From Aureibaculum sp. 2308TA14-22 (GTDB lineage Bacteria; Bacteroidota; Bacteroidia; Flavobacteriales; Flavobacteriaceae), in NCBI RefSeq assembly GCF_040538665.1, contig NZ_JBEWXT010000001.1, positions 2,940,501 through 3,004,500 of the forward strand: 64,000 bases of DNA, in the 5' to 3' direction. The notes below the pieces were generated by a model that had not been told where the DNA came from, did no database searches, and saw only the letters and a program-made list of their open reading frames with translations. Shown here piece after piece: positions 1 to 64,000 of this stretch. Every line of letters begins with the position of its first letter. The stretch's first letter is position 1. The translations under genes were made by a program, and so were the position numbers.

Positions 1-1452
1 ATTACATTCCTGTTTTAAAAAGTATTCTTGTTCTTTTAATTTTTGAAGACCAGATAAAATTTGTTCGGTAGTCTCTTGGTTTACTTCTGCTGAAACTTTT
101 TCTTCTAATACACTATCTTTTGTATCAATAATTTCAAGTTTAGCAGCACTATCCTGATTTGTTTTCACTACTAAATTTTTAAATTTTATAGCGTTTTTCT
201 TTTTCTCTTTAAAAAGATAAAGAACCAAAAACAGCAAACCCAGTGCTACTAGAGACACTAAACCCACCACTAAGGAAAATTTATTCTTTTGAGATGATTT
301 CTCTCTTTCTAAATTTGATAACTGCTTTGCATGAAATGTTGAAGAAATAGTGTCTTTACTCTTTTCTAAAGCAGTTTGATTTAATATGTATTTCTCAAAA
401 TTTTCATTTGATTTCTCTAGATTACCTACTTCCTTATAAATTTTTGCCAATAACTTATAGTCTTCTGTAAGGTAAATTTCTTTGGTTCTTTGTTTCTTTA
501 CGTCAATCCCTTTTTCTAAAGTAGTAATTGCATTATCGTAATTTCTTAGGTTATAATAGGTTTCTGCTAGTGGTAGGCTAACCATAGCTGGTGCTAAAAC
601 CGAATCATATCGATAAGCTATTTTTTCTGCTTCTTTTAAATAAATAAGAGCTTTCTCAAATTCTTTTTTTTCTAGGTAAACTTTACCGCGTTGGGCTTTG
701 AAACTTGTTTTAATAGATAGCTCTAGCGTGTCTAATTTCTCTTTTACGCCCTTATCTAATACCCAAAGTGCCGAATCTTTTTCATTTAACTTTAAGTAGG
801 TGTTACTCATAGAGAGAATTATAGCTCCACTATTATAAATCCTAGTGTTTTCAGTTATATCATCTACAGACTTCAGTCCGTTAAAAGATTCTTTATGTCT
901 TGCTAAAGCCTCTTTATAGTTACCTATAGTATAATGCAAATCGGCAATAATTGTTGGCATTATTGCTTTGTAAAACTCTAAATTTTCTCTTTGGGCTATT
1001 TTTACACACTCATCATAGGTGCTAAAGGCTTTTTTAATTTGACCAAGTGTAGCATAGTTTTGACCTAATTGAGCTAAGACTTCAATTTGTGTATACTTTG
1101 AAATATTATCAAATAACGTATCTTTTTTAATATCAAAACGCTTTAATAAACCTAACTCTCTTTTAAAATATACTACAGACTCCTTAAACTCTGCAATAAA
1201 TTGAGTGTTTCTGCCAATTTCATGTAACGCAATTATAATCTTAGTTGTGTCCTTATATTTTTCTGCTAATTGCAATTGTTTTTTAGCGAACTCAATTGCC
1301 AAACGGGAATTATCTTTTCTGTGCTTAGCTACAGAATCGCCAAGTCTATTATATTCTTTAAAATTATCTTTAACATCTTGAGCATAACCTTCTCCCACAT
1401 TAAAAAATAAAAATGAAATTAGAATTACAGCTATTTTAGAAAATGGTTTCAA
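1..1452 (-). CDS. TPR-repeat membrane-anchored AraC-type regulator, partial
   Basis: The reading frame is open from 1452 to the left edge, so the C-terminus lies outside the window. The only plausible start is a TTG at 1450-1452, because an in-frame stop lies five codons upstream and no ATG follows in the signal region. It begins MKPFSKIAVILISFLFF and has a signal peptide ending near GYAQ. Several TPR-like helical repeats follow, then one transmembrane segment (KNKFSLVVGLVSLVALGLLF) and a cytoplasmic stretch ending ILSGLQKLKEQEYFLKQECN. That last motif is how the AraC-type helix-turn-helix domain begins in the flavobacterial TPR-AraC family. Periplasmic TPR sensing coupled to a cytoplasmic DNA-binding domain is inferred from the family. 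It lies 21 bp downstream of the crotonase gene on the same strand. Confidence 0.75.
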   Translation of the reverse strand, partial: MKPFSKIAVILISFLFFNVGEGYAQDVKDNFKEYNRLGDSVAKHRKDNSRLAIEFAKKQLQLAEKYKDTTKIIIALHEIGRNTQFIAEFKESVVYFKRELGLLKRFDIKKDTLFDNISKYTQIEVLAQLGQNYATLGQIKKAFSTYDECVKIAQRENLEFYKAIMPTIIADLHYTIGNYKEALARHKESFNGLKSVDDITENTRIYNSGAIILSMSNTYLKLNEKDSALWVLDKGVKEKLDTLELSIKTSFKAQRGKVYLEKKEFEKALIYLKEAEKIAYRYDSVLAPAMVSLPLAETYYNLRNYDNAITTLEKGIDVKKQRTKEIYLTEDYKLLAKIYKEVGNLEKSNENFEKYILNQTALEKSKDTISSTFHAKQLSNLEREKSSQKNKFSLVVGLVSLVALGLLFLVLYLFKEKKKNAIKFKNLVVKTNQDSAAKLEIIDTKDSVLEEKVSAEVNQETTEQILSGLQKLKEQEYFLKQECN

Positions 1453-1473
1453 AAGGTTTGTAGTTTACTATTA

Positions 1474-2247
1474 CTAAAAATTAGCTTTTCGCTTTTCCAA
1501 AAATGCAGTAGTACCTTCTGTAAAATCATCTGTACCAAAACATTTTCCAAATTGCTTAATCTCTTTATTATAACCATTAGTGCCTTCTTTAAATCCAGCA
1601 TTTACAGCTTTTATGGCAGAAGCAATTGCCAGAGGGGAATTTTGTATAATCTTATTCGCTAATTTTTCGGCCAATGGCAATAATTCTTCTTGAGTTACAT
1701 TATAATTTATCAAGCCAACTTTTAAGGCTTCGTCGGCATTAATCATCCTAGCAGTCATAATCATTTCCATAGCTTTACCCTTACCAACTAATTGTGGCAA
1801 ACGTTGGGTGCCTCCATAGCCCGGAATAACACCTAAACTGGTTTCTGGCAAACCCATTTTAGCATTATCAGAGGCAATTCTAAAATGACAAGCCATTGCC
1901 AATTCTAGTCCACCCCCAAGAGCAAAACCATTGATAGCTGCAATTACCGGAGTAGATAAATTTTCTATAAAATTGAAAACCAATTCTTGTCCGTCTTTTG
2001 CTAATTGAGAACCTTGTTTAACATCAAAATCGGCAAATTCGGCAATATCCGCCCCAGCGACAAAAGCTTTTTCTCCGCTACCTGTTAAAATAATAACGCG
2101 AATATCTTCATCTGAATCAGCCATAGAAAAAGCGTTATGCAATTCCGAAAGCGTTTCTTTGTTTAGAGCATTTAATTTACTTGGACGGTTTACAGTAATT
2201 GTAGCAATTTTACTTTCTTGCTCAATTAGAATATTGTTGTAAGACAT
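1474..2247 (-). CDS. Enoyl-CoA hydratase/isomerase (crotonase) family protein
   Basis: A 257-residue crotonase starting at MSYNNILIEQ; the longer frame upstream adds 14 residues unlike the family and runs into the kinase gene. The oxyanion-hole segments FVAGADIAEF and ALGGGLELAMACH are present. So are both glutamates used by true hydratases, in GGGLELA and in GLPETSLGVIPGYGGTQRL. It probably hydrates trans-2-enoyl-CoA to 3-hydroxyacyl-CoA in the cytoplasm, in fatty-acid or amino-acid breakdown; substrate length cannot be read from sequence. Its start lies 4 bp after the kinase stop, so the two are probably co-transcribed. Confidence 0.88.
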   Translation of the reverse strand: MSYNNILIEQESKIATITVNRPSKLNALNKETLSELHNAFSMADSDEDIRVIILTGSGEKAFVAGADIAEFADFDVKQGSQLAKDGQELVFNFIENLSTPVIAAINGFALGGGLELAMACHFRIASDNAKMGLPETSLGVIPGYGGTQRLPQLVGKGKAMEMIMTARMINADEALKVGLINYNVTQEELLPLAEKLANKIIQNSPLAIASAIKAVNAGFKEGTNGYNKEIKQFGKCFGTDDFTEGTTAFLEKRKANF

Positions 2248-2251
2248 GTTT

Positions 2252-3709
2252 TTAATTTTTTGGAATGGTAACGGTAAAGACCGAACCAACTCCTAATTCT
2301 GATACAAAGGTAATATTTCCGTCATAAGCCTCAACAATATTTTTTACCATTGCCAAGCCCAAGCCCATGCCGCTCGATTTTGTAGTAAATTTAGGTTCAA
2401 AAATTTTATTTTTCACTTCTTCATCTATTCCCAAACCATTATCCGCAACAGTAATAATAACCTTTTCGTTTTCCTCAGCCACCCTTACTTCAATTTTTGC
2501 GTCTTCTTTATTTTCAGTTGATTGAACCGCATTTTTAATCAAATTGGTAACAACTCTAATTAATTGTGTTTTATCTAATTTAGCTACAATTTCATTATCT
2601 TCATGAAAATAATGGACATCATCTTCATTAAAAATATCTAATGCTAGTTTTACAACTTCAACAACATTTAAGCTTTCACTATTTTGCTTGGGCATTTCAG
2701 CAAAATTAGAAAATGCCGAAGCTATAGAACTCATGGTATCTATTTGCTGAATTAGGGAATTACTAAATTCATGAATTTTAGATTTTATGTTAGGATCTTT
2801 AGCATCAAAACGTTGTTCAAAACTCTGAACCGTTAGCCGCATTGGGGTCAGCGGATTTTTAATTTCATGTGCTACTTGTTTTGCCATTTCACGCCAAGCC
2901 TGTTCACGCTGGCTTTTTGCCAATTTAAGAGCACTATCTTCAAGTTCATCAACCATATCATTATAGGCATTGACCAAATTGTAAATTTCTAAACTGGCAT
3001 TATCTAAAATAATTTTTTCATTACTCTTTCCCAAAGCCGTTTTTGCCATTTTTTCGCTTACGGTTTTTATTGACTGTGTTATGTATTTAGAAACAAAATA
3101 AGCAATACCAATCGCTATAAGCAACATAAACAAATAGACAAAAGCCAATCGTGATAAAAATTCCTTAAGCTCTTCTTGTTGAAAGGAGTTGTCTTTTAAA
3201 TAATGAACGTGCAAAATTCCTACAGGCTTAAACTTTCTATCATTAAAATAAGTGTAAGATGATTTATATTTTATACCGCTTGGAGTTTGATCTTCAACAA
3301 CTACTCTATGGTTTGGGCTTTCGGCCAATTGAGTTAACACTCTCTGAGATATTTTATGCTCCGTGGTATCCTCTGTAAAATCAGATGAAGAGCTAATTTG
3401 TAGTTCACCAGCCAAGTTGAAAATCATAATATCCAACTGATTTATGTCAGAAATATCATAAATTTTATCTTTAAATATTGAATGCAAATATTTCTCTTCT
3501 ACTGGGAAAGTAGTTCTACGCTGCAATTCAATATCGATACTGGCCTTAACTGCATTTTCTTTACGCAACAAACGATCTTCATGATAATCTTTGGTCTGCT
3601 CGTTATACTGATAAATAGCAGTCAGTGCAATCAAAATAGAAGCTATAACCACCAATAGGATCATAGCAAAAAAGATTCTGCTCCGTAAGGAGAATTTTTT
3701 GAGTTTCAT
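2252..3709 (-). CDS. Sensor histidine kinase, NtrY-like
   Basis: A 485-residue membrane kinase. Transmembrane helices lie at about residues 11-33 and 187-207 and enclose a periplasmic sensor domain. HAMP-like helices follow (about 208-262), then the phospho-acceptor motif QVAHEIKNPLTPMRLTVQSF with His281. The ATPase domain shows an N box (NLIKNAVQST), a G1 box (DNGLGIDEE) and a G2 box (GMGLGLAMVKNI). The VAHEIKNPLTPMRL form is typical of NtrY-type kinases. No response regulator is adjacent, so its partner must be encoded elsewhere. The stop lies 4 bp before the crotonase start. Confidence 0.88.
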   Translation of the reverse strand: MKLKKFSLRSRIFFAMILLVVIASILIALTAIYQYNEQTKDYHEDRLLRKENAVKASIDIELQRRTTFPVEEKYLHSIFKDKIYDISDINQLDIMIFNLAGELQISSSSDFTEDTTEHKISQRVLTQLAESPNHRVVVEDQTPSGIKYKSSYTYFNDRKFKPVGILHVHYLKDNSFQQEELKEFLSRLAFVYLFMLLIAIGIAYFVSKYITQSIKTVSEKMAKTALGKSNEKIILDNASLEIYNLVNAYNDMVDELEDSALKLAKSQREQAWREMAKQVAHEIKNPLTPMRLTVQSFEQRFDAKDPNIKSKIHEFSNSLIQQIDTMSSIASAFSNFAEMPKQNSESLNVVEVVKLALDIFNEDDVHYFHEDNEIVAKLDKTQLIRVVTNLIKNAVQSTENKEDAKIEVRVAEENEKVIITVADNGLGIDEEVKNKIFEPKFTTKSSGMGLGLAMVKNIVEAYDGNITFVSELGVGSVFTVTIPKN

Positions 3710-3787
3710 CTAGGCGTAAAGATAGCAAATATCGTACCTAAAAAAGTATTTGGTATTGAACTATTTTTTTGGGAATTATAGTTGTGG

Positions 3788-4192
3788 CTATATCTTAATA
3801 AACTTAGAAATACTTCCTTTATTAACCTTAAGGTAATAAACACCAGGTTTAAGGCTTTCGGTTTTAATTTTAATCTGATTATTTTCAGTCGCTATTGAAG
3901 AATTTTGATGTACAAGCTGACCTAGGTTGTTAAAAATATGAACCGTATTTACAGCATCACTTTTAGCATTTAAAGTACCAATAATCAGAACTTCTTTTAC
4001 AGGATTAGGAAAGATTTTTAAGGCTCTTTTTTCTAAATTGGTTACCTTATTCTCAAGGTTTTTTTTAGGAATGGTGTCAGTTGTTTTTAAGAAATCTTCT
4101 GAATCATTTAGTTCCAATTGACCAGAACCAGTTATTGTAAAAAGAAAGATAGGGGCAAAAAGCAGCAAGCTTAATAATTTTTTTATGCCCAT
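3788..4192 (-). CDS. Small secreted protein consisting mainly of a T9SS type A sorting domain
   Basis: The start chosen is MGIKKLLSLLLFAPIFLF at 4192; the longer upstream frame has no family support. The 134-residue product has a signal peptide (about 1-25), a linker of about 35 residues, and then a C-terminal Por/T9SS sorting domain. That domain shows the usual strand pattern: IFPNPVKEVLII, VHIFNNLGQLVHQ, LKPGVYYLKVN and the terminal KFIKI. No cargo domain is visible between signal and sorting domain. It follows trpA on the same strand after 83 bp and may be read from the end of the trp transcript. Its role is unknown. Confidence 0.78.
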   Translation of the reverse strand: MGIKKLLSLLLFAPIFLFTITGSGQLELNDSEDFLKTTDTIPKKNLENKVTNLEKRALKIFPNPVKEVLIIGTLNAKSDAVNTVHIFNNLGQLVHQNSSIATENNQIKIKTESLKPGVYYLKVNKGSISKFIKI

Positions 4193-4275
4193 TTTGATAA
4201 TTAGTTTTAGAGTTATTTGAACAAATTTTATTTGGCAAAAGTACAAAAAATCTTAATGGGTTGATTTAATTGGAG

Positions 4276-5043
4276 TTAACTATTTAAAATATTGCTAACA
4301 AATTTATTAACACTATCTACACCAAAACTTGTCAAATGTTTTATAAATGCCGATCCAATAATTGCTCCTTTAGCATGGTTGGTAGCTTGTGTAAACGTTT
4401 TATTTTCAGAAATACCAAAACCAATAACTTGCGGATTCTTTAAATTCATTTTTTCAATACGTTCAAAATATTCTGTCTGTTCCTTACCAAAACCCGATTG
4501 GCTACCCGTAACACTGGCACTACTAACCATATAAATAAATCCGTTTGAAATAGAATCAATAAAACGGATGCGTTCACTAGAAGTTTGTGGTGTAATTAAA
4601 AATACATTTATTAAACCGTGTTTCTCAAAGATATACTTGTATTTTTCGTTATAAACATCTACAGGCAAATCTGGAATTATCATTCCGTCAATACCAATAC
4701 CTTCACATGTTGCACAGAACTTTTCAACACCATATTGTAATATTGGGTTAAAATATCCCATAATTAATAAAGGAATATTTACTGATTTTCTGATGCTTCT
4801 AAGTTGTTCGAATAAAATTTCACTTGTCATTCCATTTTTTAGAGCTTGGGTAGAACTGGCCTGTATTGTTGGGCCATCCGCAAGAGGATCGCTAAACGGC
4901 AAACCGATTTCGATCATATCCACACCTGATTTTTCCAGGTTTTGGATAATGGTTACGGTATCTTCCAAATTAGGATAACCTGCTGTAAAATATATAGAAA
5001 GTAAACGTTTGTTTTCTTTTAATTTTTGATTTATTCTGTTCAT
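4276..5043 (-). CDS. trpA: Tryptophan synthase alpha subunit
   Basis: A 255-residue TIM barrel that cleaves indole-3-glycerol phosphate to indole and glyceraldehyde 3-phosphate, with indole channelled to TrpB. The catalytic Glu is in MIEIGLPFSDPLADGPTIQ, and the second acid lies in GMIIPDLPVD. The phosphate-binding segments VSSASVTGSQSG and VIGFGISE are present. It is the last biosynthetic gene of the operon. A palindromic repeat lies in the 58-bp gap after trpB, unlike the tighter spacing typical of trpB-trpA pairs. Confidence 0.97.
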   Translation of the reverse strand: MNRINQKLKENKRLLSIYFTAGYPNLEDTVTIIQNLEKSGVDMIEIGLPFSDPLADGPTIQASSTQALKNGMTSEILFEQLRSIRKSVNIPLLIMGYFNPILQYGVEKFCATCEGIGIDGMIIPDLPVDVYNEKYKYIFEKHGLINVFLITPQTSSERIRFIDSISNGFIYMVSSASVTGSQSGFGKEQTEYFERIEKMNLKNPQVIGFGISENKTFTQATNHAKGAIIGSAFIKHLTSFGVDSVNKFVSNILNS

Positions 5044-5061
5044 ATTGCATTTTTATTAACA

Positions 5062-5092
5062 GACCTACAAGGTTTTGAAAACCTTGCAGGTC
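5062..5092. repeat. Palindromic repeat between trpB and trpA
   Basis: Near-perfect inverted repeat: GACCTACAAGGTTTT (5062-5076), one central base, then AAAACCTTGCAGGTC (5078-5092), with one mismatch in 15. It fills most of the trpB-trpA gap. It resembles the repeat at 44241-44275 in layout (GACCT arms, 1-nt centre), so the two look like members of one dispersed family. It has no T run, so in the RNA it would be a strong internal hairpin rather than a terminator. Confidence 0.8.
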
Positions 5093-5101
5093 GGGTACAT
5101 T

Positions 5102-6283
5102 TTACAATTCAAAATAGTTGATATATGTTTCCAAATCTTTATCACCACGCCCAGACAAACTTAAGACAACCACATCATCCTTTTTAAACTTTTTCTTTTC
5201 AAAAACCGCTAACGCATGCGAACTTTCAATTGCAGGAATAATCCCTTCCAATTTACTTAATTCTAATCCAGCTTGCATGGCTTCATCATCAGTAACAGAA
5301 ATAAACTCCGCTCTTCCCGATTTATATAAATGTGCGTGCATTGGTCCTACACCAGGATAATCCAATCCCGCTGAAATAGAATACGGCTCAGTTATTTGTC
5401 CGTCATTAGTCTGCATCAATAAGGTTTTACTTCCATGAATAATTCCTTCTTTACCTAACACTGAAGTTGCAGCACTCTCACCAGAGTCAACACCTAAACC
5501 TGCTGCTTCAACAGCAATCAATTTTACATCCGTGTCTTCTAAATAATGATAATAGGCTCCAGCGGCATTACTACCTCCACCAACACAAGCAATAACATAA
5601 TCAGGTTTAGTTATCCCTTCTTTCTCTTTTAATTGCCATTGTATTTCTTCCGAAACTACTGCTTGAAAACGAGCTACCATATCCGGATATGGATGCGGCC
5701 CAACCACTGAACCAATAATATAATGTGTGTCAACAGGGTTGTTAATCCAATCACGTATGGCTTCATTTGTGGCGTCTTTTAGGGTTCTACTTCCTGATAA
5801 AGCTGGTATAACTGTCGCTCCCAACATTTTCATTCGGGCAACATTTGGAGCTTGACGAGCAATATCAATCTCGCCCATATACACAATACATTCCAAACCC
5901 ATTAACGCACAAACTGTAGCCGTAGCCACACCATGTTGACCCGCACCAGTTTCCGCAATAATTCGGTTTTTACCCAGTCTTTTTGCCATCAAAATTTGCC
6001 CAATGGTATTATTGATTTTGTGTGCACCCGTATGGTTTAAATCTTCACGTTTTAAATAAATTTTTGTGTTGTATTTTTCTGATAATCGTTTTGCAAAGTA
6101 CAATGGCGATGGCCTGCCCACATAATCTTTTAGCAACTGCTGAAATTCTTTTTGAAAATCACTTTCAGCCATTACTTTTAAATAGTTTTGGCGTAACTCT
6201 TCTACGTTTGGATAGAGCATTTCTGGAATATATGCTCCACCAAATTCACCATAATAGCCTTTATTATCAATATTATAACTCAT
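5102..6283 (-). CDS. trpB: Tryptophan synthase beta subunit
   Basis: A PLP enzyme that condenses indole with serine to give tryptophan. The start is the ATG at 6281-6283 ([16 protein letters not shown]); a TTG three codons earlier is less likely. The PLP lysine lies in [15 protein letters not shown], the catalytic Glu region is [11 protein letters not shown], and the phosphate-binding loop is [10 protein letters not shown]. Length (393 residues) is normal. The start overlaps the end of the HEPN-like gene by 11 bp, so the two are translated from one message. Confidence 0.97.
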
Positions 6284-7046
6284 TCTTATCAATTAATTCA
6301 ATATAATTAGGTTTTATTTTATTAATGAAGTTTATGCAGTACACAAACTGTTTTTCTAGATCGAACCCAAGAGCATTTCGCAAAGATTCTATAAATGATT
6401 CAAACATTTCTTCTCTATTAGTTTTCATATGTACCAACTCTTTTCTTATATTATTGAGATTCAAAAGAGAATCATAAATTAATTTATCTTCTTTTTCGTT
6501 AATGTTAAAATTCACATCAGTCAATTCATCACTTAAAAATCTAAGTTTATCTTTAAATGATAGTTCTTTTTCAATTTGTTTTTTAGTTTTCTCTTCATTT
6601 TTATATAATAGTTTACCTTCAGGAATAACAGAATTCATAAAAGCTTCTATCGATGTTTGAAGCATTATAATGGAATTTAATTTTAATTGCATAAAAACGG
6701 AGAAGTCATGAGTATTTACAATTTTAATTTCCGAAGTATCATGTTCAACCCTAAAGTCCAATTTAGCTTTCTTGGCACCATTATAAGTATCATATGCTTG
6801 AGTAAAAAAAGTTAAAATTGGTTCATAAAACATTGAAGCAAAAATATCTTCTCCATCAGTAATCTGGAGTAGAAAGTCTAACTCTTTTGTCCCAGGATTA
6901 ATTGCTAAAAGAACCCCAGAATCCTCCCTTTTTAATTTATTTATGAACTTCTTCTTATCATAATCAGTTTTGGCAATCGGAACTCCTTTTACTGCATTAG
7001 GTGATATTTTATAATTTCCAAATGTTCTAAGTTTTACTGTTTTCAT
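6273..7046 (-). CDS. Uncharacterised HEPN-like protein inside the trp operon
   Basis: This 257-residue protein is not a Trp biosynthesis enzyme. The N-terminal half (1-115) is mixed and unrecognised. The C-terminal half (about 116-250) is strongly helical and contains [15 protein letters not shown] with Arg201 and His206. This is an R-x4-H motif placed before a closing helix, as in HEPN domains. Family assignment rests on this motif and helix pattern only. It is embedded between trpF (ATGA overlap of 4 bp) and trpB (11-bp overlap), so it must be co-translated with them. Whether it is an RNase, a helper or an inactive derivative cannot be told. No nucleotidyltransferase or antitoxin partner is adjacent. 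Confidence 0.55.
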
Positions 7047-7687
7047 TCTATATTTAATAAGTCCGTAAACTTTTTTAGCTTCTCAACATCTTTTAATCCT
7101 GCTTCTATTTCAAATTTACTATTTACGTCTATTACTTGACAATGTCTGGATGCATCGCTTTTTAAAAATGTTTCTAACTTTTCTATTTCTTCCAAACCAA
7201 TTCCACCACTTAAAAAATACGGTTTTGTAGATGGGTAATCTCTTAAAACACTCCAATTAAAAGTATAACCATTTCCGCCTGGGTTTTTTCCTTTGGTATC
7301 GAACAGAAAATAATCACAAACGGATTCATATGGTTTTAGAATGCTAAAATCAAATTTATCTTTTATGGAGAATACTTTGATGATTTCTAACACAGACCCT
7401 GAAATAAATTCAGGGTGACGCTTGAGAGCCTTGCAAAATTCAGGTGATTCTTCTCCATGTAATTGAACAGCTTGAAGGTTATATCTTTCTATTTTACTAA
7501 TAACCTCATCAATACTAGCATTTACAAAAACCCCTACTTTTTTAATCGTCTTTGCTAAATCAGGTAAAGTACCTTCAAAATTTCGTGGTGATTTATCATA
7601 AAATATAAAGCCCATATAATCAGGTTGCAATGCAGCAACCTCAATTATATTCTCATGATATTTCATCCCACAAATTTTCAACCTCAT
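7043..7687 (-). CDS. trpF: Phosphoribosylanthranilate isomerase carrying an in-frame palindromic insertion
   Basis: A 214-residue TIM barrel that isomerises phosphoribosylanthranilate to the 1-deoxyribulose form. The catalytic Cys lies in LKICGMKY near the N-terminus and the catalytic Asp in YFLFDTKGKNPGGNG. The phosphate loops are PYFLSGGI and VIDVNSKFE. Residues 90-98 (RHPEFISGS) are encoded by a short palindromic repeat (7394-7420) placed between two conserved blocks, LHGEESPEFCKAL and EIIKVFSI. The frame is kept and the rest of the protein is intact, so it is probably functional. The stop overlaps the next gene as ATGA. Confidence 0.95.
   Translation of the reverse strand: MRLKICGMKYHENIIEVAALQPDYMGFIFYDKSPRNFEGTLPDLAKTIKKVGVFVNASIDEVISKIERYNLQAVQLHGEESPEFCKALKRHPEFISGSVLEIIKVFSIKDKFDFSILKPYESVCDYFLFDTKGKNPGGNGYTFNWSVLRDYPSTKPYFLSGGIGLEEIEKLETFLKSDASRHCQVIDVNSKFEIEAGLKDVEKLKKFTDLLNIE
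7394..7420 (-). repeat. Palindromic element inserted in frame in trpF
   Basis: On the plus strand: ACCCTGAA (7396-7403), ATAAA, TTCAGGGT (7409-7416), then GACG, a perfect 8-bp stem with a 5-nt loop. Read on the minus strand it contributes nine codons, RHPEFISGS. It closely matches the element at 7701-7728 in opposite orientation and has the core CTGAA-N5-TTCAG shared with 8023-8047. In-frame peptide-coding palindromes are known in Rickettsia (RPE elements); this one is of a different family. Confidence 0.85.
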
Positions 7688-7697
7688 ATTTTTTCGT

Positions 7698-8006
7698 TTA
7701 CGTAACCCTGAATTTAGTTAAGGGTCGCATTACACTAATTGTTTCCAAATTAGGATTTTTCTCTTTTATCAAATTTACTTTCCAATCGTGATGCCAATTT
7801 TTTAATTGTTTTTCTCTTTTTATCGCTAAGTTAACGTCTGTAAATTCTTCAAAATACACAAAATCCGTTAGATTATATTTTTTCGTGAATTTAGACCCTA
7901 AACCTTCTGCATGATTATTTACACGTTCCATTAAATTAGAAGTTACGCCTATATAAAAAGTGGTTCGGTATTTATTGGTCATTATGTAAATATAACTTAA
8001 TTGCAT
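7698..8006 (-). CDS. Single-domain GIY-YIG endonuclease-like protein
   Basis: A 102-residue protein of the UvrC-N-like GIY-YIG type. The N-terminal strand YIYIMTN and the FYIGVTSNLMERVNNH block supply the motif pair, with the usual Arg/His region. GSKFTKKYNLTDFVYFEEF and KREKQLKNWHHDWKVNLI are typical of the stand-alone family common in Bacteroidota. The last ten residues (MRPLTKFRVT) are encoded by a palindromic repeat. It lies between trpC and trpF and is bracketed by inverted palindromes, so it looks like an insertion into the trp operon that preserved downstream expression. Nuclease activity is inferred from the fold only. Confidence 0.85.
   Translation of the reverse strand: MQLSYIYIMTNKYRTTFYIGVTSNLMERVNNHAEGLGSKFTKKYNLTDFVYFEEFTDVNLAIKREKQLKNWHHDWKVNLIKEKNPNLETISVMRPLTKFRVT
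7701..7728 (+). repeat. Left palindrome flanking the GIY-YIG gene
   Basis: CGTA followed by ACCCTGAA (7705-7712), a 5-nt loop TTTAG, then TTAAGGGT (7718-7725) and CGC. It overlaps the 3' end of the GIY-YIG frame and supplies its last codons. It is inverted with respect to the right flank at 8023-8047, and reads almost as the minus strand of the trpF element. Confidence 0.75.
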
Positions 8007-8022
8007 CGCTCGTTGTTATTTG

Positions 8023-8047
8023 ATGCTGAAACGTGTTCAGCATGACG
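8023..8047 (-). repeat. Right palindrome flanking the GIY-YIG gene
   Basis: ATGCTGAA (8023-8030), loop ACGTG, TTCAGCAT (8036-8043), followed by GACG: a perfect 8-bp stem with a 5-nt loop. The core CTGAA-N5-TTCAG and the adjoining GACG match the trpF element. The outer three stem bases differ but co-vary, so the pairing is preserved. It sits 17 bp upstream of the GIY-YIG start. Confidence 0.75.
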
Positions 8048-8049
8048 TA

Positions 8050-8838
8050 CTATTTCGAATTCAGTTTGTCTATAAATTCCTTTGCACTTTTACCAGCATC
8101 ATCGGTTTTCATAAAATTTTCACCAATTAGAAAACCCTTATAACCATGAGGTTGTAATTCTTTTATAGCTTCGACACTACTAATTCCACTTTCTGAAACT
8201 TTTACAAAATCATTTGGTATTTTGGAGGCTAGTTTTTTACTGTTATCTAAACTTACCTCAAAGGTTTTTAAGTTTCTATTATTTACACCCAACATGTCTA
8301 AACTAGGCATGATAGATTTTTGCAATTCTTCTTCATTATGTACTTCTAGCAAAACTTCTAGTCCAAGGCTCTTAGCAAATTCAGAAAAATGCTTGATTTC
8401 TTTTTGTGATAACACAGCAGCAATCAACAAAACTACATCTGCTCCATAGGCTTTCGCAACTAATAATTGATATTCATCAATAATAAATTCTTTTCGCAAC
8501 AAAGGCAGGTAACAATTGGCTCTGGCTGATAATAAATCGTCTAATGAGCCCCCAAAATACTTAGCATCTGTTAAAACGGACATACCAGATACTCCAGCCT
8601 CTTCATAGCCTCGGGCTACGTCAAAAACATTAAAACCAGTATTTATGATAGATTTTGATGGTGAACGTCTTTTATGTTCAGCAATAATTCCCGTATTACT
8701 CTCTTTTAATCTTTCTGCTAATGAGATCGTTTTACGTTCAAAGAAAACAGACTTTTCCAATTGCGACACTGGCAACACCCCTTTGCGAAGTTGAACTTCT
8801 AAGTATTTATCTGCTATAATTTTTTCTAGTATCGTCAT
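8050..8838 (-). CDS. trpC: Indole-3-glycerol phosphate synthase
   Basis: A 262-residue TIM barrel that closes and decarboxylates the anthranilate ribulose phosphate to indole-3-glycerol phosphate. Typical blocks are IIAEHKRRSPSKSII (catalytic Lys), VLTDAKYFGGSLDDL, LLRKEFIIDEYQ, LEVHNEEEL, GVNNRNLKTFEV and SESGISS. It is not fused to TrpF. Its stop lies just 3 bp after the right GIY-YIG palindrome. The 38-bp gap to trpD holds nothing notable. Confidence 0.97.
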   Translation of the reverse strand: MTILEKIIADKYLEVQLRKGVLPVSQLEKSVFFERKTISLAERLKESNTGIIAEHKRRSPSKSIINTGFNVFDVARGYEEAGVSGMSVLTDAKYFGGSLDDLLSARANCYLPLLRKEFIIDEYQLLVAKAYGADVVLLIAAVLSQKEIKHFSEFAKSLGLEVLLEVHNEEELQKSIMPSLDMLGVNNRNLKTFEVSLDNSKKLASKIPNDFVKVSESGISSVEAIKELQPHGYKGFLIGENFMKTDDAGKSAKEFIDKLNSK

Positions 8839-8876
8839 TTTTTAGTTCTTACTATCTCATTCTACGTAGCCTTTGG

Positions 8877-9872
8877 CTAAATAGAGCTAATTGCTTGTAA
8901 CTTCTTTAAGGTTTTTAATCCCTTACCACTTAAAAGTGACTCTTTTGCTAATTCAAACCCTTCTTTTGGTTGTAAATTTTTAACGGTTGCTATTGCCATT
9001 CCAGCATTGGCAGACACTACATTGTTTTGGGCATCAGTTCCTTTTCCACTGATTACTTCCATGAATATCTTGGCGGATTCTTCAACTGAATTTCCACCAA
9101 ATATTTCTTCTGGTGTAATTGGTTGTACTCCAAAATCATCAGGACTTAACATTGCCTCTGAATGATTGGTTATTGTTTTTGTAGCTCCAGTTAATGAAAT
9201 CTCATCGTAACCATCTAGAGCATGTAAAATTGTAAAATTTTTATCTGTATTTTGATATAAATAACTATACATCCTTGCCAATTCCAAGTTAAAAACACCT
9301 ACAAGTTGATTTTTTGGAAATGCTGGGTTCACCATTGGACCCAACATATTAAAAAAGGTTTTTACACCTAATGCTTTTCGTATGGGTGCTACATTCTTCA
9401 TAGCGGGATGAAATAAAGGAGCATGTAAAACACAAATTCCTGTCTCATCTAAACTCCTTCTTAAAAAATCTTGCTCATTGCTAAATTTTATTCCTAAATA
9501 TTCCATAACATTACTTGAGCCAGAAACTGAAGAAACTCCATAATTACCGTGTTTGGTAACGTTAATTCCTGCACCTGCAGCTACAAAAGATGATAAAGTA
9601 GAAATATTAAATGTGTTTTTACCATCACCACCTGTACCGCATAAATCAATCGTATTATAATCGGAAAAATCAACTGCTAAACACAAATCTAATAATGCGT
9701 CACGAAAACCTTCTAATTCTTCAACAGTAATACTTCGCATCATATATACTGTTAAAAATGCTGCGATTTGACTCGGGTTGTATTCTCCTTTAGAAATGTT
9801 TACCAATACATTTTTAGCCTCTTCTTTTGAAATGGTTTCATGATTGATTAATCTATTTAATAATTGTTTCAT
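8877..9872 (-). CDS. trpD: Anthranilate phosphoribosyltransferase
   Basis: A 331-residue enzyme that transfers phosphoribose from PRPP to anthranilate. The helical N-terminal domain is followed by the PRPP loop CGTGGDGKNTFNISTLSS. Further conserved motifs are KHGNYGVSSVSGSSNVMEYLG, HPAMKNVAPIRKALGVKTFFN and LGPMVNPA. Length is normal. It starts 9 bp after the trpG stop, consistent with a single transcript. Confidence 0.97.
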   Translation of the reverse strand: MKQLLNRLINHETISKEEAKNVLVNISKGEYNPSQIAAFLTVYMMRSITVEELEGFRDALLDLCLAVDFSDYNTIDLCGTGGDGKNTFNISTLSSFVAAGAGINVTKHGNYGVSSVSGSSNVMEYLGIKFSNEQDFLRRSLDETGICVLHAPLFHPAMKNVAPIRKALGVKTFFNMLGPMVNPAFPKNQLVGVFNLELARMYSYLYQNTDKNFTILHALDGYDEISLTGATKTITNHSEAMLSPDDFGVQPITPEEIFGGNSVEESAKIFMEVISGKGTDAQNNVVSANAGMAIATVKNLQPKEGFELAKESLLSGKGLKTLKKLQAISSI

Positions 9873-9881
9873 ATTTCGACA

Positions 9882-10448
9882 TTAAGAATTTAACCAATTT
9901 TCCAATAATTGCTTTCCGTTTGGGGTAAGCACTGATTCAGGGTGATATTGCACTCCTTTTACATCGTACTTTTTATGTCTTAACGACATTATTTGGCCAT
10001 TTTCGTCATAAGAAGTGGCTTCTAACACATCGGGTAAATTAGTATCAACAACCCATGAGTGGTAACGACCCACTTCAAAGTTTTTTTCTAAACCTTTAAA
10101 CATTGGTTCATCATCAACCGTAAGTTCAACATTTGTGGCAACACCATGATAAACCTCTTTTAAATTGATGATTTTACCTCCAAAAACTTCACCAATTGCC
10201 TGCTGTCCTAAACAAACTCCCAAAATACTTTTAGTTGGAGCATATTGTTTGATAATTTCTTTTAATAGCCCTGCTTCATCGGGTATTCCTGGCCCAGGAG
10301 AAAGCACAATCTTATCAAATGCTTCAACTTCACCTAAGGTCAATTGGTCGTTTCGTTTTACGGTAACCTCACAACCTAAATCTTCTAAATAATGTACCAA
10401 ATTATAGGTAAAACTATCGTAGTTATCTATGACTAATATTTTCTTCAT
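9882..10448 (-). CDS. trpG: Anthranilate synthase glutamine amidotransferase component
   Basis: A 188-residue class I glutamine amidotransferase. The catalytic triad is visible: Cys in GVCLGQQAIGE, and His and Glu in GVQYHPESVLTPNG. The N-terminal block ILVIDNYDSFTYNLVHYLEDLG is canonical. It supplies ammonia to TrpE. It starts 2 bp after the trpE stop. It could also serve p-aminobenzoate synthase, as some TrpG proteins do. Confidence 0.96.
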   Translation of the reverse strand: MKKILVIDNYDSFTYNLVHYLEDLGCEVTVKRNDQLTLGEVEAFDKIVLSPGPGIPDEAGLLKEIIKQYAPTKSILGVCLGQQAIGEVFGGKIINLKEVYHGVATNVELTVDDEPMFKGLEKNFEVGRYHSWVVDTNLPDVLEATSYDENGQIMSLRHKKYDVKGVQYHPESVLTPNGKQLLENWLNS

Positions 10449-10450
10449 TC

Positions 10451-11854
10451 CTATACACGTTCAGCCAACTCTATGGCATGGGTTAATGCTCCTAATTTGT
10501 TATATACTTCTTGCAATTCATTTTCTGGGTCTGATTTTGATACTAATCCCGCACCGGCTTGCCAATGTAATTCGTGATTCTTGCTTAAAAAAGTACGAAT
10601 CATAATGGCATGGTTAAAATTACCATCAAAATCCATAAAACCAATAGCACCTCCATAAAAAGCCCTGCTTGTTTTTTCGTATTGTTCAATCAGCTGCATC
10701 GCCCTATGTTTTGGTGCACCGCTTAATGTGCCAGCAGGAAAAGTGTCAGCAACAACTTGCATTGTAGAAGTGTTCTTCTCTTTTTTTCCCGTAACCTTAC
10801 TTACCAAATGAATTACATGAGAAAAGAATTGAACTTCTCTATATGTATCAACTTTCACCTGACTACCGTGACGGCTTAAATCGTTTCTAGCCAAATCCAC
10901 CAACATTACGTGTTCGTCGTTTTCTTTGTCGTCTTGTGATAGTTTTTTTGCCAATATAGCATCTTGTTCATCATTCCCAGAACGTTTAAAAGTCCCTGCT
11001 ATAGGGTGAATTTCTGCTAGCCCATCTTTTACTACCAATTGTGCTTCAGGGGAACTACCAAATATTTTAAAATCACCATAATCAAAATAAAAGAGGTATG
11101 GCGAAGGATTAATACTCCGCAAAGTTCTATAGACATTAAATTCATCTCCTTTAAAAGATTGTTTAAATTTTTTGGACAAAACCAATTGAAATACATCACC
11201 CCTAGCACAATGCTTTTTGGCAATTTCTACATGCTCCTTATATTCATTATCTGTTAAATTAGAACTAATCTCACCATCTTTTGTAAATTTATATGTAGTA
11301 AAATTCTGTGCTTTAACCAATTGATGCAAATCTTCTATATTGCTTTTTTCGTTATAATCATGTGCAAAAATATAGGCATGATTTTTAAAATGGTTTATCG
11401 CGATAATATTCTGATAAACAGCGTAATATATATCAGGAATTACAATAGAATCTTTCTTCTTTGAAATCTCTACATCTTCAAAATACCGAACAGCATCATA
11501 CGCAGTGTAGCCAAAAATTCCGTTATGGATAAATTTAAAACCTTCATCTTTTTGTACATCAAAACGTTGAGAAAATTTATGAATCTCTGTAGGAACATCT
11601 GTTTCATTAGTAATTTCCATTATTTTGCTTGTTCCGTCAGGAAAAGTCTGAAAAATCTTTTCATTTTCAACTTTAATGGTCGCAATTGGATTAAAACAGA
11701 TGTATGAAAAACTGTTGTCATTAGCATGATAATCACTACTTTCGAGCAGAATACTATTGGGAAAACGATCGCGAATTTTTAAATACACGCTCACTGGTGT
11801 AATGGTATCAGCAATTATTTTTTTTGACGATGTGTTTAATTTGAATTTATTCAT
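10451..11854 (-). CDS. trpE: Anthranilate synthase component I
   Basis: A 467-residue chorismate-using enzyme and first enzyme of the pathway. The N-terminal segment SILLESSDYH contains the LLES motif that binds feedback-inhibiting tryptophan. C-terminal chorismate-binding motifs are present: GSSPEAQLVV, HPIAGTFKRSG, ELQEVYNKLGA, LSGAPKHRAMQLIEQ and RAFYGGAIGF. The start ATG is only 3 bp beyond the T run of an intrinsic terminator, so its expression depends on readthrough of the attenuator. Confidence 0.97.
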   Translation of the reverse strand: MNKFKLNTSSKKIIADTITPVSVYLKIRDRFPNSILLESSDYHANDNSFSYICFNPIATIKVENEKIFQTFPDGTSKIMEITNETDVPTEIHKFSQRFDVQKDEGFKFIHNGIFGYTAYDAVRYFEDVEISKKKDSIVIPDIYYAVYQNIIAINHFKNHAYIFAHDYNEKSNIEDLHQLVKAQNFTTYKFTKDGEISSNLTDNEYKEHVEIAKKHCARGDVFQLVLSKKFKQSFKGDEFNVYRTLRSINPSPYLFYFDYGDFKIFGSSPEAQLVVKDGLAEIHPIAGTFKRSGNDEQDAILAKKLSQDDKENDEHVMLVDLARNDLSRHGSQVKVDTYREVQFFSHVIHLVSKVTGKKEKNTSTMQVVADTFPAGTLSGAPKHRAMQLIEQYEKTSRAFYGGAIGFMDFDGNFNHAIMIRTFLSKNHELHWQAGAGLVSKSDPENELQEVYNKLGALTHAIELAERV

Positions 11855-11857
11855 AAT

Positions 11858-11890
11858 AAAAAAAGCTTGTCGTGAATGACAAGCCTTGTT
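11858..11890 (-). terminator. trp attenuator terminator
   Basis: On the minus strand: GGCTTGTC (11885-11878), loop ATTCAC, GACAAGC (11871-11865) and a run of seven T ending at 11858, 3 bp before the trpE start. Seven bases of this hairpin (TTCACGA, plus-strand complement at 11870-11876) are complementary to TCGTGAA in the leader (11926-11920). That stretch carries the leader's last Ser codon and stop, which allows an alternative antiterminator pairing. Confidence 0.9.
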
Positions 11891-11920
11891 ATTTTTAATT
11901 TAAATATACAATGGTTTAGT

Positions 11921-11977
11921 TCACGAATTTGCGTTTCGAGAATTCCACCACCAGGTATTATTTAAAATTGTATTCAT
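11921..11977 (-). CDS. trpL: trp operon leader peptide
   Basis: An 18-codon reading frame, MNTILNNTWWWNSRNANS, with three consecutive TGG codons (11945-11953). It starts about 10 nt after the predicted transcription start and ends at a TGA that lies in the putative antiterminator strand. A ribosome stalled at the Trp codons would leave that strand free, whereas one reaching the stop codon would cover it and let the terminator form. This is the classical attenuation layout. It is too short for ordinary gene finding. Confidence 0.88.
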   Translation of the reverse strand: MNTILNNTWWWNSRNANS

Positions 11978-11993
11978 AATTGATTTGTTATGA

Positions 11994-12026
11994 CAAATGT
12001 AGTAAAATATTTAAACAATCAAAAAA
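11994..12026 (-). promoter_or_regulatory. trp operon promoter
   Basis: On the minus strand: a TTTTTTG -33 element (12026-12020), an 18-nt spacer and TACATTTG (12001-11994). This matches the Bacteroidota housekeeping consensus TTG-N~19-TAnnTTTG. It predicts a start near 11987 and a leader transcript of about 130 nt up to the attenuator. Confidence 0.8.
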
Positions 12027-12029
12027 ATA

Positions 12030-12998
12030 TTAAAGTAATGATACTTCTTTCCATTCAGTGCCATTATGAAAATATAGTTTATTGTCGGTAGAGTTGACAT
12101 ACATATCTCCTAATGCTCCAGTTGGTGCTGCAGCTTGAGGCTCTAAACGCATTACACCGTTAACATGTAATTTTTGCTGAGGGCTTTTGGTTCCTACTCC
12201 AATACTACCTTCAAAATAAGAATCGGCATCAGAAGCAGAATGTATGGCGTAATTTTCATTGGTTCCTTTGTTAAAACTGGCGTCTATATGAAGACCATAT
12301 GAGTCAGTTGTTGTGCCTGAACCATAATAAAAAATATACTGACCATATGTTTTCGAAATTGTTCCTTCATTTCTTATAATTACTGTCGAAGTAAAGGCAT
12401 TATCAATAGTCCCAAAATTTTCAATTTCAGCTAAAGTCGATTCTGCAGTGGTAATAGTGGCTCCAGTTTTATTTTTTATTATGCTTCTAGTACCAATACC
12501 AAATCCAATAGTACCTGTACCATTGTTTTCAACGGTATTTGCATTTGCATATGTAAATCCATTGGAACCTGCACCATCATATATCGCTTTTACATTTACT
12601 AATGTAGTTGATCCATCGGTTGATTTTTTACCTTCGACCCATAGTTTATGAGCATCTGAAAAAGCATTTCTTCCAATACCAACTCTACCATCAAAATAAG
12701 CAATTTCAGGAGAAGCTCCATCCACAAATTTACCTGCTCCACCACCACCTTCTACCCAAGCAGTTCCATCATAATTCCAAATAGATTTTGTATCTGTATC
12801 ATAAACCAATAAACCCAACGCAGGAGTTGCAATTGCCGCTCTTTGAACAGTTGTCATTCTTGGTATTAACAAGCCTTTGTCGGTTGATTCGATTTCCAAA
12901 GCCGAAGAAGCGTCAGGAGTGGTAGTGCCAATACCTACTTGTGCAAAACAAGTAGCAGATGCTATAATTGTGAAAATAAATAGTATTATTTTTTTCAT
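12030..12998 (-). CDS. Secreted cell-surface protein with VGIGTTTP head and trimeric tail-like end
   Basis: A 322-residue protein with signal peptide (MKKIILFIFTIIASATCFAQ). It is followed by the VGIGTTTPDASSALEIES / GLLIPRMT block seen in many Bacteroidota surface proteins. Further on are a repeat of that style (GVGTKSPQQKLHVNGVMRL) and a C-terminal NKLYFHNGTEWKEVSLL motif. The VGIGT... and LHV.G repeats resemble beta-structured fibre or shaft proteins. No T9SS sorting domain is visible. It starts 12 bp after the T9SS protein upstream, so they probably form a two-gene operon. Precise function is unknown; the stop lies right beside the trp promoter. Confidence 0.75.
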   Translation of the reverse strand: MKKIILFIFTIIASATCFAQVGIGTTTPDASSALEIESTDKGLLIPRMTTVQRAAIATPALGLLVYDTDTKSIWNYDGTAWVEGGGGAGKFVDGASPEIAYFDGRVGIGRNAFSDAHKLWVEGKKSTDGSTTLVNVKAIYDGAGSNGFTYANANTVENNGTGTIGFGIGTRSIIKNKTGATITTAESTLAEIENFGTIDNAFTSTVIIRNEGTISKTYGQYIFYYGSGTTTDSYGLHIDASFNKGTNENYAIHSASDADSYFEGSIGVGTKSPQQKLHVNGVMRLEPQAAAPTGALGDMYVNSTDNKLYFHNGTEWKEVSLL

Positions 12999-13009
12999 AA
13001 CTCTATAAA

Positions 13010-13939
13010 TTATTTTATTAATATTTTTTTAGTTACTTTTTTACCTTCGTGTTCAAACTTTAATAAGTAAATCCCGCTTTTTAAATTTGGTTTTATGATT
13101 GAACCACGATTGTTTGAAACGGAAATATTTTTTTGATTACTTATTTTTCTACCTAATAAGTCAAAAATGGTAACTTTAAGGTTGACTAGATTAGCTGAAA
13201 CAAATTGAATATGTTCTGCATCGTTATCTATAGGATTTGAAATAATCCGAATATCATTGGTAATAAATAAATCGTCAATACCTAATACTGCTTGGTGGTC
13301 GATCCCAAATGTATATTCTGAAAAACCACTTAAAACAACTTCATTAGCATTATCTGTTGTAACTGTTCCATTGGACAGGTCTCCAGTAACCACATTCGTT
13401 TCTGTAGCACTTACTAAATTCCAAACTCCACCATTTAATCCTACCACAGCAACCGAACTTAACTTGCTGCCGTTATCATTTACTAAAGTTGTAATATCAC
13501 TTGCGGGAATCCAAGGCAAGGTTACTACACCTTGACCGTTCAACTCCCAATATTCTTTATCAGAGACGGCATCAACATCAGTACCATTTGTGCCGCTTGT
13601 AGGTGTTGCATTAAAATATTGTGCTTCTGAATTTATAGAATGATTTAACATTACCGGGGCATAAACGCCGTTATCGCCCACAGGCAATTTGGTTTCTCCA
13701 GTTCCGTAGGCAACTACTTTTCCATTTACGTATTCTTGGTCAGTACCCCAAACAGAGCCTGCTTCGACCGAAAAAACACCAGTTGAACCTAGTGTAACAA
13801 CGGTATTACTTGTAGTAAAATCTAAATCCTTTTTCAAGTGAAATTCAACACCAGATCCCACATAAAGCTCTTGTGCAAAAACATTAACACCTAATAAAGA
13901 AAGCAATAAAAAAGAAAAAAGCTTGTAAAAGTGTTTCAT
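13010..13939 (-). CDS. T9SS type A sorting domain-containing secreted protein
   Basis: The start used is the ATG at 13937-13939 (MKHFYKLFSFLLLSLLGVNVFAQ); a TTG two codons earlier is also possible. A signal peptide is followed by a beta-rich body (about 25-225) with no enzyme motif. A C-terminal T9SS domain follows: RIISNPIDNDAEHIQF, VTIFDLLGRKISNQ, LKSGIYLLKFEHEGKKVTKKILIK. The protein is expected on the cell surface or released. A TACTTTTG -10-like element lies at 13963-13956. It is first in an operon with the following surface protein. Confidence 0.82.
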   Translation of the reverse strand: MKHFYKLFSFLLLSLLGVNVFAQELYVGSGVEFHLKKDLDFTTSNTVVTLGSTGVFSVEAGSVWGTDQEYVNGKVVAYGTGETKLPVGDNGVYAPVMLNHSINSEAQYFNATPTSGTNGTDVDAVSDKEYWELNGQGVVTLPWIPASDITTLVNDNGSKLSSVAVVGLNGGVWNLVSATETNVVTGDLSNGTVTTDNANEVVLSGFSEYTFGIDHQAVLGIDDLFITNDIRIISNPIDNDAEHIQFVSANLVNLKVTIFDLLGRKISNQKNISVSNNRGSIIKPNLKSGIYLLKFEHEGKKVTKKILIK

Positions 13940-13976
13940 AAACAACTATTTTACCCAAAAGTAATAAAAAATACAA

Positions 13977-14234
13977 CTACTTATAAGTCAATTTAAAATA
14001 AATTAGCAGTAACGATAATGCGGCCGTAATACTATTTGTGACCATCATTGCTAAACTATTTACATAAATACCGTAAATCAGCCATAAAATAATACCTACA
14101 AAAAATACCATAAACATTGTTAAGGAAAGACTATCGGCCGACTTACTTTTATACGTTTTATACACCTGAGGCACAAAAGCAGCGGTAGTCAGCCCACCAG
14201 CTAGTAATCCCAAAATTTCTATGGAAGCCACCAT
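13977..14234 (-). CDS. SemiSWEET family sugar transporter
   Basis: An 85-residue protein with three transmembrane helices (about 5-25, 37-57 and 62-82) and the PQ-loop motif FVPQVYKTYKSKS at the end of helix 1. This is the size and layout of bacterial SemiSWEETs, which work as dimers in passive sugar exchange. Its ATG shares one base with the leuS stop (TAATG), so it is translationally coupled to leuS. The substrate cannot be predicted. Confidence 0.88.
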   Translation of the reverse strand: MVASIEILGLLAGGLTTAAFVPQVYKTYKSKSADSLSLTMFMVFFVGIILWLIYGIYVNSLAMMVTNSITAALSLLLIYFKLTYK

Positions 14235-17200
14235 TAACCTACTATATTTACAATTTTACCGGGCACTATAATTACTTTTTTAGGCGTTCGACCTGCCAAT
14301 TGAGCTTGTGTTTTTTCATGAGTCATTACGGCTTCTTCAATTTGCTCTTTGGTTAAATCTAAAGATAAATCCATAGTAAAACGCATTTTACCATTGAACG
14401 AGATAGGATAGGTCTTTGTGCTTTCCACCAAGTATTTCTCTTCAAATTTAGGGAAAGGAGCGGTTGAAATAGACTCGGTATGACCCAACTTACTCCATAA
14501 TTCTTCTGCAATATGCGGTGCATAAGGCGAAATTAATATCAACAAAGGTTCTAAAATTGCCCTATTGTTGCATTTTTTTGCTGTCAATTCATTTACTGCA
14601 ATCATAAAGGTAGAAACCGAGGTGTTAAAAGAGAAATTCTCAATATCTTCTTCTACTTTTTTGATGGTTTTGTGTAGGGTTTTAAAAGCCTCTGGGGTAG
14701 GTTCAACACCTCCCGAGCCCCCCTCAAGGGGGGAATTAGTCACGTAAAAAGCACCGTTTTCACCGGAATGATACAATTTCCATAATTTTTTAAGAAAACT
14801 GTGTACACCCGTAATACCTGCAGTATTCCAAGGTTTCGCTTGTTCTAATGGGCCTAAAAACATTTCATACATACGTAAACTGTCTGCACCGTATTGCTCA
14901 CAAATAGCATCTGGATTTACGACGTTTAGCCATCTTTTAGACATTTTTTCAACTTCTGAATATGTTTTAAATTCGCTAGAGCCCTGATTAAATAATTCAT
15001 GAAATTTTCCCTTATGCCAATAACCCTTTTGAACCACAAAAATTGAATCTTCATAATACTGATTACTATTTCTATAATTTTCAATATCAAGAACATTACT
15101 TTTTACGTAATTAACATCAAAACGATGTGGAATAATTTCATTAAATGGGACAGCTAAACTTCCTTCCTTATACTCATCTACATACTCATAATCAGCACTG
15201 AAAAAAACATACTTTACATCTTTAGTATAGTGAGAAAAGTGTACCTTTTCTCCAAATTCATTTTCTTGTAACAGAAAAATAGTATTAGACGCTTTTTTAC
15301 CCTCAAAATCATTTGCTCCTTTATAACCAGTAACATATGCCAATTCACTCGTCCCCAATATCATCCCTTGGTTAATCAACTTCTTCGCAAATTCATCTTG
15401 AGGCACTAAACCTTTATCAAACATGAATTTTTGCCAAAAACGGCTGTACAGCAAATGGCCTGTGGCATGCTCGCTACCACCGATGTACAAGTCGACGTCT
15501 TGCCAATAATTAATGGTATCTTGCGAGAAGATTTCATTCTCGTTATGTGGATCCATATAACGGTTAAAATACTGCGAACTGCCCGCCCAACCGGGCATGG
15601 TATTGAGTTCTAAAGGGAATACTGTTTTCTTATCGATTTGACTATTTTCAACTATCTTGTTTTGCTCAATGTCCCAAACCCAAGCCTCGGCATTTCCTAA
15701 TGGTGGTTTACCGTCTTCGGTAGGTAAGTATTTTTCTACTTCAGGTAAAACAATAGGTATGTGTTTTTCATCAATCATTTGCGGCAAACCATTGACATAA
15801 TATACCGGAAAAGGCTCGCCCCAATAGCGTTGACGACTAAAAACCGCATCACGCATTCTATAATTTATCTTTTTATAACCAAATCCACGTTTTTCAATTT
15901 CGTAAATAATGATTTTCATTGCCTTTTTATATGGCAAACCATTCAGGAAATCAGAATTGGCAATCACTGATTTTTCCTTTTCAGCAAAAGCTTCTTCAGA
16001 AATATCAACACCTTCAAAAATATTGGGAATCGGAATATCAAAATGCCTAGCAAAATCGTAATCACGTTGGTCGCCACAAGGGACAGACATAACTGCACCT
16101 GTTCCGTAACCCGCAAGCACATAATCACCAATCCAAATAGGAATAGGCTCTTTTGTAAACGGATGTTCAGCATAAGCCCCAGTAAATGCTCCAGTTATGG
16201 TTTTTACATCTGCCATTCTATCTAATTCACTCCTTTTGGCAGTAGCTTTTATATAGGCTTCAACATCTTCCTTTTGAGCATCAGTTGTTATTTTTGGCAC
16301 CAATTCATGCTCTGGTGCTAAAGTCATAAAAGAGACTCCGAAAATGGTGTCGGGTCTTGTAGTAAATACATCTATCTTAGGAAGGTTTTCTCCATCAATA
16401 ATTGAAAAAGAAACCATAGCCCCTTCACTTCTTCCAATCCAATTGGTTTGGGAATCTTTAAGTGGTTGCGGCCAATCTATCTTATCTAAACCATCCAACA
16501 ATCGCTGAGCGTAAGCGGAAATACGCATGCTCCATTGTTTCATTTTTTTACGCACAACTGGGTGTCCACCACGTTCTGAAACGCCATTTACAATTTCGTC
16601 ATTTGCCAAAACTGTTCCCAATGCAGGACACCAATTTACTTCGGTATCCGACAAGTAGGTCAATCGATATTGCAATAAAATTTGTTGCTGTTTTTCTTTA
16701 GAAAAATCATTCCATTCACTGGCAGTAAACTGTCCAACATCATCATCTGATTCAGCATTAACGGTAGTATTTCCTTCTTTTTCAAAAGTGGAAACTAAGC
16801 TTGAGATATCTTCCGCTTTATCGGTATTTTTGTTATACCATGAGTTGAATAATTGGATGAAGATCCACTGTGTCCATTTATAATAGTTGGGGTCTGAAGT
16901 ACGGACTTCGCGAGACCAATCGAATGAAAAACCAATCTGATCAAGTTGACGTCTGTATGTTTTAATATTTTCAGCAGTTGTTACCGCGGGATGTTGCCCT
17001 GTCTGAATAGCATATTGCTCAGCAGGCAAACCAAAACTATCATACCCTTGTGGATGCATTACGTTAAAGCCTTTGTGCCTTTTATATCGAGCATAAATAT
17101 CAGAAGCAATATAACCTAATGGGTGCCCAACATGTAAACCCGCACCACTTGGGTACGGAAACATATCTAACACATAAAATTTGGGTTTTTCAGCACCTTT

Positions 17201-17287
17201 CTCACCAGGATTTGCAGCCTTAAAAGTTTGATTGTCCGCCCAATATTTTTGCCATTTGGCCTCTATTTCATTAAAATGGTAACTCAT
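14234..17287 (-). CDS. leuS: Leucyl-tRNA synthetase with an in-frame palindromic insertion
   Basis: A 1017-residue class I synthetase. The HIGH-like site is in PYPSGAGLHVGHPLGY, the editing domain includes FTTRPDTIFGVSF, and the KMSKS loop appears as EKMSKRWLN. It is longer than many bacterial LeuRS. Residues 851-861 (NSPLEGGSGGV) are encoded exactly by a 33-bp repeat (14705-14737) of the family that flanks the DUF559 gene at 62 kb. The insertion lies in the linker between FYVT and PEAFKTLHKTIKKVEED of the anticodon-binding region, where it should be tolerated. A TAACTTTG -10-like site is at 17318-17311. Confidence 0.96.
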   Translation of the reverse strand: MSYHFNEIEAKWQKYWADNQTFKAANPGEKGAEKPKFYVLDMFPYPSGAGLHVGHPLGYIASDIYARYKRHKGFNVMHPQGYDSFGLPAEQYAIQTGQHPAVTTAENIKTYRRQLDQIGFSFDWSREVRTSDPNYYKWTQWIFIQLFNSWYNKNTDKAEDISSLVSTFEKEGNTTVNAESDDDVGQFTASEWNDFSKEKQQQILLQYRLTYLSDTEVNWCPALGTVLANDEIVNGVSERGGHPVVRKKMKQWSMRISAYAQRLLDGLDKIDWPQPLKDSQTNWIGRSEGAMVSFSIIDGENLPKIDVFTTRPDTIFGVSFMTLAPEHELVPKITTDAQKEDVEAYIKATAKRSELDRMADVKTITGAFTGAYAEHPFTKEPIPIWIGDYVLAGYGTGAVMSVPCGDQRDYDFARHFDIPIPNIFEGVDISEEAFAEKEKSVIANSDFLNGLPYKKAMKIIIYEIEKRGFGYKKINYRMRDAVFSRQRYWGEPFPVYYVNGLPQMIDEKHIPIVLPEVEKYLPTEDGKPPLGNAEAWVWDIEQNKIVENSQIDKKTVFPLELNTMPGWAGSSQYFNRYMDPHNENEIFSQDTINYWQDVDLYIGGSEHATGHLLYSRFWQKFMFDKGLVPQDEFAKKLINQGMILGTSELAYVTGYKGANDFEGKKASNTIFLLQENEFGEKVHFSHYTKDVKYVFFSADYEYVDEYKEGSLAVPFNEIIPHRFDVNYVKSNVLDIENYRNSNQYYEDSIFVVQKGYWHKGKFHELFNQGSSEFKTYSEVEKMSKRWLNVVNPDAICEQYGADSLRMYEMFLGPLEQAKPWNTAGITGVHSFLKKLWKLYHSGENGAFYVTNSPLEGGSGGVEPTPEAFKTLHKTIKKVEEDIENFSFNTSVSTFMIAVNELTAKKCNNRAILEPLLILISPYAPHIAEELWSKLGHTESISTAPFPKFEEKYLVESTKTYPISFNGKMRFTMDLSLDLTKEQIEEAVMTHEKTQAQLAGRTPKKVIIVPGKIVNIVG
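14705..14737 (-). repeat. Palindromic element in frame within leuS
   Basis: On the minus strand it begins AATTCCCCCCTTGAGGGGGG and ends GGGAGGTGTT. The CCCCCC/GGGGGG stem encloses TTGA. The design (C-run, TTGA, G-run, then a second G block and TGTT) matches the 31-bp inverted repeats at 62104-62134 and 62524-62554. It is exactly 11 codons long, contributes NSPLEGGSGGV, and keeps the leuS frame. Confidence 0.8.
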
Positions 17288-17409
17288 TCAATATCCTATT
17301 TTTCAAGCGGCAAAGTTACGTTTTAACTATTAAAAGAGAAAAAATTTAAAGGTTCAATTGCTCTAGTGATTTTTTCATACTTTTAACAATCAGAAAATCA
17401 CACCTTATC

Positions 17410-19029
17410 ATGAAGAAAATTATCCTTTTAGTTTCCGCACTTTTTTTATTAATTGCTTGTGAAAAACAAGAAAAAGCTGATGTATTGGTTATTAATGCCA
17501 ATATTTATACCGTCGATGATTCATTCTCAAAAGCGGAAGCGGTTGCCGTAAAAGAGGGTAAATTTATTGCCGTAGGCACAACTGCTGAATTAAAAAAGAA
17601 ATATGTTGCCGAAAAAACAATTGATGCCGAAGGGAAAACAATTGTCCCCGGATTAATAGATGCCCATTGTCACTTTTATGGTTTGGGTTTGTCAGAACAA
17701 AAGGTAAAACTTGAGGGTACCAAAAGTTATAGTGAAGTTTTAGAACGGTTAGCTTCCTTTCAAAAAGAAAAAAATGTAAGTTATATTACCGGACGCGGTT
17801 GGGATCAAAATGATTGGGAAGTAAAAGAATTCCCGACAAAAGAAAGGCTTGACTCTTTATTTCCTGATACTCCAGTTGCCATAAGACGTGTGGACGGTCA
17901 TGCGTTGTTGGCCAATCAGGCAGCAATTGATTTGGCTGGCGTTACCGTTAACACCCCTTTTTCTGGAGGGGATATTCTCAAAAAAGATGGAAAATTAACA
18001 GGAGTTTTTGTCGATAACCCTATGGGATTGATCGGTTCCAAAATTCCTGGGCCTAGTTTACAAGAATCCGTTCAGGCATTAAAAGATGCTGAAAAAATTT
18101 GTTTAGCACATGGTCTAACCACTGTCAATGATGCCGGTCTTTCAAAAGGAACAATTGAATTAATAGACAGTTTACAACAAGCTGGCGAACTAAAAATTAA
18201 AGTTTACGCAATGGTTTCTGGCTCTAAGCGAAATTTAGATTATTATTTGAACAAAGGCATTTATAAAACAGATAGATTGAATGTACGTTCTTTTAAAGTA
18301 TATGGCGACGGTGCCTTGGGTTCAAGAGGGGCAGCCATGCGAGAACCATATAGCGATAAACCAGGTCATTTTGGAGCGTTGGTTAATACTATCGAAAACT
18401 TAAAAGAAATAGCAGAGCGTATCGCCGATTCAGATTTCCAGATGAATACCCATGCCATTGGTGATTCTGCCAACCATTATTTATTAGAAACGTACAAAGA
18501 AGTTTTAAAAGATAAAAAAGACCGCCGTTGGAAAATTGAACACGCTCAAATTATTTCTCCTGAAGATTTTGATTTTTTCAAAAATATCATACCATCAATT
18601 CAACCGACACACGCTACATCCGACATGTATTGGGCAAAAGACCGTGTTGGTTCAGAACGTATTAAAGGGGCTTATGCCTATAAAGACTTGTTAAAACAAT
18701 ATGGTAAAGTAGCTTTAGGAACTGATTTTCCCGTTGAACAAGTGAGTCCGATGCTAACTTTCTACGCCGCAGTAGCCAGAAAAGATTTGAACAATTATCC
18801 CGAAAATGGTTTTCAGATGGAAAACGCTTTATCAAGAGAAGAAACGCTAAAAGGCATGACCATTTGGGCAGCCTATTCCAATTTTGAAGAAAATGAAAAA
18901 GGCAGTATTGAAGTCGGTAAAATGGCCGATTTCATTATCCTAAATCAAAATATAATGGAAATACCAGTTAAAGATGTTCCCAATATAAAAGTGGTGGAAA
19001 CTTACGTTAATGGTGAAAAATTAAATTAA
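17410..19029 (+). CDS. Lipoprotein amidohydrolase, YtcJ-like
   Basis: A 539-residue metal-dependent hydrolase of the amidohydrolase superfamily. The signal MKKIILLVSALFLLIAC ends in a lipobox, so it is probably membrane-anchored. Metal ligands appear as DAHCHFYG (HxH), a carboxylated-lysine or Glu region near KVYGDGALGSRGA, HAIGD, KIEHAQ and GTDFPVEQ. This set and order match the YtcJ-like branch. Substrate is unknown (an amide or cyclic amide). It is monocistronic and convergent with the DUF2911 gene. Confidence 0.88.
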   Translation: MKKIILLVSALFLLIACEKQEKADVLVINANIYTVDDSFSKAEAVAVKEGKFIAVGTTAELKKKYVAEKTIDAEGKTIVPGLIDAHCHFYGLGLSEQKVKLEGTKSYSEVLERLASFQKEKNVSYITGRGWDQNDWEVKEFPTKERLDSLFPDTPVAIRRVDGHALLANQAAIDLAGVTVNTPFSGGDILKKDGKLTGVFVDNPMGLIGSKIPGPSLQESVQALKDAEKICLAHGLTTVNDAGLSKGTIELIDSLQQAGELKIKVYAMVSGSKRNLDYYLNKGIYKTDRLNVRSFKVYGDGALGSRGAAMREPYSDKPGHFGALVNTIENLKEIAERIADSDFQMNTHAIGDSANHYLLETYKEVLKDKKDRRWKIEHAQIISPEDFDFFKNIIPSIQPTHATSDMYWAKDRVGSERIKGAYAYKDLLKQYGKVALGTDFPVEQVSPMLTFYAAVARKDLNNYPENGFQMENALSREETLKGMTIWAAYSNFEENEKGSIEVGKMADFIILNQNIMEIPVKDVPNIKVVETYVNGEKLN

Positions 19030-19045
19030 CATCCTTACTCCTTAT

Positions 19046-19117
19046 GTCACCTCGAGCGGAGTCAAGAGGTAGTTATGTGAGCAAATTATAATAGGTCTCG
19101 ACTTCGCTCGACCTGAC
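19046..19117. repeat. Pair of palindromic repeats between convergent genes
   Basis: GTCACCTCGAGCGGAGTC with downstream AAGAGGT (19046-19070), and AGGTCTCGACTTCGCTCGAC followed by CTGAC (19093-19117). They are roughly reverse complements of each other. Each is also internally palindromic (ACCTC...GAGGT; AGGTC...GACCT). Together they would fold into one or two strong hairpins and could stop transcription from both sides. The GAGCGGAGTCGAG-type core belongs to a third dispersed repeat family of this window. Confidence 0.7.
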
Positions 19118-19129
19118 AAACAAAGTTAA

Positions 19130-19699
19130 TTAATTTGAAACGATTACTGGCTCTTTTTCAAATTTTATGGGAACGTTAACTCTAACGGTATCCCAGCCCA
19201 ATATCATTTTAGTAGCGTCATTTTTCTCTTTAAAGGTTATTGTAAAATCCTTTAAAGGCTCTCCTTTTTTTACAGGAACAGCAATTTCCGCAACATTAAA
19301 AATTGGATTGTATTGAAAAGATCCCCAAACATCTGTTTGAGAATTTAAAATAACAAGCCAATCATTCTCTCCTGGAATAGTAACCAATACATAAGTACCA
19401 GCTTTTACTTTGCAATTGCCAAATTCCACATCTTTATAGAATTTAACTTCAGTAGCTTCATTGGCACCAGTTCGCCATAATTTATTATATGGAACAAGAT
19501 TGCCAAATACTTCTTCATCATTTTTTTGAGGTCTGCCATAAAGTACTTTAGCCAAAGGAGGTGTTATTTTGCTTTCCCTATAGTATGATATATCATGTGG
19601 AATATCATCTACAGCCACAAAGCCTTGACCTCTAGCTTCAGAGGTAAATAAAAGCATTAAAAAGAGGGAGATTATAGTTGAAATGTAAAGTTTTACCAT
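19130..19699 (-). CDS. DUF2911 domain-containing secreted protein
   Basis: A 189-residue protein with a signal peptide (MVKLYISTIISLFLMLLFTSEARG). A single DUF2911 domain follows, recognised from VLYGRPQKNDEEVFGNLVPYNKLWRTGANEATEV, KVKAGTYVLVTIP and WGSFQYNP read as separate blocks. The family is common in Bacteroidota and has no established function. It is predicted periplasmic. It is transcribed toward the amidohydrolase gene. Confidence 0.85.
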   Translation of the reverse strand: MVKLYISTIISLFLMLLFTSEARGQGFVAVDDIPHDISYYRESKITPPLAKVLYGRPQKNDEEVFGNLVPYNKLWRTGANEATEVKFYKDVEFGNCKVKAGTYVLVTIPGENDWLVILNSQTDVWGSFQYNPIFNVAEIAVPVKKGEPLKDFTITFKEKNDATKMILGWDTVRVNVPIKFEKEPVIVSN

Positions 19700-19889
19700 G
19701 CAATAATTTAGTTTAGTTGGCTTAACAACGTTATTTTTGCCGCTTTAGTATTAAAAATTTAAACTAAAAAGATAATTAGTGTTTTTAAAAAATTACATAT
19801 TTATACTAAAAATAACTTAATTGTATTAATTTGTAATCATATTATTATTTTTTATTTATAAATTGAAATAAAAAATGAATTTTTGCATC

Positions 19890-20049
19890 GAACTAGTCTT
19901 GACTTATTGTTTTTTACCGAAAATGAGATAAAATTTGTTCAGATGAGGTAGTTTTTGCAATTCATAGCAGAGCTACGGATAAAAAAAGTAACGAAATATG
20001 AGCGAATTTTGGCAATTTTTTAGGGAAAAGAAAAAATCAAGACGAGTTC
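19890..20049. repeat. MITE-like 160-bp element in the asnB upstream region
   Basis: This lies in the 375-bp gene-free stretch 19700-20074. The ends are imperfect inverted repeats: GAACTAGTCTTGACT at 19890-19904 and, on the opposite strand, GAACTCGTCTTGATT from 20049-20035 (13 of 15 identical). The interior has no ORF. It contains a small hairpin around TAGCAGAGCTA and AT-rich tracts. No target-site duplication is evident. The right end lies 25 bp before the asnB start, so the element probably carries or alters its promoter. The rest of the gap (19700-19889) is AT-rich with nothing else recognisable. Confidence 0.5.
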
Positions 20050-20074
20050 ATTAATAAAATTAGAAACTTAAATT

Positions 20075-21739
20075 ATGTGTGGAATTGTATGTGCTTTTGA
20101 TTTAAAGCAAAAATCTGAAGAATTGAGACCTCAAGTATTAGAGATGTCTCAAAAAATCCGTCATCGTGGGCCAGATTGGAGTGGAATTTATGCTGACGAC
20201 AAGGCTATTTTAGCTCATGAACGCCTGGCTATTGTCGATCCTGCTTCTGGAAAACAACCTTTATTTAGCGAGGATAAAAAATTGATATTAGCTGCCAATG
20301 GCGAAATTTATAATCATCGTGAGCTGAGAAAACAATTTGAAGGCAATTATAATTTTCAAACGGAATCGGATTGTGAAGTAATTTTAGCTCTCTATCAAAA
20401 AAAAGGAGTCGACTTTATTGACGAAATGAACGGAATTTTCGGTTTTGCGATTTATGATGTAGAAAAAGACGAATATTTTATTGCTAGAGATCATATGGGT
20501 ATTATTCCATTATATATAGGGTGGGATGCCAACGGAACGTTTTATGTAGCTTCTGAATTAAAAGCTTTGGAAGGTGTTTGTACAAAAATTCAATTGTTCC
20601 CTCCTGGACACTATATGTCCAGTAAAGATGGAGAATTTGTACAATGGTACAAAAGAGATTGGACGGAATATGATGCGGTTAAGGATAACAAGACTTCAAT
20701 TCAAGAGTTAAAAGAAGCTCTAGAAGCTGCCGTACACCGTCAATTAATGAGTGATGTGCCTTATGGTGTTCTACTTTCTGGCGGATTAGATTCATCTGTT
20801 ACTTCAGCTATTGCCAAAAAATATGCTGAAAAGCGTATTGAGTCTGGAGATACCAAAGCCGCTTGGTGGCCACAATTACACTCTTTTTCTGTGGGGTTAG
20901 AGGGTTCACCTGACCTGGCGGCTGCTCAAAAAGTAGCAGACCATATTGGTACGGTACACCATGAAATTAAATTTACCATACAAGAAGGTTTGGATGCCAT
21001 ACGTGATGTTATCTATAAAATAGAGACCTATGATATTACTACAATTCGTTCTTCCACACCTATGTATTTAATGGCAAGGGTTATTAAATCTATGGGTATA
21101 AAAATGGTATTGTCCGGTGAAGGAGCCGATGAAATTTTTGGCGGATATTTGTACTTTCATAAAGCACCTAATGCCAAAGAATTTCATGAAGAAACTGTAC
21201 GTAAATTAAGCAAACTGCATATGTACGATTGTTTGCGTGCCAATAAAAGCTTAGCTGCTTGGGGTATTGAAGGCCGTGTTCCTTTTTTGGATAAAGAATT
21301 TATGGATGTTGCTATGCGTATCAATCCAAAAGATAAAATGATAAATGGTGAACGTATGGAAAAGTGGGTGGTTAGAAAAGCATTTGAAGATATGATACCC
21401 GATAGTGTAGCATGGAGACAAAAAGAACAATTTAGTGATGGCGTAGGGTATAGTTGGATAGATACGTTAAAAGAAATTGTAGAGAAAGAAGTAAGTGATG
21501 AACAATTGGCGAATGCTAAGTATAAATTCCCAATTCAAACACCAACAACGAAAGAAGAATTTTATTACAGATCTATTTTTACAGAACATTTCCCAAGTGA
21601 CACGGCAGCATTATCAGTACCGCAGGAAGCTTCTGTAGCCTGCAGCACACAAATTGCTTTAGATTGGGATGAAAGTTTTAAAAACATGAACGAGCCTTCC
21701 GGAAGAGCCATTGCAAATGTTCATGACGATGCTTATTAG
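20075..21739 (+). CDS. asnB: Asparagine synthase (glutamine-hydrolysing)
   Basis: A 554-residue class II amidotransferase. Cys2 in MCGIVCAFD is the nucleophile of the glutaminase domain, which also shows RHRGPDWSG and NGEIYNH. The synthetase domain has the PP-loop LLSGGLDSSVTSAIAKK and VLSGEGADEIFGGY. It makes asparagine from aspartate, ATP and glutamine. Length matches AsnB. It is followed by a strong terminator and so appears monocistronic. Confidence 0.97.
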   Translation: MCGIVCAFDLKQKSEELRPQVLEMSQKIRHRGPDWSGIYADDKAILAHERLAIVDPASGKQPLFSEDKKLILAANGEIYNHRELRKQFEGNYNFQTESDCEVILALYQKKGVDFIDEMNGIFGFAIYDVEKDEYFIARDHMGIIPLYIGWDANGTFYVASELKALEGVCTKIQLFPPGHYMSSKDGEFVQWYKRDWTEYDAVKDNKTSIQELKEALEAAVHRQLMSDVPYGVLLSGGLDSSVTSAIAKKYAEKRIESGDTKAAWWPQLHSFSVGLEGSPDLAAAQKVADHIGTVHHEIKFTIQEGLDAIRDVIYKIETYDITTIRSSTPMYLMARVIKSMGIKMVLSGEGADEIFGGYLYFHKAPNAKEFHEETVRKLSKLHMYDCLRANKSLAAWGIEGRVPFLDKEFMDVAMRINPKDKMINGERMEKWVVRKAFEDMIPDSVAWRQKEQFSDGVGYSWIDTLKEIVEKEVSDEQLANAKYKFPIQTPTTKEEFYYRSIFTEHFPSDTAALSVPQEASVACSTQIALDWDESFKNMNEPSGRAIANVHDDAY

Positions 21740-21761
21740 AAGAAAAAATAAATTTTTAATA

Positions 21762-21790
21762 AAAAACGCTGCTTTTGGCAGCGTTTTTGT
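21762..21790 (+). terminator. Intrinsic terminator after asnB
   Basis: AAAAACGCTGC (21762-21772), loop TTTTG, GCAGCGTTTTT (21778-21788), then GTTTTTT. It is an 11-bp stem with a T tract, between asnB and the GIN-domain gene. Confidence 0.88.
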
Positions 21791-21827
21791 TTTTTATATA
21801 TCTTTGATAACAACAAAACTAAAGATA

Positions 21828-22658
21828 ATGAAAAATTACTCCCTAGTCATTGTACTTGTTACGATGGTATTATTCCCTTTAAATATGTCTGCCCAAGACA
21901 AACTAAAAGGCAATAAAATAGTAACTACAGAAAACAGATATATTGAGGGCTTTTCTAAAATTGAAACGCACGATAAAATTGAAGTTATTATTACTCAAGG
22001 TATGGAACAATCCGTTACCGTTGAAGCAGATGAAAATTTACACGTAGCAGTTTATACGGAAGTTAGAGATAGTACGTTGATTATTGATCTCACCAAACGT
22101 ATCACCAGAAAAAAAGAGTTGCGGGTATTGGTTACTATAGACCAATATATTGATGAAATTATAACTAAAGATAAATCTGAAATTACTTCTTCTGGCACAT
22201 TAAAATTTGACCATTTAACTATTAATGCCGAAGACGATTCCAAGTTAACATTAGATTTCCAAGCTTCTAAACTCGTTTTAAATAATAACGAAAGTGCCAA
22301 TGCTAAATTAACCGTTAATGCTGATGATGTTTTTATAAATGCCGACAAATCTGGAAAAGCTAAAATTAATCTTTCCTGTAATATTGTTGAAGCCACTATT
22401 CAAGGAGGGTCAACTACTGATATTTCTGGAGGATGCTCCGAACTATATGTGAATGCTGAAGATAGAAGTAATTTTAAAGGCGAAAGCCTAGAAAGCAATG
22501 ATATAATTGTAGAAGCTACAGATAATGCAGATGTACAAATAAATGCAAAAAAAGAGGTTATTATTTCTGCTGCGGATGGTGCTGAAGTTTATATTTTTAA
22601 CAACCCTAAAATAACTATTGAAAAATTTACGGATAAGGCTATTTTAAGAAAAAAATAA
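21828..22658 (+). CDS. Head GIN domain (DUF2807) secreted protein
   Basis: The start is MKNYSLVIVLVTMVLFPLNMSAQ at 21828; the longer frame reads back through the asnB terminator and is rejected. The 276-residue protein has a signal peptide and then a DUF2807 head-GIN domain. That domain is a beta-helix-like run of short turns such as IEGFSKIETHDKIEVII, LTINAEDDSKLTLD, LYVNAEDRSNFKGES and VIISAADGAEVYIFNNP. It is probably periplasmic or on the outer membrane. It lies 65 bp before the response-regulator gene on the same strand and may share its transcript. Confidence 0.85.
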   Translation: MKNYSLVIVLVTMVLFPLNMSAQDKLKGNKIVTTENRYIEGFSKIETHDKIEVIITQGMEQSVTVEADENLHVAVYTEVRDSTLIIDLTKRITRKKELRVLVTIDQYIDEIITKDKSEITSSGTLKFDHLTINAEDDSKLTLDFQASKLVLNNNESANAKLTVNADDVFINADKSGKAKINLSCNIVEATIQGGSTTDISGGCSELYVNAEDRSNFKGESLESNDIIVEATDNADVQINAKKEVIISAADGAEVYIFNNPKITIEKFTDKAILRKK

Positions 22659-22723
22659 GAAAACACATTGCACTTGTTTGTGTAAATAATTCCATTTTTG
22701 TAGATAACTCTAAATTTTAAAAA

Positions 22724-23407
22724 ATGAAAATATTAATAGTTGAAGACGAAGTCGAATTGCTAGATTCAATGGCAAGCTATCTTAAAAATGAAGACTTTAT
22801 TTGCGAAAAAGCCACTTCTTTTTTTGATGCAGAAGATAAAATCGTAAGTTTTAAATACGATATAATTATACTTGATATAACATTGCCAGATGGTAGTGGC
22901 ATTGACTTATTAAAATTAGTAAAAGAACAATCTTCTAAAACTGGAGTTTTAATTGTTTCCGCTAAAGACTCTTTAGATGATAAGTTAAAAGGGTTAGATC
23001 TAGGTGCAGATGATTACATTACCAAACCTTTCCATTTGGCAGAATTAAACTCACGGATTAATTCGTTAATTAGACGCAGAAATTTTGATGGCGATGAGTT
23101 TATTGAATTCAATGAAATAAGAGTAGATCCTAGCTCCAAAGAAGTAACCGTTCATGGAAAGCCTGTCGAAGTGACCAAAAAAGAATACAATTTATTGCTC
23201 TATTTTATCACTAATAAAAATAAAGTATTAACTAAAGAATCTATAGCAGAACACCTATGGGGTGATGATATAGAAATGGCAGACAGTTACGATTTCATTT
23301 ACACACACATGGGTAATTTACGTAAAAAAATAAACAAATTAGGCGGAAATAATTACTTACAAACAATGTATGGCCTTGGTTATAAATTCACAGATACACT
23401 TAAGTAA
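22724..23407 (+). CDS. OmpR/PhoB-family response regulator
   Basis: A 227-residue regulator. The receiver domain has the acidic pair in VEDEVE, phospho-acceptor Asp51 in IIILDITLPDGSG, and the conserved Lys in ITKPFHLAEL. The C-terminal winged helix shows VTKKEYNLLLYFITNKNKVL and YTHMGNLRKKI. It is paired with the kinase 30 bp downstream. Its likely targets are the 11-bp direct repeats (TCTTAAGAAT/TCTTTAGAAT) found in three promoters just downstream at 24822, 25443 and 25664. Confidence 0.93.
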   Translation: MKILIVEDEVELLDSMASYLKNEDFICEKATSFFDAEDKIVSFKYDIIILDITLPDGSGIDLLKLVKEQSSKTGVLIVSAKDSLDDKLKGLDLGADDYITKPFHLAELNSRINSLIRRRNFDGDEFIEFNEIRVDPSSKEVTVHGKPVEVTKKEYNLLLYFITNKNKVLTKESIAEHLWGDDIEMADSYDFIYTHMGNLRKKINKLGGNNYLQTMYGLGYKFTDTLK

Positions 23408-23437
23408 ATTCAAATTATACTTTTTTAAAAACAACCA

Positions 23438-24727
23438 ATGAAACTAATAGAAAGAACAAGTAGAACTTACCTCTGGCTATCTATTATAATATTTATAGTT
23501 TCTGCTGGGATGTTAATTTTTGTCTTAACCGTTGTAATGAACAATAGATTGGATGAACAACTTCGTTACAGTAAAGATGTTATTGCCAAAGCTATCAAAT
23601 ATGATTATCCTCATATCATTTTTGAAGAGCCAAGAAAGCTAAACGAAACCGAATTAAAAAAATTTCCAAATGATACTGTAATATACAAAGACACGTTAAT
23701 TCTTAGGGCTATTGAAGGTGAAGGGATTGACGAATTTGAAAAATACAGACAGTTAACCGCTTATGAAACTCTCCATAATCAAAGATGGAAAATTGTTACA
23801 AGAAATTCGTTAGTTAGAAATCAAGATTTTATTTGGGTGATAGTAGTTTCTTCATTTATAATTATTCTACTTTTATTAATAGGGTTATGGATTTTAAACA
23901 CTAGAATATCTAAAAAAATATGGCACCCTTTTTACACTAATATTAATAGACTTAAAAACTTTTCGGTACAAGATCAAAAACCTATCGAGCTAGAAAATTC
24001 TAAAATTGATGAGTTTAAAGAGCTGAACAATTCAATACAAAACTTAACCCAAAAATTACAGTCAGACTTTAGTAATTTAAAAGAGTTTTCAGAAAATGCT
24101 TCGCATGAAATGCAAACGCCCTTGGCCATAATGCAGTCTAAAATTGAATTGTTATTGCAGTCGGAAAATATAAACAAAGAACAGTCAGAACAGTTACAAT
24201 CTATATACCAAGCAGGTAAGCGTTTATCAAAATTAAATAAGACATTGTTATTACTGGCAAAAGTTGAAAATCAACAATTCAGCACCAAAGAAGAAGTGTC
24301 TTTTAAAAACTTGATTGAAAAGCAATTAGAGAATTATGAAGATTTTATTCTGAATAAAAACATTAAGGTAAACAAAAAATTATCGGGCCATATTACCACA
24401 ACCAACACAACATTGGCAGATACATTAATTTCAAATTTATTAAGTAACGCCATAAAACATAACATTGATAATGGCACTATTTCAATTGTTTACTCAGAGA
24501 ATCAATTAATTTTTTCTAATACAGGTGAGTCATTAAAAGGAAATCCCGAAGACCTTTTTAACCGTTTTAAAAAACAAAGTACTCGTAAAGATTCATTAGG
24601 TTTAGGTCTGGCCATTATTAAACAGATTTGCGATGTTAACCAATGGCAATTAAATTATTTTTACGAAGACAAACTGCATACACTTAGTGTAAACTTTAAT
24701 ATAGATATCACTACAAAAAACGATTAA
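23438..24727 (+). CDS. Sensor histidine kinase partner of the OmpR-type regulator
   Basis: A 429-residue kinase with transmembrane helices at about 11-33 and 132-154 and a short periplasmic sensor of about 95 residues. His223 lies in ENASHEMQTPLAIMQSKIELL. The ATPase domain shows NLLSNAIKHN and SLGLGLAIIKQICD. The G1 box is divergent (LIFSNTGESL), as is common in this class. The signal is unknown. The PepSY-like protein encoded next could modulate it in the periplasm, which is speculative. Confidence 0.92.
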   Translation: MKLIERTSRTYLWLSIIIFIVSAGMLIFVLTVVMNNRLDEQLRYSKDVIAKAIKYDYPHIIFEEPRKLNETELKKFPNDTVIYKDTLILRAIEGEGIDEFEKYRQLTAYETLHNQRWKIVTRNSLVRNQDFIWVIVVSSFIIILLLLIGLWILNTRISKKIWHPFYTNINRLKNFSVQDQKPIELENSKIDEFKELNNSIQNLTQKLQSDFSNLKEFSENASHEMQTPLAIMQSKIELLLQSENINKEQSEQLQSIYQAGKRLSKLNKTLLLLAKVENQQFSTKEEVSFKNLIEKQLENYEDFILNKNIKVNKKLSGHITTTNTTLADTLISNLLSNAIKHNIDNGTISIVYSENQLIFSNTGESLKGNPEDLFNRFKKQSTRKDSLGLGLAIIKQICDVNQWQLNYFYEDKLHTLSVNFNIDITTKND

Positions 24728-24821
24728 TCATAATCAACCTTATTATCATCAAATTTTAGTTTCGTTTATATTTCCATAAGACAAATCACAATTAAATGTT
24801 AAAGTAAAAATCTTTACTTTA

Positions 24822-24857
24822 TCTTAAGAATCTCTTTAGAATCTGCCCCTACATTTG
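24822..24857 (+). promoter_or_regulatory. Regulated promoter of the PepSY-like gene, cassette copy 1
   Basis: Direct repeats TCTTAAGAAT (24822-24831) and TCTTTAGAAT (24833-24842) stand one helical turn (11 bp) apart. A 7-nt gap and the -10 element TACATTTG (24850-24857) follow. The repeats occupy the -33 position, where no TTG is present. This is what is expected of a promoter activated by an OmpR-type dimer. Confidence 0.72.
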
Positions 24858-24910
24858 TCCCAACAAAACAAATAAAACTAAATATTAATTAATTTAAAAA
24901 ACACAAAATC

Positions 24911-25240
24911 ATGAGAAAGTTAAGTTTTCTAGTAGCATTTGCAGTACTAAGTTTAATAAGCACTGCCACTTTTGCACAAGAGGTAGAAGAAACAGTAGAA
25001 ATTGTTGAGGCAGCTGCACAACAACAAGACAAAGTTGAAATACAGGTAAGCGAATTACCTGAAGCAGTTACAGCTACTATAGCTGCTGATTTTGCAGATT
25101 ATTCTGCTGACAAGGCATACAAAACTACAAAAGACGATCAAGAAGTTTATTGGGTAGTTTTATCAAAAGAAGATGCAAAAATCAAAGTTCTTTTTGATGC
25201 GGCTGGTAAAGTTATTGAGCAAAAAGCTGCTGAACTTTAA
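24911..25240 (+). CDS. Small secreted PepSY-like protein
   Basis: A 109-residue protein with signal peptide MRKLSFLVAFAVLSLISTATFAQ, an acidic linker, and one PepSY-like domain. Recognisable blocks are VSELPEAVTATIAADF, DKAYKTTKDDQEVYWVVL and AKIKVLFDAAGKVIEQKAAEL. Small PepSY-like proteins are often encoded beside two-component systems and are thought to act in the periplasm. It is preceded by the direct-repeat promoter and followed by a 37-nt element shared with the orphan cassette. Confidence 0.78.
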   Translation: MRKLSFLVAFAVLSLISTATFAQEVEETVEIVEAAAQQQDKVEIQVSELPEAVTATIAADFADYSADKAYKTTKDDQEVYWVVLSKEDAKIKVLFDAAGKVIEQKAAEL

Positions 25241-25245
25241 AAAAA

Positions 25246-25309
25246 AGCAAATTGGGTTGATTGCTTTTAATTGAAACAGCTTGACACACTTCGTTAAGCT
25301 GTTTCTTTC
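25246..25309 (+). terminator. 3' hairpin module after the PepSY-like gene
   Basis: A 37-nt stretch (25246-25282), starting AGCAAATTGGGTTGATTGCT and ending GAAACAGCTT, is identical to 25730-25766. It forms a small hairpin (AGCAA...TTGCT). The left arm of a second one follows: GAAACAGCTT (25273-25282) with AAGCTGTTTC (25296-25305), then TTTCA. Exact conservation in a 3' untranslated region suggests a functional RNA or a very recent duplication. Confidence 0.7.
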
Positions 25310-25334
25310 ACTAAAATATTATTTGAGTTAATTA

Positions 25335-25370
25335 AAAACACACTCCTTACGAGTGTGTTTTTTGTTTTTT
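25335..25370 (+). terminator. Intrinsic terminator
   Basis: AAAACACACTC (25335-25345), loop CTTAC, GAGTGTGTTTT (25351-25361), then TTGTTTTTT. It is a second, stronger terminator 30 bp after the 3' module of the PepSY-like gene. Confidence 0.85.
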
Positions 25371-25442
25371 GACAAATACCAGTTTTTTTCGTTTGTACAT
25401 TAGGGCTCTTAAATATCTGTTAAATTTATAATGGACTGATTA

Positions 25443-25478
25443 TCTTAAGAATATCTTTAGAATCATCCTTTACATTTG
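25443..25478 (+). promoter_or_regulatory. Regulated promoter, cassette copy 2
   Basis: TCTTAAGAAT (25443-25452) and TCTTTAGAAT (25454-25463) are 11 bp apart, with a 7-nt gap and TACATTTG (25471-25478). Repeat sequence, spacing and -10 element are the same as in copy 1. Confidence 0.72.
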
Positions 25479-25498
25479 ACTTAATAAATTTAAGAACA

Positions 25499-25642
25499 AT
25501 GAAAAACGAAAAAGATCTATTTTATGTAACCATAGCCAATCAAAATGCCAAAGTTAAATTTGTATTTGACATGAATGGACAATCGTTTAAGAAAGACGAT
25601 TTAAAAGCTATAATTCCACAACGTTTAATTGGAGCATTTTAA
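25499..25642 (+). CDS. Truncated PepSY-like paralogue (47 residues)
   Basis: An ATG frame 21 nt after the copy-2 -10 element. It reads MKNEKDLFYVTIANQNAKVK and continues FVFDMNGQSFKKDDLKAI to a stop at 25642. It aligns with the last third of the PepSY-like protein (EVYWVVLSKEDAKIKVLFDAAGKVIEQ) but lacks the signal peptide and first half. It could be a decayed duplicate or a real cytoplasmic micro-protein. The intact promoter with conserved spacing argues that it is still transcribed. Confidence 0.5.
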   Translation: MKNEKDLFYVTIANQNAKVKFVFDMNGQSFKKDDLKAIIPQRLIGAF

Positions 25643-25663
25643 TTTTTTTCAATTCTAGTCAAA

Positions 25664-25699
25664 ACTTTAGAATATCTTTAGATTCTAGTAGTACATTTG
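25664..25699 (+). promoter_or_regulatory. Regulated promoter, cassette copy 3 (no ORF)
   Basis: ACTTTAGAAT (25664-25673) and TCTTTAGATT (25675-25684) are 11 bp apart, with a 7-nt gap and TACATTTG (25692-25699). The repeats are slightly diverged, but spacing and -10 element are kept. No start codon with a usable frame follows before the hairpin module. Confidence 0.65.
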
Positions 25700-25704
25700 A
25701 ACTA

Positions 25705-25800
25705 TCAAAAAACACTAAACTAAAAACAGAGCAAATTGGGTTGATTGCTTTTAATTGAAACAGCTTAATATATTACTACACATTAAGCTGTTTCTTTTTC
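25705..25800 (+). ncRNA. Putative small RNA from the orphan cassette
   Basis: Predicted from the copy-3 promoter (start near 25705) to a terminator ending in TTTTT at 25795-25799, about 95 nt with no ORF. It contains the 37-nt block (25730-25766) identical to the PepSY-like gene's 3' end. It ends in a perfect 13-bp stem, GAAACAGCTTAAT (25757-25769) with ATTAAGCTGTTTC (25782-25794). Of the 330-bp gap before gyrB, this fills the first part; 25801-25890 shows nothing else. Existence of the RNA is inferred, not observed. Confidence 0.45.
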
Positions 25801-25897
25801 TTAATTAAACCACTATGCCAAACAATAAAACACTCTAAATTTAAATACCTCTCTTTTGTAGAGAATTTGTTAATAACTTACGTTATTTAACGACATT

Positions 25898-25934
25898 GAA
25901 AACACGCTCAACCGGGCGTGTTTTCTTATATTTG
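25898..25934 (+). promoter_or_regulatory. Hairpin and -10 element before gyrB
   Basis: GAAAACACGC (25898-25907), loop, GCGTGTTTTC (25916-25925) makes a 10-bp hairpin with a short T run. TATATTTG (25927-25934), a good TAnnTTTG -10 element 38 nt before the gyrB ATG, follows immediately. The hairpin probably insulates gyrB from upstream transcripts. No clear -33 TTG is at the right distance. Confidence 0.6.
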
Positions 25935-25945
25935 TATGTTTTTGA

Positions 25946-27910
<1,965 letters not shown>

Positions 27911-27923
27911 AAATAATATTAAA

Positions 27924-28850
27924 ATGAAAGTAACTATTGTAGGTGCAGGAGCTGTTGGTGCAAGCTGTGCTGAGTACATTGCTATTAAAAATTTTGCATC
28001 AGAAGTTGTAATTTTAGACATTAAAGAGGGTTATGCAGAAGGCAAAGCCATGGATTTAATGCAAACCGCTTCGCTAAACGGATTTGACACAAAAATTGTT
28101 GGTTCAACCAGCGATTATACCAAAACAGCAGGTAGTAATATCTGTGTAATTACATCGGGTATTCCTCGAAAGCCTGGGATGACCCGTGAGGAATTGATTG
28201 GTATTAATGCAGGAATCGTAAAATCGGTTTCCGCTAGTTTGATAGAACACTCTCCAAACACCATTATAATTGTAGTTTCCAACCCAATGGATACAATGAC
28301 TTATTTGGTGCACAAAACAACCAACCTACCAAAAAACAGAATTATCGGTATGGGTGGTGCATTGGATTCGGCTCGTTTCAAGTACAGGTTGGCCGAAGCC
28401 ATGGAAGCTCCAATTTCCGATATTGATGGTATGGTTTTGGGTGGCCACTCAGATACTGGTATGATTCCTTTAACAAGTTTAGCTACGCGTAACAGCGTTC
28501 CAGTAAGTAAATTTTTATCTGAAGACAGACTAAATCAAGTAGCTGAAGACACTAAGGTTGGTGGTGCAACATTAACAAAATTATTAGGTACCTCAGCATG
28601 GTATGCTCCTGGAGCAGCAGTTTCAAGTTTAGTTCAAGCAATTGCTTGCGATCAGAAAAAAATGTTCCCTTGTTCTACAATGCTAGATGGAGAATACGGC
28701 TTAAATGATATTTGCATCGGTGTACCCGTAATCTTAGGTAAAGATGGCATTGAAAGAATAGTAACGATTGACCTTTCAGATGCTGAAAAGGACAAAATGA
28801 AGACCAGTGCAGAAGCAGTTAGTAAAACAAATGGCTTGCTAGAATTGTAA
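27924..28850 (+). CDS. mdh: Malate dehydrogenase
   Basis: The start is ATG at 27924 (MKVTIVGAGAVGASCAEYIA); the frame upstream overlaps gyrB and is unlike the family. The 308-residue NAD-dependent LDH-like MDH has GAGAVG for dinucleotide binding. Substrate arginines are in IPRKPGMTREELIGIN, and the catalytic His is in VLGGHSDTGMIPL. It oxidises malate to oxaloacetate in the TCA cycle. It lies 13 bp after gyrB, probably read from the same promoter, and ends at a terminator. Confidence 0.95.
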   Translation: MKVTIVGAGAVGASCAEYIAIKNFASEVVILDIKEGYAEGKAMDLMQTASLNGFDTKIVGSTSDYTKTAGSNICVITSGIPRKPGMTREELIGINAGIVKSVSASLIEHSPNTIIIVVSNPMDTMTYLVHKTTNLPKNRIIGMGGALDSARFKYRLAEAMEAPISDIDGMVLGGHSDTGMIPLTSLATRNSVPVSKFLSEDRLNQVAEDTKVGGATLTKLLGTSAWYAPGAAVSSLVQAIACDQKKMFPCSTMLDGEYGLNDICIGVPVILGKDGIERIVTIDLSDAEKDKMKTSAEAVSKTNGLLEL

Positions 28851-28876
28851 CATAAAAACAAAATGAACAACTAATA

Positions 28877-28909
28877 AAGGCTGCTCTTACTAAAGGAGCA
28901 GTCTTTTTT
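28877..28909 (+). terminator. Intrinsic terminator after mdh
   Basis: AAGGCTGCTC (28877-28886), loop, GAGCAGTCTT (28896-28905) with one G-U pair, then TTTT. Confidence 0.85.
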
Positions 28910-28940
28910 ATATATTTACAAAAAATTTAAAAACAAAAAA

Positions 28941-29597
28941 ATGAAGAAAATTATTTTACTAGTTCTAGTAACTATGAGTATGGGCGTTTTTGCTCAAAAA
29001 GAAATTAAAGAAGGTGTAATGACAAATAAAGTTACTATGTCTTCTGATAACGAGCAAGTTAACGCATCTTTTGCTATGATTGGTGATATTAGTGCCACTA
29101 CTCATTTTAAAGGTAACAAAGCACGGACAGAACAGAGTAATCAGATGACGGGAACACAGATTTCGATTGTTGATCAAGATGCTCAAAAATTTCTTATGTT
29201 AATGGAAAACCCTATGCTTGGTAAAAAATACCTTAAACAAGATACTGAAAAATCAGAAGAGGAATTAAAAAATGTTTCTGTGACTGCTAACGGAGAGACC
29301 AAAACCGTTGTTGGGTATGAGTGTAAAGGTTATGATGTGGTTACCAAACAAAATGGACAAGAACTTAAAATGAAAATGTTTGTTACTGATAAAATTTTAG
29401 CTCAGGAACAATACACTTCTATGTTGGGAGGTAAATTAAAAGGATTTCCTTTATATATGGTGGTATCTATGAATCAAGGTGGAATGGCAATGGATATTAC
29501 CGTAGAAGTTACTGAAATAAAAGCTGAAAGTGTAGATGATAGTAAATTTGACATGACCGTACCTGAAGGCTATACTGAAATGGCTATCCCAAAATAA
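28941..29597 (+). CDS. DUF4412-like secreted protein
   Basis: A 218-residue protein with signal peptide MKKIILLVLVTMSMGVFAQ. The mature part has alternating strands typical of DUF4412/LolA-like folds. Blocks include GVMTNKVTMSSDNEQ, HFKGNKARTEQSNQM, VVGYECKGYDVVTKQNGQE, MFVTDKI and a C-terminal SKFDMTVPEGYTEM. It is predicted periplasmic. No catalytic motif is seen. The domain name is from pattern memory and is moderately certain. It is a single gene between two terminators. Confidence 0.65.
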   Translation: MKKIILLVLVTMSMGVFAQKEIKEGVMTNKVTMSSDNEQVNASFAMIGDISATTHFKGNKARTEQSNQMTGTQISIVDQDAQKFLMLMENPMLGKKYLKQDTEKSEEELKNVSVTANGETKTVVGYECKGYDVVTKQNGQELKMKMFVTDKILAQEQYTSMLGGKLKGFPLYMVVSMNQGGMAMDITVEVTEIKAESVDDSKFDMTVPEGYTEMAIPK

Positions 29598-29616
29598 TAA
29601 ATAGAGTTTATATTTT

Positions 29617-29645
29617 AAAAAAAGCCCCAAATTGGGGCTTTTTTA
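29617..29645. terminator. Bidirectional terminator
   Basis: AAAAAAAGCCCC and GGGGCTTTTTT around an AAATT loop, with A and T tracts on both sides. It sits between the DUF4412-like gene and the convergent fhs and can serve both strands. Confidence 0.88.
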
Positions 29646-29696
29646 TGTTTGAATTTTATCGATTTAAACTTTAAGCCCAAGACTCAATACTCTTTT

Positions 29697-31373
29697 CTAC
29701 GAAAGCCCAGAAATTTTACCGTTTTTATCAATAACCATATCTTCAGAAGCAGGCTTTGATGGTAAGCCTGGCATACGCATCATTTTACCTAAAATAGGAA
29801 TTAAAAACTGAGCTCCTGCAGCAATTTCTATTTCACGTACGGTAATGGTAAAGTCTTTTGGTCTTCCAATCAATTTATCATTATCAGAAAATGATTTTTG
29901 TGTTTTTGCCATACAGATGGCAAAATCGTTAAACCCTAAATTATCAACTCTTCTTAGATTTAATCTCGCTTTATTATCATATACTACAGCATCTGCACCA
30001 TAAATTTCTTTTGCTATTTTTTCAATCTTATCTTTAACTGGTGATTTCCAGTCATATAAGGGTTTAAATTCAGCCGCTTTATTTTCTACAACATCAACAA
30101 CAGCTTTTGCTAAATCTTGAGTACCATTACCTCCTTCTGCCCATCCTCTAGAAACAACTGCATGCACACCTAAAGCTGAGCATTTACTTTTTATTAAATT
30201 TACCTCATCATCCGTATCGCTAATAAATGAATTAATAGCTACTACTGGCTCAATATTAAACTTTCTAATATTTTCGATATGCTTTTCCAGATTTACAAAC
30301 CCTTTTTCAACTCGATCCACACTTGGAGTATTATACTCTTCTTTAGGCGAACCTCCATGATGGCGTAATGCTCTAATCGTAGCTACCAGCACAACACATT
30401 TAGGACTTAACCCAGCTGAAGCACATTTAATATTCAAGAACTTTTCCGCACCCAAATCCGCACCAAAACCAGCCTCTGTAACCACATAATTGGAAAGTGA
30501 AAGTCCCATTTTAGTCGCAATAATACTATTGGTTCCTTGGGCTATGTTAGCAAAAGGACCACCGTGAATAATAGCAGGGTTTTTCTCTAATGTTTGCACC
30601 AAATTAGGCTTTATTGCATCTTTTAAAAGAATAGTCATGGCGTTTTCGGCCTTTAAATCACGAGCAAAAATCGGTTTTCTATCAAAAGTAAACCCAACGA
30701 AAATATTTCCCAGTCGTTCTTTAAGATCTTCCACATTTTTTGCCATACATAAAATCGCCATAACTTCAGAGGCCGGTGTTATGTTAAATCCGTCCTCTCT
30801 AGGTATACCGTTAGCGGTACCTCCCAAACCGATGGTTATTTGGCGTAATGCCCTATCGTTCATGTCAATAACACGTTTCCAAGCAATGTTTCTAGGATCA
30901 AGGTTTAAGTTATTGACTTTACTTTGTAAATTATTATCAATCAAAGCAGCTAATAAATTATTGGCCTTTTCAATAGCGTTAAAATCACCAGTAAAATGTA
31001 GATTGATATCCTCCATAGGCACCACTTGCGAATATCCTCCGCCTGCAGCTCCTCCTTTAATTCCAAATACAGGACCTAATGAAGGTTCTCTCAATACTAC
31101 TGTAGCCTGCTTACCAATTTTATTTAAACCTTCGGTCAACCCAATAGAAACAGTAGTTTTCCCTTCTCCTGCCGGTGTCGGGGTCAAAGCAGTAACCAAA
31201 ACCAAGTTGTTATTTTTTATTTTCTCATTATCGATAAGATCCAACGGAAGTTTCGCCTTGTGCTTTCCGTAAAGCTCAAGATTGTCTTCGGAAATATTTA
31301 ATTTTTCTGCTATGTTTTTAATGTGGGTTAGCTCTGTTTTTTGAGCAATTTCAATATCTGAAAGTGGTTTCAT
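29697..31373 (-). CDS. fhs: Formate-tetrahydrofolate ligase
   Basis: A 558-residue ATP-dependent enzyme that makes 10-formyl-THF from formate. The P-loop is in TPTPAGEGKTTVSIGLTEGL, followed by REPSLGPVFGIKGGAAGGGYSQ in two blocks, and MEDINLHFTGDF. The C-terminal REIEIAAGAQFLIPI and MMRMPGLPSKPA are canonical. It is monocistronic and divergent from secDF. No riboswitch is visible upstream. Confidence 0.97.
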   Translation of the reverse strand: MKPLSDIEIAQKTELTHIKNIAEKLNISEDNLELYGKHKAKLPLDLIDNEKIKNNNLVLVTALTPTPAGEGKTTVSIGLTEGLNKIGKQATVVLREPSLGPVFGIKGGAAGGGYSQVVPMEDINLHFTGDFNAIEKANNLLAALIDNNLQSKVNNLNLDPRNIAWKRVIDMNDRALRQITIGLGGTANGIPREDGFNITPASEVMAILCMAKNVEDLKERLGNIFVGFTFDRKPIFARDLKAENAMTILLKDAIKPNLVQTLEKNPAIIHGGPFANIAQGTNSIIATKMGLSLSNYVVTEAGFGADLGAEKFLNIKCASAGLSPKCVVLVATIRALRHHGGSPKEEYNTPSVDRVEKGFVNLEKHIENIRKFNIEPVVAINSFISDTDDEVNLIKSKCSALGVHAVVSRGWAEGGNGTQDLAKAVVDVVENKAAEFKPLYDWKSPVKDKIEKIAKEIYGADAVVYDNKARLNLRRVDNLGFNDFAICMAKTQKSFSDNDKLIGRPKDFTITVREIEIAAGAQFLIPILGKMMRMPGLPSKPASEDMVIDKNGKISGLS

Positions 31374-31535
31374 GAGTTAATATTTATTGTTTTTTAATGG
31401 ACACATGCAGTTCGCTATTTTTCATTTATTTAGGTGATAAAAATTTTAGCTTGCTCGTTTCATTTAGGTTTGAATTTAATTAGCGAATGTAATGAATTTT
31501 TGCAGCTAAGCCAACTATAAAAAACCTAAAAACAA

Positions 31536-31566
31536 TTGCCTATTCTCTTTTGTTACTATATATTTG
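31536..31566 (+). promoter_or_regulatory. secDF promoter
   Basis: TTG (31536-31538), a 20-nt spacer and TATATTTG (31559-31566), a good Bacteroidota sigma-A match 41 nt before the secDF ATG. The rest of the 234-bp divergent gap with fhs shows nothing else. Confidence 0.7.
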
Positions 31567-31607
31567 CACGTTAATTAAAAAATCAAGATATTTTAAATAC
31601 AAAGTAG

Positions 31608-34574
31608 ATGCAAAACAAAGGACTAATTAAAACTTTTGCTATTTTATTTGGATTAATCTGTGTGTACTATTTATCATTTACATGGGTTAATAATAGAATT
31701 GAAAATGATGCAAAAGAATTTGCAAATGGAGATATTGTAAAACAAGAGGCATATTTAGATTCTGTAGCCAACGTTCCTGTAGCCAATTACTTATACGCAG
31801 ATTACACACACAGCGAAATTCAAGATAAAGCCATAAATCTTGGTTTAGATTTAAAGGGTGGTATAAACGCAACATTAGAAGTATCTGTTAGAGATATTTT
31901 GATGGGATTGTCAGACGACTCAAAAAACCCAGTTTTCAACAAGGCTTTAGCAGACGCTACAGCTGCCCAAACAGGAAGTGACAAAACCTATTTAGATTTA
32001 TTTCTTGAAGCATTTGAGGCAGAAAGTAAAGGTTCAGTAAAATTAAGTGATCCTTCAATTTTTGGAAACAAATCTTTAAAGGATAAGGTTAATTTTAAAA
32101 TGACCGATGAAGAGGTTAAGACTATTTTACAAGAAGAGGTAAAAGGCTCAATAGGAACTGCTTTTGAAGTATTGAGAAACAGAATTGACCGTTTTGGTGT
32201 TACTTCACCTAACATTCAACGTATTGGCGAATCTGGTAGAGTATTAATTGAGTTACCAGGGGCTAGAGATATTGACCGTGTAAAAAAATTACTTACAGGT
32301 ACTGCCAAATTACAATTCTGGGAGACTTATGATAATACTGAAACAGCCAACTTTTTTATTCAGGCTAATACCAAATTAGTAGAAATTTTAGAAACTGAAG
32401 TTGAAGAAGAAACAGAACAAGAATCAGATTCAATTGCGTCTGAAGATTCTGAAATAGACGATTTACTGGGCAAAGTACAAGATTCTGTTGACACTAAAGC
32501 GGCCAGTCCGCTGTTCTCGGTTATGTTTCCGAGCATACCTCAAGATCAGTCTCAAAGAAGTTCTGTTATTGGTTCTGCCAATGTAAAAGATACAGCTACG
32601 GTAAACAAGTATTTGGCCATGAAAGAAGTTAGGGCCTTATTACCTAGCAACATGGTTTATACCAAGTTTTTATGGGATGCCAAACCTATCGACAAAACAG
32701 AAGTAATTAATTTATATGCTATAAAATCTAATAGACAAGATGTTGCTCCTATTGAAGGGGATGTTGTTTCTGATGCCAGTCAAACATTTGACCAATTGGG
32801 CGTTAACCCTGAGGTTAGTATGACTATGAATAGCAAAGGTACAAAGTTGTGGGCCAAAATGACGGAAGAAAATGTAGGTCAGTTTGTAGCTGTGGTATTA
32901 GATAACTTTGTCTATTCTGCACCTAATGTAAATGGTCCAATACCTAATGGTAGAACATCTATTATGGGTAACTTTACCATTGAAGAAGCACAAGATTTGT
33001 CCAATGCATTAAAGTCAGGTAAATTACCAGCTGCAGCAAAAATTCTCGAATCATCGGTAGTTGGTGCATCGTTGGGTCAAGAAGCTATTGACAGTAGTAC
33101 AATAGCCTTTATTTTAGCATTATGTATTGTATTGGTATGGATGATTTTCTATTATGGTAAAGCTGGTATTTTTGCAAATATTGCTTTATTGGTCAACATC
33201 TTATTTATTTTTGGAACACTTACAGCCTTTGGAGCCGTGTTAACCTTACCAGGTGTTGCGGGTATTATTATTACAATTGGTATGTCTGTTGATGCCAACG
33301 TAATTATTTACGAACGTATAAAAGAAGCTTTGCATAAAGGCAAAGTGCTAAAAGAAGCCGTAAAAGAAGGGTTTAGTTTTAAAGGAGCATTATCTGCAAT
33401 TATTGATGCCAATATTACTACCTTTTTAACAGGTATTATTTTATATATTTTTGGATCTGGACCAATTAGAGGTTTTGCTACAACTTTAATGATTGGTATA
33501 GCAACATCGTTAATTACTGCAGTATTTATTACAAGAATGTTAGTGGACTGGTATGCGGACAAAGATCGTTCAATGTCATTTAACACCAATATTACTAAGG
33601 GATGGTTCCAAAATATTAGAATTGACTTTTTAAAGAAACGCAAAATAGCTTATATCATTTCCGCTGTTATCATTGCAGCCGGTATAGGTTCTTTGGTTAT
33701 AAATAGTTTAAACTATGGTGTTGATTTTACTGGAGGTAGAACGTATACCGTTCGTTTCGATCAACCTACAAGTTCCACTGAAGTAGCTAATACCTTAAAA
33801 GATGTTTTTGGTGATGCTCCTGAAGTAAAAACATATGGTGCTGCCAACCAATTAAAAATTACTACGAATTATAAAATTGAAGAAAACTCTGTAGAAGTTG
33901 GTGATGAAGTTCAAGCATTATTATTTAATGGGTTACAATCATATCTTCCAGATGGCACTACTTTAGATAGTTTCAAAATCAGTAGTACTGATACTGAAAA
34001 TAAGATTGGTTTAATGAAATACCTAGAAGTTGGACCAACCATTGCCGATGATATTAAACAAGCAGCCATATGGGCAATTTTAGGTTCATTGATTGTAGTA
34101 TTTTTATACATCTTATTACGATTTAGAAAATGGCAGTATAGTTTAGGTGCCGTTATAGCTGTTTTTCATGATGTTTTAATAGTGTTGACCATATTTTCAT
34201 TATTCTATAAAGTATTACCTTTTGATATGGAAATTGGCCAATCGTTTATTGCTGCCTTATTAACTGTAGTGGGATATTCTTTAAACGATACCGTGGTTAT
34301 TTTTGATAGAATTAGGGAGTTTGCAAACAAACATCAATCGTGGCCTTTTATGAGGGTGGTAAATGCTGGTTTAAGTAGTACTTTAGGGAGAACTATTAAT
34401 ACCTCTTTAACTACATTATTAGTATTATTATCTATTTTCTTATTCGGTGGTGATTCTATAAAAGGCTTTATGTTCGCAATGATTGTGGGTGTAATTGTAG
34501 GTACGTACTCATCATTGTTTATTGCATCGCCAATTATGTACGATACCACAAAAAAGCTCAGTAAAGAAAAGTAA
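31608..34574 (+). CDS. secDF: Fused protein translocase subunit SecDF
   Basis: A 988-residue fusion of SecD (about 1-640) and SecF (about 650-988), with 12 predicted membrane helices in two sets of six. SecD shows AINLGLDLKGGINATLEV and GGAR-region equivalents (ELPGARDIDRVKKLL). SecF shows GVDFTGGRTYTVRF and SLNDTVVIFDRIRE. It uses the proton gradient to pull exported proteins after SecA action. A low-complexity acidic insertion (about 265-300) in the periplasmic part of SecD is unusual but common among relatives. It ends at an elaborate terminator. Confidence 0.96.
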   Translation: MQNKGLIKTFAILFGLICVYYLSFTWVNNRIENDAKEFANGDIVKQEAYLDSVANVPVANYLYADYTHSEIQDKAINLGLDLKGGINATLEVSVRDILMGLSDDSKNPVFNKALADATAAQTGSDKTYLDLFLEAFEAESKGSVKLSDPSIFGNKSLKDKVNFKMTDEEVKTILQEEVKGSIGTAFEVLRNRIDRFGVTSPNIQRIGESGRVLIELPGARDIDRVKKLLTGTAKLQFWETYDNTETANFFIQANTKLVEILETEVEEETEQESDSIASEDSEIDDLLGKVQDSVDTKAASPLFSVMFPSIPQDQSQRSSVIGSANVKDTATVNKYLAMKEVRALLPSNMVYTKFLWDAKPIDKTEVINLYAIKSNRQDVAPIEGDVVSDASQTFDQLGVNPEVSMTMNSKGTKLWAKMTEENVGQFVAVVLDNFVYSAPNVNGPIPNGRTSIMGNFTIEEAQDLSNALKSGKLPAAAKILESSVVGASLGQEAIDSSTIAFILALCIVLVWMIFYYGKAGIFANIALLVNILFIFGTLTAFGAVLTLPGVAGIIITIGMSVDANVIIYERIKEALHKGKVLKEAVKEGFSFKGALSAIIDANITTFLTGIILYIFGSGPIRGFATTLMIGIATSLITAVFITRMLVDWYADKDRSMSFNTNITKGWFQNIRIDFLKKRKIAYIISAVIIAAGIGSLVINSLNYGVDFTGGRTYTVRFDQPTSSTEVANTLKDVFGDAPEVKTYGAANQLKITTNYKIEENSVEVGDEVQALLFNGLQSYLPDGTTLDSFKISSTDTENKIGLMKYLEVGPTIADDIKQAAIWAILGSLIVVFLYILLRFRKWQYSLGAVIAVFHDVLIVLTIFSLFYKVLPFDMEIGQSFIAALLTVVGYSLNDTVVIFDRIREFANKHQSWPFMRVVNAGLSSTLGRTINTSLTTLLVLLSIFLFGGDSIKGFMFAMIVGVIVGTYSSLFIASPIMYDTTKKLSKEK

Positions 34575-34591
34575 AATAAATACAATATGGT

Positions 34592-34648
34592 AAAAATCGT
34601 TTTGTGTTCCTGAATCAAATTCAGTAATTACAAAACGATTTTTCTTTT
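34592..34648 (+). terminator. Terminator containing a nested CTGAA palindrome
   Basis: An outer stem AAAAATCGTTTTGT (34592-34605) pairs perfectly with ACAAAACGATTTTT (34630-34643), followed by CTTTTT. The loop carries an inner CTGAA (34610-34614), five bases, TTCAG (34620-34624). This is the same core as the repeats around the GIY-YIG gene. It lies between secDF and hpt-adk, 5 bp before the latter's start. Confidence 0.8.
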
Positions 34649-34652
34649 TATA

Positions 34653-35765
34653 ATGACTAAAATAAAGTTACATAACAAATATTTTAAACCTTACATTTCA
34701 GCAAAAAAAATAAAGATTGCTATTGATAACATGGCAAGTTTAATAGCAAAGGACTGTGAGGGCGAAGTTCCCATTTTTATCGGAATTTTAAATGGTTCGT
34801 TTATGTTTGCTGCTGATTTTGTAAGAGCTTATAAAGGCAACTGCGAAATGTCTTTTGTGAAATTAGCATCCTATCACGGCACAGATTCTACTGGAAACGT
34901 AAAGCAACTGGTCGGACTTAATGAAAATCTGGAAGGCCGAACCGTTATTATTTTGGAAGATATTATCGATACTGGCACCACACTTGAGGAAATTTATAAT
35001 ATCTTTAGAAATCAAAATATCAAAAAATTAAAAATTGCAACGTTATTTTTTAAACCCGATGTTTTCCGCAAAGCATTACACATAGACTATATTGGCCTTT
35101 CTGTTCCCGATAAGTTTATTGTCGGTTACGGATTAGACTATAATGGTTTAGGAAGAAACCTCACAGATATATACCAATTAACGACACACAACATGACAAA
35201 CATTGTATTATTTGGCCCTCCAGGAGCCGGAAAAGGAACTCAAGCTGAAGTATTAAAGGATAAATATAATTTGGTACATATTTCTACTGGAGATGTGTTC
35301 CGATATAATATTAAAAACCAAACTGACTTAGGTAAATTGGCAAAATCGTATATGGATAAAGGCGATTTAGTTCCTGACGAAGTAACCATTAATATGCTAA
35401 AGGCAGAAGTAGAAAAAAATGACGATGCCAACGGTTTTATATTTGACGGTTTTCCAAGAACGGAATCGCAGGCCAAAGCCTTGGACACATTTCTTGAAGA
35501 AAAAGGTCAATCCATTAACGGAATGGTAGCTTTGGAAGTTCCGGAAGACCTATTGGTCGCCCGTCTTTTAAAACGAGGGGAAACCAGTGGCAGACCTGAC
35601 GATCAAGACGAATCTAAAATTAGAAATAGATTTAACGAATACGAAACAAAAACTGCTATTTTAAAAAATTATTATACTGATCAGGACAAATATTTTGGCG
35701 TAAATGGTGTAGGAAGTATCGAAGAAATAACAGAACGGTTAAGTACTGTTTTTGATACTTTATAG
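34653..35765 (+). CDS. Hypoxanthine phosphoribosyltransferase-adenylate kinase fusion
   Basis: A 370-residue bifunctional protein. Residues 1-178 form a phosphoribosyltransferase with the PRPP motif VIILEDIIDTGTTLEE. Residues 181-370 form a complete short-LID adenylate kinase starting MTNIVLFGPPGAGKGTQAE, with FDGFPRTESQA and RGETSGRPDD. No stop or frame change lies between the domains. An internal ATG (35193) exactly at the kinase start could allow separate translation. Coupling purine salvage (IMP/GMP formation) with AMP phosphorylation is plausible. Fusions of this kind occur in Flavobacteriia. Confidence 0.93.
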   Translation: MTKIKLHNKYFKPYISAKKIKIAIDNMASLIAKDCEGEVPIFIGILNGSFMFAADFVRAYKGNCEMSFVKLASYHGTDSTGNVKQLVGLNENLEGRTVIILEDIIDTGTTLEEIYNIFRNQNIKKLKIATLFFKPDVFRKALHIDYIGLSVPDKFIVGYGLDYNGLGRNLTDIYQLTTHNMTNIVLFGPPGAGKGTQAEVLKDKYNLVHISTGDVFRYNIKNQTDLGKLAKSYMDKGDLVPDEVTINMLKAEVEKNDDANGFIFDGFPRTESQAKALDTFLEEKGQSINGMVALEVPEDLLVARLLKRGETSGRPDDQDESKIRNRFNEYETKTAILKNYYTDQDKYFGVNGVGSIEEITERLSTVFDTL

Positions 35766-35848
35766 TTAGCGGTTTTGCAACATAATGCATTCGCCTATTT
35801 TCGTCGCATCAAAATAATTCTTAACACAATAACCTAATAACTTATTTA

Positions 35849-36841
35849 ATGGTTGAAGGCAACTTTGTAGATTATATAAAAATACATGCTGCATCTGGTA
35901 AGGGTGGTAAGGGCTCTGTGCATCTACATCGTGAAAAATATATCCAAAAAGGTGGTCCTGATGGTGGTGATGGCGGTCGTGGTGGTCATGTGATTATCCG
36001 TGGCAGTAAAAATATGTGGACGCTTTATCATCTAAAATTCAAAAAACACTTTAAAGCTGAACATGGCGGAGACGGAAGCAAAAGCAGAAGTACTGGTAAG
36101 GACGGTAATGATATTTATATAGATGTACCTTTAGGTACTGTAATAAGGGATGGGGAAACTCAAGAAGTTGTCTTTGAAATTACCGAAGATGGCGAAGAAA
36201 AAATATTGATGGAAGGTGGTATGGGAGGACGTGGTAATTGGCATTTTAAATCGTCCACTAACCAAACCCCACGCTATGCACAACCTGGTATTGACGGACA
36301 AGAAGGTTGGTTTCAATTGGAGCTTAAAATTTTGGCAGATGTTGGTTTAGTAGGATTTCCCAATGCTGGAAAATCGACTTTGTTATCAGTAATTACTTCT
36401 GCAAAACCCAAAATAGCCGATTATGCCTTTACTACCTTAAAACCCAATTTAGGTATCGTTGAGTATCGCGATTTTCAGAGTTTTGTAATGGCAGATATCC
36501 CAGGAATAATCGAAGGTGCGGCAGAGGGAAAAGGCTTGGGTCATCGATTTTTACGCCATATTGAACGAAATTCAACGCTATTGTTTTTAATTCCTGCTGA
36601 TTCAGATGATATCAATGAGGAGTATAAAATATTACTAAACGAACTCAAAAAGCACAATCCCGAATTGTTGGATAAAGACCGATTATTAGCAATTTCAAAA
36701 TCAGATATGTTGGATGAAGAGCTTAAAAATGAAATTAAAAAAGAACTTCCTAAAGGTATAGATTATTTATTTATTTCTTCGATAGCACAAGTAGGCCTTT
36801 CCGAATTAAAAGATAAATTGTGGTTAATGCTAAATGATTAA
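35849..36841 (+). CDS. obg: GTPase Obg (CgtA)
   Basis: A 330-residue ribosome-associated GTPase. The glycine-rich OBG domain (1-158) shows [14 protein letters not shown] and [10 protein letters not shown]. The G domain has [12 protein letters not shown] (P-loop), [23 protein letters not shown] (G3) and a divergent G4 segment, SKSDMLDE. No C-terminal OCT extension is present, as in other Bacteroidota. It acts in 50S subunit maturation and stress signalling. It follows the hpt-adk gene by 83 bp, probably as an operon. Confidence 0.95.
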
Positions 36842-36946
36842 TTTACTGATAATCAATTGGTAAATTAACTTCCTCTAAAAGAAAAGAAAGCAAATAAAGT
36901 AATAAATAGTGTTGTTTTAACGTTACTACGGTTAAACTAAACTATT

Positions 36947-37996
36947 ATGACAAAGTTACTTAACAAATCTGCTGTATTTATACTATTTCTCGGACTCATC
37001 TTGAGTTCTTGTGCTACAACCAATAAAATGACAATGGGCGTACTTGAACCAGCACCAGTGTATATGCCAAAACATAATCAAAAAATAGGTATTATAGACA
37101 GAAGTTTACCCTCAGAAAATAATGCTGAATTAGACAAATTAGATAAAGTCTTATCTGCTGAAGGTAAAAATTTAGATAAAGAAGGAGCTCACAGAGCTGT
37201 TTTAGGATTGTCTGATAAATTGGGTAAAAATCAAAATTTTGATGAAGTTAAAATTATTGAGGACGCTAATTTAAGAAGTCCAGGATCTGGTGTTTTTCCA
37301 GCTACATTACCATGGGAAACCGTACAGAAAATTTGTGATGAAAACGGTGTAGATGCTCTTTATGTATTATCATTTTACGATACCGATTCCAAAATTGATT
37401 ATAAAACCGTTCAGAAAAAAATTAAAAACCCTTTAGGTGTAGAAATTTCAGTTCCAGAACATCATGCTACTATACATACCTTATTAAAAACAGGATGGAG
37501 AGTTTATGATCCGAAAAATAAACTTATACTTGATGAATATAGAGCTAATCAAAATTTAACTTCAATAGGAAAAGGTATTAATCCTGCTAAGGCAATTGCA
37601 GCTATTGCTGGAAGAAAAGAAGCTGTTTTAGAAAAAAGTAATACTATTGGTTACAACTACGGTGCAAGAATTCTTCCTAGAAGGGTTCGTGTTTCTAGAG
37701 ATTATTTCATAAAAGGAACTGATAATTTTGAAGTTGCAAATCGTAGAGCTATTGCCGGTAAATGGGATAGTGCTGCCGAATTATGGAATGAAGAAGTCTC
37801 AAATAGCGATAGTAAAATTGCTGGTAGAGCTTGCTATAACATGGCTATTATAAATGAAATAAATGGTAATTTAGATGAGGCAATAGAATGGGCACAAAAA
37901 GCCTATGCAGATTATGAGATTAAAGAAGCCATACGATATATCCGAATCTTAAAGAACCGTAAAGAAAAAAACAGATTGTTGGCGTCTCAAAATTAA
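36947..37996 (+). CDS. DUF6340-like lipoprotein with TPR tail
   Basis: A 349-residue lipoprotein: signal MTKLLNKSAVFILFLGLILSSC in two parts with lipobox LSSC. A central domain contains VGALY-like and KTGWRVYDPKNKLILDEY segments. A C-terminal pair of TPR helices follows (GRACYNMAIINEINGNLDEAIEWAQKAY read as consecutive helices). The domain name is remembered with moderate certainty; its function is unknown. It is expected at the outer membrane. A 14-bp palindrome follows. Confidence 0.72.
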   Translation: MTKLLNKSAVFILFLGLILSSCATTNKMTMGVLEPAPVYMPKHNQKIGIIDRSLPSENNAELDKLDKVLSAEGKNLDKEGAHRAVLGLSDKLGKNQNFDEVKIIEDANLRSPGSGVFPATLPWETVQKICDENGVDALYVLSFYDTDSKIDYKTVQKKIKNPLGVEISVPEHHATIHTLLKTGWRVYDPKNKLILDEYRANQNLTSIGKGINPAKAIAAIAGRKEAVLEKSNTIGYNYGARILPRRVRVSRDYFIKGTDNFEVANRRAIAGKWDSAAELWNEEVSNSDSKIAGRACYNMAIINEINGNLDEAIEWAQKAYADYEIKEAIRYIRILKNRKEKNRLLASQN

Positions 37997-38026
37997 AATA
38001 GACATATTCATCAATCAAATAATAAG

Positions 38027-38079
38027 GTTGACTTTAACATTTTAAATAGTTTATATTTGGATGTTAAAGTCAACTTTTT
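38027..38079 (+). promoter_or_regulatory. Perfect 14-bp inverted repeat enclosing a -10 element, before the LytTR gene
   Basis: GTTGACTTTAACAT (38027-38040) and ATGTTAAAGTCAAC (38061-38074) pair perfectly and are followed by TTTTTC. It could therefore end the upstream lipoprotein transcript. The 20-nt loop contains TATATTTG (38052-38059), a good -10 element for the LytTR gene starting at 38086. The element may be terminator, operator or both. Confidence 0.6.
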
Positions 38080-38085
38080 CTATTT

Positions 38086-38835
38086 ATGTCAAATAACCCC
38101 ACGGACAAACCAATATCCAAAAGACATATAATTTGGGCAACTTTAGTTTTGACATTTCTGTTTACCTATGCAGGTGTTAAAGAAAGTATTTGGGAATCTT
38201 TTACTGACATAGGCTTTAATATAAATTTTATTCTCAATTTTGTTCAGATTTACTTATTAATTAGACTTACGTATTACTTACATTTTACTAAGAAATCTGT
38301 ACTTTGGAAATCAATTGCTATTTCTTTAGGAGTTTTTTATCTATTGCAACTACTTCAAGTAAATATTATTGATTATGAAGCAGATGATTATACAGAGTTA
38401 TATTCAATTACATTGCCCTTTGGTAGTTTAATACTACTAATCTTCAATTTTTACTATAACTTAATTAATAAAAAGAGTAATTCTTTGTTAGATGATAATA
38501 CGCCAGAACCTATATGGTTAGATACTTCGACTGGCCGTGTTAAGTTATTTGCTAACACTATTAAATATGCTTATTTAACTGATGTCTATTTAGAAATTCA
38601 TACAGAAAGTAACCTTTTAAAAACGTTTTACTCGTTAAAACAACTGGAAGAATTACTCAGTAACGAAAACTCTTTTTTCAGACTGAATAAACAATATTTA
38701 TGTCAAAAAAATGCCATTTCTACTTTTAAACCATTATCTGATGGAAGGTTAGAATTAACACTTTTTAATAATGAAAAATGTATTGTAAGCAAAAATAAGG
38801 CTTCGTCATTCAAAAAGTGGATTAACGAAACTTAA
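38086..38835 (+). CDS. Membrane-bound LytTR-type transcriptional regulator
   Basis: A 249-residue protein. About four transmembrane helices occupy residues 12-130 (for example HIIWATLVLTFLFTYAG, NFILNFVQIYLLIRLTYYL and GSLILLIFNFYYNLI). A C-terminal LytTR DNA-binding domain covers about 150-247, with IKYAYLTDVYLEIHTE, FYSLKQLEELL, FFRLNKQYLCQKNAI and LELTLFNNEKCIVSKNKASSFKKW as the usual blocks. There is no receiver domain, so it should be a one-component membrane regulator. Its target may be the serine hydrolase downstream. Confidence 0.85.
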   Translation: MSNNPTDKPISKRHIIWATLVLTFLFTYAGVKESIWESFTDIGFNINFILNFVQIYLLIRLTYYLHFTKKSVLWKSIAISLGVFYLLQLLQVNIIDYEADDYTELYSITLPFGSLILLIFNFYYNLINKKSNSLLDDNTPEPIWLDTSTGRVKLFANTIKYAYLTDVYLEIHTESNLLKTFYSLKQLEELLSNENSFFRLNKQYLCQKNAISTFKPLSDGRLELTLFNNEKCIVSKNKASSFKKWINET

Positions 38836-38919
38836 AAGTCAATTCGTCTTAACAAATCAATTCTTCGTCTTTAAGATTTTTCCTATAATTAGCACTTGTC
38901 TTGGTATTCTTCTTGGTTC

Positions 38920-38927
38920 TATGTTTG
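38920..38927 (+). promoter_or_regulatory. -10 element before serine hydrolase gene
   Basis: TATGTTTG fits TAnnTTTG, 22 nt before the start codon, with TTG at 38901-38903 upstream at a slightly short 16-nt spacing. This indicates separate transcription from the LytTR gene. Confidence 0.5.
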
Positions 38928-38948
38928 TAAATCAAAAAAATAGAAATC

Positions 38949-40175
38949 ATGAAAAAAATCAAATTAGTAGTAACAGTTATAATTGCCATTTCTCTTGTCG
39001 CAATGTCTTGTGATGGAAACGACATAAGCCTTGAACCTAAAAATACGATAGAATGTAATCCTGTTGGGTTAGGAGAAAGTCATCCTTACCATAAAGATTA
39101 TCGGAAAATACTTGATAACTACATTTCTAAAGGGTTTCCGGGTATTACGGCCGCAATATATACTCCAGAAAATGGATTATGGGTCGGTGCATCTGGTTTA
39201 TCTGATATAAAGAATAGGGTAGCTATGAATACATGCAATACTTTATTTTCAGGTAGTGTAGCCAAACTTTATACAGTTACCGCAGGTATGATTTTGTACG
39301 AACAAGGTAAGTTAGATTTGGATGCCAAAATTTCGAACTTTTTACCACAAAATGTTGTCGATAATCTGCCAAACGCAAAAGAAGCTACAATCAGACAATT
39401 GATGAATCATACCGCAGGTATGCCAGATCATGATGATGAAGAAGGCCTTAATGATTATATTGAGAGTAATGAGGGTAATTTACCTTCAGCAGAAGAACAA
39501 TTAGCATATCTATTTGATGATGATCCTCTTTTTGTACCTGGAGAATCGGTTCAATATTCTAGTGCACATACACTTACCTTGTCTTTGGTAATTGATAGTA
39601 TTGCAGGTGAACACCATTCTAATATCATATCAAAAGAAATTATTCAAAAGGTAGGCTTAACAGAGACTTTTTATAAAAATGAAACTGGATATCCTTCACC
39701 AAAAAACTTAGTAAATGGTTATTTGAATTCAGCATCTAAAAATAACGATATTACTAAAGAATCTATTAATTATTGTAAAGGAAGTCACGGTGATGCGGGT
39801 ATTATCGCATCAGCAAATGATTACTTATTGTTTATAAAAGCCCTTATAGAAGGGGAAATTGTATCGCAAAATACACTTGATACTATGTTAACTCCAGTTT
39901 GGGGCTATAATCAATCTGATTATTCGATTGGATTTGGTTTAGGATTTATTATGGGAAGTACAAAAAATATACTCAATAAAATAGGTCATAGTGGTGCTAC
40001 TGCTGGTGGTATGTCTCATGTTTATTACTACCCAACGAAAAAGGCATTCATTGTACTGCTGACAAATACGCTGGCAGAAGATGATGAAAAATTAATACAG
40101 GATTGGTCAGGTAACTTTGTTGTAGGTGCTGGAGGAAATTCTATAATGGAGGATTTAGAAAGCATTCATTTTTAA
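38949..40175 (+). CDS. Serine hydrolase, beta-lactamase class C/DD-peptidase-like lipoprotein
   Basis: A 408-residue protein with signal peptide and lipobox (LVAMSC). The SxxK motif is in LFSGSVAKLYTV. The second motif region reads VQYSSAHTLTLS, where YSS replaces the usual YxN. The third motif is HSGATAGG near the end. Metazoan-type insertions are absent. It may act on peptidoglycan, D-amino-acid peptides or esters; the altered second motif makes the reaction uncertain. It lies just downstream of the LytTR regulator. Confidence 0.85.
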   Translation: MKKIKLVVTVIIAISLVAMSCDGNDISLEPKNTIECNPVGLGESHPYHKDYRKILDNYISKGFPGITAAIYTPENGLWVGASGLSDIKNRVAMNTCNTLFSGSVAKLYTVTAGMILYEQGKLDLDAKISNFLPQNVVDNLPNAKEATIRQLMNHTAGMPDHDDEEGLNDYIESNEGNLPSAEEQLAYLFDDDPLFVPGESVQYSSAHTLTLSLVIDSIAGEHHSNIISKEIIQKVGLTETFYKNETGYPSPKNLVNGYLNSASKNNDITKESINYCKGSHGDAGIIASANDYLLFIKALIEGEIVSQNTLDTMLTPVWGYNQSDYSIGFGLGFIMGSTKNILNKIGHSGATAGGMSHVYYYPTKKAFIVLLTNTLAEDDEKLIQDWSGNFVVGAGGNSIMEDLESIHF

Positions 40176-40265
40176 TAAAACGATTACTCTTGCTGATTCA
40201 TTTTTCTTTTTTTAAGATAATTAGCAAGAGTTAAATAATTTGTAATATTGCCAATATTCTAAACT

Positions 40266-40460
40266 ATGCAAGGCAATTCCAGAAAAAATATCAAAATAGG
40301 TCAGCAGGTAGCTATTGTGTTAAAACAAGACCAACGTTCGGGCAGACTCACCGAAGGTGTTATAAAACGTATTTTAACAAATTCCGCTAACCATCCTCAC
40401 GGTATTAAAGTAATGCTCGTTTCTGGAAAAGTGGGCAGGGTTAAAGAAATTTTAGAATAG
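40266..40460 (+). CDS. YwbE family protein
   Basis: A 64-residue protein that matches the whole-length YwbE family: RKNIKIGQQVAIVLKQDQRSG, LTEGVIKRILTNSANHPHGIK and VMLVSGKVGRVKEIL. It folds as a small beta-barrel-like domain, and its biological role is not established. It is cytoplasmic. It starts 45 bp before the S9 peptidase gene. Confidence 0.88.
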   Translation: MQGNSRKNIKIGQQVAIVLKQDQRSGRLTEGVIKRILTNSANHPHGIKVMLVSGKVGRVKEILE

Positions 40461-40504
40461 TAAATTTCTTTTACTAAATTTATGCCTCATCTAAATTTAG
40501 TATT

Positions 40505-42523
40505 ATGATCCGAATTGCTACCCTTTGTTTTCTGTTTATTTCCACACTTTGTTTTTCTCAAAACAAAACCCATTTTCAAAATCTTGATGTTTTTGAGTTG
40601 GAATGGGCCGTAAATCCTGAAATTTCCCCTGATGGAAATCGTATAGTTTATCAGCGTTACGGATTTGACATTATGAATGACAGAAAGCAATCACGGCTTT
40701 GGATGATGAATGCAAATGGCACCAATAATTTTAAATTAACAAGCAATGAAGTAAATGAGTCTAATCCAAAATGGTCTCCTGATGGCACTAAAATTGCTTT
40801 TACAAGTAGCACTGAAAATGGTTCGGAAATTTTTGTCTATTGGTTGGCAACAGGAAAAACGGCTAAACTGACACAATTGGAGAAGTCGCCCAGTGGATTA
40901 CGTTGGTCTCCAGACGGAAAACACATCGCTTTTTTAATGACCGTACCGGAAGCTCAGCCCAAATTGGTAAAACCACCAAAAAAGCCCAAAGGAGCAAAAT
41001 GGGCAGACCATCCAAGGGTAACTACACGGTTTAAGTATGAAGCCGATGGCTCTGGATATATACAACCTGGATTTAAACATATATTTATTGTTTCCGCTGA
41101 GGGTGGAACGCCTCGTCAAATTTCTACGGACAACTATAAATTTGGTAGTCCGCATTGGGCAAAAGATGGGAAATCGCTTTATTTCAGCGGTAATTTGATC
41201 GATGATTGGAATTACGACTTCAGGAATTCCGAAATCTACAACATTGATATTGCCACAGGAAAAACCACCGCTTTAACAAATAGAAAAGGCCCTGACAGCG
41301 GCTTGACCCTATCGCCCAACGGCAAACAAATTGCCTATGTAGGCTTTGATGATAAAGTTCAAACCTATCAAGTTCGCCACATTTATTTAATGGATGTTGA
41401 TGGTACTAACAAAAAAGAAATTAAAACCAATTTAGATAGAAATCCGTCTAATTTAACATGGAGCAATGATGGCAAAGGGCTTTATTTTCAATATGACGAT
41501 AAGGGCAACACAAAAATTGGTTATACTACCCTATCTGGTAAAACATCTAAAATAGCCGATAATTTAGGGGGTACGGCTATTGGACGCCCATACGGTGCTG
41601 GTTCTTATTCCTTATCTCAAAATGGTAATATTGCTTATACTCAATCCACACCTAATTATCCTGCCGAAATTGCGGTTGTACAAAAAGGAAAAACACGTAA
41701 AATATCTAAATTAAATGATGACATTTTACCCTACAGAACCTTGGGTGAGGTAGAAGAAGTTTGGTATAAATCGACCATTGATGGTAACAATATTCAAGGA
41801 TGGATCGTATATCCGCCCGATTTTGATGCTTCTAAAAAATATCCACTATTGGTTGAAAATCACGGTGGTCCTATTTCCAATTATGGTGATCGGTTTTCTC
41901 CAGAAATGCAATTGTACGCCAGTGCAGGTTATGTGGTTTTTTATCCCAACCCGAGAGGGAGTACCAGTTATGGCGAAAAATTCGGAAATCTACTTTATCA
42001 TAATTATCCCGGTAACGATTATGACGATGTTATGGATGGTGTAGATGCCGTTATCGCTAAAGGAAATATTGCTACTAACGAGTTATATGTAACCGGTGGA
42101 AGTGCTGGTGGCATAATGACCGCTTGGATGATTGGTAAAAACAATCGTTTCAAAGCCGCTGCTGTTATTAAACCTGTTATGAACTGGATTAGTAAAACCC
42201 TAACTGCCGATAATTACTACGGTTATGCCGATAGCCGTTATCCAGGGCAACCCTGGGAGAATTTTGAAACTTATTGGAAGTTTTCGCCCATATCTTTAGT
42301 CGGTAATATAGAAACGCCTACTCTAGTAATGGTTGGTACGGAGGACAGACGTACACCACTTTCCGAATCAAAGCAATTATACAGTGCTTTAAAAATTAGA
42401 AAAATTGAAACGGCGTTAGTGGAAATTCCTGGAGCTTATCACTTAATCGTTAACCGCCCCAGCCAGTTAATTACTAAAGTTGACCATATTGTGGCTTGGT
42501 TTGAGAAGTATCGGAATAAGTAA
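40505..42523 (+). CDS. S9 family prolyl oligopeptidase-like peptidase
   Basis: A 672-residue exported peptidase with signal MIRIATLCFLFISTLCFSQ. The N-terminal beta-propeller of PD40/WD40-like repeats (PEISPDGNRIVYQR, PKWSPDGTKIAF, LRWSPDGKHIAF) gates the active site. The C-terminal alpha/beta hydrolase has the nucleophile in VTGGSAGGIMTAW, Asp in MVGTEDRRTP and His in PGAYHLIVNRP. It is probably a periplasmic aminopeptidase or oligopeptidase used in peptide degradation. Confidence 0.93.
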   Translation: MIRIATLCFLFISTLCFSQNKTHFQNLDVFELEWAVNPEISPDGNRIVYQRYGFDIMNDRKQSRLWMMNANGTNNFKLTSNEVNESNPKWSPDGTKIAFTSSTENGSEIFVYWLATGKTAKLTQLEKSPSGLRWSPDGKHIAFLMTVPEAQPKLVKPPKKPKGAKWADHPRVTTRFKYEADGSGYIQPGFKHIFIVSAEGGTPRQISTDNYKFGSPHWAKDGKSLYFSGNLIDDWNYDFRNSEIYNIDIATGKTTALTNRKGPDSGLTLSPNGKQIAYVGFDDKVQTYQVRHIYLMDVDGTNKKEIKTNLDRNPSNLTWSNDGKGLYFQYDDKGNTKIGYTTLSGKTSKIADNLGGTAIGRPYGAGSYSLSQNGNIAYTQSTPNYPAEIAVVQKGKTRKISKLNDDILPYRTLGEVEEVWYKSTIDGNNIQGWIVYPPDFDASKKYPLLVENHGGPISNYGDRFSPEMQLYASAGYVVFYPNPRGSTSYGEKFGNLLYHNYPGNDYDDVMDGVDAVIAKGNIATNELYVTGGSAGGIMTAWMIGKNNRFKAAAVIKPVMNWISKTLTADNYYGYADSRYPGQPWENFETYWKFSPISLVGNIETPTLVMVGTEDRRTPLSESKQLYSALKIRKIETALVEIPGAYHLIVNRPSQLITKVDHIVAWFEKYRNK

Positions 42524-42547
42524 AAGAAATTTTTGACCATACCAATT

Positions 42548-43231
42548 TTACTTCTGCAAAAGTTCAACAGAGACCACTCCATTACTACTTCCAGAACCAA
42601 ACCTAGTAGCCGCCGCACCGTGAAGCATTCTAATGTTTTTTATTTCCATTAGGTTTAAACTTTTTAATGTTTCAAAATTAATCAATACACCATTCAAGAC
42701 AATTAATGCATAGTTGCTTGTAACCTCCGATGAAGTATTATAACCTCTAATTATAACACCTTCATCTGAAACATTTGCATTGGGAAACTTATTCTTAAGT
42801 AATTCCACAATATTGCTAAACCCGAAACTATAAGGTTGTACCGTATTAAATAACACCTTAGCTTTTTTTAATTCTTTACTATTAATATGCCCATTTGCAA
42901 ATGCCAAGTCAAGGTCGCTTTCTTCACCATCTACTTCAAGGTTAATTTTTACTGGATTTTCACTATTCTTTACTTTAACTATTTTTGATTTAAAGCCTTT
43001 CGCTGAAACCACTAATTTGTCTTTACCTCCACATTTTAATTTAAAATAACCTAAAGAATCAGTAAAAGTCATCTCTTTTGTTTTCTTTACTGTGACTTTG
43101 GCACTTTTAAGGGCTATTTTTTTATAGGTAGTTACCTTTCCTTCTACAACTTTGTCTTGAGCAAATACAGGATAGACCATTAATAGTATTACTATTAAAA
43201 TTGCAATATTTTTTTTCTTGGAAGTTTTCAT
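42548..43231 (-). CDS. Carboxypeptidase-like regulatory domain plus isolated TonB plug domain
   Basis: The start is MKTSKKKNIAILIVILLMVY at 43231. The 227-residue protein has a signal peptide and a carboxypeptidase-regulatory-like beta domain (about 25-105). It then has a short plug domain: FSNIVELLKNKFPNANVSDEGVIIRG, ALIVLNGVLI, IKNIRMLHGAAATRFGSGSSNGVVSVEL. It stops exactly where the beta-barrel of a TonB receptor would start. It may be a remnant or a genuine barrel-less periplasmic protein. It has its own -10-like site (TATTTTTG at 43256-43249). Confidence 0.78.
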   Translation of the reverse strand: MKTSKKKNIAILIVILLMVYPVFAQDKVVEGKVTTYKKIALKSAKVTVKKTKEMTFTDSLGYFKLKCGGKDKLVVSAKGFKSKIVKVKNSENPVKINLEVDGEESDLDLAFANGHINSKELKKAKVLFNTVQPYSFGFSNIVELLKNKFPNANVSDEGVIIRGYNTSSEVTSNYALIVLNGVLINFETLKSLNLMEIKNIRMLHGAAATRFGSGSSNGVVSVELLQK

Positions 43232-43361
43232 ATCTGTTTTATTACTCTCAAAAATAGTCAAAATGTGGCACATAATAGTTAATTATTTGAGTTCAAATAT
43301 TAATTTAAGTAGCTACTTGTGAGTTAGATATTTTAACTTTGAATTCGCTAATAAAAATAAA

Positions 43362-44204
43362 ATGCAAAAATTAATACTATTATTTTTTCTAATCTCATTT
43401 ATGGCTATGGCACAAAACCCAACCGAGGAAGACATTGTGGGTTCCTACAGGTTGCCAAGTAGCGATCCTCAAGGTGGTCAATGGGTAACTATTTTTGAAA
43501 ATAAAACCTTTGCTACTTTCTATTTTGGTGGAGCTTTAAAAGGTACCTGGAAAATTGAAGGCAATCAGGTAAAATTTAAAACTACTGCTCATCCTAAATT
43601 CTATTTATATGGACGTAAATTAGAATCCTTAATTGATAGTACACATTTAAAGTTTAGCTGCGAAGAGAGCTCTTTAGTTAATCTAAATTCTAAAACAAGT
43701 GATACTTTTCAGCCTTTGTTTAATCAGGACGCTAATTGCTTTGATTATCCCTATATACTCAAAACAGCTAACCAATTTTCAGAGGTTGCATTTACTGAGA
43801 AAGCTTATGGACAGAATGCAAATAATTCAGAGCTATATCAATTTAAAATCCCTAAAGATTTTAATGATTTGGTAGTTGTAGGGTTGTCCAATCAATATAC
43901 CGAGGTAATTGAATTTGCAGCTACTTATAAAAATGGGAATCTCTATTTTGACTCCAATAAAAAAGCAGCCTCTAAAAGACCTGCCTCAATTGAAGATAGC
44001 GAGGATGAGAAAGCTTATATGGACGAATTTATGAAAAAAGAACTAATACCAGAATTATTAGCGTATGGCAATGAATTTTTCCCTCGTTACGATAACCCTA
44101 GGGACGAACAGTTGGCTCCATTTACTAGAATCACTCCTATAAAAATAGAGAAAGGCAACATTAAAATTGGAAAAAATAATTTATTTACAGCAATTTGTAA
44201 TTAA
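43362..44204 (+). CDS. Secreted protein with lipocalin-like N-terminal part, function unknown
   Basis: A 280-residue protein with signal peptide MQKLILLFFLISFMAMAQ. Residues 20-110 look like a small beta-barrel (DIVGSYRLPSSDPQGGQWVTI, FGGALKGTWKIEGNQVKF), as in lipocalin-like or DUF-type stress proteins. The C-terminal half is unrecognised, with an acidic helical stretch near 205-230. TAACTTTG (43334-43341) may be its -10 element. It converges on the beta-propeller gene across a bidirectional terminator. Confidence 0.65.
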   Translation: MQKLILLFFLISFMAMAQNPTEEDIVGSYRLPSSDPQGGQWVTIFENKTFATFYFGGALKGTWKIEGNQVKFKTTAHPKFYLYGRKLESLIDSTHLKFSCEESSLVNLNSKTSDTFQPLFNQDANCFDYPYILKTANQFSEVAFTEKAYGQNANNSELYQFKIPKDFNDLVVVGLSNQYTEVIEFAATYKNGNLYFDSNKKAASKRPASIEDSEDEKAYMDEFMKKELIPELLAYGNEFFPRYDNPRDEQLAPFTRITPIKIEKGNIKIGKNNLFTAICN

Positions 44205-44240
44205 TGTCCTCTACCCAAGTATTAATAAATAACTTCATAA

Positions 44241-44275
44241 AAAAGACCTAACAGGTTAAACCTATTAGGTCTTTT
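44241..44275. terminator. Palindromic repeat acting as bidirectional terminator
   Basis: AAAAGACCTAACAGGTT (44241-44257) and AACCTATTAGGTCTTTT (44259-44275) form a 17-bp stem with one mismatch and a 1-nt centre, flanked by A and T runs. It lies between convergent genes. In layout it matches the trpB-trpA repeat at 5062-5092. Confidence 0.82.
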
Positions 44276-44317
44276 AAAACTCAAATAATTAAAAAAGCAG
44301 TAGTTTATTTATTGAGA

Positions 44318-45358
44318 TTACCTATCAATATAGACAATTCCGAATGGATTACCACCTGAAGCGTCAGAGGATAAATATTCAATATCTCCTTCAACAACCT
44401 TAAAAAAGTCAACTGTTGAGCCTCCAGATCGTGTTAATGCCAAAATTTCTTTATCAAAATTATACGATACGTTATGTGCAACACCATCAGCAACTGGAGC
44501 ATCGGCAACAGAACTTATGCTTTGGGTTCTGATATCATAAGATGCCACTCTTTTATCGGCAATGTTCGTTAAAAATAAATTATTGTCCTTACCTAAAGTT
44601 ACACCATGTACATCGGCCAAAGAGCCATCTCTATTTGTTGACCGTAAATTGGCGTATTTATATTCTTTAATAGAAGAGTCCACTTGAGATAGTACATACA
44701 AAAATCGGTGTGATGACACCAAATGAGGGTCTCCACCTACTTCAATATGATTTTTAAGCTTGAAATTACGAGCATTATACTGTAATAGATAATTAGCCCC
44801 TGTTTTAGAAAAGACACTTACATAAGCAAAAGCTCCATTTGGAGAAATAGTAACATCATGTTGTGCGGCATCATCAGCAAAATTTATATTGTCTGGTAAT
44901 GATAAAGTTGCCAATGTTCTACCATTTCGTAAGCTGATAACAGAAGTGGTTTTATCTACAATATTGTTTACCCATAGTTGGTTAGAAAAATTATTCAACC
45001 ACATATGGAAAGCTCCATTTCCAACAGGGTATTCTCCAACTTTTGAAAAATCTGAGCCCTTGTAAACATTTATTTTAGCATTGTTAAAATCGGCTACATA
45101 TAACCGATCTCTTTTAGTACTGTAAACTACATACGTTGGTGCTGCGTTTTCATCTTCAAGTGTAATTGTAGTCGATTGTTCTTGAGTATCGGCATCATAA
45201 ATAGTAACAGTTCCATCGCCACGATTGGCAACTGCAAAATAATCAGTCTTACCATTGTTGGAATCACCCCCGTGTAAAATATCATCTAAGGTATCAAACC
45301 TTACACATGAAGAAAGCAAAAGTGTGCCCATTAAAAGGCTAAGTGTTAGTTTTTTCAT
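44318..45358 (-). CDS. YncE-like beta-propeller lipoprotein
   Basis: A 346-residue lipoprotein: MKKLTLSLLMGTLLLSSC with lipobox LSSC. The body consists of roughly seven blades of the YncE/lactonase-like propeller: YFAVANRGDGTVTIYDADT, RLYVADFNNAKINVYKG, QLWVNNIVDKTTSVISLRNG, AFAYVSVFSKTG, NLFLTNIADKRVASYD. It is probably attached to the outer membrane. Ligand unknown; no catalytic residues were identified. Confidence 0.82.
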   Translation of the reverse strand: MKKLTLSLLMGTLLLSSCVRFDTLDDILHGGDSNNGKTDYFAVANRGDGTVTIYDADTQEQSTTITLEDENAAPTYVVYSTKRDRLYVADFNNAKINVYKGSDFSKVGEYPVGNGAFHMWLNNFSNQLWVNNIVDKTTSVISLRNGRTLATLSLPDNINFADDAAQHDVTISPNGAFAYVSVFSKTGANYLLQYNARNFKLKNHIEVGGDPHLVSSHRFLYVLSQVDSSIKEYKYANLRSTNRDGSLADVHGVTLGKDNNLFLTNIADKRVASYDIRTQSISSVADAPVADGVAHNVSYNFDKEILALTRSGGSTVDFFKVVEGDIEYLSSDASGGNPFGIVYIDR

Positions 45359-45482
45359 TTTTTATAAGTTTTTGTGTTAATAGTTGAGTTATAGTCGAAA
45401 TAAAGACAAAAAACTTACAATATCGTAAAAAAAAGTATTAAAAAATAAATATTTGATAATGAGAATTGAGCCAAAAAAAAGA

Positions 45483-46388
45483 TTATAGACAGTCTTCTAA
45501 AGCATCATCAATCCACTCGTATTGAAATTGAAACCCTTGGTATTTTATTTTATCATTAATTAAATGTTGGCTTTCTAAAACAATAGCTGACATTTCTCCC
45601 AGCACCAATTTTAATACAAAAGAAGGAACATTTGGCAGCCAAATGGGTTTATTAAGCTGTTTTGCAATGGCTTCGGTAAGTTGTTGATTCGAAACAGGGT
45701 TAGAAGCCGAAGCGTTAAAAACACCACCGCTATTATGTTCAATTATATACAGATACATACTTGCCATATCAGCTATGTGAATCCATGACTGAACTTGCTT
45801 ACCATTGCCCAAAGGTGCTCCCATATACCATTTTACGGGTTTTTTCATTTGCTCTAAGGCTCCACCTTTTGCCGATAATACAATTCCCGTTCTCAGTTTA
45901 GAAACCGTAATCCCTAAGCTTTCAATAGTATCCATCTCATCTTCCCATTTTTTAACTACTTCTCCTAAAAAAGTAGCATTGATAACAGTATCGTCCTTTT
46001 CTCTGTATTTAGCCTCTAAAGATGATGGATAAATACCCAATGCAGAAGCCGAAGAAAAATGAGTTACGTTATGTTCATTTTCAGAAAGTAATTTATATAG
46101 TAATTGAACGGTATCAATTCTACTGTTTAGCATATTCTCTTTATGCTTTTCTGTCCAACGTTCAGAAACAGAAGCTCCTGCCAAATTAATTATAGCATTA
46201 ACACCATCTAAACAGGTTACATCAATTTCTTGTGATTTAGGATTCCAATAAAACCCTTTTTTTGAGGTAGTATCTTTAATTTTATCTTTACTAGTGGTAA
46301 GATAATGAACAAAATAATTCTTCTTTTCACAAAGCTTTATAATTTCGGCACCAATTAAACCAGTTGCTCCGGTAATTAAAATTTTCAT
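45483..46388 (-). CDS. TIGR01777 family NAD(P)-dependent epimerase (SDR)
   Basis: The start is MKILITGATGLIGAEI at 46388. The 301-residue extended short-chain dehydrogenase has GATGLIG for the dinucleotide, INLAGASVSERWTEKHKE, and SSASALGIYP where the usual Tyr-x3-Lys is altered, as in this family. A C-terminal DUF1731 segment (PNVPSFVLKLVLGEMSAIVLESQ in two blocks) is present. It relates to YfcH and plastid division SulA-like proteins; the substrate is unknown. A 43-residue membrane protein gene precedes it by 4 bp. Confidence 0.88.
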   Translation of the reverse strand: MKILITGATGLIGAEIIKLCEKKNYFVHYLTTSKDKIKDTTSKKGFYWNPKSQEIDVTCLDGVNAIINLAGASVSERWTEKHKENMLNSRIDTVQLLYKLLSENEHNVTHFSSASALGIYPSSLEAKYREKDDTVINATFLGEVVKKWEDEMDTIESLGITVSKLRTGIVLSAKGGALEQMKKPVKWYMGAPLGNGKQVQSWIHIADMASMYLYIIEHNSGGVFNASASNPVSNQQLTEAIAKQLNKPIWLPNVPSFVLKLVLGEMSAIVLESQHLINDKIKYQGFQFQYEWIDDALEDCL

Positions 46389-46392
46389 AGTA

Positions 46393-46524
46393 TTAATCGA
46401 ATAAACGTGCAACCAAACCATCTGCGTTTAACCATAAAAGAATTACCAAGAGCAACAATATAATCAGAAGCATTGCTCTCTTTTGGTTGGGTTGTTTACG
46501 CGGTCGCATTCTTCTAAACTCCAT
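46393..46524 (-). CDS. Small single-pass membrane protein (43 residues)
   Basis: An ATG frame at 46522-46524 reads MEFRRMRPRKQPNQKR, then a hydrophobic helix (AMLLIILLLLVILLLWL) and NADGLVARLFD, with a stop at 46393-46395. The basic N-terminus predicts a cytoplasmic tail. A TAAATTTG -10-like element lies at 46554-46547, a fitting distance upstream. It ends 4 bp before the epimerase start, so it is probably the first gene of that transcript. It is too short for standard gene finding. I know no function. Confidence 0.65.
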   Translation of the reverse strand: MEFRRMRPRKQPNQKRAMLLIILLLLVILLWLNADGLVARLFD

Positions 46525-46590
46525 AATACAGATATAAAATTGTACTCAAATTTACAATTTTTATAGGAAGATGCATAATTGGCTATTCGT

Positions 46591-46620
46591 TTTGTAGCAA
46601 TATTAAAAACAGTATCTTTG
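46591..46620 (+). promoter_or_regulatory. lepA promoter
   Basis: TTTG (46591-46594), an 18-nt spacer and TATCTTTG (46613-46620), a full match to the Bacteroidota sigma-A consensus 21 nt before the lepA ATG. Confidence 0.75.
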
Positions 46621-46641
46621 TTCACTTATTTTTAGGACTGA

Positions 46642-48438
46642 ATGAAGAACATCCGTAACTTTTGTATTATCGCTCATATTGACCATGGTAAAAGCACCTT
46701 GGCGGATAGATTGTTGGAATTTACTGGCACCATAACCGATCGTGAAAAACAAGATCAGCTGTTAGATAATATGGATTTAGAGCGTGAGCGTGGTATTACT
46801 ATTAAAAGTCACGCCATACAAATGGATTATGTTTACGAAGGCGAAAAATATACCTTAAACTTGATTGACACCCCTGGCCATGTCGATTTTTCTTATGAAG
46901 TGTCACGTTCTATTGCAGCTTGTGAAGGTGCGTTACTCATTGTTGATGCCGCTCAAAGCATCCAGGCTCAGACCATTTCTAATTTGTATTTGGCATTAGA
47001 AAATGATTTAGAGATAATTCCCGTTCTAAATAAAGTCGATTTACCAAGTGCAAATCCTGAAGAAGTTACTGATGATATTGTAGATTTGATTGGTTGCAAC
47101 CCTGAAGATGTAATCCCTGCAAGTGCTAAAACAGGATTAGGTATTGAGGATATTTTGGAAGCTATAATCCATCGTGTCCCCGCTCCAAAAGGCAATCCTG
47201 ACGAATCTTTACAGGCCTTAATTTTTGACTCGGTTTACAATCCATTTCGTGGTGTAGAAACCTATTTCAGAGTGATAAATGGTTCCATTAAAAAAGGGCA
47301 GCACATCAAATTCATTGCAACGGACAAAACCTATTATGCCGATGAAGTAGGCACATTAAAATTAAAACAGGTTATTAAAAATGAAATTAAAGCTGGTGAT
47401 GTTGGTTATTTAATTACGGGTATAAAAGAAGCTAAAGAAGTTAAAGTTGGTGATACCATTACAGATGCTAAAACGCCAACTACCAATGCTATTGAAGGTT
47501 TTGAAGATGTAAAACCTATGGTTTTTGCAGGTATTTACCCTGTGGATACTGAAGATTATGAAGAACTCCGAAACTCCATGGAAAAATTACAATTGAACGA
47601 TGCTTCATTGGTATTTACTCCAGAAAGTTCTGCCGCATTAGGGTTCGGGTTTAGATGTGGGTTTTTAGGAATGTTACACCTGGAAATTATTCAAGAACGT
47701 TTAGAACGTGAGTTTGATATGACGGTAATTACTACCGTACCTAACGTATCGTATCATGCCTATACCAATAAAGAGCCCGATACCATGATTCTGGTTAATA
47801 ACCCTACGGATTTACCAGACCCTTCTAAATTAAATAGAGTTGAAGAACCTTATATTAAGGCCTCAATCATTACAAAATCTGATTTTGTTGGTAATGTAAT
47901 GTCCTTGTGTATAGAAAAAAGAGGTGAAATTACAAACCAGACCTATTTAACTACGGAACGTGTTGAACTCAGTTTTGACATGCCGTTGGCAGAAATTGTA
48001 TTCGATTTTTACGATAGGTTAAAAACCGTTTCCAAGGGATATGCTTCTTTTGATTACCATCCCATTGGTATGCGAGCTTCAAAATTGGTAAAAGTTGATA
48101 TTTTACTCAATGCACAACCTGTTGATGCCCTTTCGGCTTTATTACATTCCGATAATGCGTATGGTATTGGTAAAAAAATGTGTGAAAAGCTACGAAAGTT
48201 AATTCCACGTCAGCAATTTGATATACCCATACAAGCGGCTATTGGTGCAAAAATTATCTCAAGGGAGACCATAAAAGCACTCCGTAAAGATGTTACTGCC
48301 AAATGTTATGGTGGTGATATTTCCCGTAAACGTAAGCTCTTAGAAAAGCAGAAAAAAGGTAAAAAACGTATGCGACAAGTAGGTAATGTTGAAATACCTC
48401 AAGAAGCCTTTATGTCTGTATTAAAGTTGAATGATTAA
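46642..48438 (+). CDS. lepA: Elongation factor 4 (LepA)
   Basis: A 598-residue translational GTPase. The G domain has [33 protein letters not shown] and NKVDLP. The EF4-specific C-terminal domain is complete: [42 protein letters not shown] and [15 protein letters not shown]. It back-translocates stalled ribosomes. Its end overlaps the next gene by 8 bp. Confidence 0.97.
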
Positions 48439-49003
48439 AAACACTATTTTGAAAAAAGTACTAATTCTATTTTTCACACTACTCATACAGCAAAGTTTTT
48501 CTCAAAAAAAGTTTAGTATAGAAGTTTTATCTGGTTTCGGATATAATAAGGAGCTAACACTGGTAAATGAAGAAGTAGATAATGATAATGTAACTACATT
48601 TCAATTAAATGCAAACTATAATTTTAAAGTTTTTAAAAAGGTTTTTGTTGAAACCGGTGTAGGAGCACAATGGTTTTTTAGCTCTGGAGGCGTAAGAGTT
48701 TCCCAGTTTAAGACAACAAGCTTACGCCTAAAAATACCTGTTTTGATTGGGTATAATTTATTTAAAAAGACTAATGTTTATACTGGCGTTGCGTTGTTTA
48801 ATAACAGAGATTTAAACACGTTTGATTCCAAGAAAAATTTTAACTTTAGGACATCCCTTTTAGTAAAGGGTAGTTATTCAATTAAAAACAATTTAGACAT
48901 TATCTTTTTACTTCAGAAAAACCTTTCTAGAATTCCTGATTTATATTTTTTAAATCAACCTTATATTGATATTTCTGCGGGTATTTCTTATAAATTATTT
49001 TAA
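48431..49003 (+). CDS. Small outer-membrane beta-barrel protein
   Basis: A 190-residue protein with signal peptide ([20 protein letters not shown]) followed by about eight amphipathic strands. It ends in [10 protein letters not shown], with a terminal aromatic residue as in OmpA/OmpX-type barrels. It overlaps lepA by 8 bp and precedes the CotH-like gene by 1 bp, so all three are coupled. The pairing with CotH suggests a joint envelope function, not a link to translation. Confidence 0.75.
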
Positions 49004-49004
49004 T

Positions 49005-50243
49005 ATGCGAGTAAAACTTATATTTTTAACCATTTTTATAATAACTGGTTGTACAAAATTTACCGAAAACTTAAATGGTGATTTTATAGATTATAAAGAG
49101 GCTAAAGTTTCTGATTTTAATACAGAATTTCCCGTAATTAATATAGAGGTAAATCAAGATGAATTTGATAAAATGTATACAAATTTTAATGAGGATATTG
49201 AAATTGAAGGCAATTTAAATGTTTACAGAAAAAATGAACAGATAATTTTTAATGAACTAGTAGAAATTGAAATTAAAGGGAGTTTCTCTGCTAGCCTTGA
49301 TCTAAAATCGTTAGGTATAAAATTTGATAAAACATTTAAAGAAGAGGGGGTATTATTAAATCCTGAAAAAGTATTACCAAATCATTCTTTAAAAGAAATT
49401 AAAGCTTTTAGATTGCGAAACTCAGGAAACGATTTTACTAAAACATTACTTAAAGATATTTCTTACACGCAATTAGCCATAAATGCTGGGCTAAACCTAG
49501 ATTTAACATATTTTGAACCTTCCATTGTGTTTGTAAACAGCAAATTTTTAGGAATCATGAATCTGCGTTCCGAAGCAAATACAAACGGAATCTCTAGACT
49601 AAGAGATGCAAAAAAGAAAGACATTACGTTAGCAAAAATTAATAATCCTGCAGAGTTAGAAAAAAAAGATGGCGATTTTGATAGAATTGATGCCTTTATA
49701 GTGGCAATTGAAGAACAGAATTTAGAGTATTTAAAAGCTGAAATAGATATAGACAATTTTATTGATTATATTATTTTTCAATCATATATTGCCAATGTAG
49801 ATTGGCCGTACAATAATGTTCGTTTTTATGCTGTTAAAGATGGTCCTTTTAGGTTTGTTGTCTATGATTTAGATTGGGTAAATTTAAGAGAAACTGACCA
49901 TCATCCTTTAGAGTTCATTAGAAAACCTACAAGGCTTTCGTCTAATAAAGTAATAAAAAATCCTATCACAGACTTGTTTAATGTGTTGTATTCTGATGAA
50001 AATTTTAAGACCAAATTTAACCAAAGATATTTAGAAATTATTAACACTAAATTACTTTATTTCGAAGAATTTAACCGCATTGTAGATGTTAATTTTAGCA
50101 CTATTGAACAGTATATGCCAACTCACTTACAAAAATATACAGACATTAAAACCATGATAGACTGGTATAGGAATATTGAGTTATTAAAAGCGAATTTTAG
50201 AAAAAGAGAAAAGCATATATTTTCTATGGATAAAAATTTTTGA
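49005..50243 (+). CDS. CotH kinase family lipoprotein
   Basis: The start is MRVKLIFLTIFIITGC at 49005, with a lipobox ending at the Cys. The 412-residue protein fits the CotH family of atypical protein kinases. It has an N-terminal beta domain (INIEVNQDEFDKMY), FRLRNSGNDFTKTLLKDI, VFVNSKFLGIMNLRSE and the metal-binding YDLDWVNL block. In the family, CotH phosphorylates secreted proteins or acts in spore coats and cellulosomes. Here it is a predicted periplasmic or surface lipoprotein. Its partner is probably the adjacent barrel. Confidence 0.83.
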   Translation: MRVKLIFLTIFIITGCTKFTENLNGDFIDYKEAKVSDFNTEFPVINIEVNQDEFDKMYTNFNEDIEIEGNLNVYRKNEQIIFNELVEIEIKGSFSASLDLKSLGIKFDKTFKEEGVLLNPEKVLPNHSLKEIKAFRLRNSGNDFTKTLLKDISYTQLAINAGLNLDLTYFEPSIVFVNSKFLGIMNLRSEANTNGISRLRDAKKKDITLAKINNPAELEKKDGDFDRIDAFIVAIEEQNLEYLKAEIDIDNFIDYIIFQSYIANVDWPYNNVRFYAVKDGPFRFVVYDLDWVNLRETDHHPLEFIRKPTRLSSNKVIKNPITDLFNVLYSDENFKTKFNQRYLEIINTKLLYFEEFNRIVDVNFSTIEQYMPTHLQKYTDIKTMIDWYRNIELLKANFRKREKHIFSMDKNF

Positions 50244-50331
50244 TAAAAAGGAATATGACAAATGCCTTTTCACTAGTCAATGATGGTTAATCAAAACCAT
50301 TTCATTTTAATTCTTTGAACTTCATACTACC

Positions 50332-51081
50332 TCACATCACCACTATACCTCTTTCTTTAAACTGCGTAAATACAGATTGGTCGGTAGCGTCATCTGTAAT
50401 AACAACATCTATATCTTCAACCGGAACTACGGCGTATCGGCGAGATTTCATTATTTTAGTACTTATACACATGGACACAATATAATCAGAGGACTCAATC
50501 ATACTTTTTTTGATATGGGCTACTTCCCAATCAGATTCCGTCATACCTCTTTCTAAATTCAATGCATCTGTACCCATAAAACAAATGTCTGCTCTTAGTT
50601 TGGAAAGTGAATTCATAACATCTATACCAACAGTTACTTGAGCCGATTTATTTAATTTACCTCCAATAAAAATTACTTCAACCTGTGGGTGTTGTGTCAA
50701 TTGCAATGCAATAGGCAAACTATAAGTAAATATGGTAGCACTTATAGAAGAAGGAATTAACTTGGCCAGTTCTAAATTAGTTGAACTTCCGCTCATAATT
50801 ATGACTTGACCCTCATGAATTAAATTTACCGCTTTCAAGGCAATTTCTCTCTTTTTATCTAAGTCAGATCCGCTACGTTCATCATAACTAGGAATTTTAT
50901 TTTCTATAGATAAAGCTCCGCCATGTACCTTATACAACAATTGCTGAGCCTCTAATTCTTTTAAATCTCTCCGTACAGTATCTTCAGATACTTTTAATTC
51001 GTTGCTTAAAATTGCCGATAGTACTTTTCTATTGACTTTAAGTTTATCTAGAATGATTTGATGTCTTTCTTGTTTTAACAT
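50332..51081 (-). CDS. DeoR/GlpR family transcriptional regulator
   Basis: A 249-residue regulator. The N-terminal DeoR helix-turn-helix (LKVNRKVLSAILSNELKVSEDTVRRDLKEL in two helices) precedes KVHGGAL. The C-terminal sugar-phosphate sensor has IIMSGSSTNLELAKLI, VIFIGGKLNKSAQVTVG and ADICFMGTDALNLERGMTE. It usually represses sugar catabolism genes until a phosphosugar binds. It is divergent from the susC gene, whose promoter region contains ACGC repeats that may be its operator. Confidence 0.92.
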   Translation of the reverse strand: MLKQERHQIILDKLKVNRKVLSAILSNELKVSEDTVRRDLKELEAQQLLYKVHGGALSIENKIPSYDERSGSDLDKKREIALKAVNLIHEGQVIIMSGSSTNLELAKLIPSSISATIFTYSLPIALQLTQHPQVEVIFIGGKLNKSAQVTVGIDVMNSLSKLRADICFMGTDALNLERGMTESDWEVAHIKKSMIESSDYIVSMCISTKIMKSRRYAVVPVEDIDVVITDDATDQSVFTQFKERGIVVM

Positions 51082-51166
51082 GTTACAATAATAAATAATA
51101 TTTTTTATTTGACGTAAGGATACAAACTTCCTTAAATATTTTGTTAAAAAATGTTAAAGTCCGAAC

Positions 51167-51211
51167 AAAAACGCAAAAACGCAAGTAAAAACGCAAAAAG
51201 ATGCGTTTTTT
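51167..51211 (+). promoter_or_regulatory. Operator-like AAAAACGCAA repeats between DeoR and susC
   Basis: AAAAACGCAA occurs at 51167-51176, 51175-51184 and 51187-51196, and in inverted form as ATGCGTTTTT at 51201-51210. The last direct copy and the inverted one also form a 9-bp hairpin followed by T. A TAGCTTTA -10-like site follows at 51215-51222, so the array covers the -33 region of the susC promoter. Confidence 0.62.
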
Positions 51212-51251
51212 TTTATAGCTTTACCTTATATCTAACACAAATTATTTACTT

Positions 51252-54200
51252 ATGAGAAAAAAAATTACATTTTCTTTTCTTGTTTTCTTTACAGCTACAT
51301 GCTCATTATTATTTGCACAGAACATTACCGTAAGCGGTACCGTAACTGATGCAAGCGGAATAGCATTACCTGGTGTAAACATTCAAGTAAAAGGCACAAA
51401 CACAGGAACTTCAACTGATTTTGATGGTAACTATCAATTATCAGCTTCTGAAGGAGATGTATTGGTATTTTCCTTTCTAGGTTTTAAAACCAAAGAAATT
51501 CCAATTACAGGATCAACACTAAACGTTAGTCTAGAAGAAGACGCTGCTACTTTAGATGAGGTAGTAGTAACGGCTTTCGGTGTAGAAAAGAAACAGAAAT
51601 CTTTAGGATATTCTGTAACACAAGTTAAAGCCGAAGATTTAAATTTGGCAGGGCAAGCCAATGCGTAGAAGCACTTCAAGGTAGGGTTGCTGGTCTACAA
51701 ATCAACAGAACATCGGGTTCTTCAGGTGGTGGAGTTGATATCTTAATTAGAGGTATTACCTCTGTTAACCCTGACAGAAACAACCAACCATTAATTATTG
51801 TTGATGGTATTGCACTTAACAATGACACCTTTTCGGGTAATGTTGGGCCTAGTGCGGGTTCTAACTCACCTAGCAGTGCAGAACAATTTGGATTTTCTAA
51901 CAGAATGGGTGATATAAACCCTGAAGATATTGAAAGTTTTAACGTATTAAAAGGTGCTGCTGCAACTGCTCTTTACGGAGTAAGAGCTTCTAATGGTGCA
52001 ATTGTTATTACTACTAAAAAAGGTAAAATTGGTAAAGCAAAAATTACGTTAACCGCTTCAACTTCTTTTAGGAATCTTAAAACGGTACCTGAACTTCAAG
52101 AAACGTATCGTGAAGGTTGGAGAGGTGAACCAAGAACATTATATAAGCCAGATTCTGATACTGGTTTTATTAGAATTCCGCCTACCAGAACTTCTTTTTA
52201 TTCATGGGGTCCAAAATATTCTGACGACACATGGGTAGATCCTGATGACCCTACCAATACAGTAGATATATCAGATGACCAATTTTATAGTCCTTACAAC
52301 TTATTTAAAACAGGAATTAATACACAAGTAAACTTAAGTGTAAGCGGAGCAAGTGAAAAATTAGATTATTACTTCTCTATGGGTAACAACCAAGATGAAG
52401 GTATATTGCCTAATACGAAATACGATAAAACCAATTTTAGGTTAAAAGGAGGTTATAAAGTAAGTGATAAGTTTACCATAAACTCCTCTGTTACTTTTGC
52501 AAAATCTGGAGGAGTAAGAGCAAATTCAGGTGATAAATCGGTAATGAGTTCTTTAAGTTACTATTCAGGTACTTTTGATATTAACGACTATCAAAATCCA
52601 GACGGTACACAAAGAAATTTTTCTTTTGGAATTATTGATAATCCTAGATACTTTATGGAAAAAAGTAGTTTAACCGACAATGTAAACAGATGGGTTGGAA
52701 ATGCTACTTTTATTTATAACCCAGTTGATTGGTTGAATATTACGTATTCAGCACAAATTGACAACTATTCAGATCAACGTAACAGATTTGTACCACCAGA
52801 TTTAGATGTAGGTACTCAAGTTGGTGGATTTATCGTAAAACAAAATATCAACTTTACAGGATTAGAATCTAATTTCTTAGTGTCAATGAACAAAGATTGG
52901 TCTGATGATTTTAACACCTCACTTACTTTAGGACATCAAGTTTCAGATACCAAAAGAAATTATGACGAAATTAGAGGAGAAACATTAAATGTTCCTGGTA
53001 TTAACGAATTAGGTAATACCATAAATACGTTCGCCGATAATAGTATAGTTCAATTAAGAAATGTAGGTGTATTCGGAGAATTAAAATTAGAATACAAGGA
53101 TCAACTTTTCTTAACCTTTACAGGTAGAAATGACTGGATATCTACTTTACCTAAAGAAAATAGATCTTTTTTCTATCCTTCTGTAAGTTTAGCTTATGAT
53201 ATTTCAAAGTGGTTTGAAGGCAGCGATATATTCAGCTTTGGTAAACTAAGAGCATCTTGGGCAGAAGTTGGAAAAGGACCTTTATTTGGAAGAATTGGTC
53301 ATAACTTTGTTGTTGATGGAGATTTTCCTTTCGGAGGTGCAGGCGGATATCGCTCAAGTACTCGTTTAGGAGATTTAAATATTACTCCTGAAAAAAATCA
53401 ATCTACTGAGATAGGACTAGATTTTAGATTCCTTAAAAACAGATTAAGATTTGACTATTCATATTATACAACAAGAGTTAAAGATCAAATTTTTAGTGTA
53501 GGTACGGCTTATTCTTCAGGTATTGCAAGCATTGTTAGAAATGCTGGTGATTTTGAAGTTTCAGGTCATGAATTCTTAATTTCTGCTGATATTGTAAAAT
53601 CAGAAGATTTAACTTGGGAAGTCTTTGTAAATTACTCTACTAATGAAGGTAAAGTATTAGATTTACCTGAGGATATAGAAGCAGTAATTTTTGCAAATGC
53701 AGGTTTTCCAGGTGTAACATCTGAAGTTAGAGAAGGTGATAAAATGGGGACTTTATATGGATGGAAATGGAGATATGAAAATGGCGAAAGATATATTGGT
53801 AGTGACGGAAAGCCTAGAGTTGATTTTGACGCCAGACAAAAAGTAGGTAATGCTTTTCCTGACTTTGTATCATCTATAGGCAATAGTTTAAAATGGAAAG
53901 GTTTAGGCTTCAACTTTTTGTTAGAATACAAAAAAGGTGGAGATGTTTATGATGCTGGTAGAAGAAATTCTATTAGAAACGGTATTCTTAAACTGACTGA
54001 ATTTAGAGATGTTACTACGGTTTTAGATGGTGTTATGGATGATGGTAGTGGTGGTTTTGTACCTAACACACAAGAGGTAGTAATAGATCAAGACTATTAT
54101 AGAAGTTCAACGAGATACAACAGAGCCTCTGAAATTTTAATACAAGACGCATCTTGGGTTAAATTAAGAAACATAGGCTTATCTTATGATATTAATGCAG

Positions 54201-54394
54201 GTTTTATGGAAAAACTTAATATTGACAGATTGTCTCTATCTGCAAGTGCAAATAATATACTGATTTGGACACCTTACGAAGGTTACGACCCTGAAGGAAA
54301 TCAGTATAGTGCAGGTAGTAATGTTTACGGTTTTACTGGATTAAACATTCCGCTATCGGAAAGTTATACTTTTGGAATAAATGTCGGATTTTAA
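51252..54394 (+). pseudogene. SusC/RagA TonB-linked outer membrane receptor, interrupted by a one-base frameshift
   Basis: This is one gene in two frames. The first part (51252-51668) has a signal peptide, the carboxypeptidase-like domain (VSGTVTDASGIALPGVNIQVKG in two blocks), the TonB box and the plug start (LDEVVVTAFGVEKKQKSLGY). It ends prematurely after AGQANA. The second frame resumes at 51665 as VEALQGRVAGLQINRTSG, continues through the plug (DIESFNVLKGAAATALYG) and runs to the barrel end ESYTFGINVGF at 54394. One base is missing in gcg-(g)ta-gaa. The rest is fully intact, so the lesion is recent or a sequencing error. It imports oligomers with SusD. Confidence 0.85.
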
Positions 54395-54403
54395 AAAATA
54401 AAA

Positions 54404-55885
54404 ATGATGAAAAAATATTTTAATAAAATAATAATATTAGTACTATTTGCACTGGTTTCAGTAGGCTGTAGCGATGAGTATTTTGACGTTAATACGCCCT
54501 CAAATACTGCAACCATTGACCAACTACGAATGGGAGATTTATTAGCTCCTGTTATTCATAGTACTATGGAAGGACAACGATCTGCCGAACTGGCATTTGG
54601 TAACTACGTGCAGTATTTCGTTTCTCAAGGTGGAGGTGCTTTAGGGCAAACTGAAGCCAGTGGTCTTTGGTCGCAAGTTTATCTTTATGTTTTGCCAAAT
54701 ACAAAAGCGTTAAGAGAGAAAGCCACCGAATTAAATGCTACACATTATAAAGCCGTTGCAGATATATTAGACGCAATTAACTTGGGTATAGCAACTGATA
54801 CTTGGGATAATATTCCCTACTCAGATGCTACACAGTCACCAGCAAATAATTTCCCTACTTTTGATACGCAAGAGCAAATTTACAGTACTATTTTTGCCTT
54901 GTTAGACGGTGCTATTTCAGCATTATCTGCTGAAGACAATTCAGGTTTTACTCTTGGTAGAGATGATTTAATTTATGGAGGTGATATGGAAAAATGGCTC
55001 AGAGCTGCCTATACCATTAAAGCCCGTTATCAATTGCATTTGGTTAATAAAGGTACGGTTTCTCCTAATGAGGTTTTAACTACTATTGCTAACGGATTTG
55101 AATCTAATGCTGATAATTTCTTAATGTTCTATGATGATAAAAATATCAATCCTTGGTATTCAGGTGAAATTTTAGCAAGAAATACTGGAAATTTCCATCG
55201 CGATATTGCCAGTCAATTGGTAAGCTCTATGAATGGAGATTATTTTCCGTTCCAAAGTGGATTAGAAGTTGACCCAAGATTACCTCGTTTTGCTGAAAAA
55301 CCTGACGGAGAAGATTGGAAAGGGTTTGTTAGTGGTGCTGCTGGATTGGCACCAGATGGTTCTGATGCAAACACTGGATTTGCTGTTGATGGCTATTATA
55401 CTAGTATAGATTCCCCATTAATGTTAATCAGTTATGCAGAAGCTATGTTTATCAAAGCAGAAGCTGCTTTTTGGGCAAATGGTGGAAATACAACAAGTAT
55501 TGGTAGTAACGCCGATACTTACATGGCATATATGGCAGGTGTTCAAGCCAGTATGGATATGTATGGTGTAGACGGATCAGCTTATACCGCTGACGGTGCT
55601 ATTGATGTTGGTGAAGCCAATTTAATGCTTCAGCATATTATGAAAGAAAAGTATATTCATAACTTCTTAAATCCTGAAACTTTTGTTGACCAAAGAAGGT
55701 ACGATTTTTCTGATGACGTGTTTAAGGGACTAACTATTAGAGAGGAAGAAGAAGCAGATGATAATGAGTTCTTTGGGCAATGGTTCAGAAGAGCTATATA
55801 CCCGTCATCTGAATTAAATAGGAACGAAGCCAATGTTCTTGCAAACCAACAAACTCCTGTAACCCCAGTTTGGTGGGACCAATAA
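54404..55885 (+). CDS. SusD/RagB-like nutrient-binding lipoprotein
   Basis: A 493-residue lipoprotein with signal and lipobox (ALVSVGC) and the SusD-type start SDEYFDVNTPSNTA. The helical scaffold contains ADILDAINLGIATDTWDNIPYSDA in two blocks, LISYAEAMFIKAEAAF and the C-terminal FRRAIYPSSELNRNEANV. It forms the lid over the SusC barrel. It lies 9 bp after susC. Its integrity contrasts with the frameshift in its partner. Confidence 0.93.
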   Translation: MMKKYFNKIIILVLFALVSVGCSDEYFDVNTPSNTATIDQLRMGDLLAPVIHSTMEGQRSAELAFGNYVQYFVSQGGGALGQTEASGLWSQVYLYVLPNTKALREKATELNATHYKAVADILDAINLGIATDTWDNIPYSDATQSPANNFPTFDTQEQIYSTIFALLDGAISALSAEDNSGFTLGRDDLIYGGDMEKWLRAAYTIKARYQLHLVNKGTVSPNEVLTTIANGFESNADNFLMFYDDKNINPWYSGEILARNTGNFHRDIASQLVSSMNGDYFPFQSGLEVDPRLPRFAEKPDGEDWKGFVSGAAGLAPDGSDANTGFAVDGYYTSIDSPLMLISYAEAMFIKAEAAFWANGGNTTSIGSNADTYMAYMAGVQASMDMYGVDGSAYTADGAIDVGEANLMLQHIMKEKYIHNFLNPETFVDQRRYDFSDDVFKGLTIREEEEADDNEFFGQWFRRAIYPSSELNRNEANVLANQQTPVTPVWWDQ

Positions 55886-55921
55886 AATATATATTTATTT
55901 GAATTAATTATATATTAAACC

Positions 55922-55952
55922 AAAATCCTCGGCAAATGCCGAGGATTTTTTA
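55922..55952. terminator. Bidirectional terminator
   Basis: AAAATCCTCGGC (55922-55933), loop AAAT, GCCGAGGATTTT (55938-55949), followed by TTATTTT. It separates susD from the convergent NamZ-like gene and works on both strands. Confidence 0.9.
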
Positions 55953-55984
55953 TTTTAAAAGTTTATTTGATATCTCCTATCTAT

Positions 55985-57220
55985 TTAAGGGTATAACAAA
56001 TATTTTTTTCGCATTTTTTTATAATTAGTTAATCCTGGTTCCCAGCTAGCTCGTATTTCAGCTTCCGGTACACCATCAATAATTTGTTGTCTAAACAAAC
56101 CAGAGCCAATTTGAATTTCAATATTGTTCATTTGATTGCTCAAACTACCATCAAAGAACTTTTCCTTTTCTGGACTGCTTTTATACAATTCCATAATCCA
56201 TTCTAGGTTAATTTGTTTGCTTTCTCGTAATAAATCAGTATCGTAATTTCGCAAATCAATACCATAACAAACTTCATCCATAAATATAGGGGTCATTGCC
56301 ATACCTTTTATGCTTTTAGGTGTAAAAGAAAAGTCATAAATACCCTTATAAGCAGGACTACCAAACACCGTAAAAGGGAAATAAGTACCTCGCCCATGAT
56401 TAATATATGTACCTTCAAACATACACGTTGATGGGTATAAAAGTACAGATAGTTCCGTATTTAAATTGGGCGAAGGTGACACTGGCAACGTATAAGGCAT
56501 ATCGTGGTTGTAATTAGCAACAGGAATAATCTTCAGCTTACATTGTACGGCTTTTCCGTCAGATTTAATCCACCCTTCTCCATTTGCCATTTGAGCAAAT
56601 TCGCCAACCGTTAGTCCGTGTGACATCGGTAATGGAAACATCCCAATGCCTGATTTGTATTTCATGTCCAATACAGGACCATCAATCAAATAACCATTGG
56701 GATTTGGACGATCTAAGATTAACATCTCCTTATCATTATCATAACAAACTTCCATCAAACGTGCCAATGCGTTTATATTGGTGTAAAATCGGACACCTAC
56801 ATCTTGCAAATCATAAATGAGTACATCCACGTTTTCCATATCCTTGGCTGAAGGCTTTCGTTTAGCCCCATATAAAGAAACAATTGGGATACCGGTTTTT
56901 TCGTCTATTTCATCTTTTACATGAACACCAGCCCCAACATTACCACGAAAACCATGTTCAGGGCCAAATACTTTTACGATATTAATCCCCAAACGTTGAA
57001 GGCTATCTACCAAATGCCTATCACCAATGATGCTGGTAGGGTTGGCCATTATAGCCACTCGTTTTCCTTTTAAGTAGGGTACATATTTTTCTGTTTGTTC
57101 AGCCCCCGTAACAATTTTTTCATTTTTTAGTGCATTATTGCTTTGTGATGTTGATGATTTGCACGATACCAAAAACAGCGTAAAACAAAATAATAGTGGA
57201 TTTTTAAATAGGCGTTTCAT
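55985..57220 (-). CDS. DUF1343/GH171 NamZ-like exo-N-acetylmuramidase lipoprotein
   Basis: A 411-residue lipoprotein (lipobox LVSC). DUF1343 blocks are present: GKRVAIMANPTSIIG, KVFGPEHGFRGNVGAG, IPIVSLYGAKRKPSAKDM, LIYDLQDVGVRFYTNINAL, LDRPNPNG, SHGLTVGEFAQMANGE and GRGTYFPFTVFGSPAY. Members studied in Bacillus (NamZ/YbbC) and Tannerella release MurNAc from peptidoglycan ends. By homology it would act in the periplasm on cell-wall fragments. It is followed on the same strand-cluster by OsmC, an AONS-like enzyme and an Ala-Glu epimerase. Confidence 0.87.
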   Translation of the reverse strand: MKRLFKNPLLFCFTLFLVSCKSSTSQSNNALKNEKIVTGAEQTEKYVPYLKGKRVAIMANPTSIIGDRHLVDSLQRLGINIVKVFGPEHGFRGNVGAGVHVKDEIDEKTGIPIVSLYGAKRKPSAKDMENVDVLIYDLQDVGVRFYTNINALARLMEVCYDNDKEMLILDRPNPNGYLIDGPVLDMKYKSGIGMFPLPMSHGLTVGEFAQMANGEGWIKSDGKAVQCKLKIIPVANYNHDMPYTLPVSPSPNLNTELSVLLYPSTCMFEGTYINHGRGTYFPFTVFGSPAYKGIYDFSFTPKSIKGMAMTPIFMDEVCYGIDLRNYDTDLLRESKQINLEWIMELYKSSPEKEKFFDGSLSNQMNNIEIQIGSGLFRQQIIDGVPEAEIRASWEPGLTNYKKMRKKYLLYP

Positions 57221-57238
57221 AAAAAAAATTTAAGTAAA

Positions 57239-57643
57239 TTATTTTTCAAAATACTTTATCTCTGTGGTAACCTCAGCAAATTGTCTGAACATTTCCATAA
57301 CACCACAGTATTTATCTACAGATAAATTTACGGCTTTTTCTATTTTATCTTTTTTTAAATCTGAACCATAAAAATTGTATGTTACATTGACCTTATCATA
57401 AAACTTAGGATGCTCCTCGGTTAAATTAGCTTCAATATCCATTGTAAATTCATCAACTTCAGCTCGCATTTTCTTTAATAAAGAAACAACGTCTAAACCC
57501 GAACAACCTGCCAATGATGATAACATTAATGATTTTGGCCCATACCCTTTTTCATCGCCATCGGCCATAAATAAATTACCCCCACGGTTGGTAGATTCAA
57601 ATTGATTATCGCCTTTCCAAGTTGTTTTTACTGTATTTGTCAT
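57239..57643 (-). CDS. OsmC family protein
   Basis: A 134-residue OsmC/Ohr-like protein. It has the characteristic central helix with the catalytic Cys in LMLSSLAGCSGLDVVSLLKKM and the second Cys in VDKYCGVMEMF. These two Cys support thiol-dependent peroxidase activity on organic hydroperoxides. It is cytoplasmic. It starts 4 bp after the upstream AONS-like gene. Confidence 0.92.
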   Translation of the reverse strand: MTNTVKTTWKGDNQFESTNRGGNLFMADGDEKGYGPKSLMLSSLAGCSGLDVVSLLKKMRAEVDEFTMDIEANLTEEHPKFYDKVNVTYNFYGSDLKKDKIEKAVNLSVDKYCGVMEMFRQFAEVTTEIKYFEK

Positions 57644-57647
57644 TTGT

Positions 57648-58673
57648 TTACATTTTTGTATTAAGTATATTTACTAACTGCTCTAGGTCTTTGTCGGTAT
57701 GATTTGCCGTAATTACAATACGGTTCATTTTCTTTTTATAGGTAGGGTAATTGAAGCTGGTTATTACAATTCCTTCGTTTAAAAATAGGTCATAAGCAGC
57801 GTCGTTTTCAATATACATTGCTGGATAGTTTTTATCGGCAATTATGTTCTTGTTCTTTAAATGGGCAGTTATATACGCCAAGTTTTTGTTGAGTTTTTGG
57901 CGTTGTCGAGCATAAATGTCCTGAGCATCCAAATACGTCTGCAAATATGCGGGATTGGCCGCGGATGAAGATATAAAAACGGATTCTCCCTTTAATGCAT
58001 CAATAAATTTTCGTGTTCCAGCAATACTGCCTCCAGAAAGCCCCAACGCTTTGCCCAATGAACAAACCATAATCTTGTTTAAAATGACCGGATGCTTAAT
58101 CGTTTTGAAAATTCCGTTACCATTCTTTCCTGTTACGCCCAAACTGTGTGATTCATCAACCACTAAAGTGATTTTTTTTTGAGGTGATATTTTATCCAAA
58201 AAATCCATGACCGTTGGCTTGACCTCACGACCGGAAACCGCATCAACGGTAATTACGATGTCTTCCTTTTTATCGTTCAATAATCTGGCATTCAAATGAA
58301 CCCCATCAAACAAAGGCAAACTGCTTTTTGCCAATATAGCCGGATGTGTTTTGGGATAATGAAAGAAAACAGGACTTGTTTTTTCTAAAAAATCGATAAC
58401 CAACCTACCCGCTAATGTTCCCGAAGAAACCGTTAATGAAGCTTCTGCACCTATTTGCTGTGCAAAAAAATCCTCAAACTGATTATAAACGGAAAGTTTA
58501 ATGTTAGAATTTCGAGAACTACCGTAAAACGTTCCCCATTTTTGGATAGATTTCATTAAAATACGCTGAAATTCAGGATGAGTTGCTAGTCCTAAATATC
58601 CTGTTCCACCAAAATAGAGATAGTCTTTCCCATTTATGGCAATGGTTCTATCTGGAAAATTTTTTACGATCAT
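57648..58673 (-). CDS. PLP-dependent aminotransferase/AONS-like acyl-CoA:amino acid ligase family
   Basis: A 341-residue fold-type I PLP enzyme of the 2-amino-3-ketobutyrate ligase/8-amino-7-oxononanoate synthase type. It shows YLYFGGTGYLGLATHPE, FYGSSRNSN, VVDESHSLGVTG and the PLP lysine in CSLGKALGLSGGSIAGT. It is about 40-50 residues shorter than BioF or Kbl and lacks their usual N-terminal helix, so the reaction is uncertain. Its stop is followed by osmC, and its start shares one base with the stop of the epimerase gene, suggesting coupled function with cell-wall amino acid metabolism. Confidence 0.85.
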   Translation of the reverse strand: MIVKNFPDRTIAINGKDYLYFGGTGYLGLATHPEFQRILMKSIQKWGTFYGSSRNSNIKLSVYNQFEDFFAQQIGAEASLTVSSGTLAGRLVIDFLEKTSPVFFHYPKTHPAILAKSSLPLFDGVHLNARLLNDKKEDIVITVDAVSGREVKPTVMDFLDKISPQKKITLVVDESHSLGVTGKNGNGIFKTIKHPVILNKIMVCSLGKALGLSGGSIAGTRKFIDALKGESVFISSSAANPAYLQTYLDAQDIYARQRQKLNKNLAYITAHLKNKNIIADKNYPAMYIENDAAYDLFLNEGIVITSFNYPTYKKKMNRIVITANHTDKDLEQLVNILNTKM

Positions 58674-59686
58674 TAACGGGTCAGTTTAACTCCAGTACCG
58701 TTCAAATCACTATACGTAATTACGCCGTTTTCAATCACCACACCATCGGCAGTATCGTTTGTAATTAATATAGCTCCGTCCATATCAACATAATCTAACA
58801 AGGGTAATAAGTGAGCAATAGCAGAGATTCCCACAGATGATTCTGTCATACAACCCACCATAGTTGACATGCCTAATTTTCTAGCTTTTTCTAACATCCG
58901 TTTGCCAGAAGTCAATCCTCCGCACTTGGTCAATTTAACATTTACTCCATGAAAGTGATTGTGGCATTTCATAACGTCAGCTTCTACCATGCAACTTTCA
59001 TCGGCTACAATGGGTAAAACCGATTTTAAAAATAAAGTTTTATGTCCGCCCCAATCCCCTGCTTTTAATGGTTGCTCAATAAATTCAACACCTAACTTTT
59101 TTAATTCAATAGCATTTTTTAAGGTTTCGTCAACGGACCATCCACAATTAGCATCTACTCTAAAAACAGCATCAGTATGTTTTCTTAATTCTTTGATTAT
59201 AGCAATATCATCTTCCGTTCCCAATTTTATTTTATACAACGGCCAGAGTTTTTCTTTTAATTTAGACACCATTTTTTCTATGGTATCAATACCTATAGTA
59301 TAATCAGTTATTGGATTATTGCTAATATCAAGTCCCCAATATTCATATAGTTTCATTCCTTTTTTTCGTGCATACAAATCGTTATACGCTAAGTCTAATG
59401 CACATAATGCGAACATGTTTTCTCTTAACTCTTGATACATAACTTGCCAAAAAGCTGCAGGTTCTAACTCTTTGTTTGCATTAATTAATGGTTCTAAAGC
59501 TTTTAAATCGGACGACATTTTTTCAATAGTAGCTCCGTAATAAGGATTAGCGGTAGCCTCACCATAACCTGAGAACTGCCCATCTTTTAGCTCAACGACT
59601 AAACTTTCTTGCACATCTCTAGCTTCTCTAGAAATTCGAAAAGTATGTTCCAGTTTTAATTCGTAAGGTCTTAATATCAGTTGCAT
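58673..59686 (-). CDS. L-Ala-D/L-Glu (dipeptide) epimerase, enolase superfamily
   Basis: The start is MQLILRPYELKLEHTFRIS at 59686; the upstream extension is rejected. It is a 337-residue muconate-lactonising-type enzyme. The catalytic lysine pair is in LYKIKLGTEDD (KxK), the metal ligands in VDANCGWS, FIEQPL and VADESC, and the second lysine in NVKLTKCGG. The family epimerises L-Ala-D-Glu from peptidoglycan turnover to L-Ala-L-Glu. With the NamZ-like gene nearby this suggests muropeptide recycling; specificity is inferred. Confidence 0.87.
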   Translation of the reverse strand: MQLILRPYELKLEHTFRISREARDVQESLVVELKDGQFSGYGEATANPYYGATIEKMSSDLKALEPLINANKELEPAAFWQVMYQELRENMFALCALDLAYNDLYARKKGMKLYEYWGLDISNNPITDYTIGIDTIEKMVSKLKEKLWPLYKIKLGTEDDIAIIKELRKHTDAVFRVDANCGWSVDETLKNAIELKKLGVEFIEQPLKAGDWGGHKTLFLKSVLPIVADESCMVEADVMKCHNHFHGVNVKLTKCGGLTSGKRMLEKARKLGMSTMVGCMTESSVGISAIAHLLPLLDYVDMDGAILITNDTADGVVIENGVITYSDLNGTGVKLTR

Positions 59687-59782
59687 AAAATCAATTTTAT
59701 CAAAGAATAAATTTACTAAAAATAATATCAAGTTCTTGGTATTTATTGTACTTTAGAAATCGAATTTTTAAAATCATAATAA

Positions 59783-60373
59783 ATGCCATTAGTTACTCCT
59801 TTATCATCAGAACACGATATAGAAACCAAAAAATTAGCTGAATTTTTTAATGAAACTTTAGGTTTTTGTCCTAATTCAGTTTTAACAATGCAACGCCGAC
59901 CAGCAATTAGCAAAGCTTTTATCAATTTAAATAAAGCAGTAATGGCAAATGAAGGTAGAGTAACCTCCGCCTTAAAACGAATGATTGCCTGGGTAAGTAG
60001 CAACGCTACAGGTTGTCGTTATTGCCAAGCTCATGCCATTAGAGCTGCTGAACGTTACGGAGCGGAACAGAAACAATTAGATAATATTTGGGAGTACAGA
60101 ACGCATTCTGCATTCAATGAAGCCGAACGTGCTGCTCTTGATTTTTCATTGGCTGCAAGCCAAGTGCCGAATGCTGTTGATGAGGAAATCAAAAAAAGAT
60201 TATATGAGCATTGGGACGAAGGCGAAATTGTAGAAATGCTAGGCGTTATTTCTCTTTTTGGATACCTAAACAGATGGAATGACTCCATGGGCACCACAGT
60301 AGAAGAAGGAGCTATTGAAAGTGGCAACCAATATTTAGGAAAACACGGATGGGAAAAAGGAAAACACATTTAA
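59783..60373 (+). CDS. Carboxymuconolactone decarboxylase (AhpD-like) family protein
   Basis: A 196-residue all-helical protein. The CxxC-x3-H motif in GCRYCQAHAIRAAE is that of AhpD-like peroxidase partners. SAFNEAERAALDFSLAAS and EIVEMLGVISLFGYLNRWNDSM are typical of the peroxidase-related branch. It probably acts in thiol redox defence and not as a decarboxylase. It lies 18 bp before recJ and may share its transcript. Confidence 0.9.
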   Translation: MPLVTPLSSEHDIETKKLAEFFNETLGFCPNSVLTMQRRPAISKAFINLNKAVMANEGRVTSALKRMIAWVSSNATGCRYCQAHAIRAAERYGAEQKQLDNIWEYRTHSAFNEAERAALDFSLAASQVPNAVDEEIKKRLYEHWDEGEIVEMLGVISLFGYLNRWNDSMGTTVEEGAIESGNQYLGKHGWEKGKHI

Positions 60374-60391
60374 TTAGATAAAGTAAGTTAT

Positions 60392-62089
60392 ATGCGTTGG
60401 ACGTTTAAACCAGTACCGCCTTCAGAAAAAGTGAGTCAATTAGCAAAAGAGTTGTCTCTTGATAATCATTTGACTACGCTTTTAGTGCAACGCGATATTG
60501 AAACTTTTGACGAGGCTAAGACTTTTTTTAGACCTAATTTATCAGAATTGCATGATCCTTTTCTTATGCAAGACATGCAAAAAGCGGTAAATCGAATTAA
60601 AACCGCCATTGCTAACAACGAAAACATTTTAATTTTTGGAGATTATGATGTTGATGGCACAACTGCGGTTTCATTAGTTTCTTCTTACATAAAAAGTTAT
60701 TACCCAAATGTTGCTACGTATATTCCCGATAGATATGCCGAAGGTTATGGTATTTCTTTTCAAGGAATTGACTTTGCCGACGACAATGATTTTTCTTTAA
60801 TCATTGCGTTAGATTGTGGTATAAAAGCCATTGAAAAAGTGGATTACGCCACTAAAAAAGGCATAGATTTTATTATTTGTGATCATCACAGACCAGGTGC
60901 AACCCTTCCAAAAGCAGTTGCCATTCTCGACCCAAAAAGAGAAGATTGTAATTATCCTTATAATGAATTGTGTGGTTGCGGAGTTGGTTTTAAATTGGTT
61001 CAGGCATTGGCTTCCAAACGAAATCAGACTATTGAAGATTTAAAGCCCTATTTAGATTTAGTGGCAACTGCTATTGCCGCAGATATTGTGCCCATGACTG
61101 GGGAAAACAGAACACTTGCTTATTTTGGTTTAGAGCAGATAAATACAAATCCGAGAAATGGTATAAAAGCCATAATTCATCATATAAAAAAAGAAATTCT
61201 AACTATAACAGATGTTGTTTTTATTATTGCTCCGCGTATCAATGCAGCAGGAAGAATGAAACATGGTAATTATGCCGTTGAATTACTTTGCGAAGAAGAT
61301 TTTGACAATGCAAAAAACATGGCTGCTGGAATTGAAGTTTTTAATACCAATCGGCGTGATTTAGATAAATTAACAACTATTGAGGCTTTGCAACAAATAG
61401 AAGAAAATAAGGAAACTCAACATTTTTCATCTGTTGTCTATCAAGAAGATTGGCATAAAGGCGTTATCGGTATTGTGGCATCTCGTTTAACGGAAACCTA
61501 TTACCGACCTACACTCGTCTTTACAAAAAGTGGCCATAAATTAGCAGCTTCTGCCCGCTCTGTAAGTGGGTTTGATGTTTATAATGCCTTAGAAGCTTGC
61601 TCAGAATATATTGAACAATTTGGTGGACATAAATACGCAGCGGGGCTTACCCTTTTGGAAAAAAATTATCAGAATTTTAAAGACAAATTTGAAGAAGTGG
61701 TTAAGGATAGTATTTCTAAAGAATTATTAGAGCCCGAAATAAAAATTGATTTAGAGCTAGAATTAGCTGACATTACACCTAAATTTTACAGGATTTTACA
61801 GCAATTCTCCCCTTTTGGTCCACAAAACATGAAACCTGTTTTTGTAAGTAAAAATGTAAAAGACACAGGCTATTCCAAAAAAGTTGGTGCAGACGGAGAT
61901 CACTTAAAATTGAGTATTATTTCGGAAGAGGGTATAAAATTGAACGGCATAGGTTTTAATCTGGGTAATAGGTATAAAGAAATTTCTAACGGTAAACCTT
62001 TTGACCTTGTCTATACTATTGATGAAAATACGTGGAATGGAAATACTTCGCTACAACTAAATGTTAGGGATATAAAAATAGTCGAATAA
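60392..62089 (+). CDS. recJ: Single-stranded-DNA-specific exonuclease RecJ
   Basis: A 565-residue DHH/DHHA1 5'-3' exonuclease. Metal sites are ILIFGDYDVDGTTAVSLV, IALDCGIKA and FIICDHHRPG. The DHHA1 part has GRMKHGNYAVELL and WHKGVIGIVASRLTETY, then SARSVSGFDVYNAL and FGGHKYAAGLTL. The C-terminal OB domain is complete. It acts in recombination and mismatch repair. A DUF559 element is inserted just after its stop. Confidence 0.96.
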   Translation: MRWTFKPVPPSEKVSQLAKELSLDNHLTTLLVQRDIETFDEAKTFFRPNLSELHDPFLMQDMQKAVNRIKTAIANNENILIFGDYDVDGTTAVSLVSSYIKSYYPNVATYIPDRYAEGYGISFQGIDFADDNDFSLIIALDCGIKAIEKVDYATKKGIDFIICDHHRPGATLPKAVAILDPKREDCNYPYNELCGCGVGFKLVQALASKRNQTIEDLKPYLDLVATAIAADIVPMTGENRTLAYFGLEQINTNPRNGIKAIIHHIKKEILTITDVVFIIAPRINAAGRMKHGNYAVELLCEEDFDNAKNMAAGIEVFNTNRRDLDKLTTIEALQQIEENKETQHFSSVVYQEDWHKGVIGIVASRLTETYYRPTLVFTKSGHKLAASARSVSGFDVYNALEACSEYIEQFGGHKYAAGLTLLEKNYQNFKDKFEEVVKDSISKELLEPEIKIDLELELADITPKFYRILQQFSPFGPQNMKPVFVSKNVKDTGYSKKVGADGDHLKLSIISEEGIKLNGIGFNLGNRYKEISNGKPFDLVYTIDENTWNGNTSLQLNVRDIKIVE

Positions 62090-62103
62090 ATATTTTCGGA
62101 GTA

Positions 62104-62134
62104 ATTGTCCCCTTGAGGGGACCTTAGGGGTGTT
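62104..62134 (+). repeat. Left 31-bp inverted repeat of the DUF559 element
   Basis: It begins ATTGTCCCCTTGAGGGGAC and ends CTTAGGGGTGTT. GTCCCC and GGGGAC (62107-62122) form an internal hairpin around TTGA. It equals the reverse complement of 62524-62554 at 30 of 31 positions and shares its design with the repeat inside leuS. Confidence 0.9.
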
Positions 62135-62144
62135 AAACATAAAT

Positions 62145-62510
62145 ATGCGAAACAAAATAATTCCATACAACCCAGAATTAAAAATATTAGCTCGTCAACT
62201 AAGAAAGAATAGTACTTTGCCAGAAGTATTATTATGGCAAAAAATAAAGAAAAAATCTCTAGGAGTTCAATTTCATAGACAAGTACCAATGCTCAATTAC
62301 ATTGTTGATTTTTACTGTCATGAGATTGGCTTAGTAATAGAAATTGATGGTAAAAGTCATGATTTTAACTTTTTGAACGATGCAGACAGACAAGGTAAAA
62401 TTGAAGCCTATGGAGTTCAATTTTTGAGATTTTCTAATGATGACATATTGAATAATATGTTTAGTGTGTCGTTGATTCTTGAAAAGAAAGTTAATGAATT
62501 ATTAGAATAA
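62145..62510 (+). CDS. DUF559 (Vsr-like PD-(D/E)xK) endonuclease domain protein
   Basis: The start is ATG at 62145 (MRNKIIPYNPELKILARQLR), as in family members; a GTG at 62130 lies in the repeat and is less likely. The 121-residue domain shows LPEVLLWQKIKKKSLGVQFHRQ, then IVDFYCHEIGLVIEIDGKSH with Asp55, Glu66 and Asp68 of the nuclease core, and GVQFLRFSNDDIL. It is a stand-alone nuclease domain and no methyltransferase is nearby. It is bracketed by nearly perfect 31-bp inverted repeats, so it appears to be the only gene of a small element. Confidence 0.88.
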   Translation: MRNKIIPYNPELKILARQLRKNSTLPEVLLWQKIKKKSLGVQFHRQVPMLNYIVDFYCHEIGLVIEIDGKSHDFNFLNDADRQGKIEAYGVQFLRFSNDDILNNMFSVSLILEKKVNELLE

Positions 62511-62523
62511 AACAACCATTAAA

Positions 62524-62554
62524 AACACCCCTAAAGTCCCCTCAAGGGGACAAT
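62524..62554 (-). repeat. Right 31-bp inverted repeat of the DUF559 element
   Basis: On the minus strand it begins ATTGTCCCCTTGAGGGGAC and ends TTTAGGGGTGTT, with one difference from the left copy. It starts 14 bp after the DUF559 stop. Flanking bases outside the repeats do not show an obvious target duplication. Confidence 0.9.
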
Positions 62555-62578
62555 CGTTACGATTCAATTCACTTTAAT

Positions 62579-63055
62579 TTATTTTACAAAAATATCTTTT
62601 GAGAGATATGTGTAAACTTTTAATATTTTAATTTTCCCTTCTGAATTGCGTTTTTTTAAGAAAACTATGTCTTCAATAACACCATTAAATACAATATCTC
62701 CATGTTTATTGGGGTTAATTTTAAAATTGAACAACCCACTTCCTGTAGTATCTAAAAAAATTTTGTGATTTGATGCTTTTATAGAATCCAAATCGCTAAT
62801 ATCTGTTTCCGTTGTGATATGAAAAAATGAATATCTTTTATCAATTTCAGATTTTTTTAATCCATCTAAGTCATAATCATAAATGACTTCTCCTATTATA
62901 TTTTCATTAGAAAAAACCGTATCTGGTATTCTATAATCTATAATTTTGCTATTGTTTTTATTAATTTTAACCTCTCTATCTTGAGCTTTATTTTTCGCAC
63001 ATGTTATAAGAACAATTGCCGACAATAAAAAATAAGTAAATCTATTCGGTTTCAT
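62579..63055 (-). CDS. Lipoprotein of unknown function
   Basis: A 158-residue protein with a lipoprotein signal (FTYFLLSAIVLITC). The mature region is one beta-rich domain: NIIGEVIYDYDLDGLKKSEID, YSFFHITTETDISDLDS, GSGLFNFKINPNKHGDIVFNGVIED in separate strands. I recognise no family. It starts 2 bp after rpe on the same strand, so it is probably co-transcribed with it, though its surface location suggests an unrelated job. Confidence 0.7.
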   Translation of the reverse strand: MKPNRFTYFLLSAIVLITCAKNKAQDREVKINKNNSKIIDYRIPDTVFSNENIIGEVIYDYDLDGLKKSEIDKRYSFFHITTETDISDLDSIKASNHKIFLDTTGSGLFNFKINPNKHGDIVFNGVIEDIVFLKKRNSEGKIKILKVYTYLSKDIFVK

Positions 63056-63057
63056 TT

Positions 63058-63708
63058 CTAGCTTTTCTTCAACCCAGCAATCGTTTCTTTCGGATGCTCA
63101 CTCTTAAACACAAAACTACCAGCAACCAACACATCTGCACCAGCGGCAACAAGTTTCGGTGCATTTTTATCGTTTACGCCGCCGTCAATTTCAATCAATG
63201 CTTTTGAGCCTGATTTTTCAATTAAATCTTTAAGCTGTATTACTTTTTTGTAGGTATTTTCAATAAATGATTGTCCACCAAAACCAGGGTTTACGCTCAT
63301 TAATACTACCAAATCCAAGTCGCGTATAATATCTTCCAGCACAGCAATTGGAGTGTGGGGGTTCAATACCACACCTGCTTGCATCCCTTCTGCTTTTATG
63401 GCTTGAATGGTTCTGTGTAGGTGATTACACGTTTCGTAATGCACCGTTAAAATATCCGCTCCAGCATTTTTAAAGTCTTTTATATACCGATCTGGATCTA
63501 CAATCATTAAATGTACATCCATAGGCTTTTTAGCATACTTTTTAATGGCTTTTATAACTGGAATTCCGAATGAAATATTAGGTACAAACATGCCGTCCAT
63601 TACATCAATATGAAACCAATCGGCATCGCTATGATTTATCATTTCTACATCGCGTTGTAGGTTGGCAAAATCGGCCGCTAAAATGGAAGGAGCAATTAAG
63701 TGACTCAT
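63058..63708 (-). CDS. rpe: Ribulose-phosphate 3-epimerase
   Basis: A 216-residue TIM barrel interconverting ribulose 5-phosphate and xylulose 5-phosphate in the pentose phosphate pathway. Metal and catalytic residues are in APSILAADFANL, WFHIDVMDGMFVPN, MDVHLMI, VNPGFGGQSF and IEIDGGVND. A TACTTTTG -10-like element lies at 63731-63724. Confidence 0.96.
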   Translation of the reverse strand: MSHLIAPSILAADFANLQRDVEMINHSDADWFHIDVMDGMFVPNISFGIPVIKAIKKYAKKPMDVHLMIVDPDRYIKDFKNAGADILTVHYETCNHLHRTIQAIKAEGMQAGVVLNPHTPIAVLEDIIRDLDLVVLMSVNPGFGGQSFIENTYKKVIQLKDLIEKSGSKALIEIDGGVNDKNAPKLVAAGADVLVAGSFVFKSEHPKETIAGLKKS

Positions 63709-63832
63709 ACGTTCTGTTTTTTACAAAAGTATGAAATAGACTTTAGTAGTTAGTAGTTAGTGCTTAGTTTTTTTATGGATGGTTGATGGAGATTCTATGC
63801 AAAATGGAGCTTCATAGAGTTGACCGCATAAA

Positions 63833-63864
63833 AAAACGCTTAACAAATAAATGTTAAGCGTTTT
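63833..63864 (-). terminator. Intrinsic terminator of rpoD
   Basis: On the minus strand: AAAACGCTTAAC, an 8-nt loop, GTTAAGCGTTTT and further T. It is a 12-bp stem 27 bp after the rpoD stop. Confidence 0.88.
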
Positions 63865-63891
63865 CTAATCATTATTTTTAGCGTATAAATA

Positions 63892-64000
63892 TTACCCCAA
63901 ATAGGTTCTTAAAATTTTACTTCTTGAAGTATGTTTTAATCTTCTAATAGCTTTTTCTTTAATTTGACGTACTCTTTCGCGAGTTAAATCGAAAGTTTCA
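63892..64000 (-). CDS. rpoD: RNA polymerase sigma factor (sigma-70), C-terminal end, partial
   Basis: The open frame from the right edge encodes [20 protein letters not shown] and then [15 protein letters not shown] before TAA (63892-63894). This is region 4.2 of a primary sigma factor, including the -35-recognition helix, and the short tail is typical of Bacteroidota RpoD. The rest lies outside the window. The gap 63709-63891 holds the terminator and short tagttag direct repeats only. Confidence 0.9.

Follow-up and report, generated by a model that had tools for sequence, protein, structure and literature searches.

The window, i.e., the whole 64,000-nucleotide stretch of Aureibaculum sp. 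2308TA14-22 DNA that was analysed, contains two small nuclease genes, one of the GIY-YIG family and one encoding a DUF559 (Vsr-like PD-(D/E)XK) protein, and each lies between two inverted hairpins; a further hairpin of each kind stands alone and in frame in trpF and leuS, respectively (Table 1). The sequence-only reading had picked out both genes, which Pfam confirmed, and both palindrome families, which are indeed enriched: CTGAA-N5-TTCAG was found four times in the window against an expectation of 0.09, and CCCCTTGAGGGG, with up to one mismatch allowed, three times against 0.06. Of the CCCCTTGAGGGG sites, one (14720) lies in leuS and the other two (62109 and 62538) bracket the DUF559 gene; this arrangement, which had been predicted, is borne out by motif search and by the LeuS peptide. 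An extra motif (CTTAGGGGTGT on the left, ACACCCCTAAA on the right) sits inside of the DUF559 hairpins, and the true start of that gene is probably the ATG at 62145. The trpF copy does lie in frame, as had been stated, but it forms no end of the GIY-YIG element, whose left end is the decayed hairpin at about 7701-7725, overlapping the nuclease gene at its 3' terminus. The second hotspot of the window genome's leuS, in the CP1 domain, is empty.

Table 1. Nuclease genes, hairpins, and host genes of the two putative elements in the window.
Feature	Position	Strand	Basis
trpF, host of a solo CGTC-tagged hairpin	7043..7687	-	PF00697, E 2.3e-33
Solo CGTC-tagged hairpin, in frame in trpF	7396..7420	-	Peptide HPEFISGS within RHPEFISGS
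Small GIY-YIG nuclease gene (102 aa), clade A	7698..8006	-	PF01541, E 1.2e-16
GIY-YIG element, left end: decayed tagged hairpin CGTA+ACCCTGAATTTAGTTAAGGGT	7701..7725	+	Sequence; two-mismatch match at 7702-7722
GIY-YIG element, right end: hairpin ATGCTGAAACGTGTTCAGCAT, outward GACG (CGTC) tag	8023..8047	-	Sequence
leuS, host of a solo C-run hairpin	14234..17287	-	Comparison of LeuS loci
Solo C-run/TTGA/G-run hairpin, in frame in leuS	14704..14734	-	Peptide NSPLEGGSGGVEP
DUF559 element, left end: hairpin GTCCCCTTGAGGGGAC, then CTTAGGGGTGT	62107..62133	+	Sequence and motif search
DUF559 (Vsr-like PD-(D/E)XK) nuclease gene	62130..62510	+	PF04480, E 1.5e-27
DUF559 element, right end: ACACCCCTAAA, then hairpin GTCCCCTCAAGGGGAC (inverted copy)	62525..62551	-	Sequence and motif search

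Of the 29 CTGAA copies in the genome, 27 were examined; by our own reading 18 carry the tag and nine do not, and the tagged copies mostly have a stem of 8 and a loop of 5. Three head-to-head hairpin pairs (L326, L329, and L331), 40-51 bp apart, were found in the same genome. Two copies in the window, at 54930 in a SusD-like gene and at 34610, have 5-bp stems and no tag and are likely to be chance matches; the latter had been described as a CTGAA core nested in the secDF terminator, a detail that we no longer uphold. A preference for insertion into the loops of existing hairpins, suggested by a Deinococcus locus (L225) together with the secDF copy, is not claimed here because the secDF copy fell away and the inverted repeats flanking the tagged copies of this genome have seven bases or fewer. 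The genome also has GIY-YIG frames of 602 aa, which we take to be UvrC, and of 453 aa. The CTGAA palindrome is absent from the other GIY-YIG loci L009 and L010; at L009 a 23-nt direct repeat flanks the gene on either side, and a TCCCGATAGCTATCGGGA palindrome lies on one of them.

The genome census that the sequence-only reading had called for revealed a clade-specific pairing. A palindrome of one of four classes lies within 350 bp of 67 of 71 small GIY-YIG genes from relatives, as against 9/71 in distal-flank controls, and CTGAA-N5-TTCAG was found at 22 of 23 clade-A genes versus one of 48 in clade B. The list of matches ran to more than 150 in 134 positive genomes; the 71 loci are those that scored best, and comprise the window's own, 30 returned, and 40 fetched from the remainder, a few of which were passed over. 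Palindrome class tracks nuclease clade even inside single genomes with two clades, and the class labels require eight changes for five groups on the GIY-YIG tree, compared with 39.2 in shuffles; both this tree and that for DUF559 are based on few columns, and many of their forks are without resolution. The palindrome classes, and the C-run rule used for DUF559, were set after part of the same flanks had been viewed, and the distal controls matter for that reason. Among the best 80 of 563 confirmed clade-A relatives, a GTC-tagged hairpin lies within 300 bp of 78, as compared with 7/68 distal flanks (17/68 for a hairpin of any kind), the tag test being a loose one that accepts GTC inside a 7-base window. 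Such hairpins are present on both sides at 66 of these best 80 loci. Outward tags number 63 upstream and 69 downstream, and inward ones 31 and 22, respectively. The 80 loci represent 21 named phyla, and 30 are from Bacteroidota; L137, which heads the list, seems to come from the genome of query row L113.

A match to the clade-A profile was found in 98 of 199 genomes, using a cut-off of E up to 1e-15 that probably takes in some clade-B genes. The median CTGAA excess is 6.46 per Mb in genomes with such a match and 2.61 in those without, or 9.00 versus 3.13 per Mb when the count is restricted to the 41 strong matches, kinship among genomes being ignored in both comparisons. Eight of the 48 high-copy CTGAA genomes have no clade-A profile match.

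C-run hairpins adjoin 47 of 54 DUF559 genes (five own, 29 returned, and 20 fetched from the rest) and occur in none of 52 distal flanks. Protein similarity and hairpin similarity are correlated (Mantel test with the seven loci lacking a palindrome left out, r 0.279, p 0.0005); two of the 54 loci, in which the motif was missing, were dropped from the tree. In the plasmid collection, from which 12 of 38 records were read, the hairpin accompanies all 12 DUF559 genes (marginally in L221), and C-run palindromes also occur in 4/12 distal flanks (L218, L220, L225, and L226). Strong DUF559 matches were found in 64 of the 199 genomes, and matches of any strength in 89. Where the CCCTCTT/AAGAGGG hairpin is present in at least two copies, nine of ten genomes have a strong DUF559 match, versus 55/189; in all, 11 of the 27 genomes with the CCCTCTT hairpin are without one. 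As to a viral origin of DUF559, two loci emerged when viral contigs were searched with the protein from the window. The general pairing of nuclease and palindrome put forward earlier is, as far as this census reached, retained in a clade-specific form for GIY-YIG and a weaker one for DUF559, minus its supporting details in trpF and secDF.

Mutated catalytic residues, which had been named as a sign against the pairing, are not the rule: the catalytic positions are near-invariant in a set of 151 GIY-YIG genes that includes the window's, and active-site residues are kept in both nuclease families. In the window's own proteins these residues are Y18, R28, and E65 (GIY-YIG) and D60, E71, and D73 (DUF559). 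Median dN/dS values are 0.09 (132 GIY-YIG pairs) and 0.10 (nine DUF559 pairs), and the nuclease active site is held by strong purifying selection. The structural model of the DUF559 protein matches 3hrl and the homing endonuclease I-Bth0305I (E 3.9e-4), and that of the GIY-YIG protein weakly matches Slx1, a branched-DNA nuclease (E 0.013).

DUF559 also occurs as an in-frame insert in LeuS, RecG, and MetH and as a fusion with HemD. Across related genomes the LeuS and RecG sites exist in empty, filled, and scarred states: among 27 RecG sites read, four are filled, 18 plain, and five enlarged, and LeuS is filled, solo, or empty, with an insert like the window's solo hairpin in five of 19 loci and none in the other 14. 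In TrpF, HPEFISGS is confined to the window's protein among the 23 loci giving the region, and several of the others have different inserts. The trpC-trpF junction holds the element, a single hairpin, hairpins of other families, or nothing, depending on the genome, and no short target duplication was seen there by eye; a duplicated 98-bp gene end was noted at L005. In genome G205 a single hairpin occupies the same junction as the GIY-YIG element. Its right half has 11/12 bases in common with the left end of the element (7701-7725) and 10/12 with the other end, and its left half has 12/12 versus 9/12 matches to the two ends. By these few bases the G205 hairpin would be chimeric, which hairpin-to-hairpin slippage would explain equally as well as cutting.

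We think it probable that the two loci are alike in design and are both small mobile elements, with a small hydrolytic endonuclease gene between two inverted hairpins. The arrangement itself, the pairing by clade, the purifying selection, the association with hairpin numbers, and the alternative alleles at shared sites are observed, and from them we infer that the hairpins are cut and spread by repair. Each nuclease lineage would act on its own hairpin family, GIY-YIG hairpins each bearing a short GTC tag that usually points outward. The nuclease would bind its own tagged hairpin once this was extruded, either from a single-stranded lagging strand or as a cruciform, and then cut; repair of the break from another copy, via the short homology of the hairpins, would spread a hairpin, a pair, or the whole element. 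Strand joining is not a known activity of either fold, GIY-YIG or DUF559, and that step would therefore have to be supplied by the host. Hairpins that stand singly or in close head-to-head pairs about the genome, some of them in frame in genes, would be non-autonomous derivatives of element ends, and deletion between the two end hairpins could leave a chimeric single hairpin such as that in G205. Copies in frame in surface loops, or at gene junctions, would persist because they are harmless. Some DUF559 lineages (those in LeuS, RecG, MetH, and HemD) appear to be faithful now to one site each and are nearer to classical homing. Among the counterpoints are that ends and gene inherited together could give clade matching without recognition and that genomes lacking a clade-A match still hold some CTGAA hairpins, just as some with the CCCTCTT hairpin lack a strong DUF559 match.

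Classical homing itself, in which the nuclease cuts an uninterrupted host allele and allelic gene conversion copies it, the hairpins being terminators or merely tolerable ends, is in our judgment unlikely. The in-gene DUF559 copies do form site-specific lineages (one group each for HemD, RecG, and MetH, with support of 99, 94, and 99, and three changes for 12 rows in LeuS), and the fold matches that of the homing endonuclease I-Bth0305I. In the insert regions scanned, a single case each for RecG, MetH, and HemD, Pfam finds only DUF559/MTES_1575 and no splicing (Hint) domain, and in 73 of 105 pairs LeuS itself differs more at fourfold sites, which are near saturation, than its insert does. However, the protein identity of the insert exceeds that of the host in only one of the 105; GIY-YIG and stand-alone DUF559 genes reside at many unrelated loci and yet keep ends of the same kind; nuclease-free hairpins lie at many places; and in another genome (L301) one LeuS site is occupied by hairpins of the other nuclease family.

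Domestication, whereby the nucleases would safeguard replication by cutting repeat hairpins as these extrude and the cell would retain nucleases and repeats alike, is less favoured and seems improbable. The low dN/dS values and the resemblance to Slx1 are in its favour, as is the connection of the Caulobacter DUF559 protein VsrA to the SOS response (PMC12907096), but the patchy presence of both nucleases (64/199 genomes for strong DUF559 matches, 98/199 for the clade-A profile), their position between their own hairpins, and in-frame insertion in unrelated genes all speak against it, and nuclease presence goes with more, not fewer, hairpins. Very improbable, too, is that another enzyme, e.g., a RAYT/Y1 transposase, moves the hairpins with the nuclease as cargo. 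RAYTs are tied to GTAG-type REPs (PMC3733652), and a Y1_Tnp match is present in 16 of 29 genomes (the window's and 28 with at least 40 CTGAA palindromes); the other 13, the window's genome among them, have no match to PF01797, a CTGAA hairpin lies within 350 bp of just one of 25 full-flank Y1_Tnp loci (30 were returned) versus 22/23 clade-A loci, and the active site of the nuclease is under strong purifying selection. A role of the hairpins as terminators of transcription, or as RNA hairpins regulating the nuclease gene, is scarcely credible: they flank the gene and can fold (DNA z-score -3.48 for the GIY-YIG right end), but the DUF559 left end folds not clearly better than its shuffles (z -1.07), and the same hairpins, with conserved tags, stand alone in coding genes and match clade rather than locus.

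Mobile nuclease-and-hairpin elements thus being our preferred reading, we also advance a broader proposal, with slightly less than even confidence. Such elements may constitute a nuclease-only class, spanning at least 20 phyla, whose GIY-YIG or Vsr-like hydrolase cuts tagged hairpins that host repair then copies; the GIY-YIG branch may be the driver of orphan CGTC REP families, dRS3 and Rickettsia RPE-4/6 among them, and through in-frame copies conserved proteins may gain new peptide and domain insertions. With a lineage-matched candidate enzyme of ~100 residues, the question of the CGTC palindromes can be tested directly. That an unrelated fold shows the same plan suggests that cutting enzyme plus hairpin may suffice to build a mobile element in bacteria, no transposase being needed, and the plan would offer a route for palindrome peptides and whole nuclease domains into conserved proteins, e.g., LeuS and RecG.

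Among known systems, VsrA of Caulobacter (PMC12907096) shares the Pfam domain and PD-(D/E)XK superfamily of the DUF559 protein but is a proposed mismatch-repair nuclease, and the string "palindrom" does not appear in the main text of that paper. The ShiLan-type HNH insertion (PMC11855218) similarly keeps its host frame open with no recognised splicing element; there, however, the host is a phage methylase, the nuclease is in another frame, and the abstract mentions no palindromic ends. Homing endonuclease genes (GIY-YIG, and the Vsr-like I-Bth0305I) have in common with our elements the nuclease folds, with an active site that is intact as judged from residue conservation and the structural models, and the in-gene DUF559 mostly keeps to one host site, with empty and filled alleles in LeuS and RecG. 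They differ in that the elements described here have hairpin ends, many unrelated sites per lineage, and in-frame translation, with no intein domain in the scanned RecG, MetH, and HemD inserts. In the REPtron (REPs plus a RAYT Y1 HUH transposase) an enzyme gene is likewise flanked by inverted tagged hairpins, with matched lineages and solo or paired derivatives, but the enzyme here is a hydrolase, GIY-YIG or PD-(D/E)XK, for which no strand-joining chemistry is known, and the genome has no match to the Y1 (HUH) transposase family, PF01797. The DUF559 C-run hairpins that were read carry other motifs (CTTAGGGGTGT; CCTCCCC) in place of a CGTC tag and are treated as a separate repeat class because of this difference. 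The GIY-YIG-linked hairpins fit the CGTC-tagged REP superfamily, which is large and, in Di Nocera 2013 (PMC3733652), is equated with dRS3 in Neisseria and RPE-6/RPE-4 in Rickettsia conorii. Both have a CGTC/TGTC tag, a stem of ~8 bp, a 5-base loop, and paired and in-gene copies; the tagged copies and three dimers of the window's genome, and the GTC edge at 78 of the best 80 cross-phylum loci, agree with this. Relative to the REP definition (stem of 8-9 bp starting AT, loop of 4-5, tail CCA), many hairpins begin AT and many cross-phylum ones end TCCA, whereas CTGAA copies often start AC or AA and end CTCA. The describers of the superfamily found no dedicated transposase; here, in contrast, small GIY-YIG genes lie between the hairpins at 66 of the best 80 of 563 loci.

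The sequence-only reading had proposed that two unrelated nuclease genes of the window each lie with a palindrome family of their own. Both genes are indeed clear Pfam members, and both palindromes far exceed expectation, CTGAA-N5-TTCAG with four copies in the window versus 0.09 expected and CCCCTTGAGGGG with three versus 0.06; what was missed is the left end of the GIY-YIG element, between trpC and trpF, where the hairpin is decayed. Hairpins of the GIY-YIG elements carry a short tag at the edge, CGTC or GTC (inverse GACG), called outward where it points away from the nuclease gene. The CTGAA copy in trpF proved to be an independent, in-frame solo copy. Genome-wide there are 29 CTGAA palindromes versus three of the reversed control, and, by reading, 18 of the 27 examined bear the CGTC tag; among the tagged copies, six are arranged head to head in three pairs spaced 40-51 bp. 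The other nine are untagged and short-stemmed, and they include window copies 54930 and 34610, the latter of which had been counted as a family member and is not retained as one.

Nuclease genes and element ends in the window
Feature	Position	Strand	Description
GIY-YIG element left end	7701-7725		decayed hairpin, tag CGTA, overlaps gene end
GIY-YIG gene	7698-8006	minus	clear Pfam match
GIY-YIG element right end	8023-8047		hairpin ATGCTGAAACGTGTTCAGCAT, outward tag GACG
DUF559 gene	62130-62510	plus	clear Pfam match

Searching with two small GIY-YIG proteins gave matches in 134 of 199 genomes, and the 71 loci with flanks read were split by best match into 23 of clade A (like the window's gene) and 48 of clade B. 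The palindrome class tracks the clade: CTGAA-N5-TTCAG (at most one mismatch) lies within 350 bp of 22/23 clade-A genes and 1/48 clade-B genes. The exceptional clade-A locus has ATTCC...GGAAT, and clade B has palindromes around TCGAGCGNAGTCGA (B1, 22 loci), CTGAGCGCAGTCGAAG (B2, 11 loci), or TTCGAGTG...TATCGAGAA (B3, 12 loci), leaving three loci unlabelled. On the GIY-YIG tree, the five labels require 8 changes versus 39.2 in shuffles, and distal control flanks (750-1100 bp) contain any palindrome class at only 9/71 loci. A motif-free comparison of the left flank with the inverted right flank scored high at 40/70 loci near the gene and 1/69 distally. Both clades are present in several genomes, among them the window's, and each gene there lies by the palindrome of its clade; class therefore follows the nuclease and not the genome.

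Other arrangements were seen in the window's genome. A clade-B element (L005:1101-1869; G000:C1 about 2432171-2432939) directly follows an acyltransferase-like gene, and its other side holds a 98-bp copy (90% identical) of that gene's 3' end, as if insertion had duplicated or carried the gene tail. Another GIY-YIG gene (L009:1416-1804) has TGAGCTAAGGAGGAAT... on both sides in direct orientation, with a TCCCGATAGCTATCGGGA palindrome next to one of the copies, and may represent an additional nuclease clade that has a repeat of its own; yet another has three tandem 29-bp repeats (TTATTAGCCCACAGACTAATATT...) at its upstream end (L010:1875-1966). Between listed ORFs of the window, a near-identical segment (GCAAATTGGGTTGATTGCTTTTAATTGAAACAGCTT...AAGCTGTTTC) occurs at 25247-25305 and 25731-25794, 484 bp apart. 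At the end of each copy is a hairpin whose arms, 13 bases long, are 92% complementary in one copy and 100% in the other; the segments may be small RNAs or belong to a different repeat family.

C-run palindromes were found within 300 bp of 47/54 DUF559 loci versus 0/52 distal flanks, at 26/28 stand-alone genes, and on both sides at 25/54 loci; all five DUF559 genes of the window's own genome have them nearby, one (L012) on one side only. DUF559 proteins that resemble each other also tend to have similar hairpins (Mantel r 0.279, p 0.0005, 47 loci). In a plasmid collection, 12 of 38 DUF559 records were read, from cyanobacteria, alpha- and gammaproteobacteria, and Deinococcus, and all 12 have the palindrome within 300 bp (L221 marginally), four of them in distal flanks too. 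Two Deinococcus plasmids (L224 and L225) carry the element at two different places of the same hpa gene cluster, with similar, long, C-rich, inverted ends; in L225, the element is enclosed by a longer palindrome of the host. In the E. coli KE47 record (L228), a C-run palindrome followed by TTAGGGTGAGGG lies 237 bp downstream of the DUF559 gene, presumably ycjD.

Across genomes, both hairpin families are more numerous where the nuclease is matched, as predicted, in comparisons uncorrected for phylogeny. CTGAA-N5-TTCAG totals 4068 copies in the 199 genomes versus 426 for the control. Ignoring kinship, its median excess per Mb is 6.46 in the 98 genomes that match the clade-A profile, the weaker of these matches probably including some clade-B genes, versus 2.61 in the 101 without, and 9.00 versus 3.13 when only the 41 strong matches are counted; such a profile match occurs in 40/48 high-copy versus 4/26 low-copy genomes. 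CCCTCTT-N2-6-AAGAGGG is present in 27/199 genomes, many copies directly adjoining a DUF559 gene, and, again ignoring kinship, a strong DUF559 match is found in 16 of those 27 versus 48/172 others, and in 9/10 genomes with at least two such hairpins versus 55/189 others.

Mutated catalytic residues, which would have spoken against the proposal, are not the rule, and the expected positions, which we take to be catalytic, are kept in nearly all genes: Y7, Y18, and R28 in 150/151, G20 in 149/150, and E65 in 151/151 for GIY-YIG, and D60 in 54/54, E71 in 53/54, and D73 in 54/54 for DUF559. Stops are absent from 147/151 GIY-YIG cores, and median dN/dS is 0.09 (132 pairs) for GIY-YIG and 0.10 (nine pairs, most of them in-gene copies) for DUF559, no pair reaching 1. 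AlphaFold modelled both proteins with confidence (mean pLDDT 87.6 for GIY-YIG and 85.6 for DUF559). Matches to the DUF559 model are 3hrl (E 2.7e-6) and I-Bth0305I, a homing endonuclease (E 3.9e-4); those to the GIY-YIG model are UPF0213 (E 9.7e-4) and two weak ones, Slx1 (0.013) and UvrC (0.059).

Many DUF559 matches sit within frames of about 350-1250 residues, with inserts in the LeuS CP1 domain, RecG, and MetH (in L042, between two B12 domains), plus a HemD fusion. On the DUF559 tree, the HemD copies cluster together, as do those in RecG and those in MetH, and LeuS needs three changes; this site fidelity points towards homing. In related genomes, the RecG site (27 loci read of 30) is plain at 18 loci, enlarged by a few residues at five, and filled at four. 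At LeuS CP1, genomes have an empty site, a filled one, or one with a solo hairpin; in genome G005 (L301), its loop holds two in-frame CGTC hairpins, of CTGAA and ATTCC types, where other genomes have DUF559. Of the 22 relatives from which a trpC-trpF spacer was obtained, 10 have one of 5 nt. In the window's genome the GIY-YIG element occupies this spacer; inspection by eye shows C-run hairpins there in four genomes, and in one genome a pair of the ATTCC type. LeuS CP1 and trpC-trpF, being occupied variously by both repeat types, are thus recurrent insertion sites of both. In the relative G205, that spacer has a single hairpin tagged on both sides, its left half matching the element's upstream end at 12/12 bases (9/12 for the other end) and its right half the downstream end at 11/12 (10/12).

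The nuclease-hairpin units are paired, selected, and gained and lost. A Y1 transposase could be the mover of the hairpins instead, but no match exists in the window's genome. A search of 29 genomes, this one plus 28 having at least 40 CTGAA palindromes, gave none in 13, and among the 25 Y1 loci whose flanks were complete, one has a CTGAA hairpin nearby. Read most economically, the nuclease would cut the tagged hairpin that belongs to it, and repair by the host would copy the ends or the whole element into the break; the evidence shows the units and not the reaction. The double-tagged G205 hairpin fits such cutting, and equally slippage between both ends.

REP families, the RAYT system, and the nuclease folds are already known; the link joining REP families to these folds appears to be new, although prior work may exist in subscription papers or preprints. 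These lay outside the open-licence PMC literature, in which titles and abstract openings yielded no paper linking palindromic repeats with genes of the GIY-YIG or DUF559 kind, and the word "nuclease" is absent from the main text of a 2025 REP-sequence survey (PMC12306157). A GTDB scan with clade-A proteins confirmed at least 563 relatives, and the best 80 of these, 30 of them Bacteroidota, span 21 named phyla. Among those 80, a GTC-edged hairpin lies within 300 bp at 78 and on both sides at 66, versus 7/68 distal flanks (any hairpin, 17/68); tagged loci occur in 20 of the 21 phyla, the lone Spirochaetota locus being untagged. Tags point outward at 63 loci upstream and 69 downstream, and inward at 31 and 22, and the most frequent form, by eye, is gtcATTCC..GGAATcca - gene - tggATTCC..GGAATgac. 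For CGTC REPs, PMC3733652 describes a CGTC or TGTC tag, an 8-9 bp stem starting AT, a loop of 4-5, and a CCA tail, equates some of these repeats with dRS3, RPE-6, and RPE-4, and reports no association with transposase genes, a dedicated transposase being seemingly absent. The hairpins flanking GIY-YIG genes across phyla share the tag published there and, in their most frequent form, resemble the rest of that anatomy, while CTGAA copies often begin AC or AA and end CTCA.
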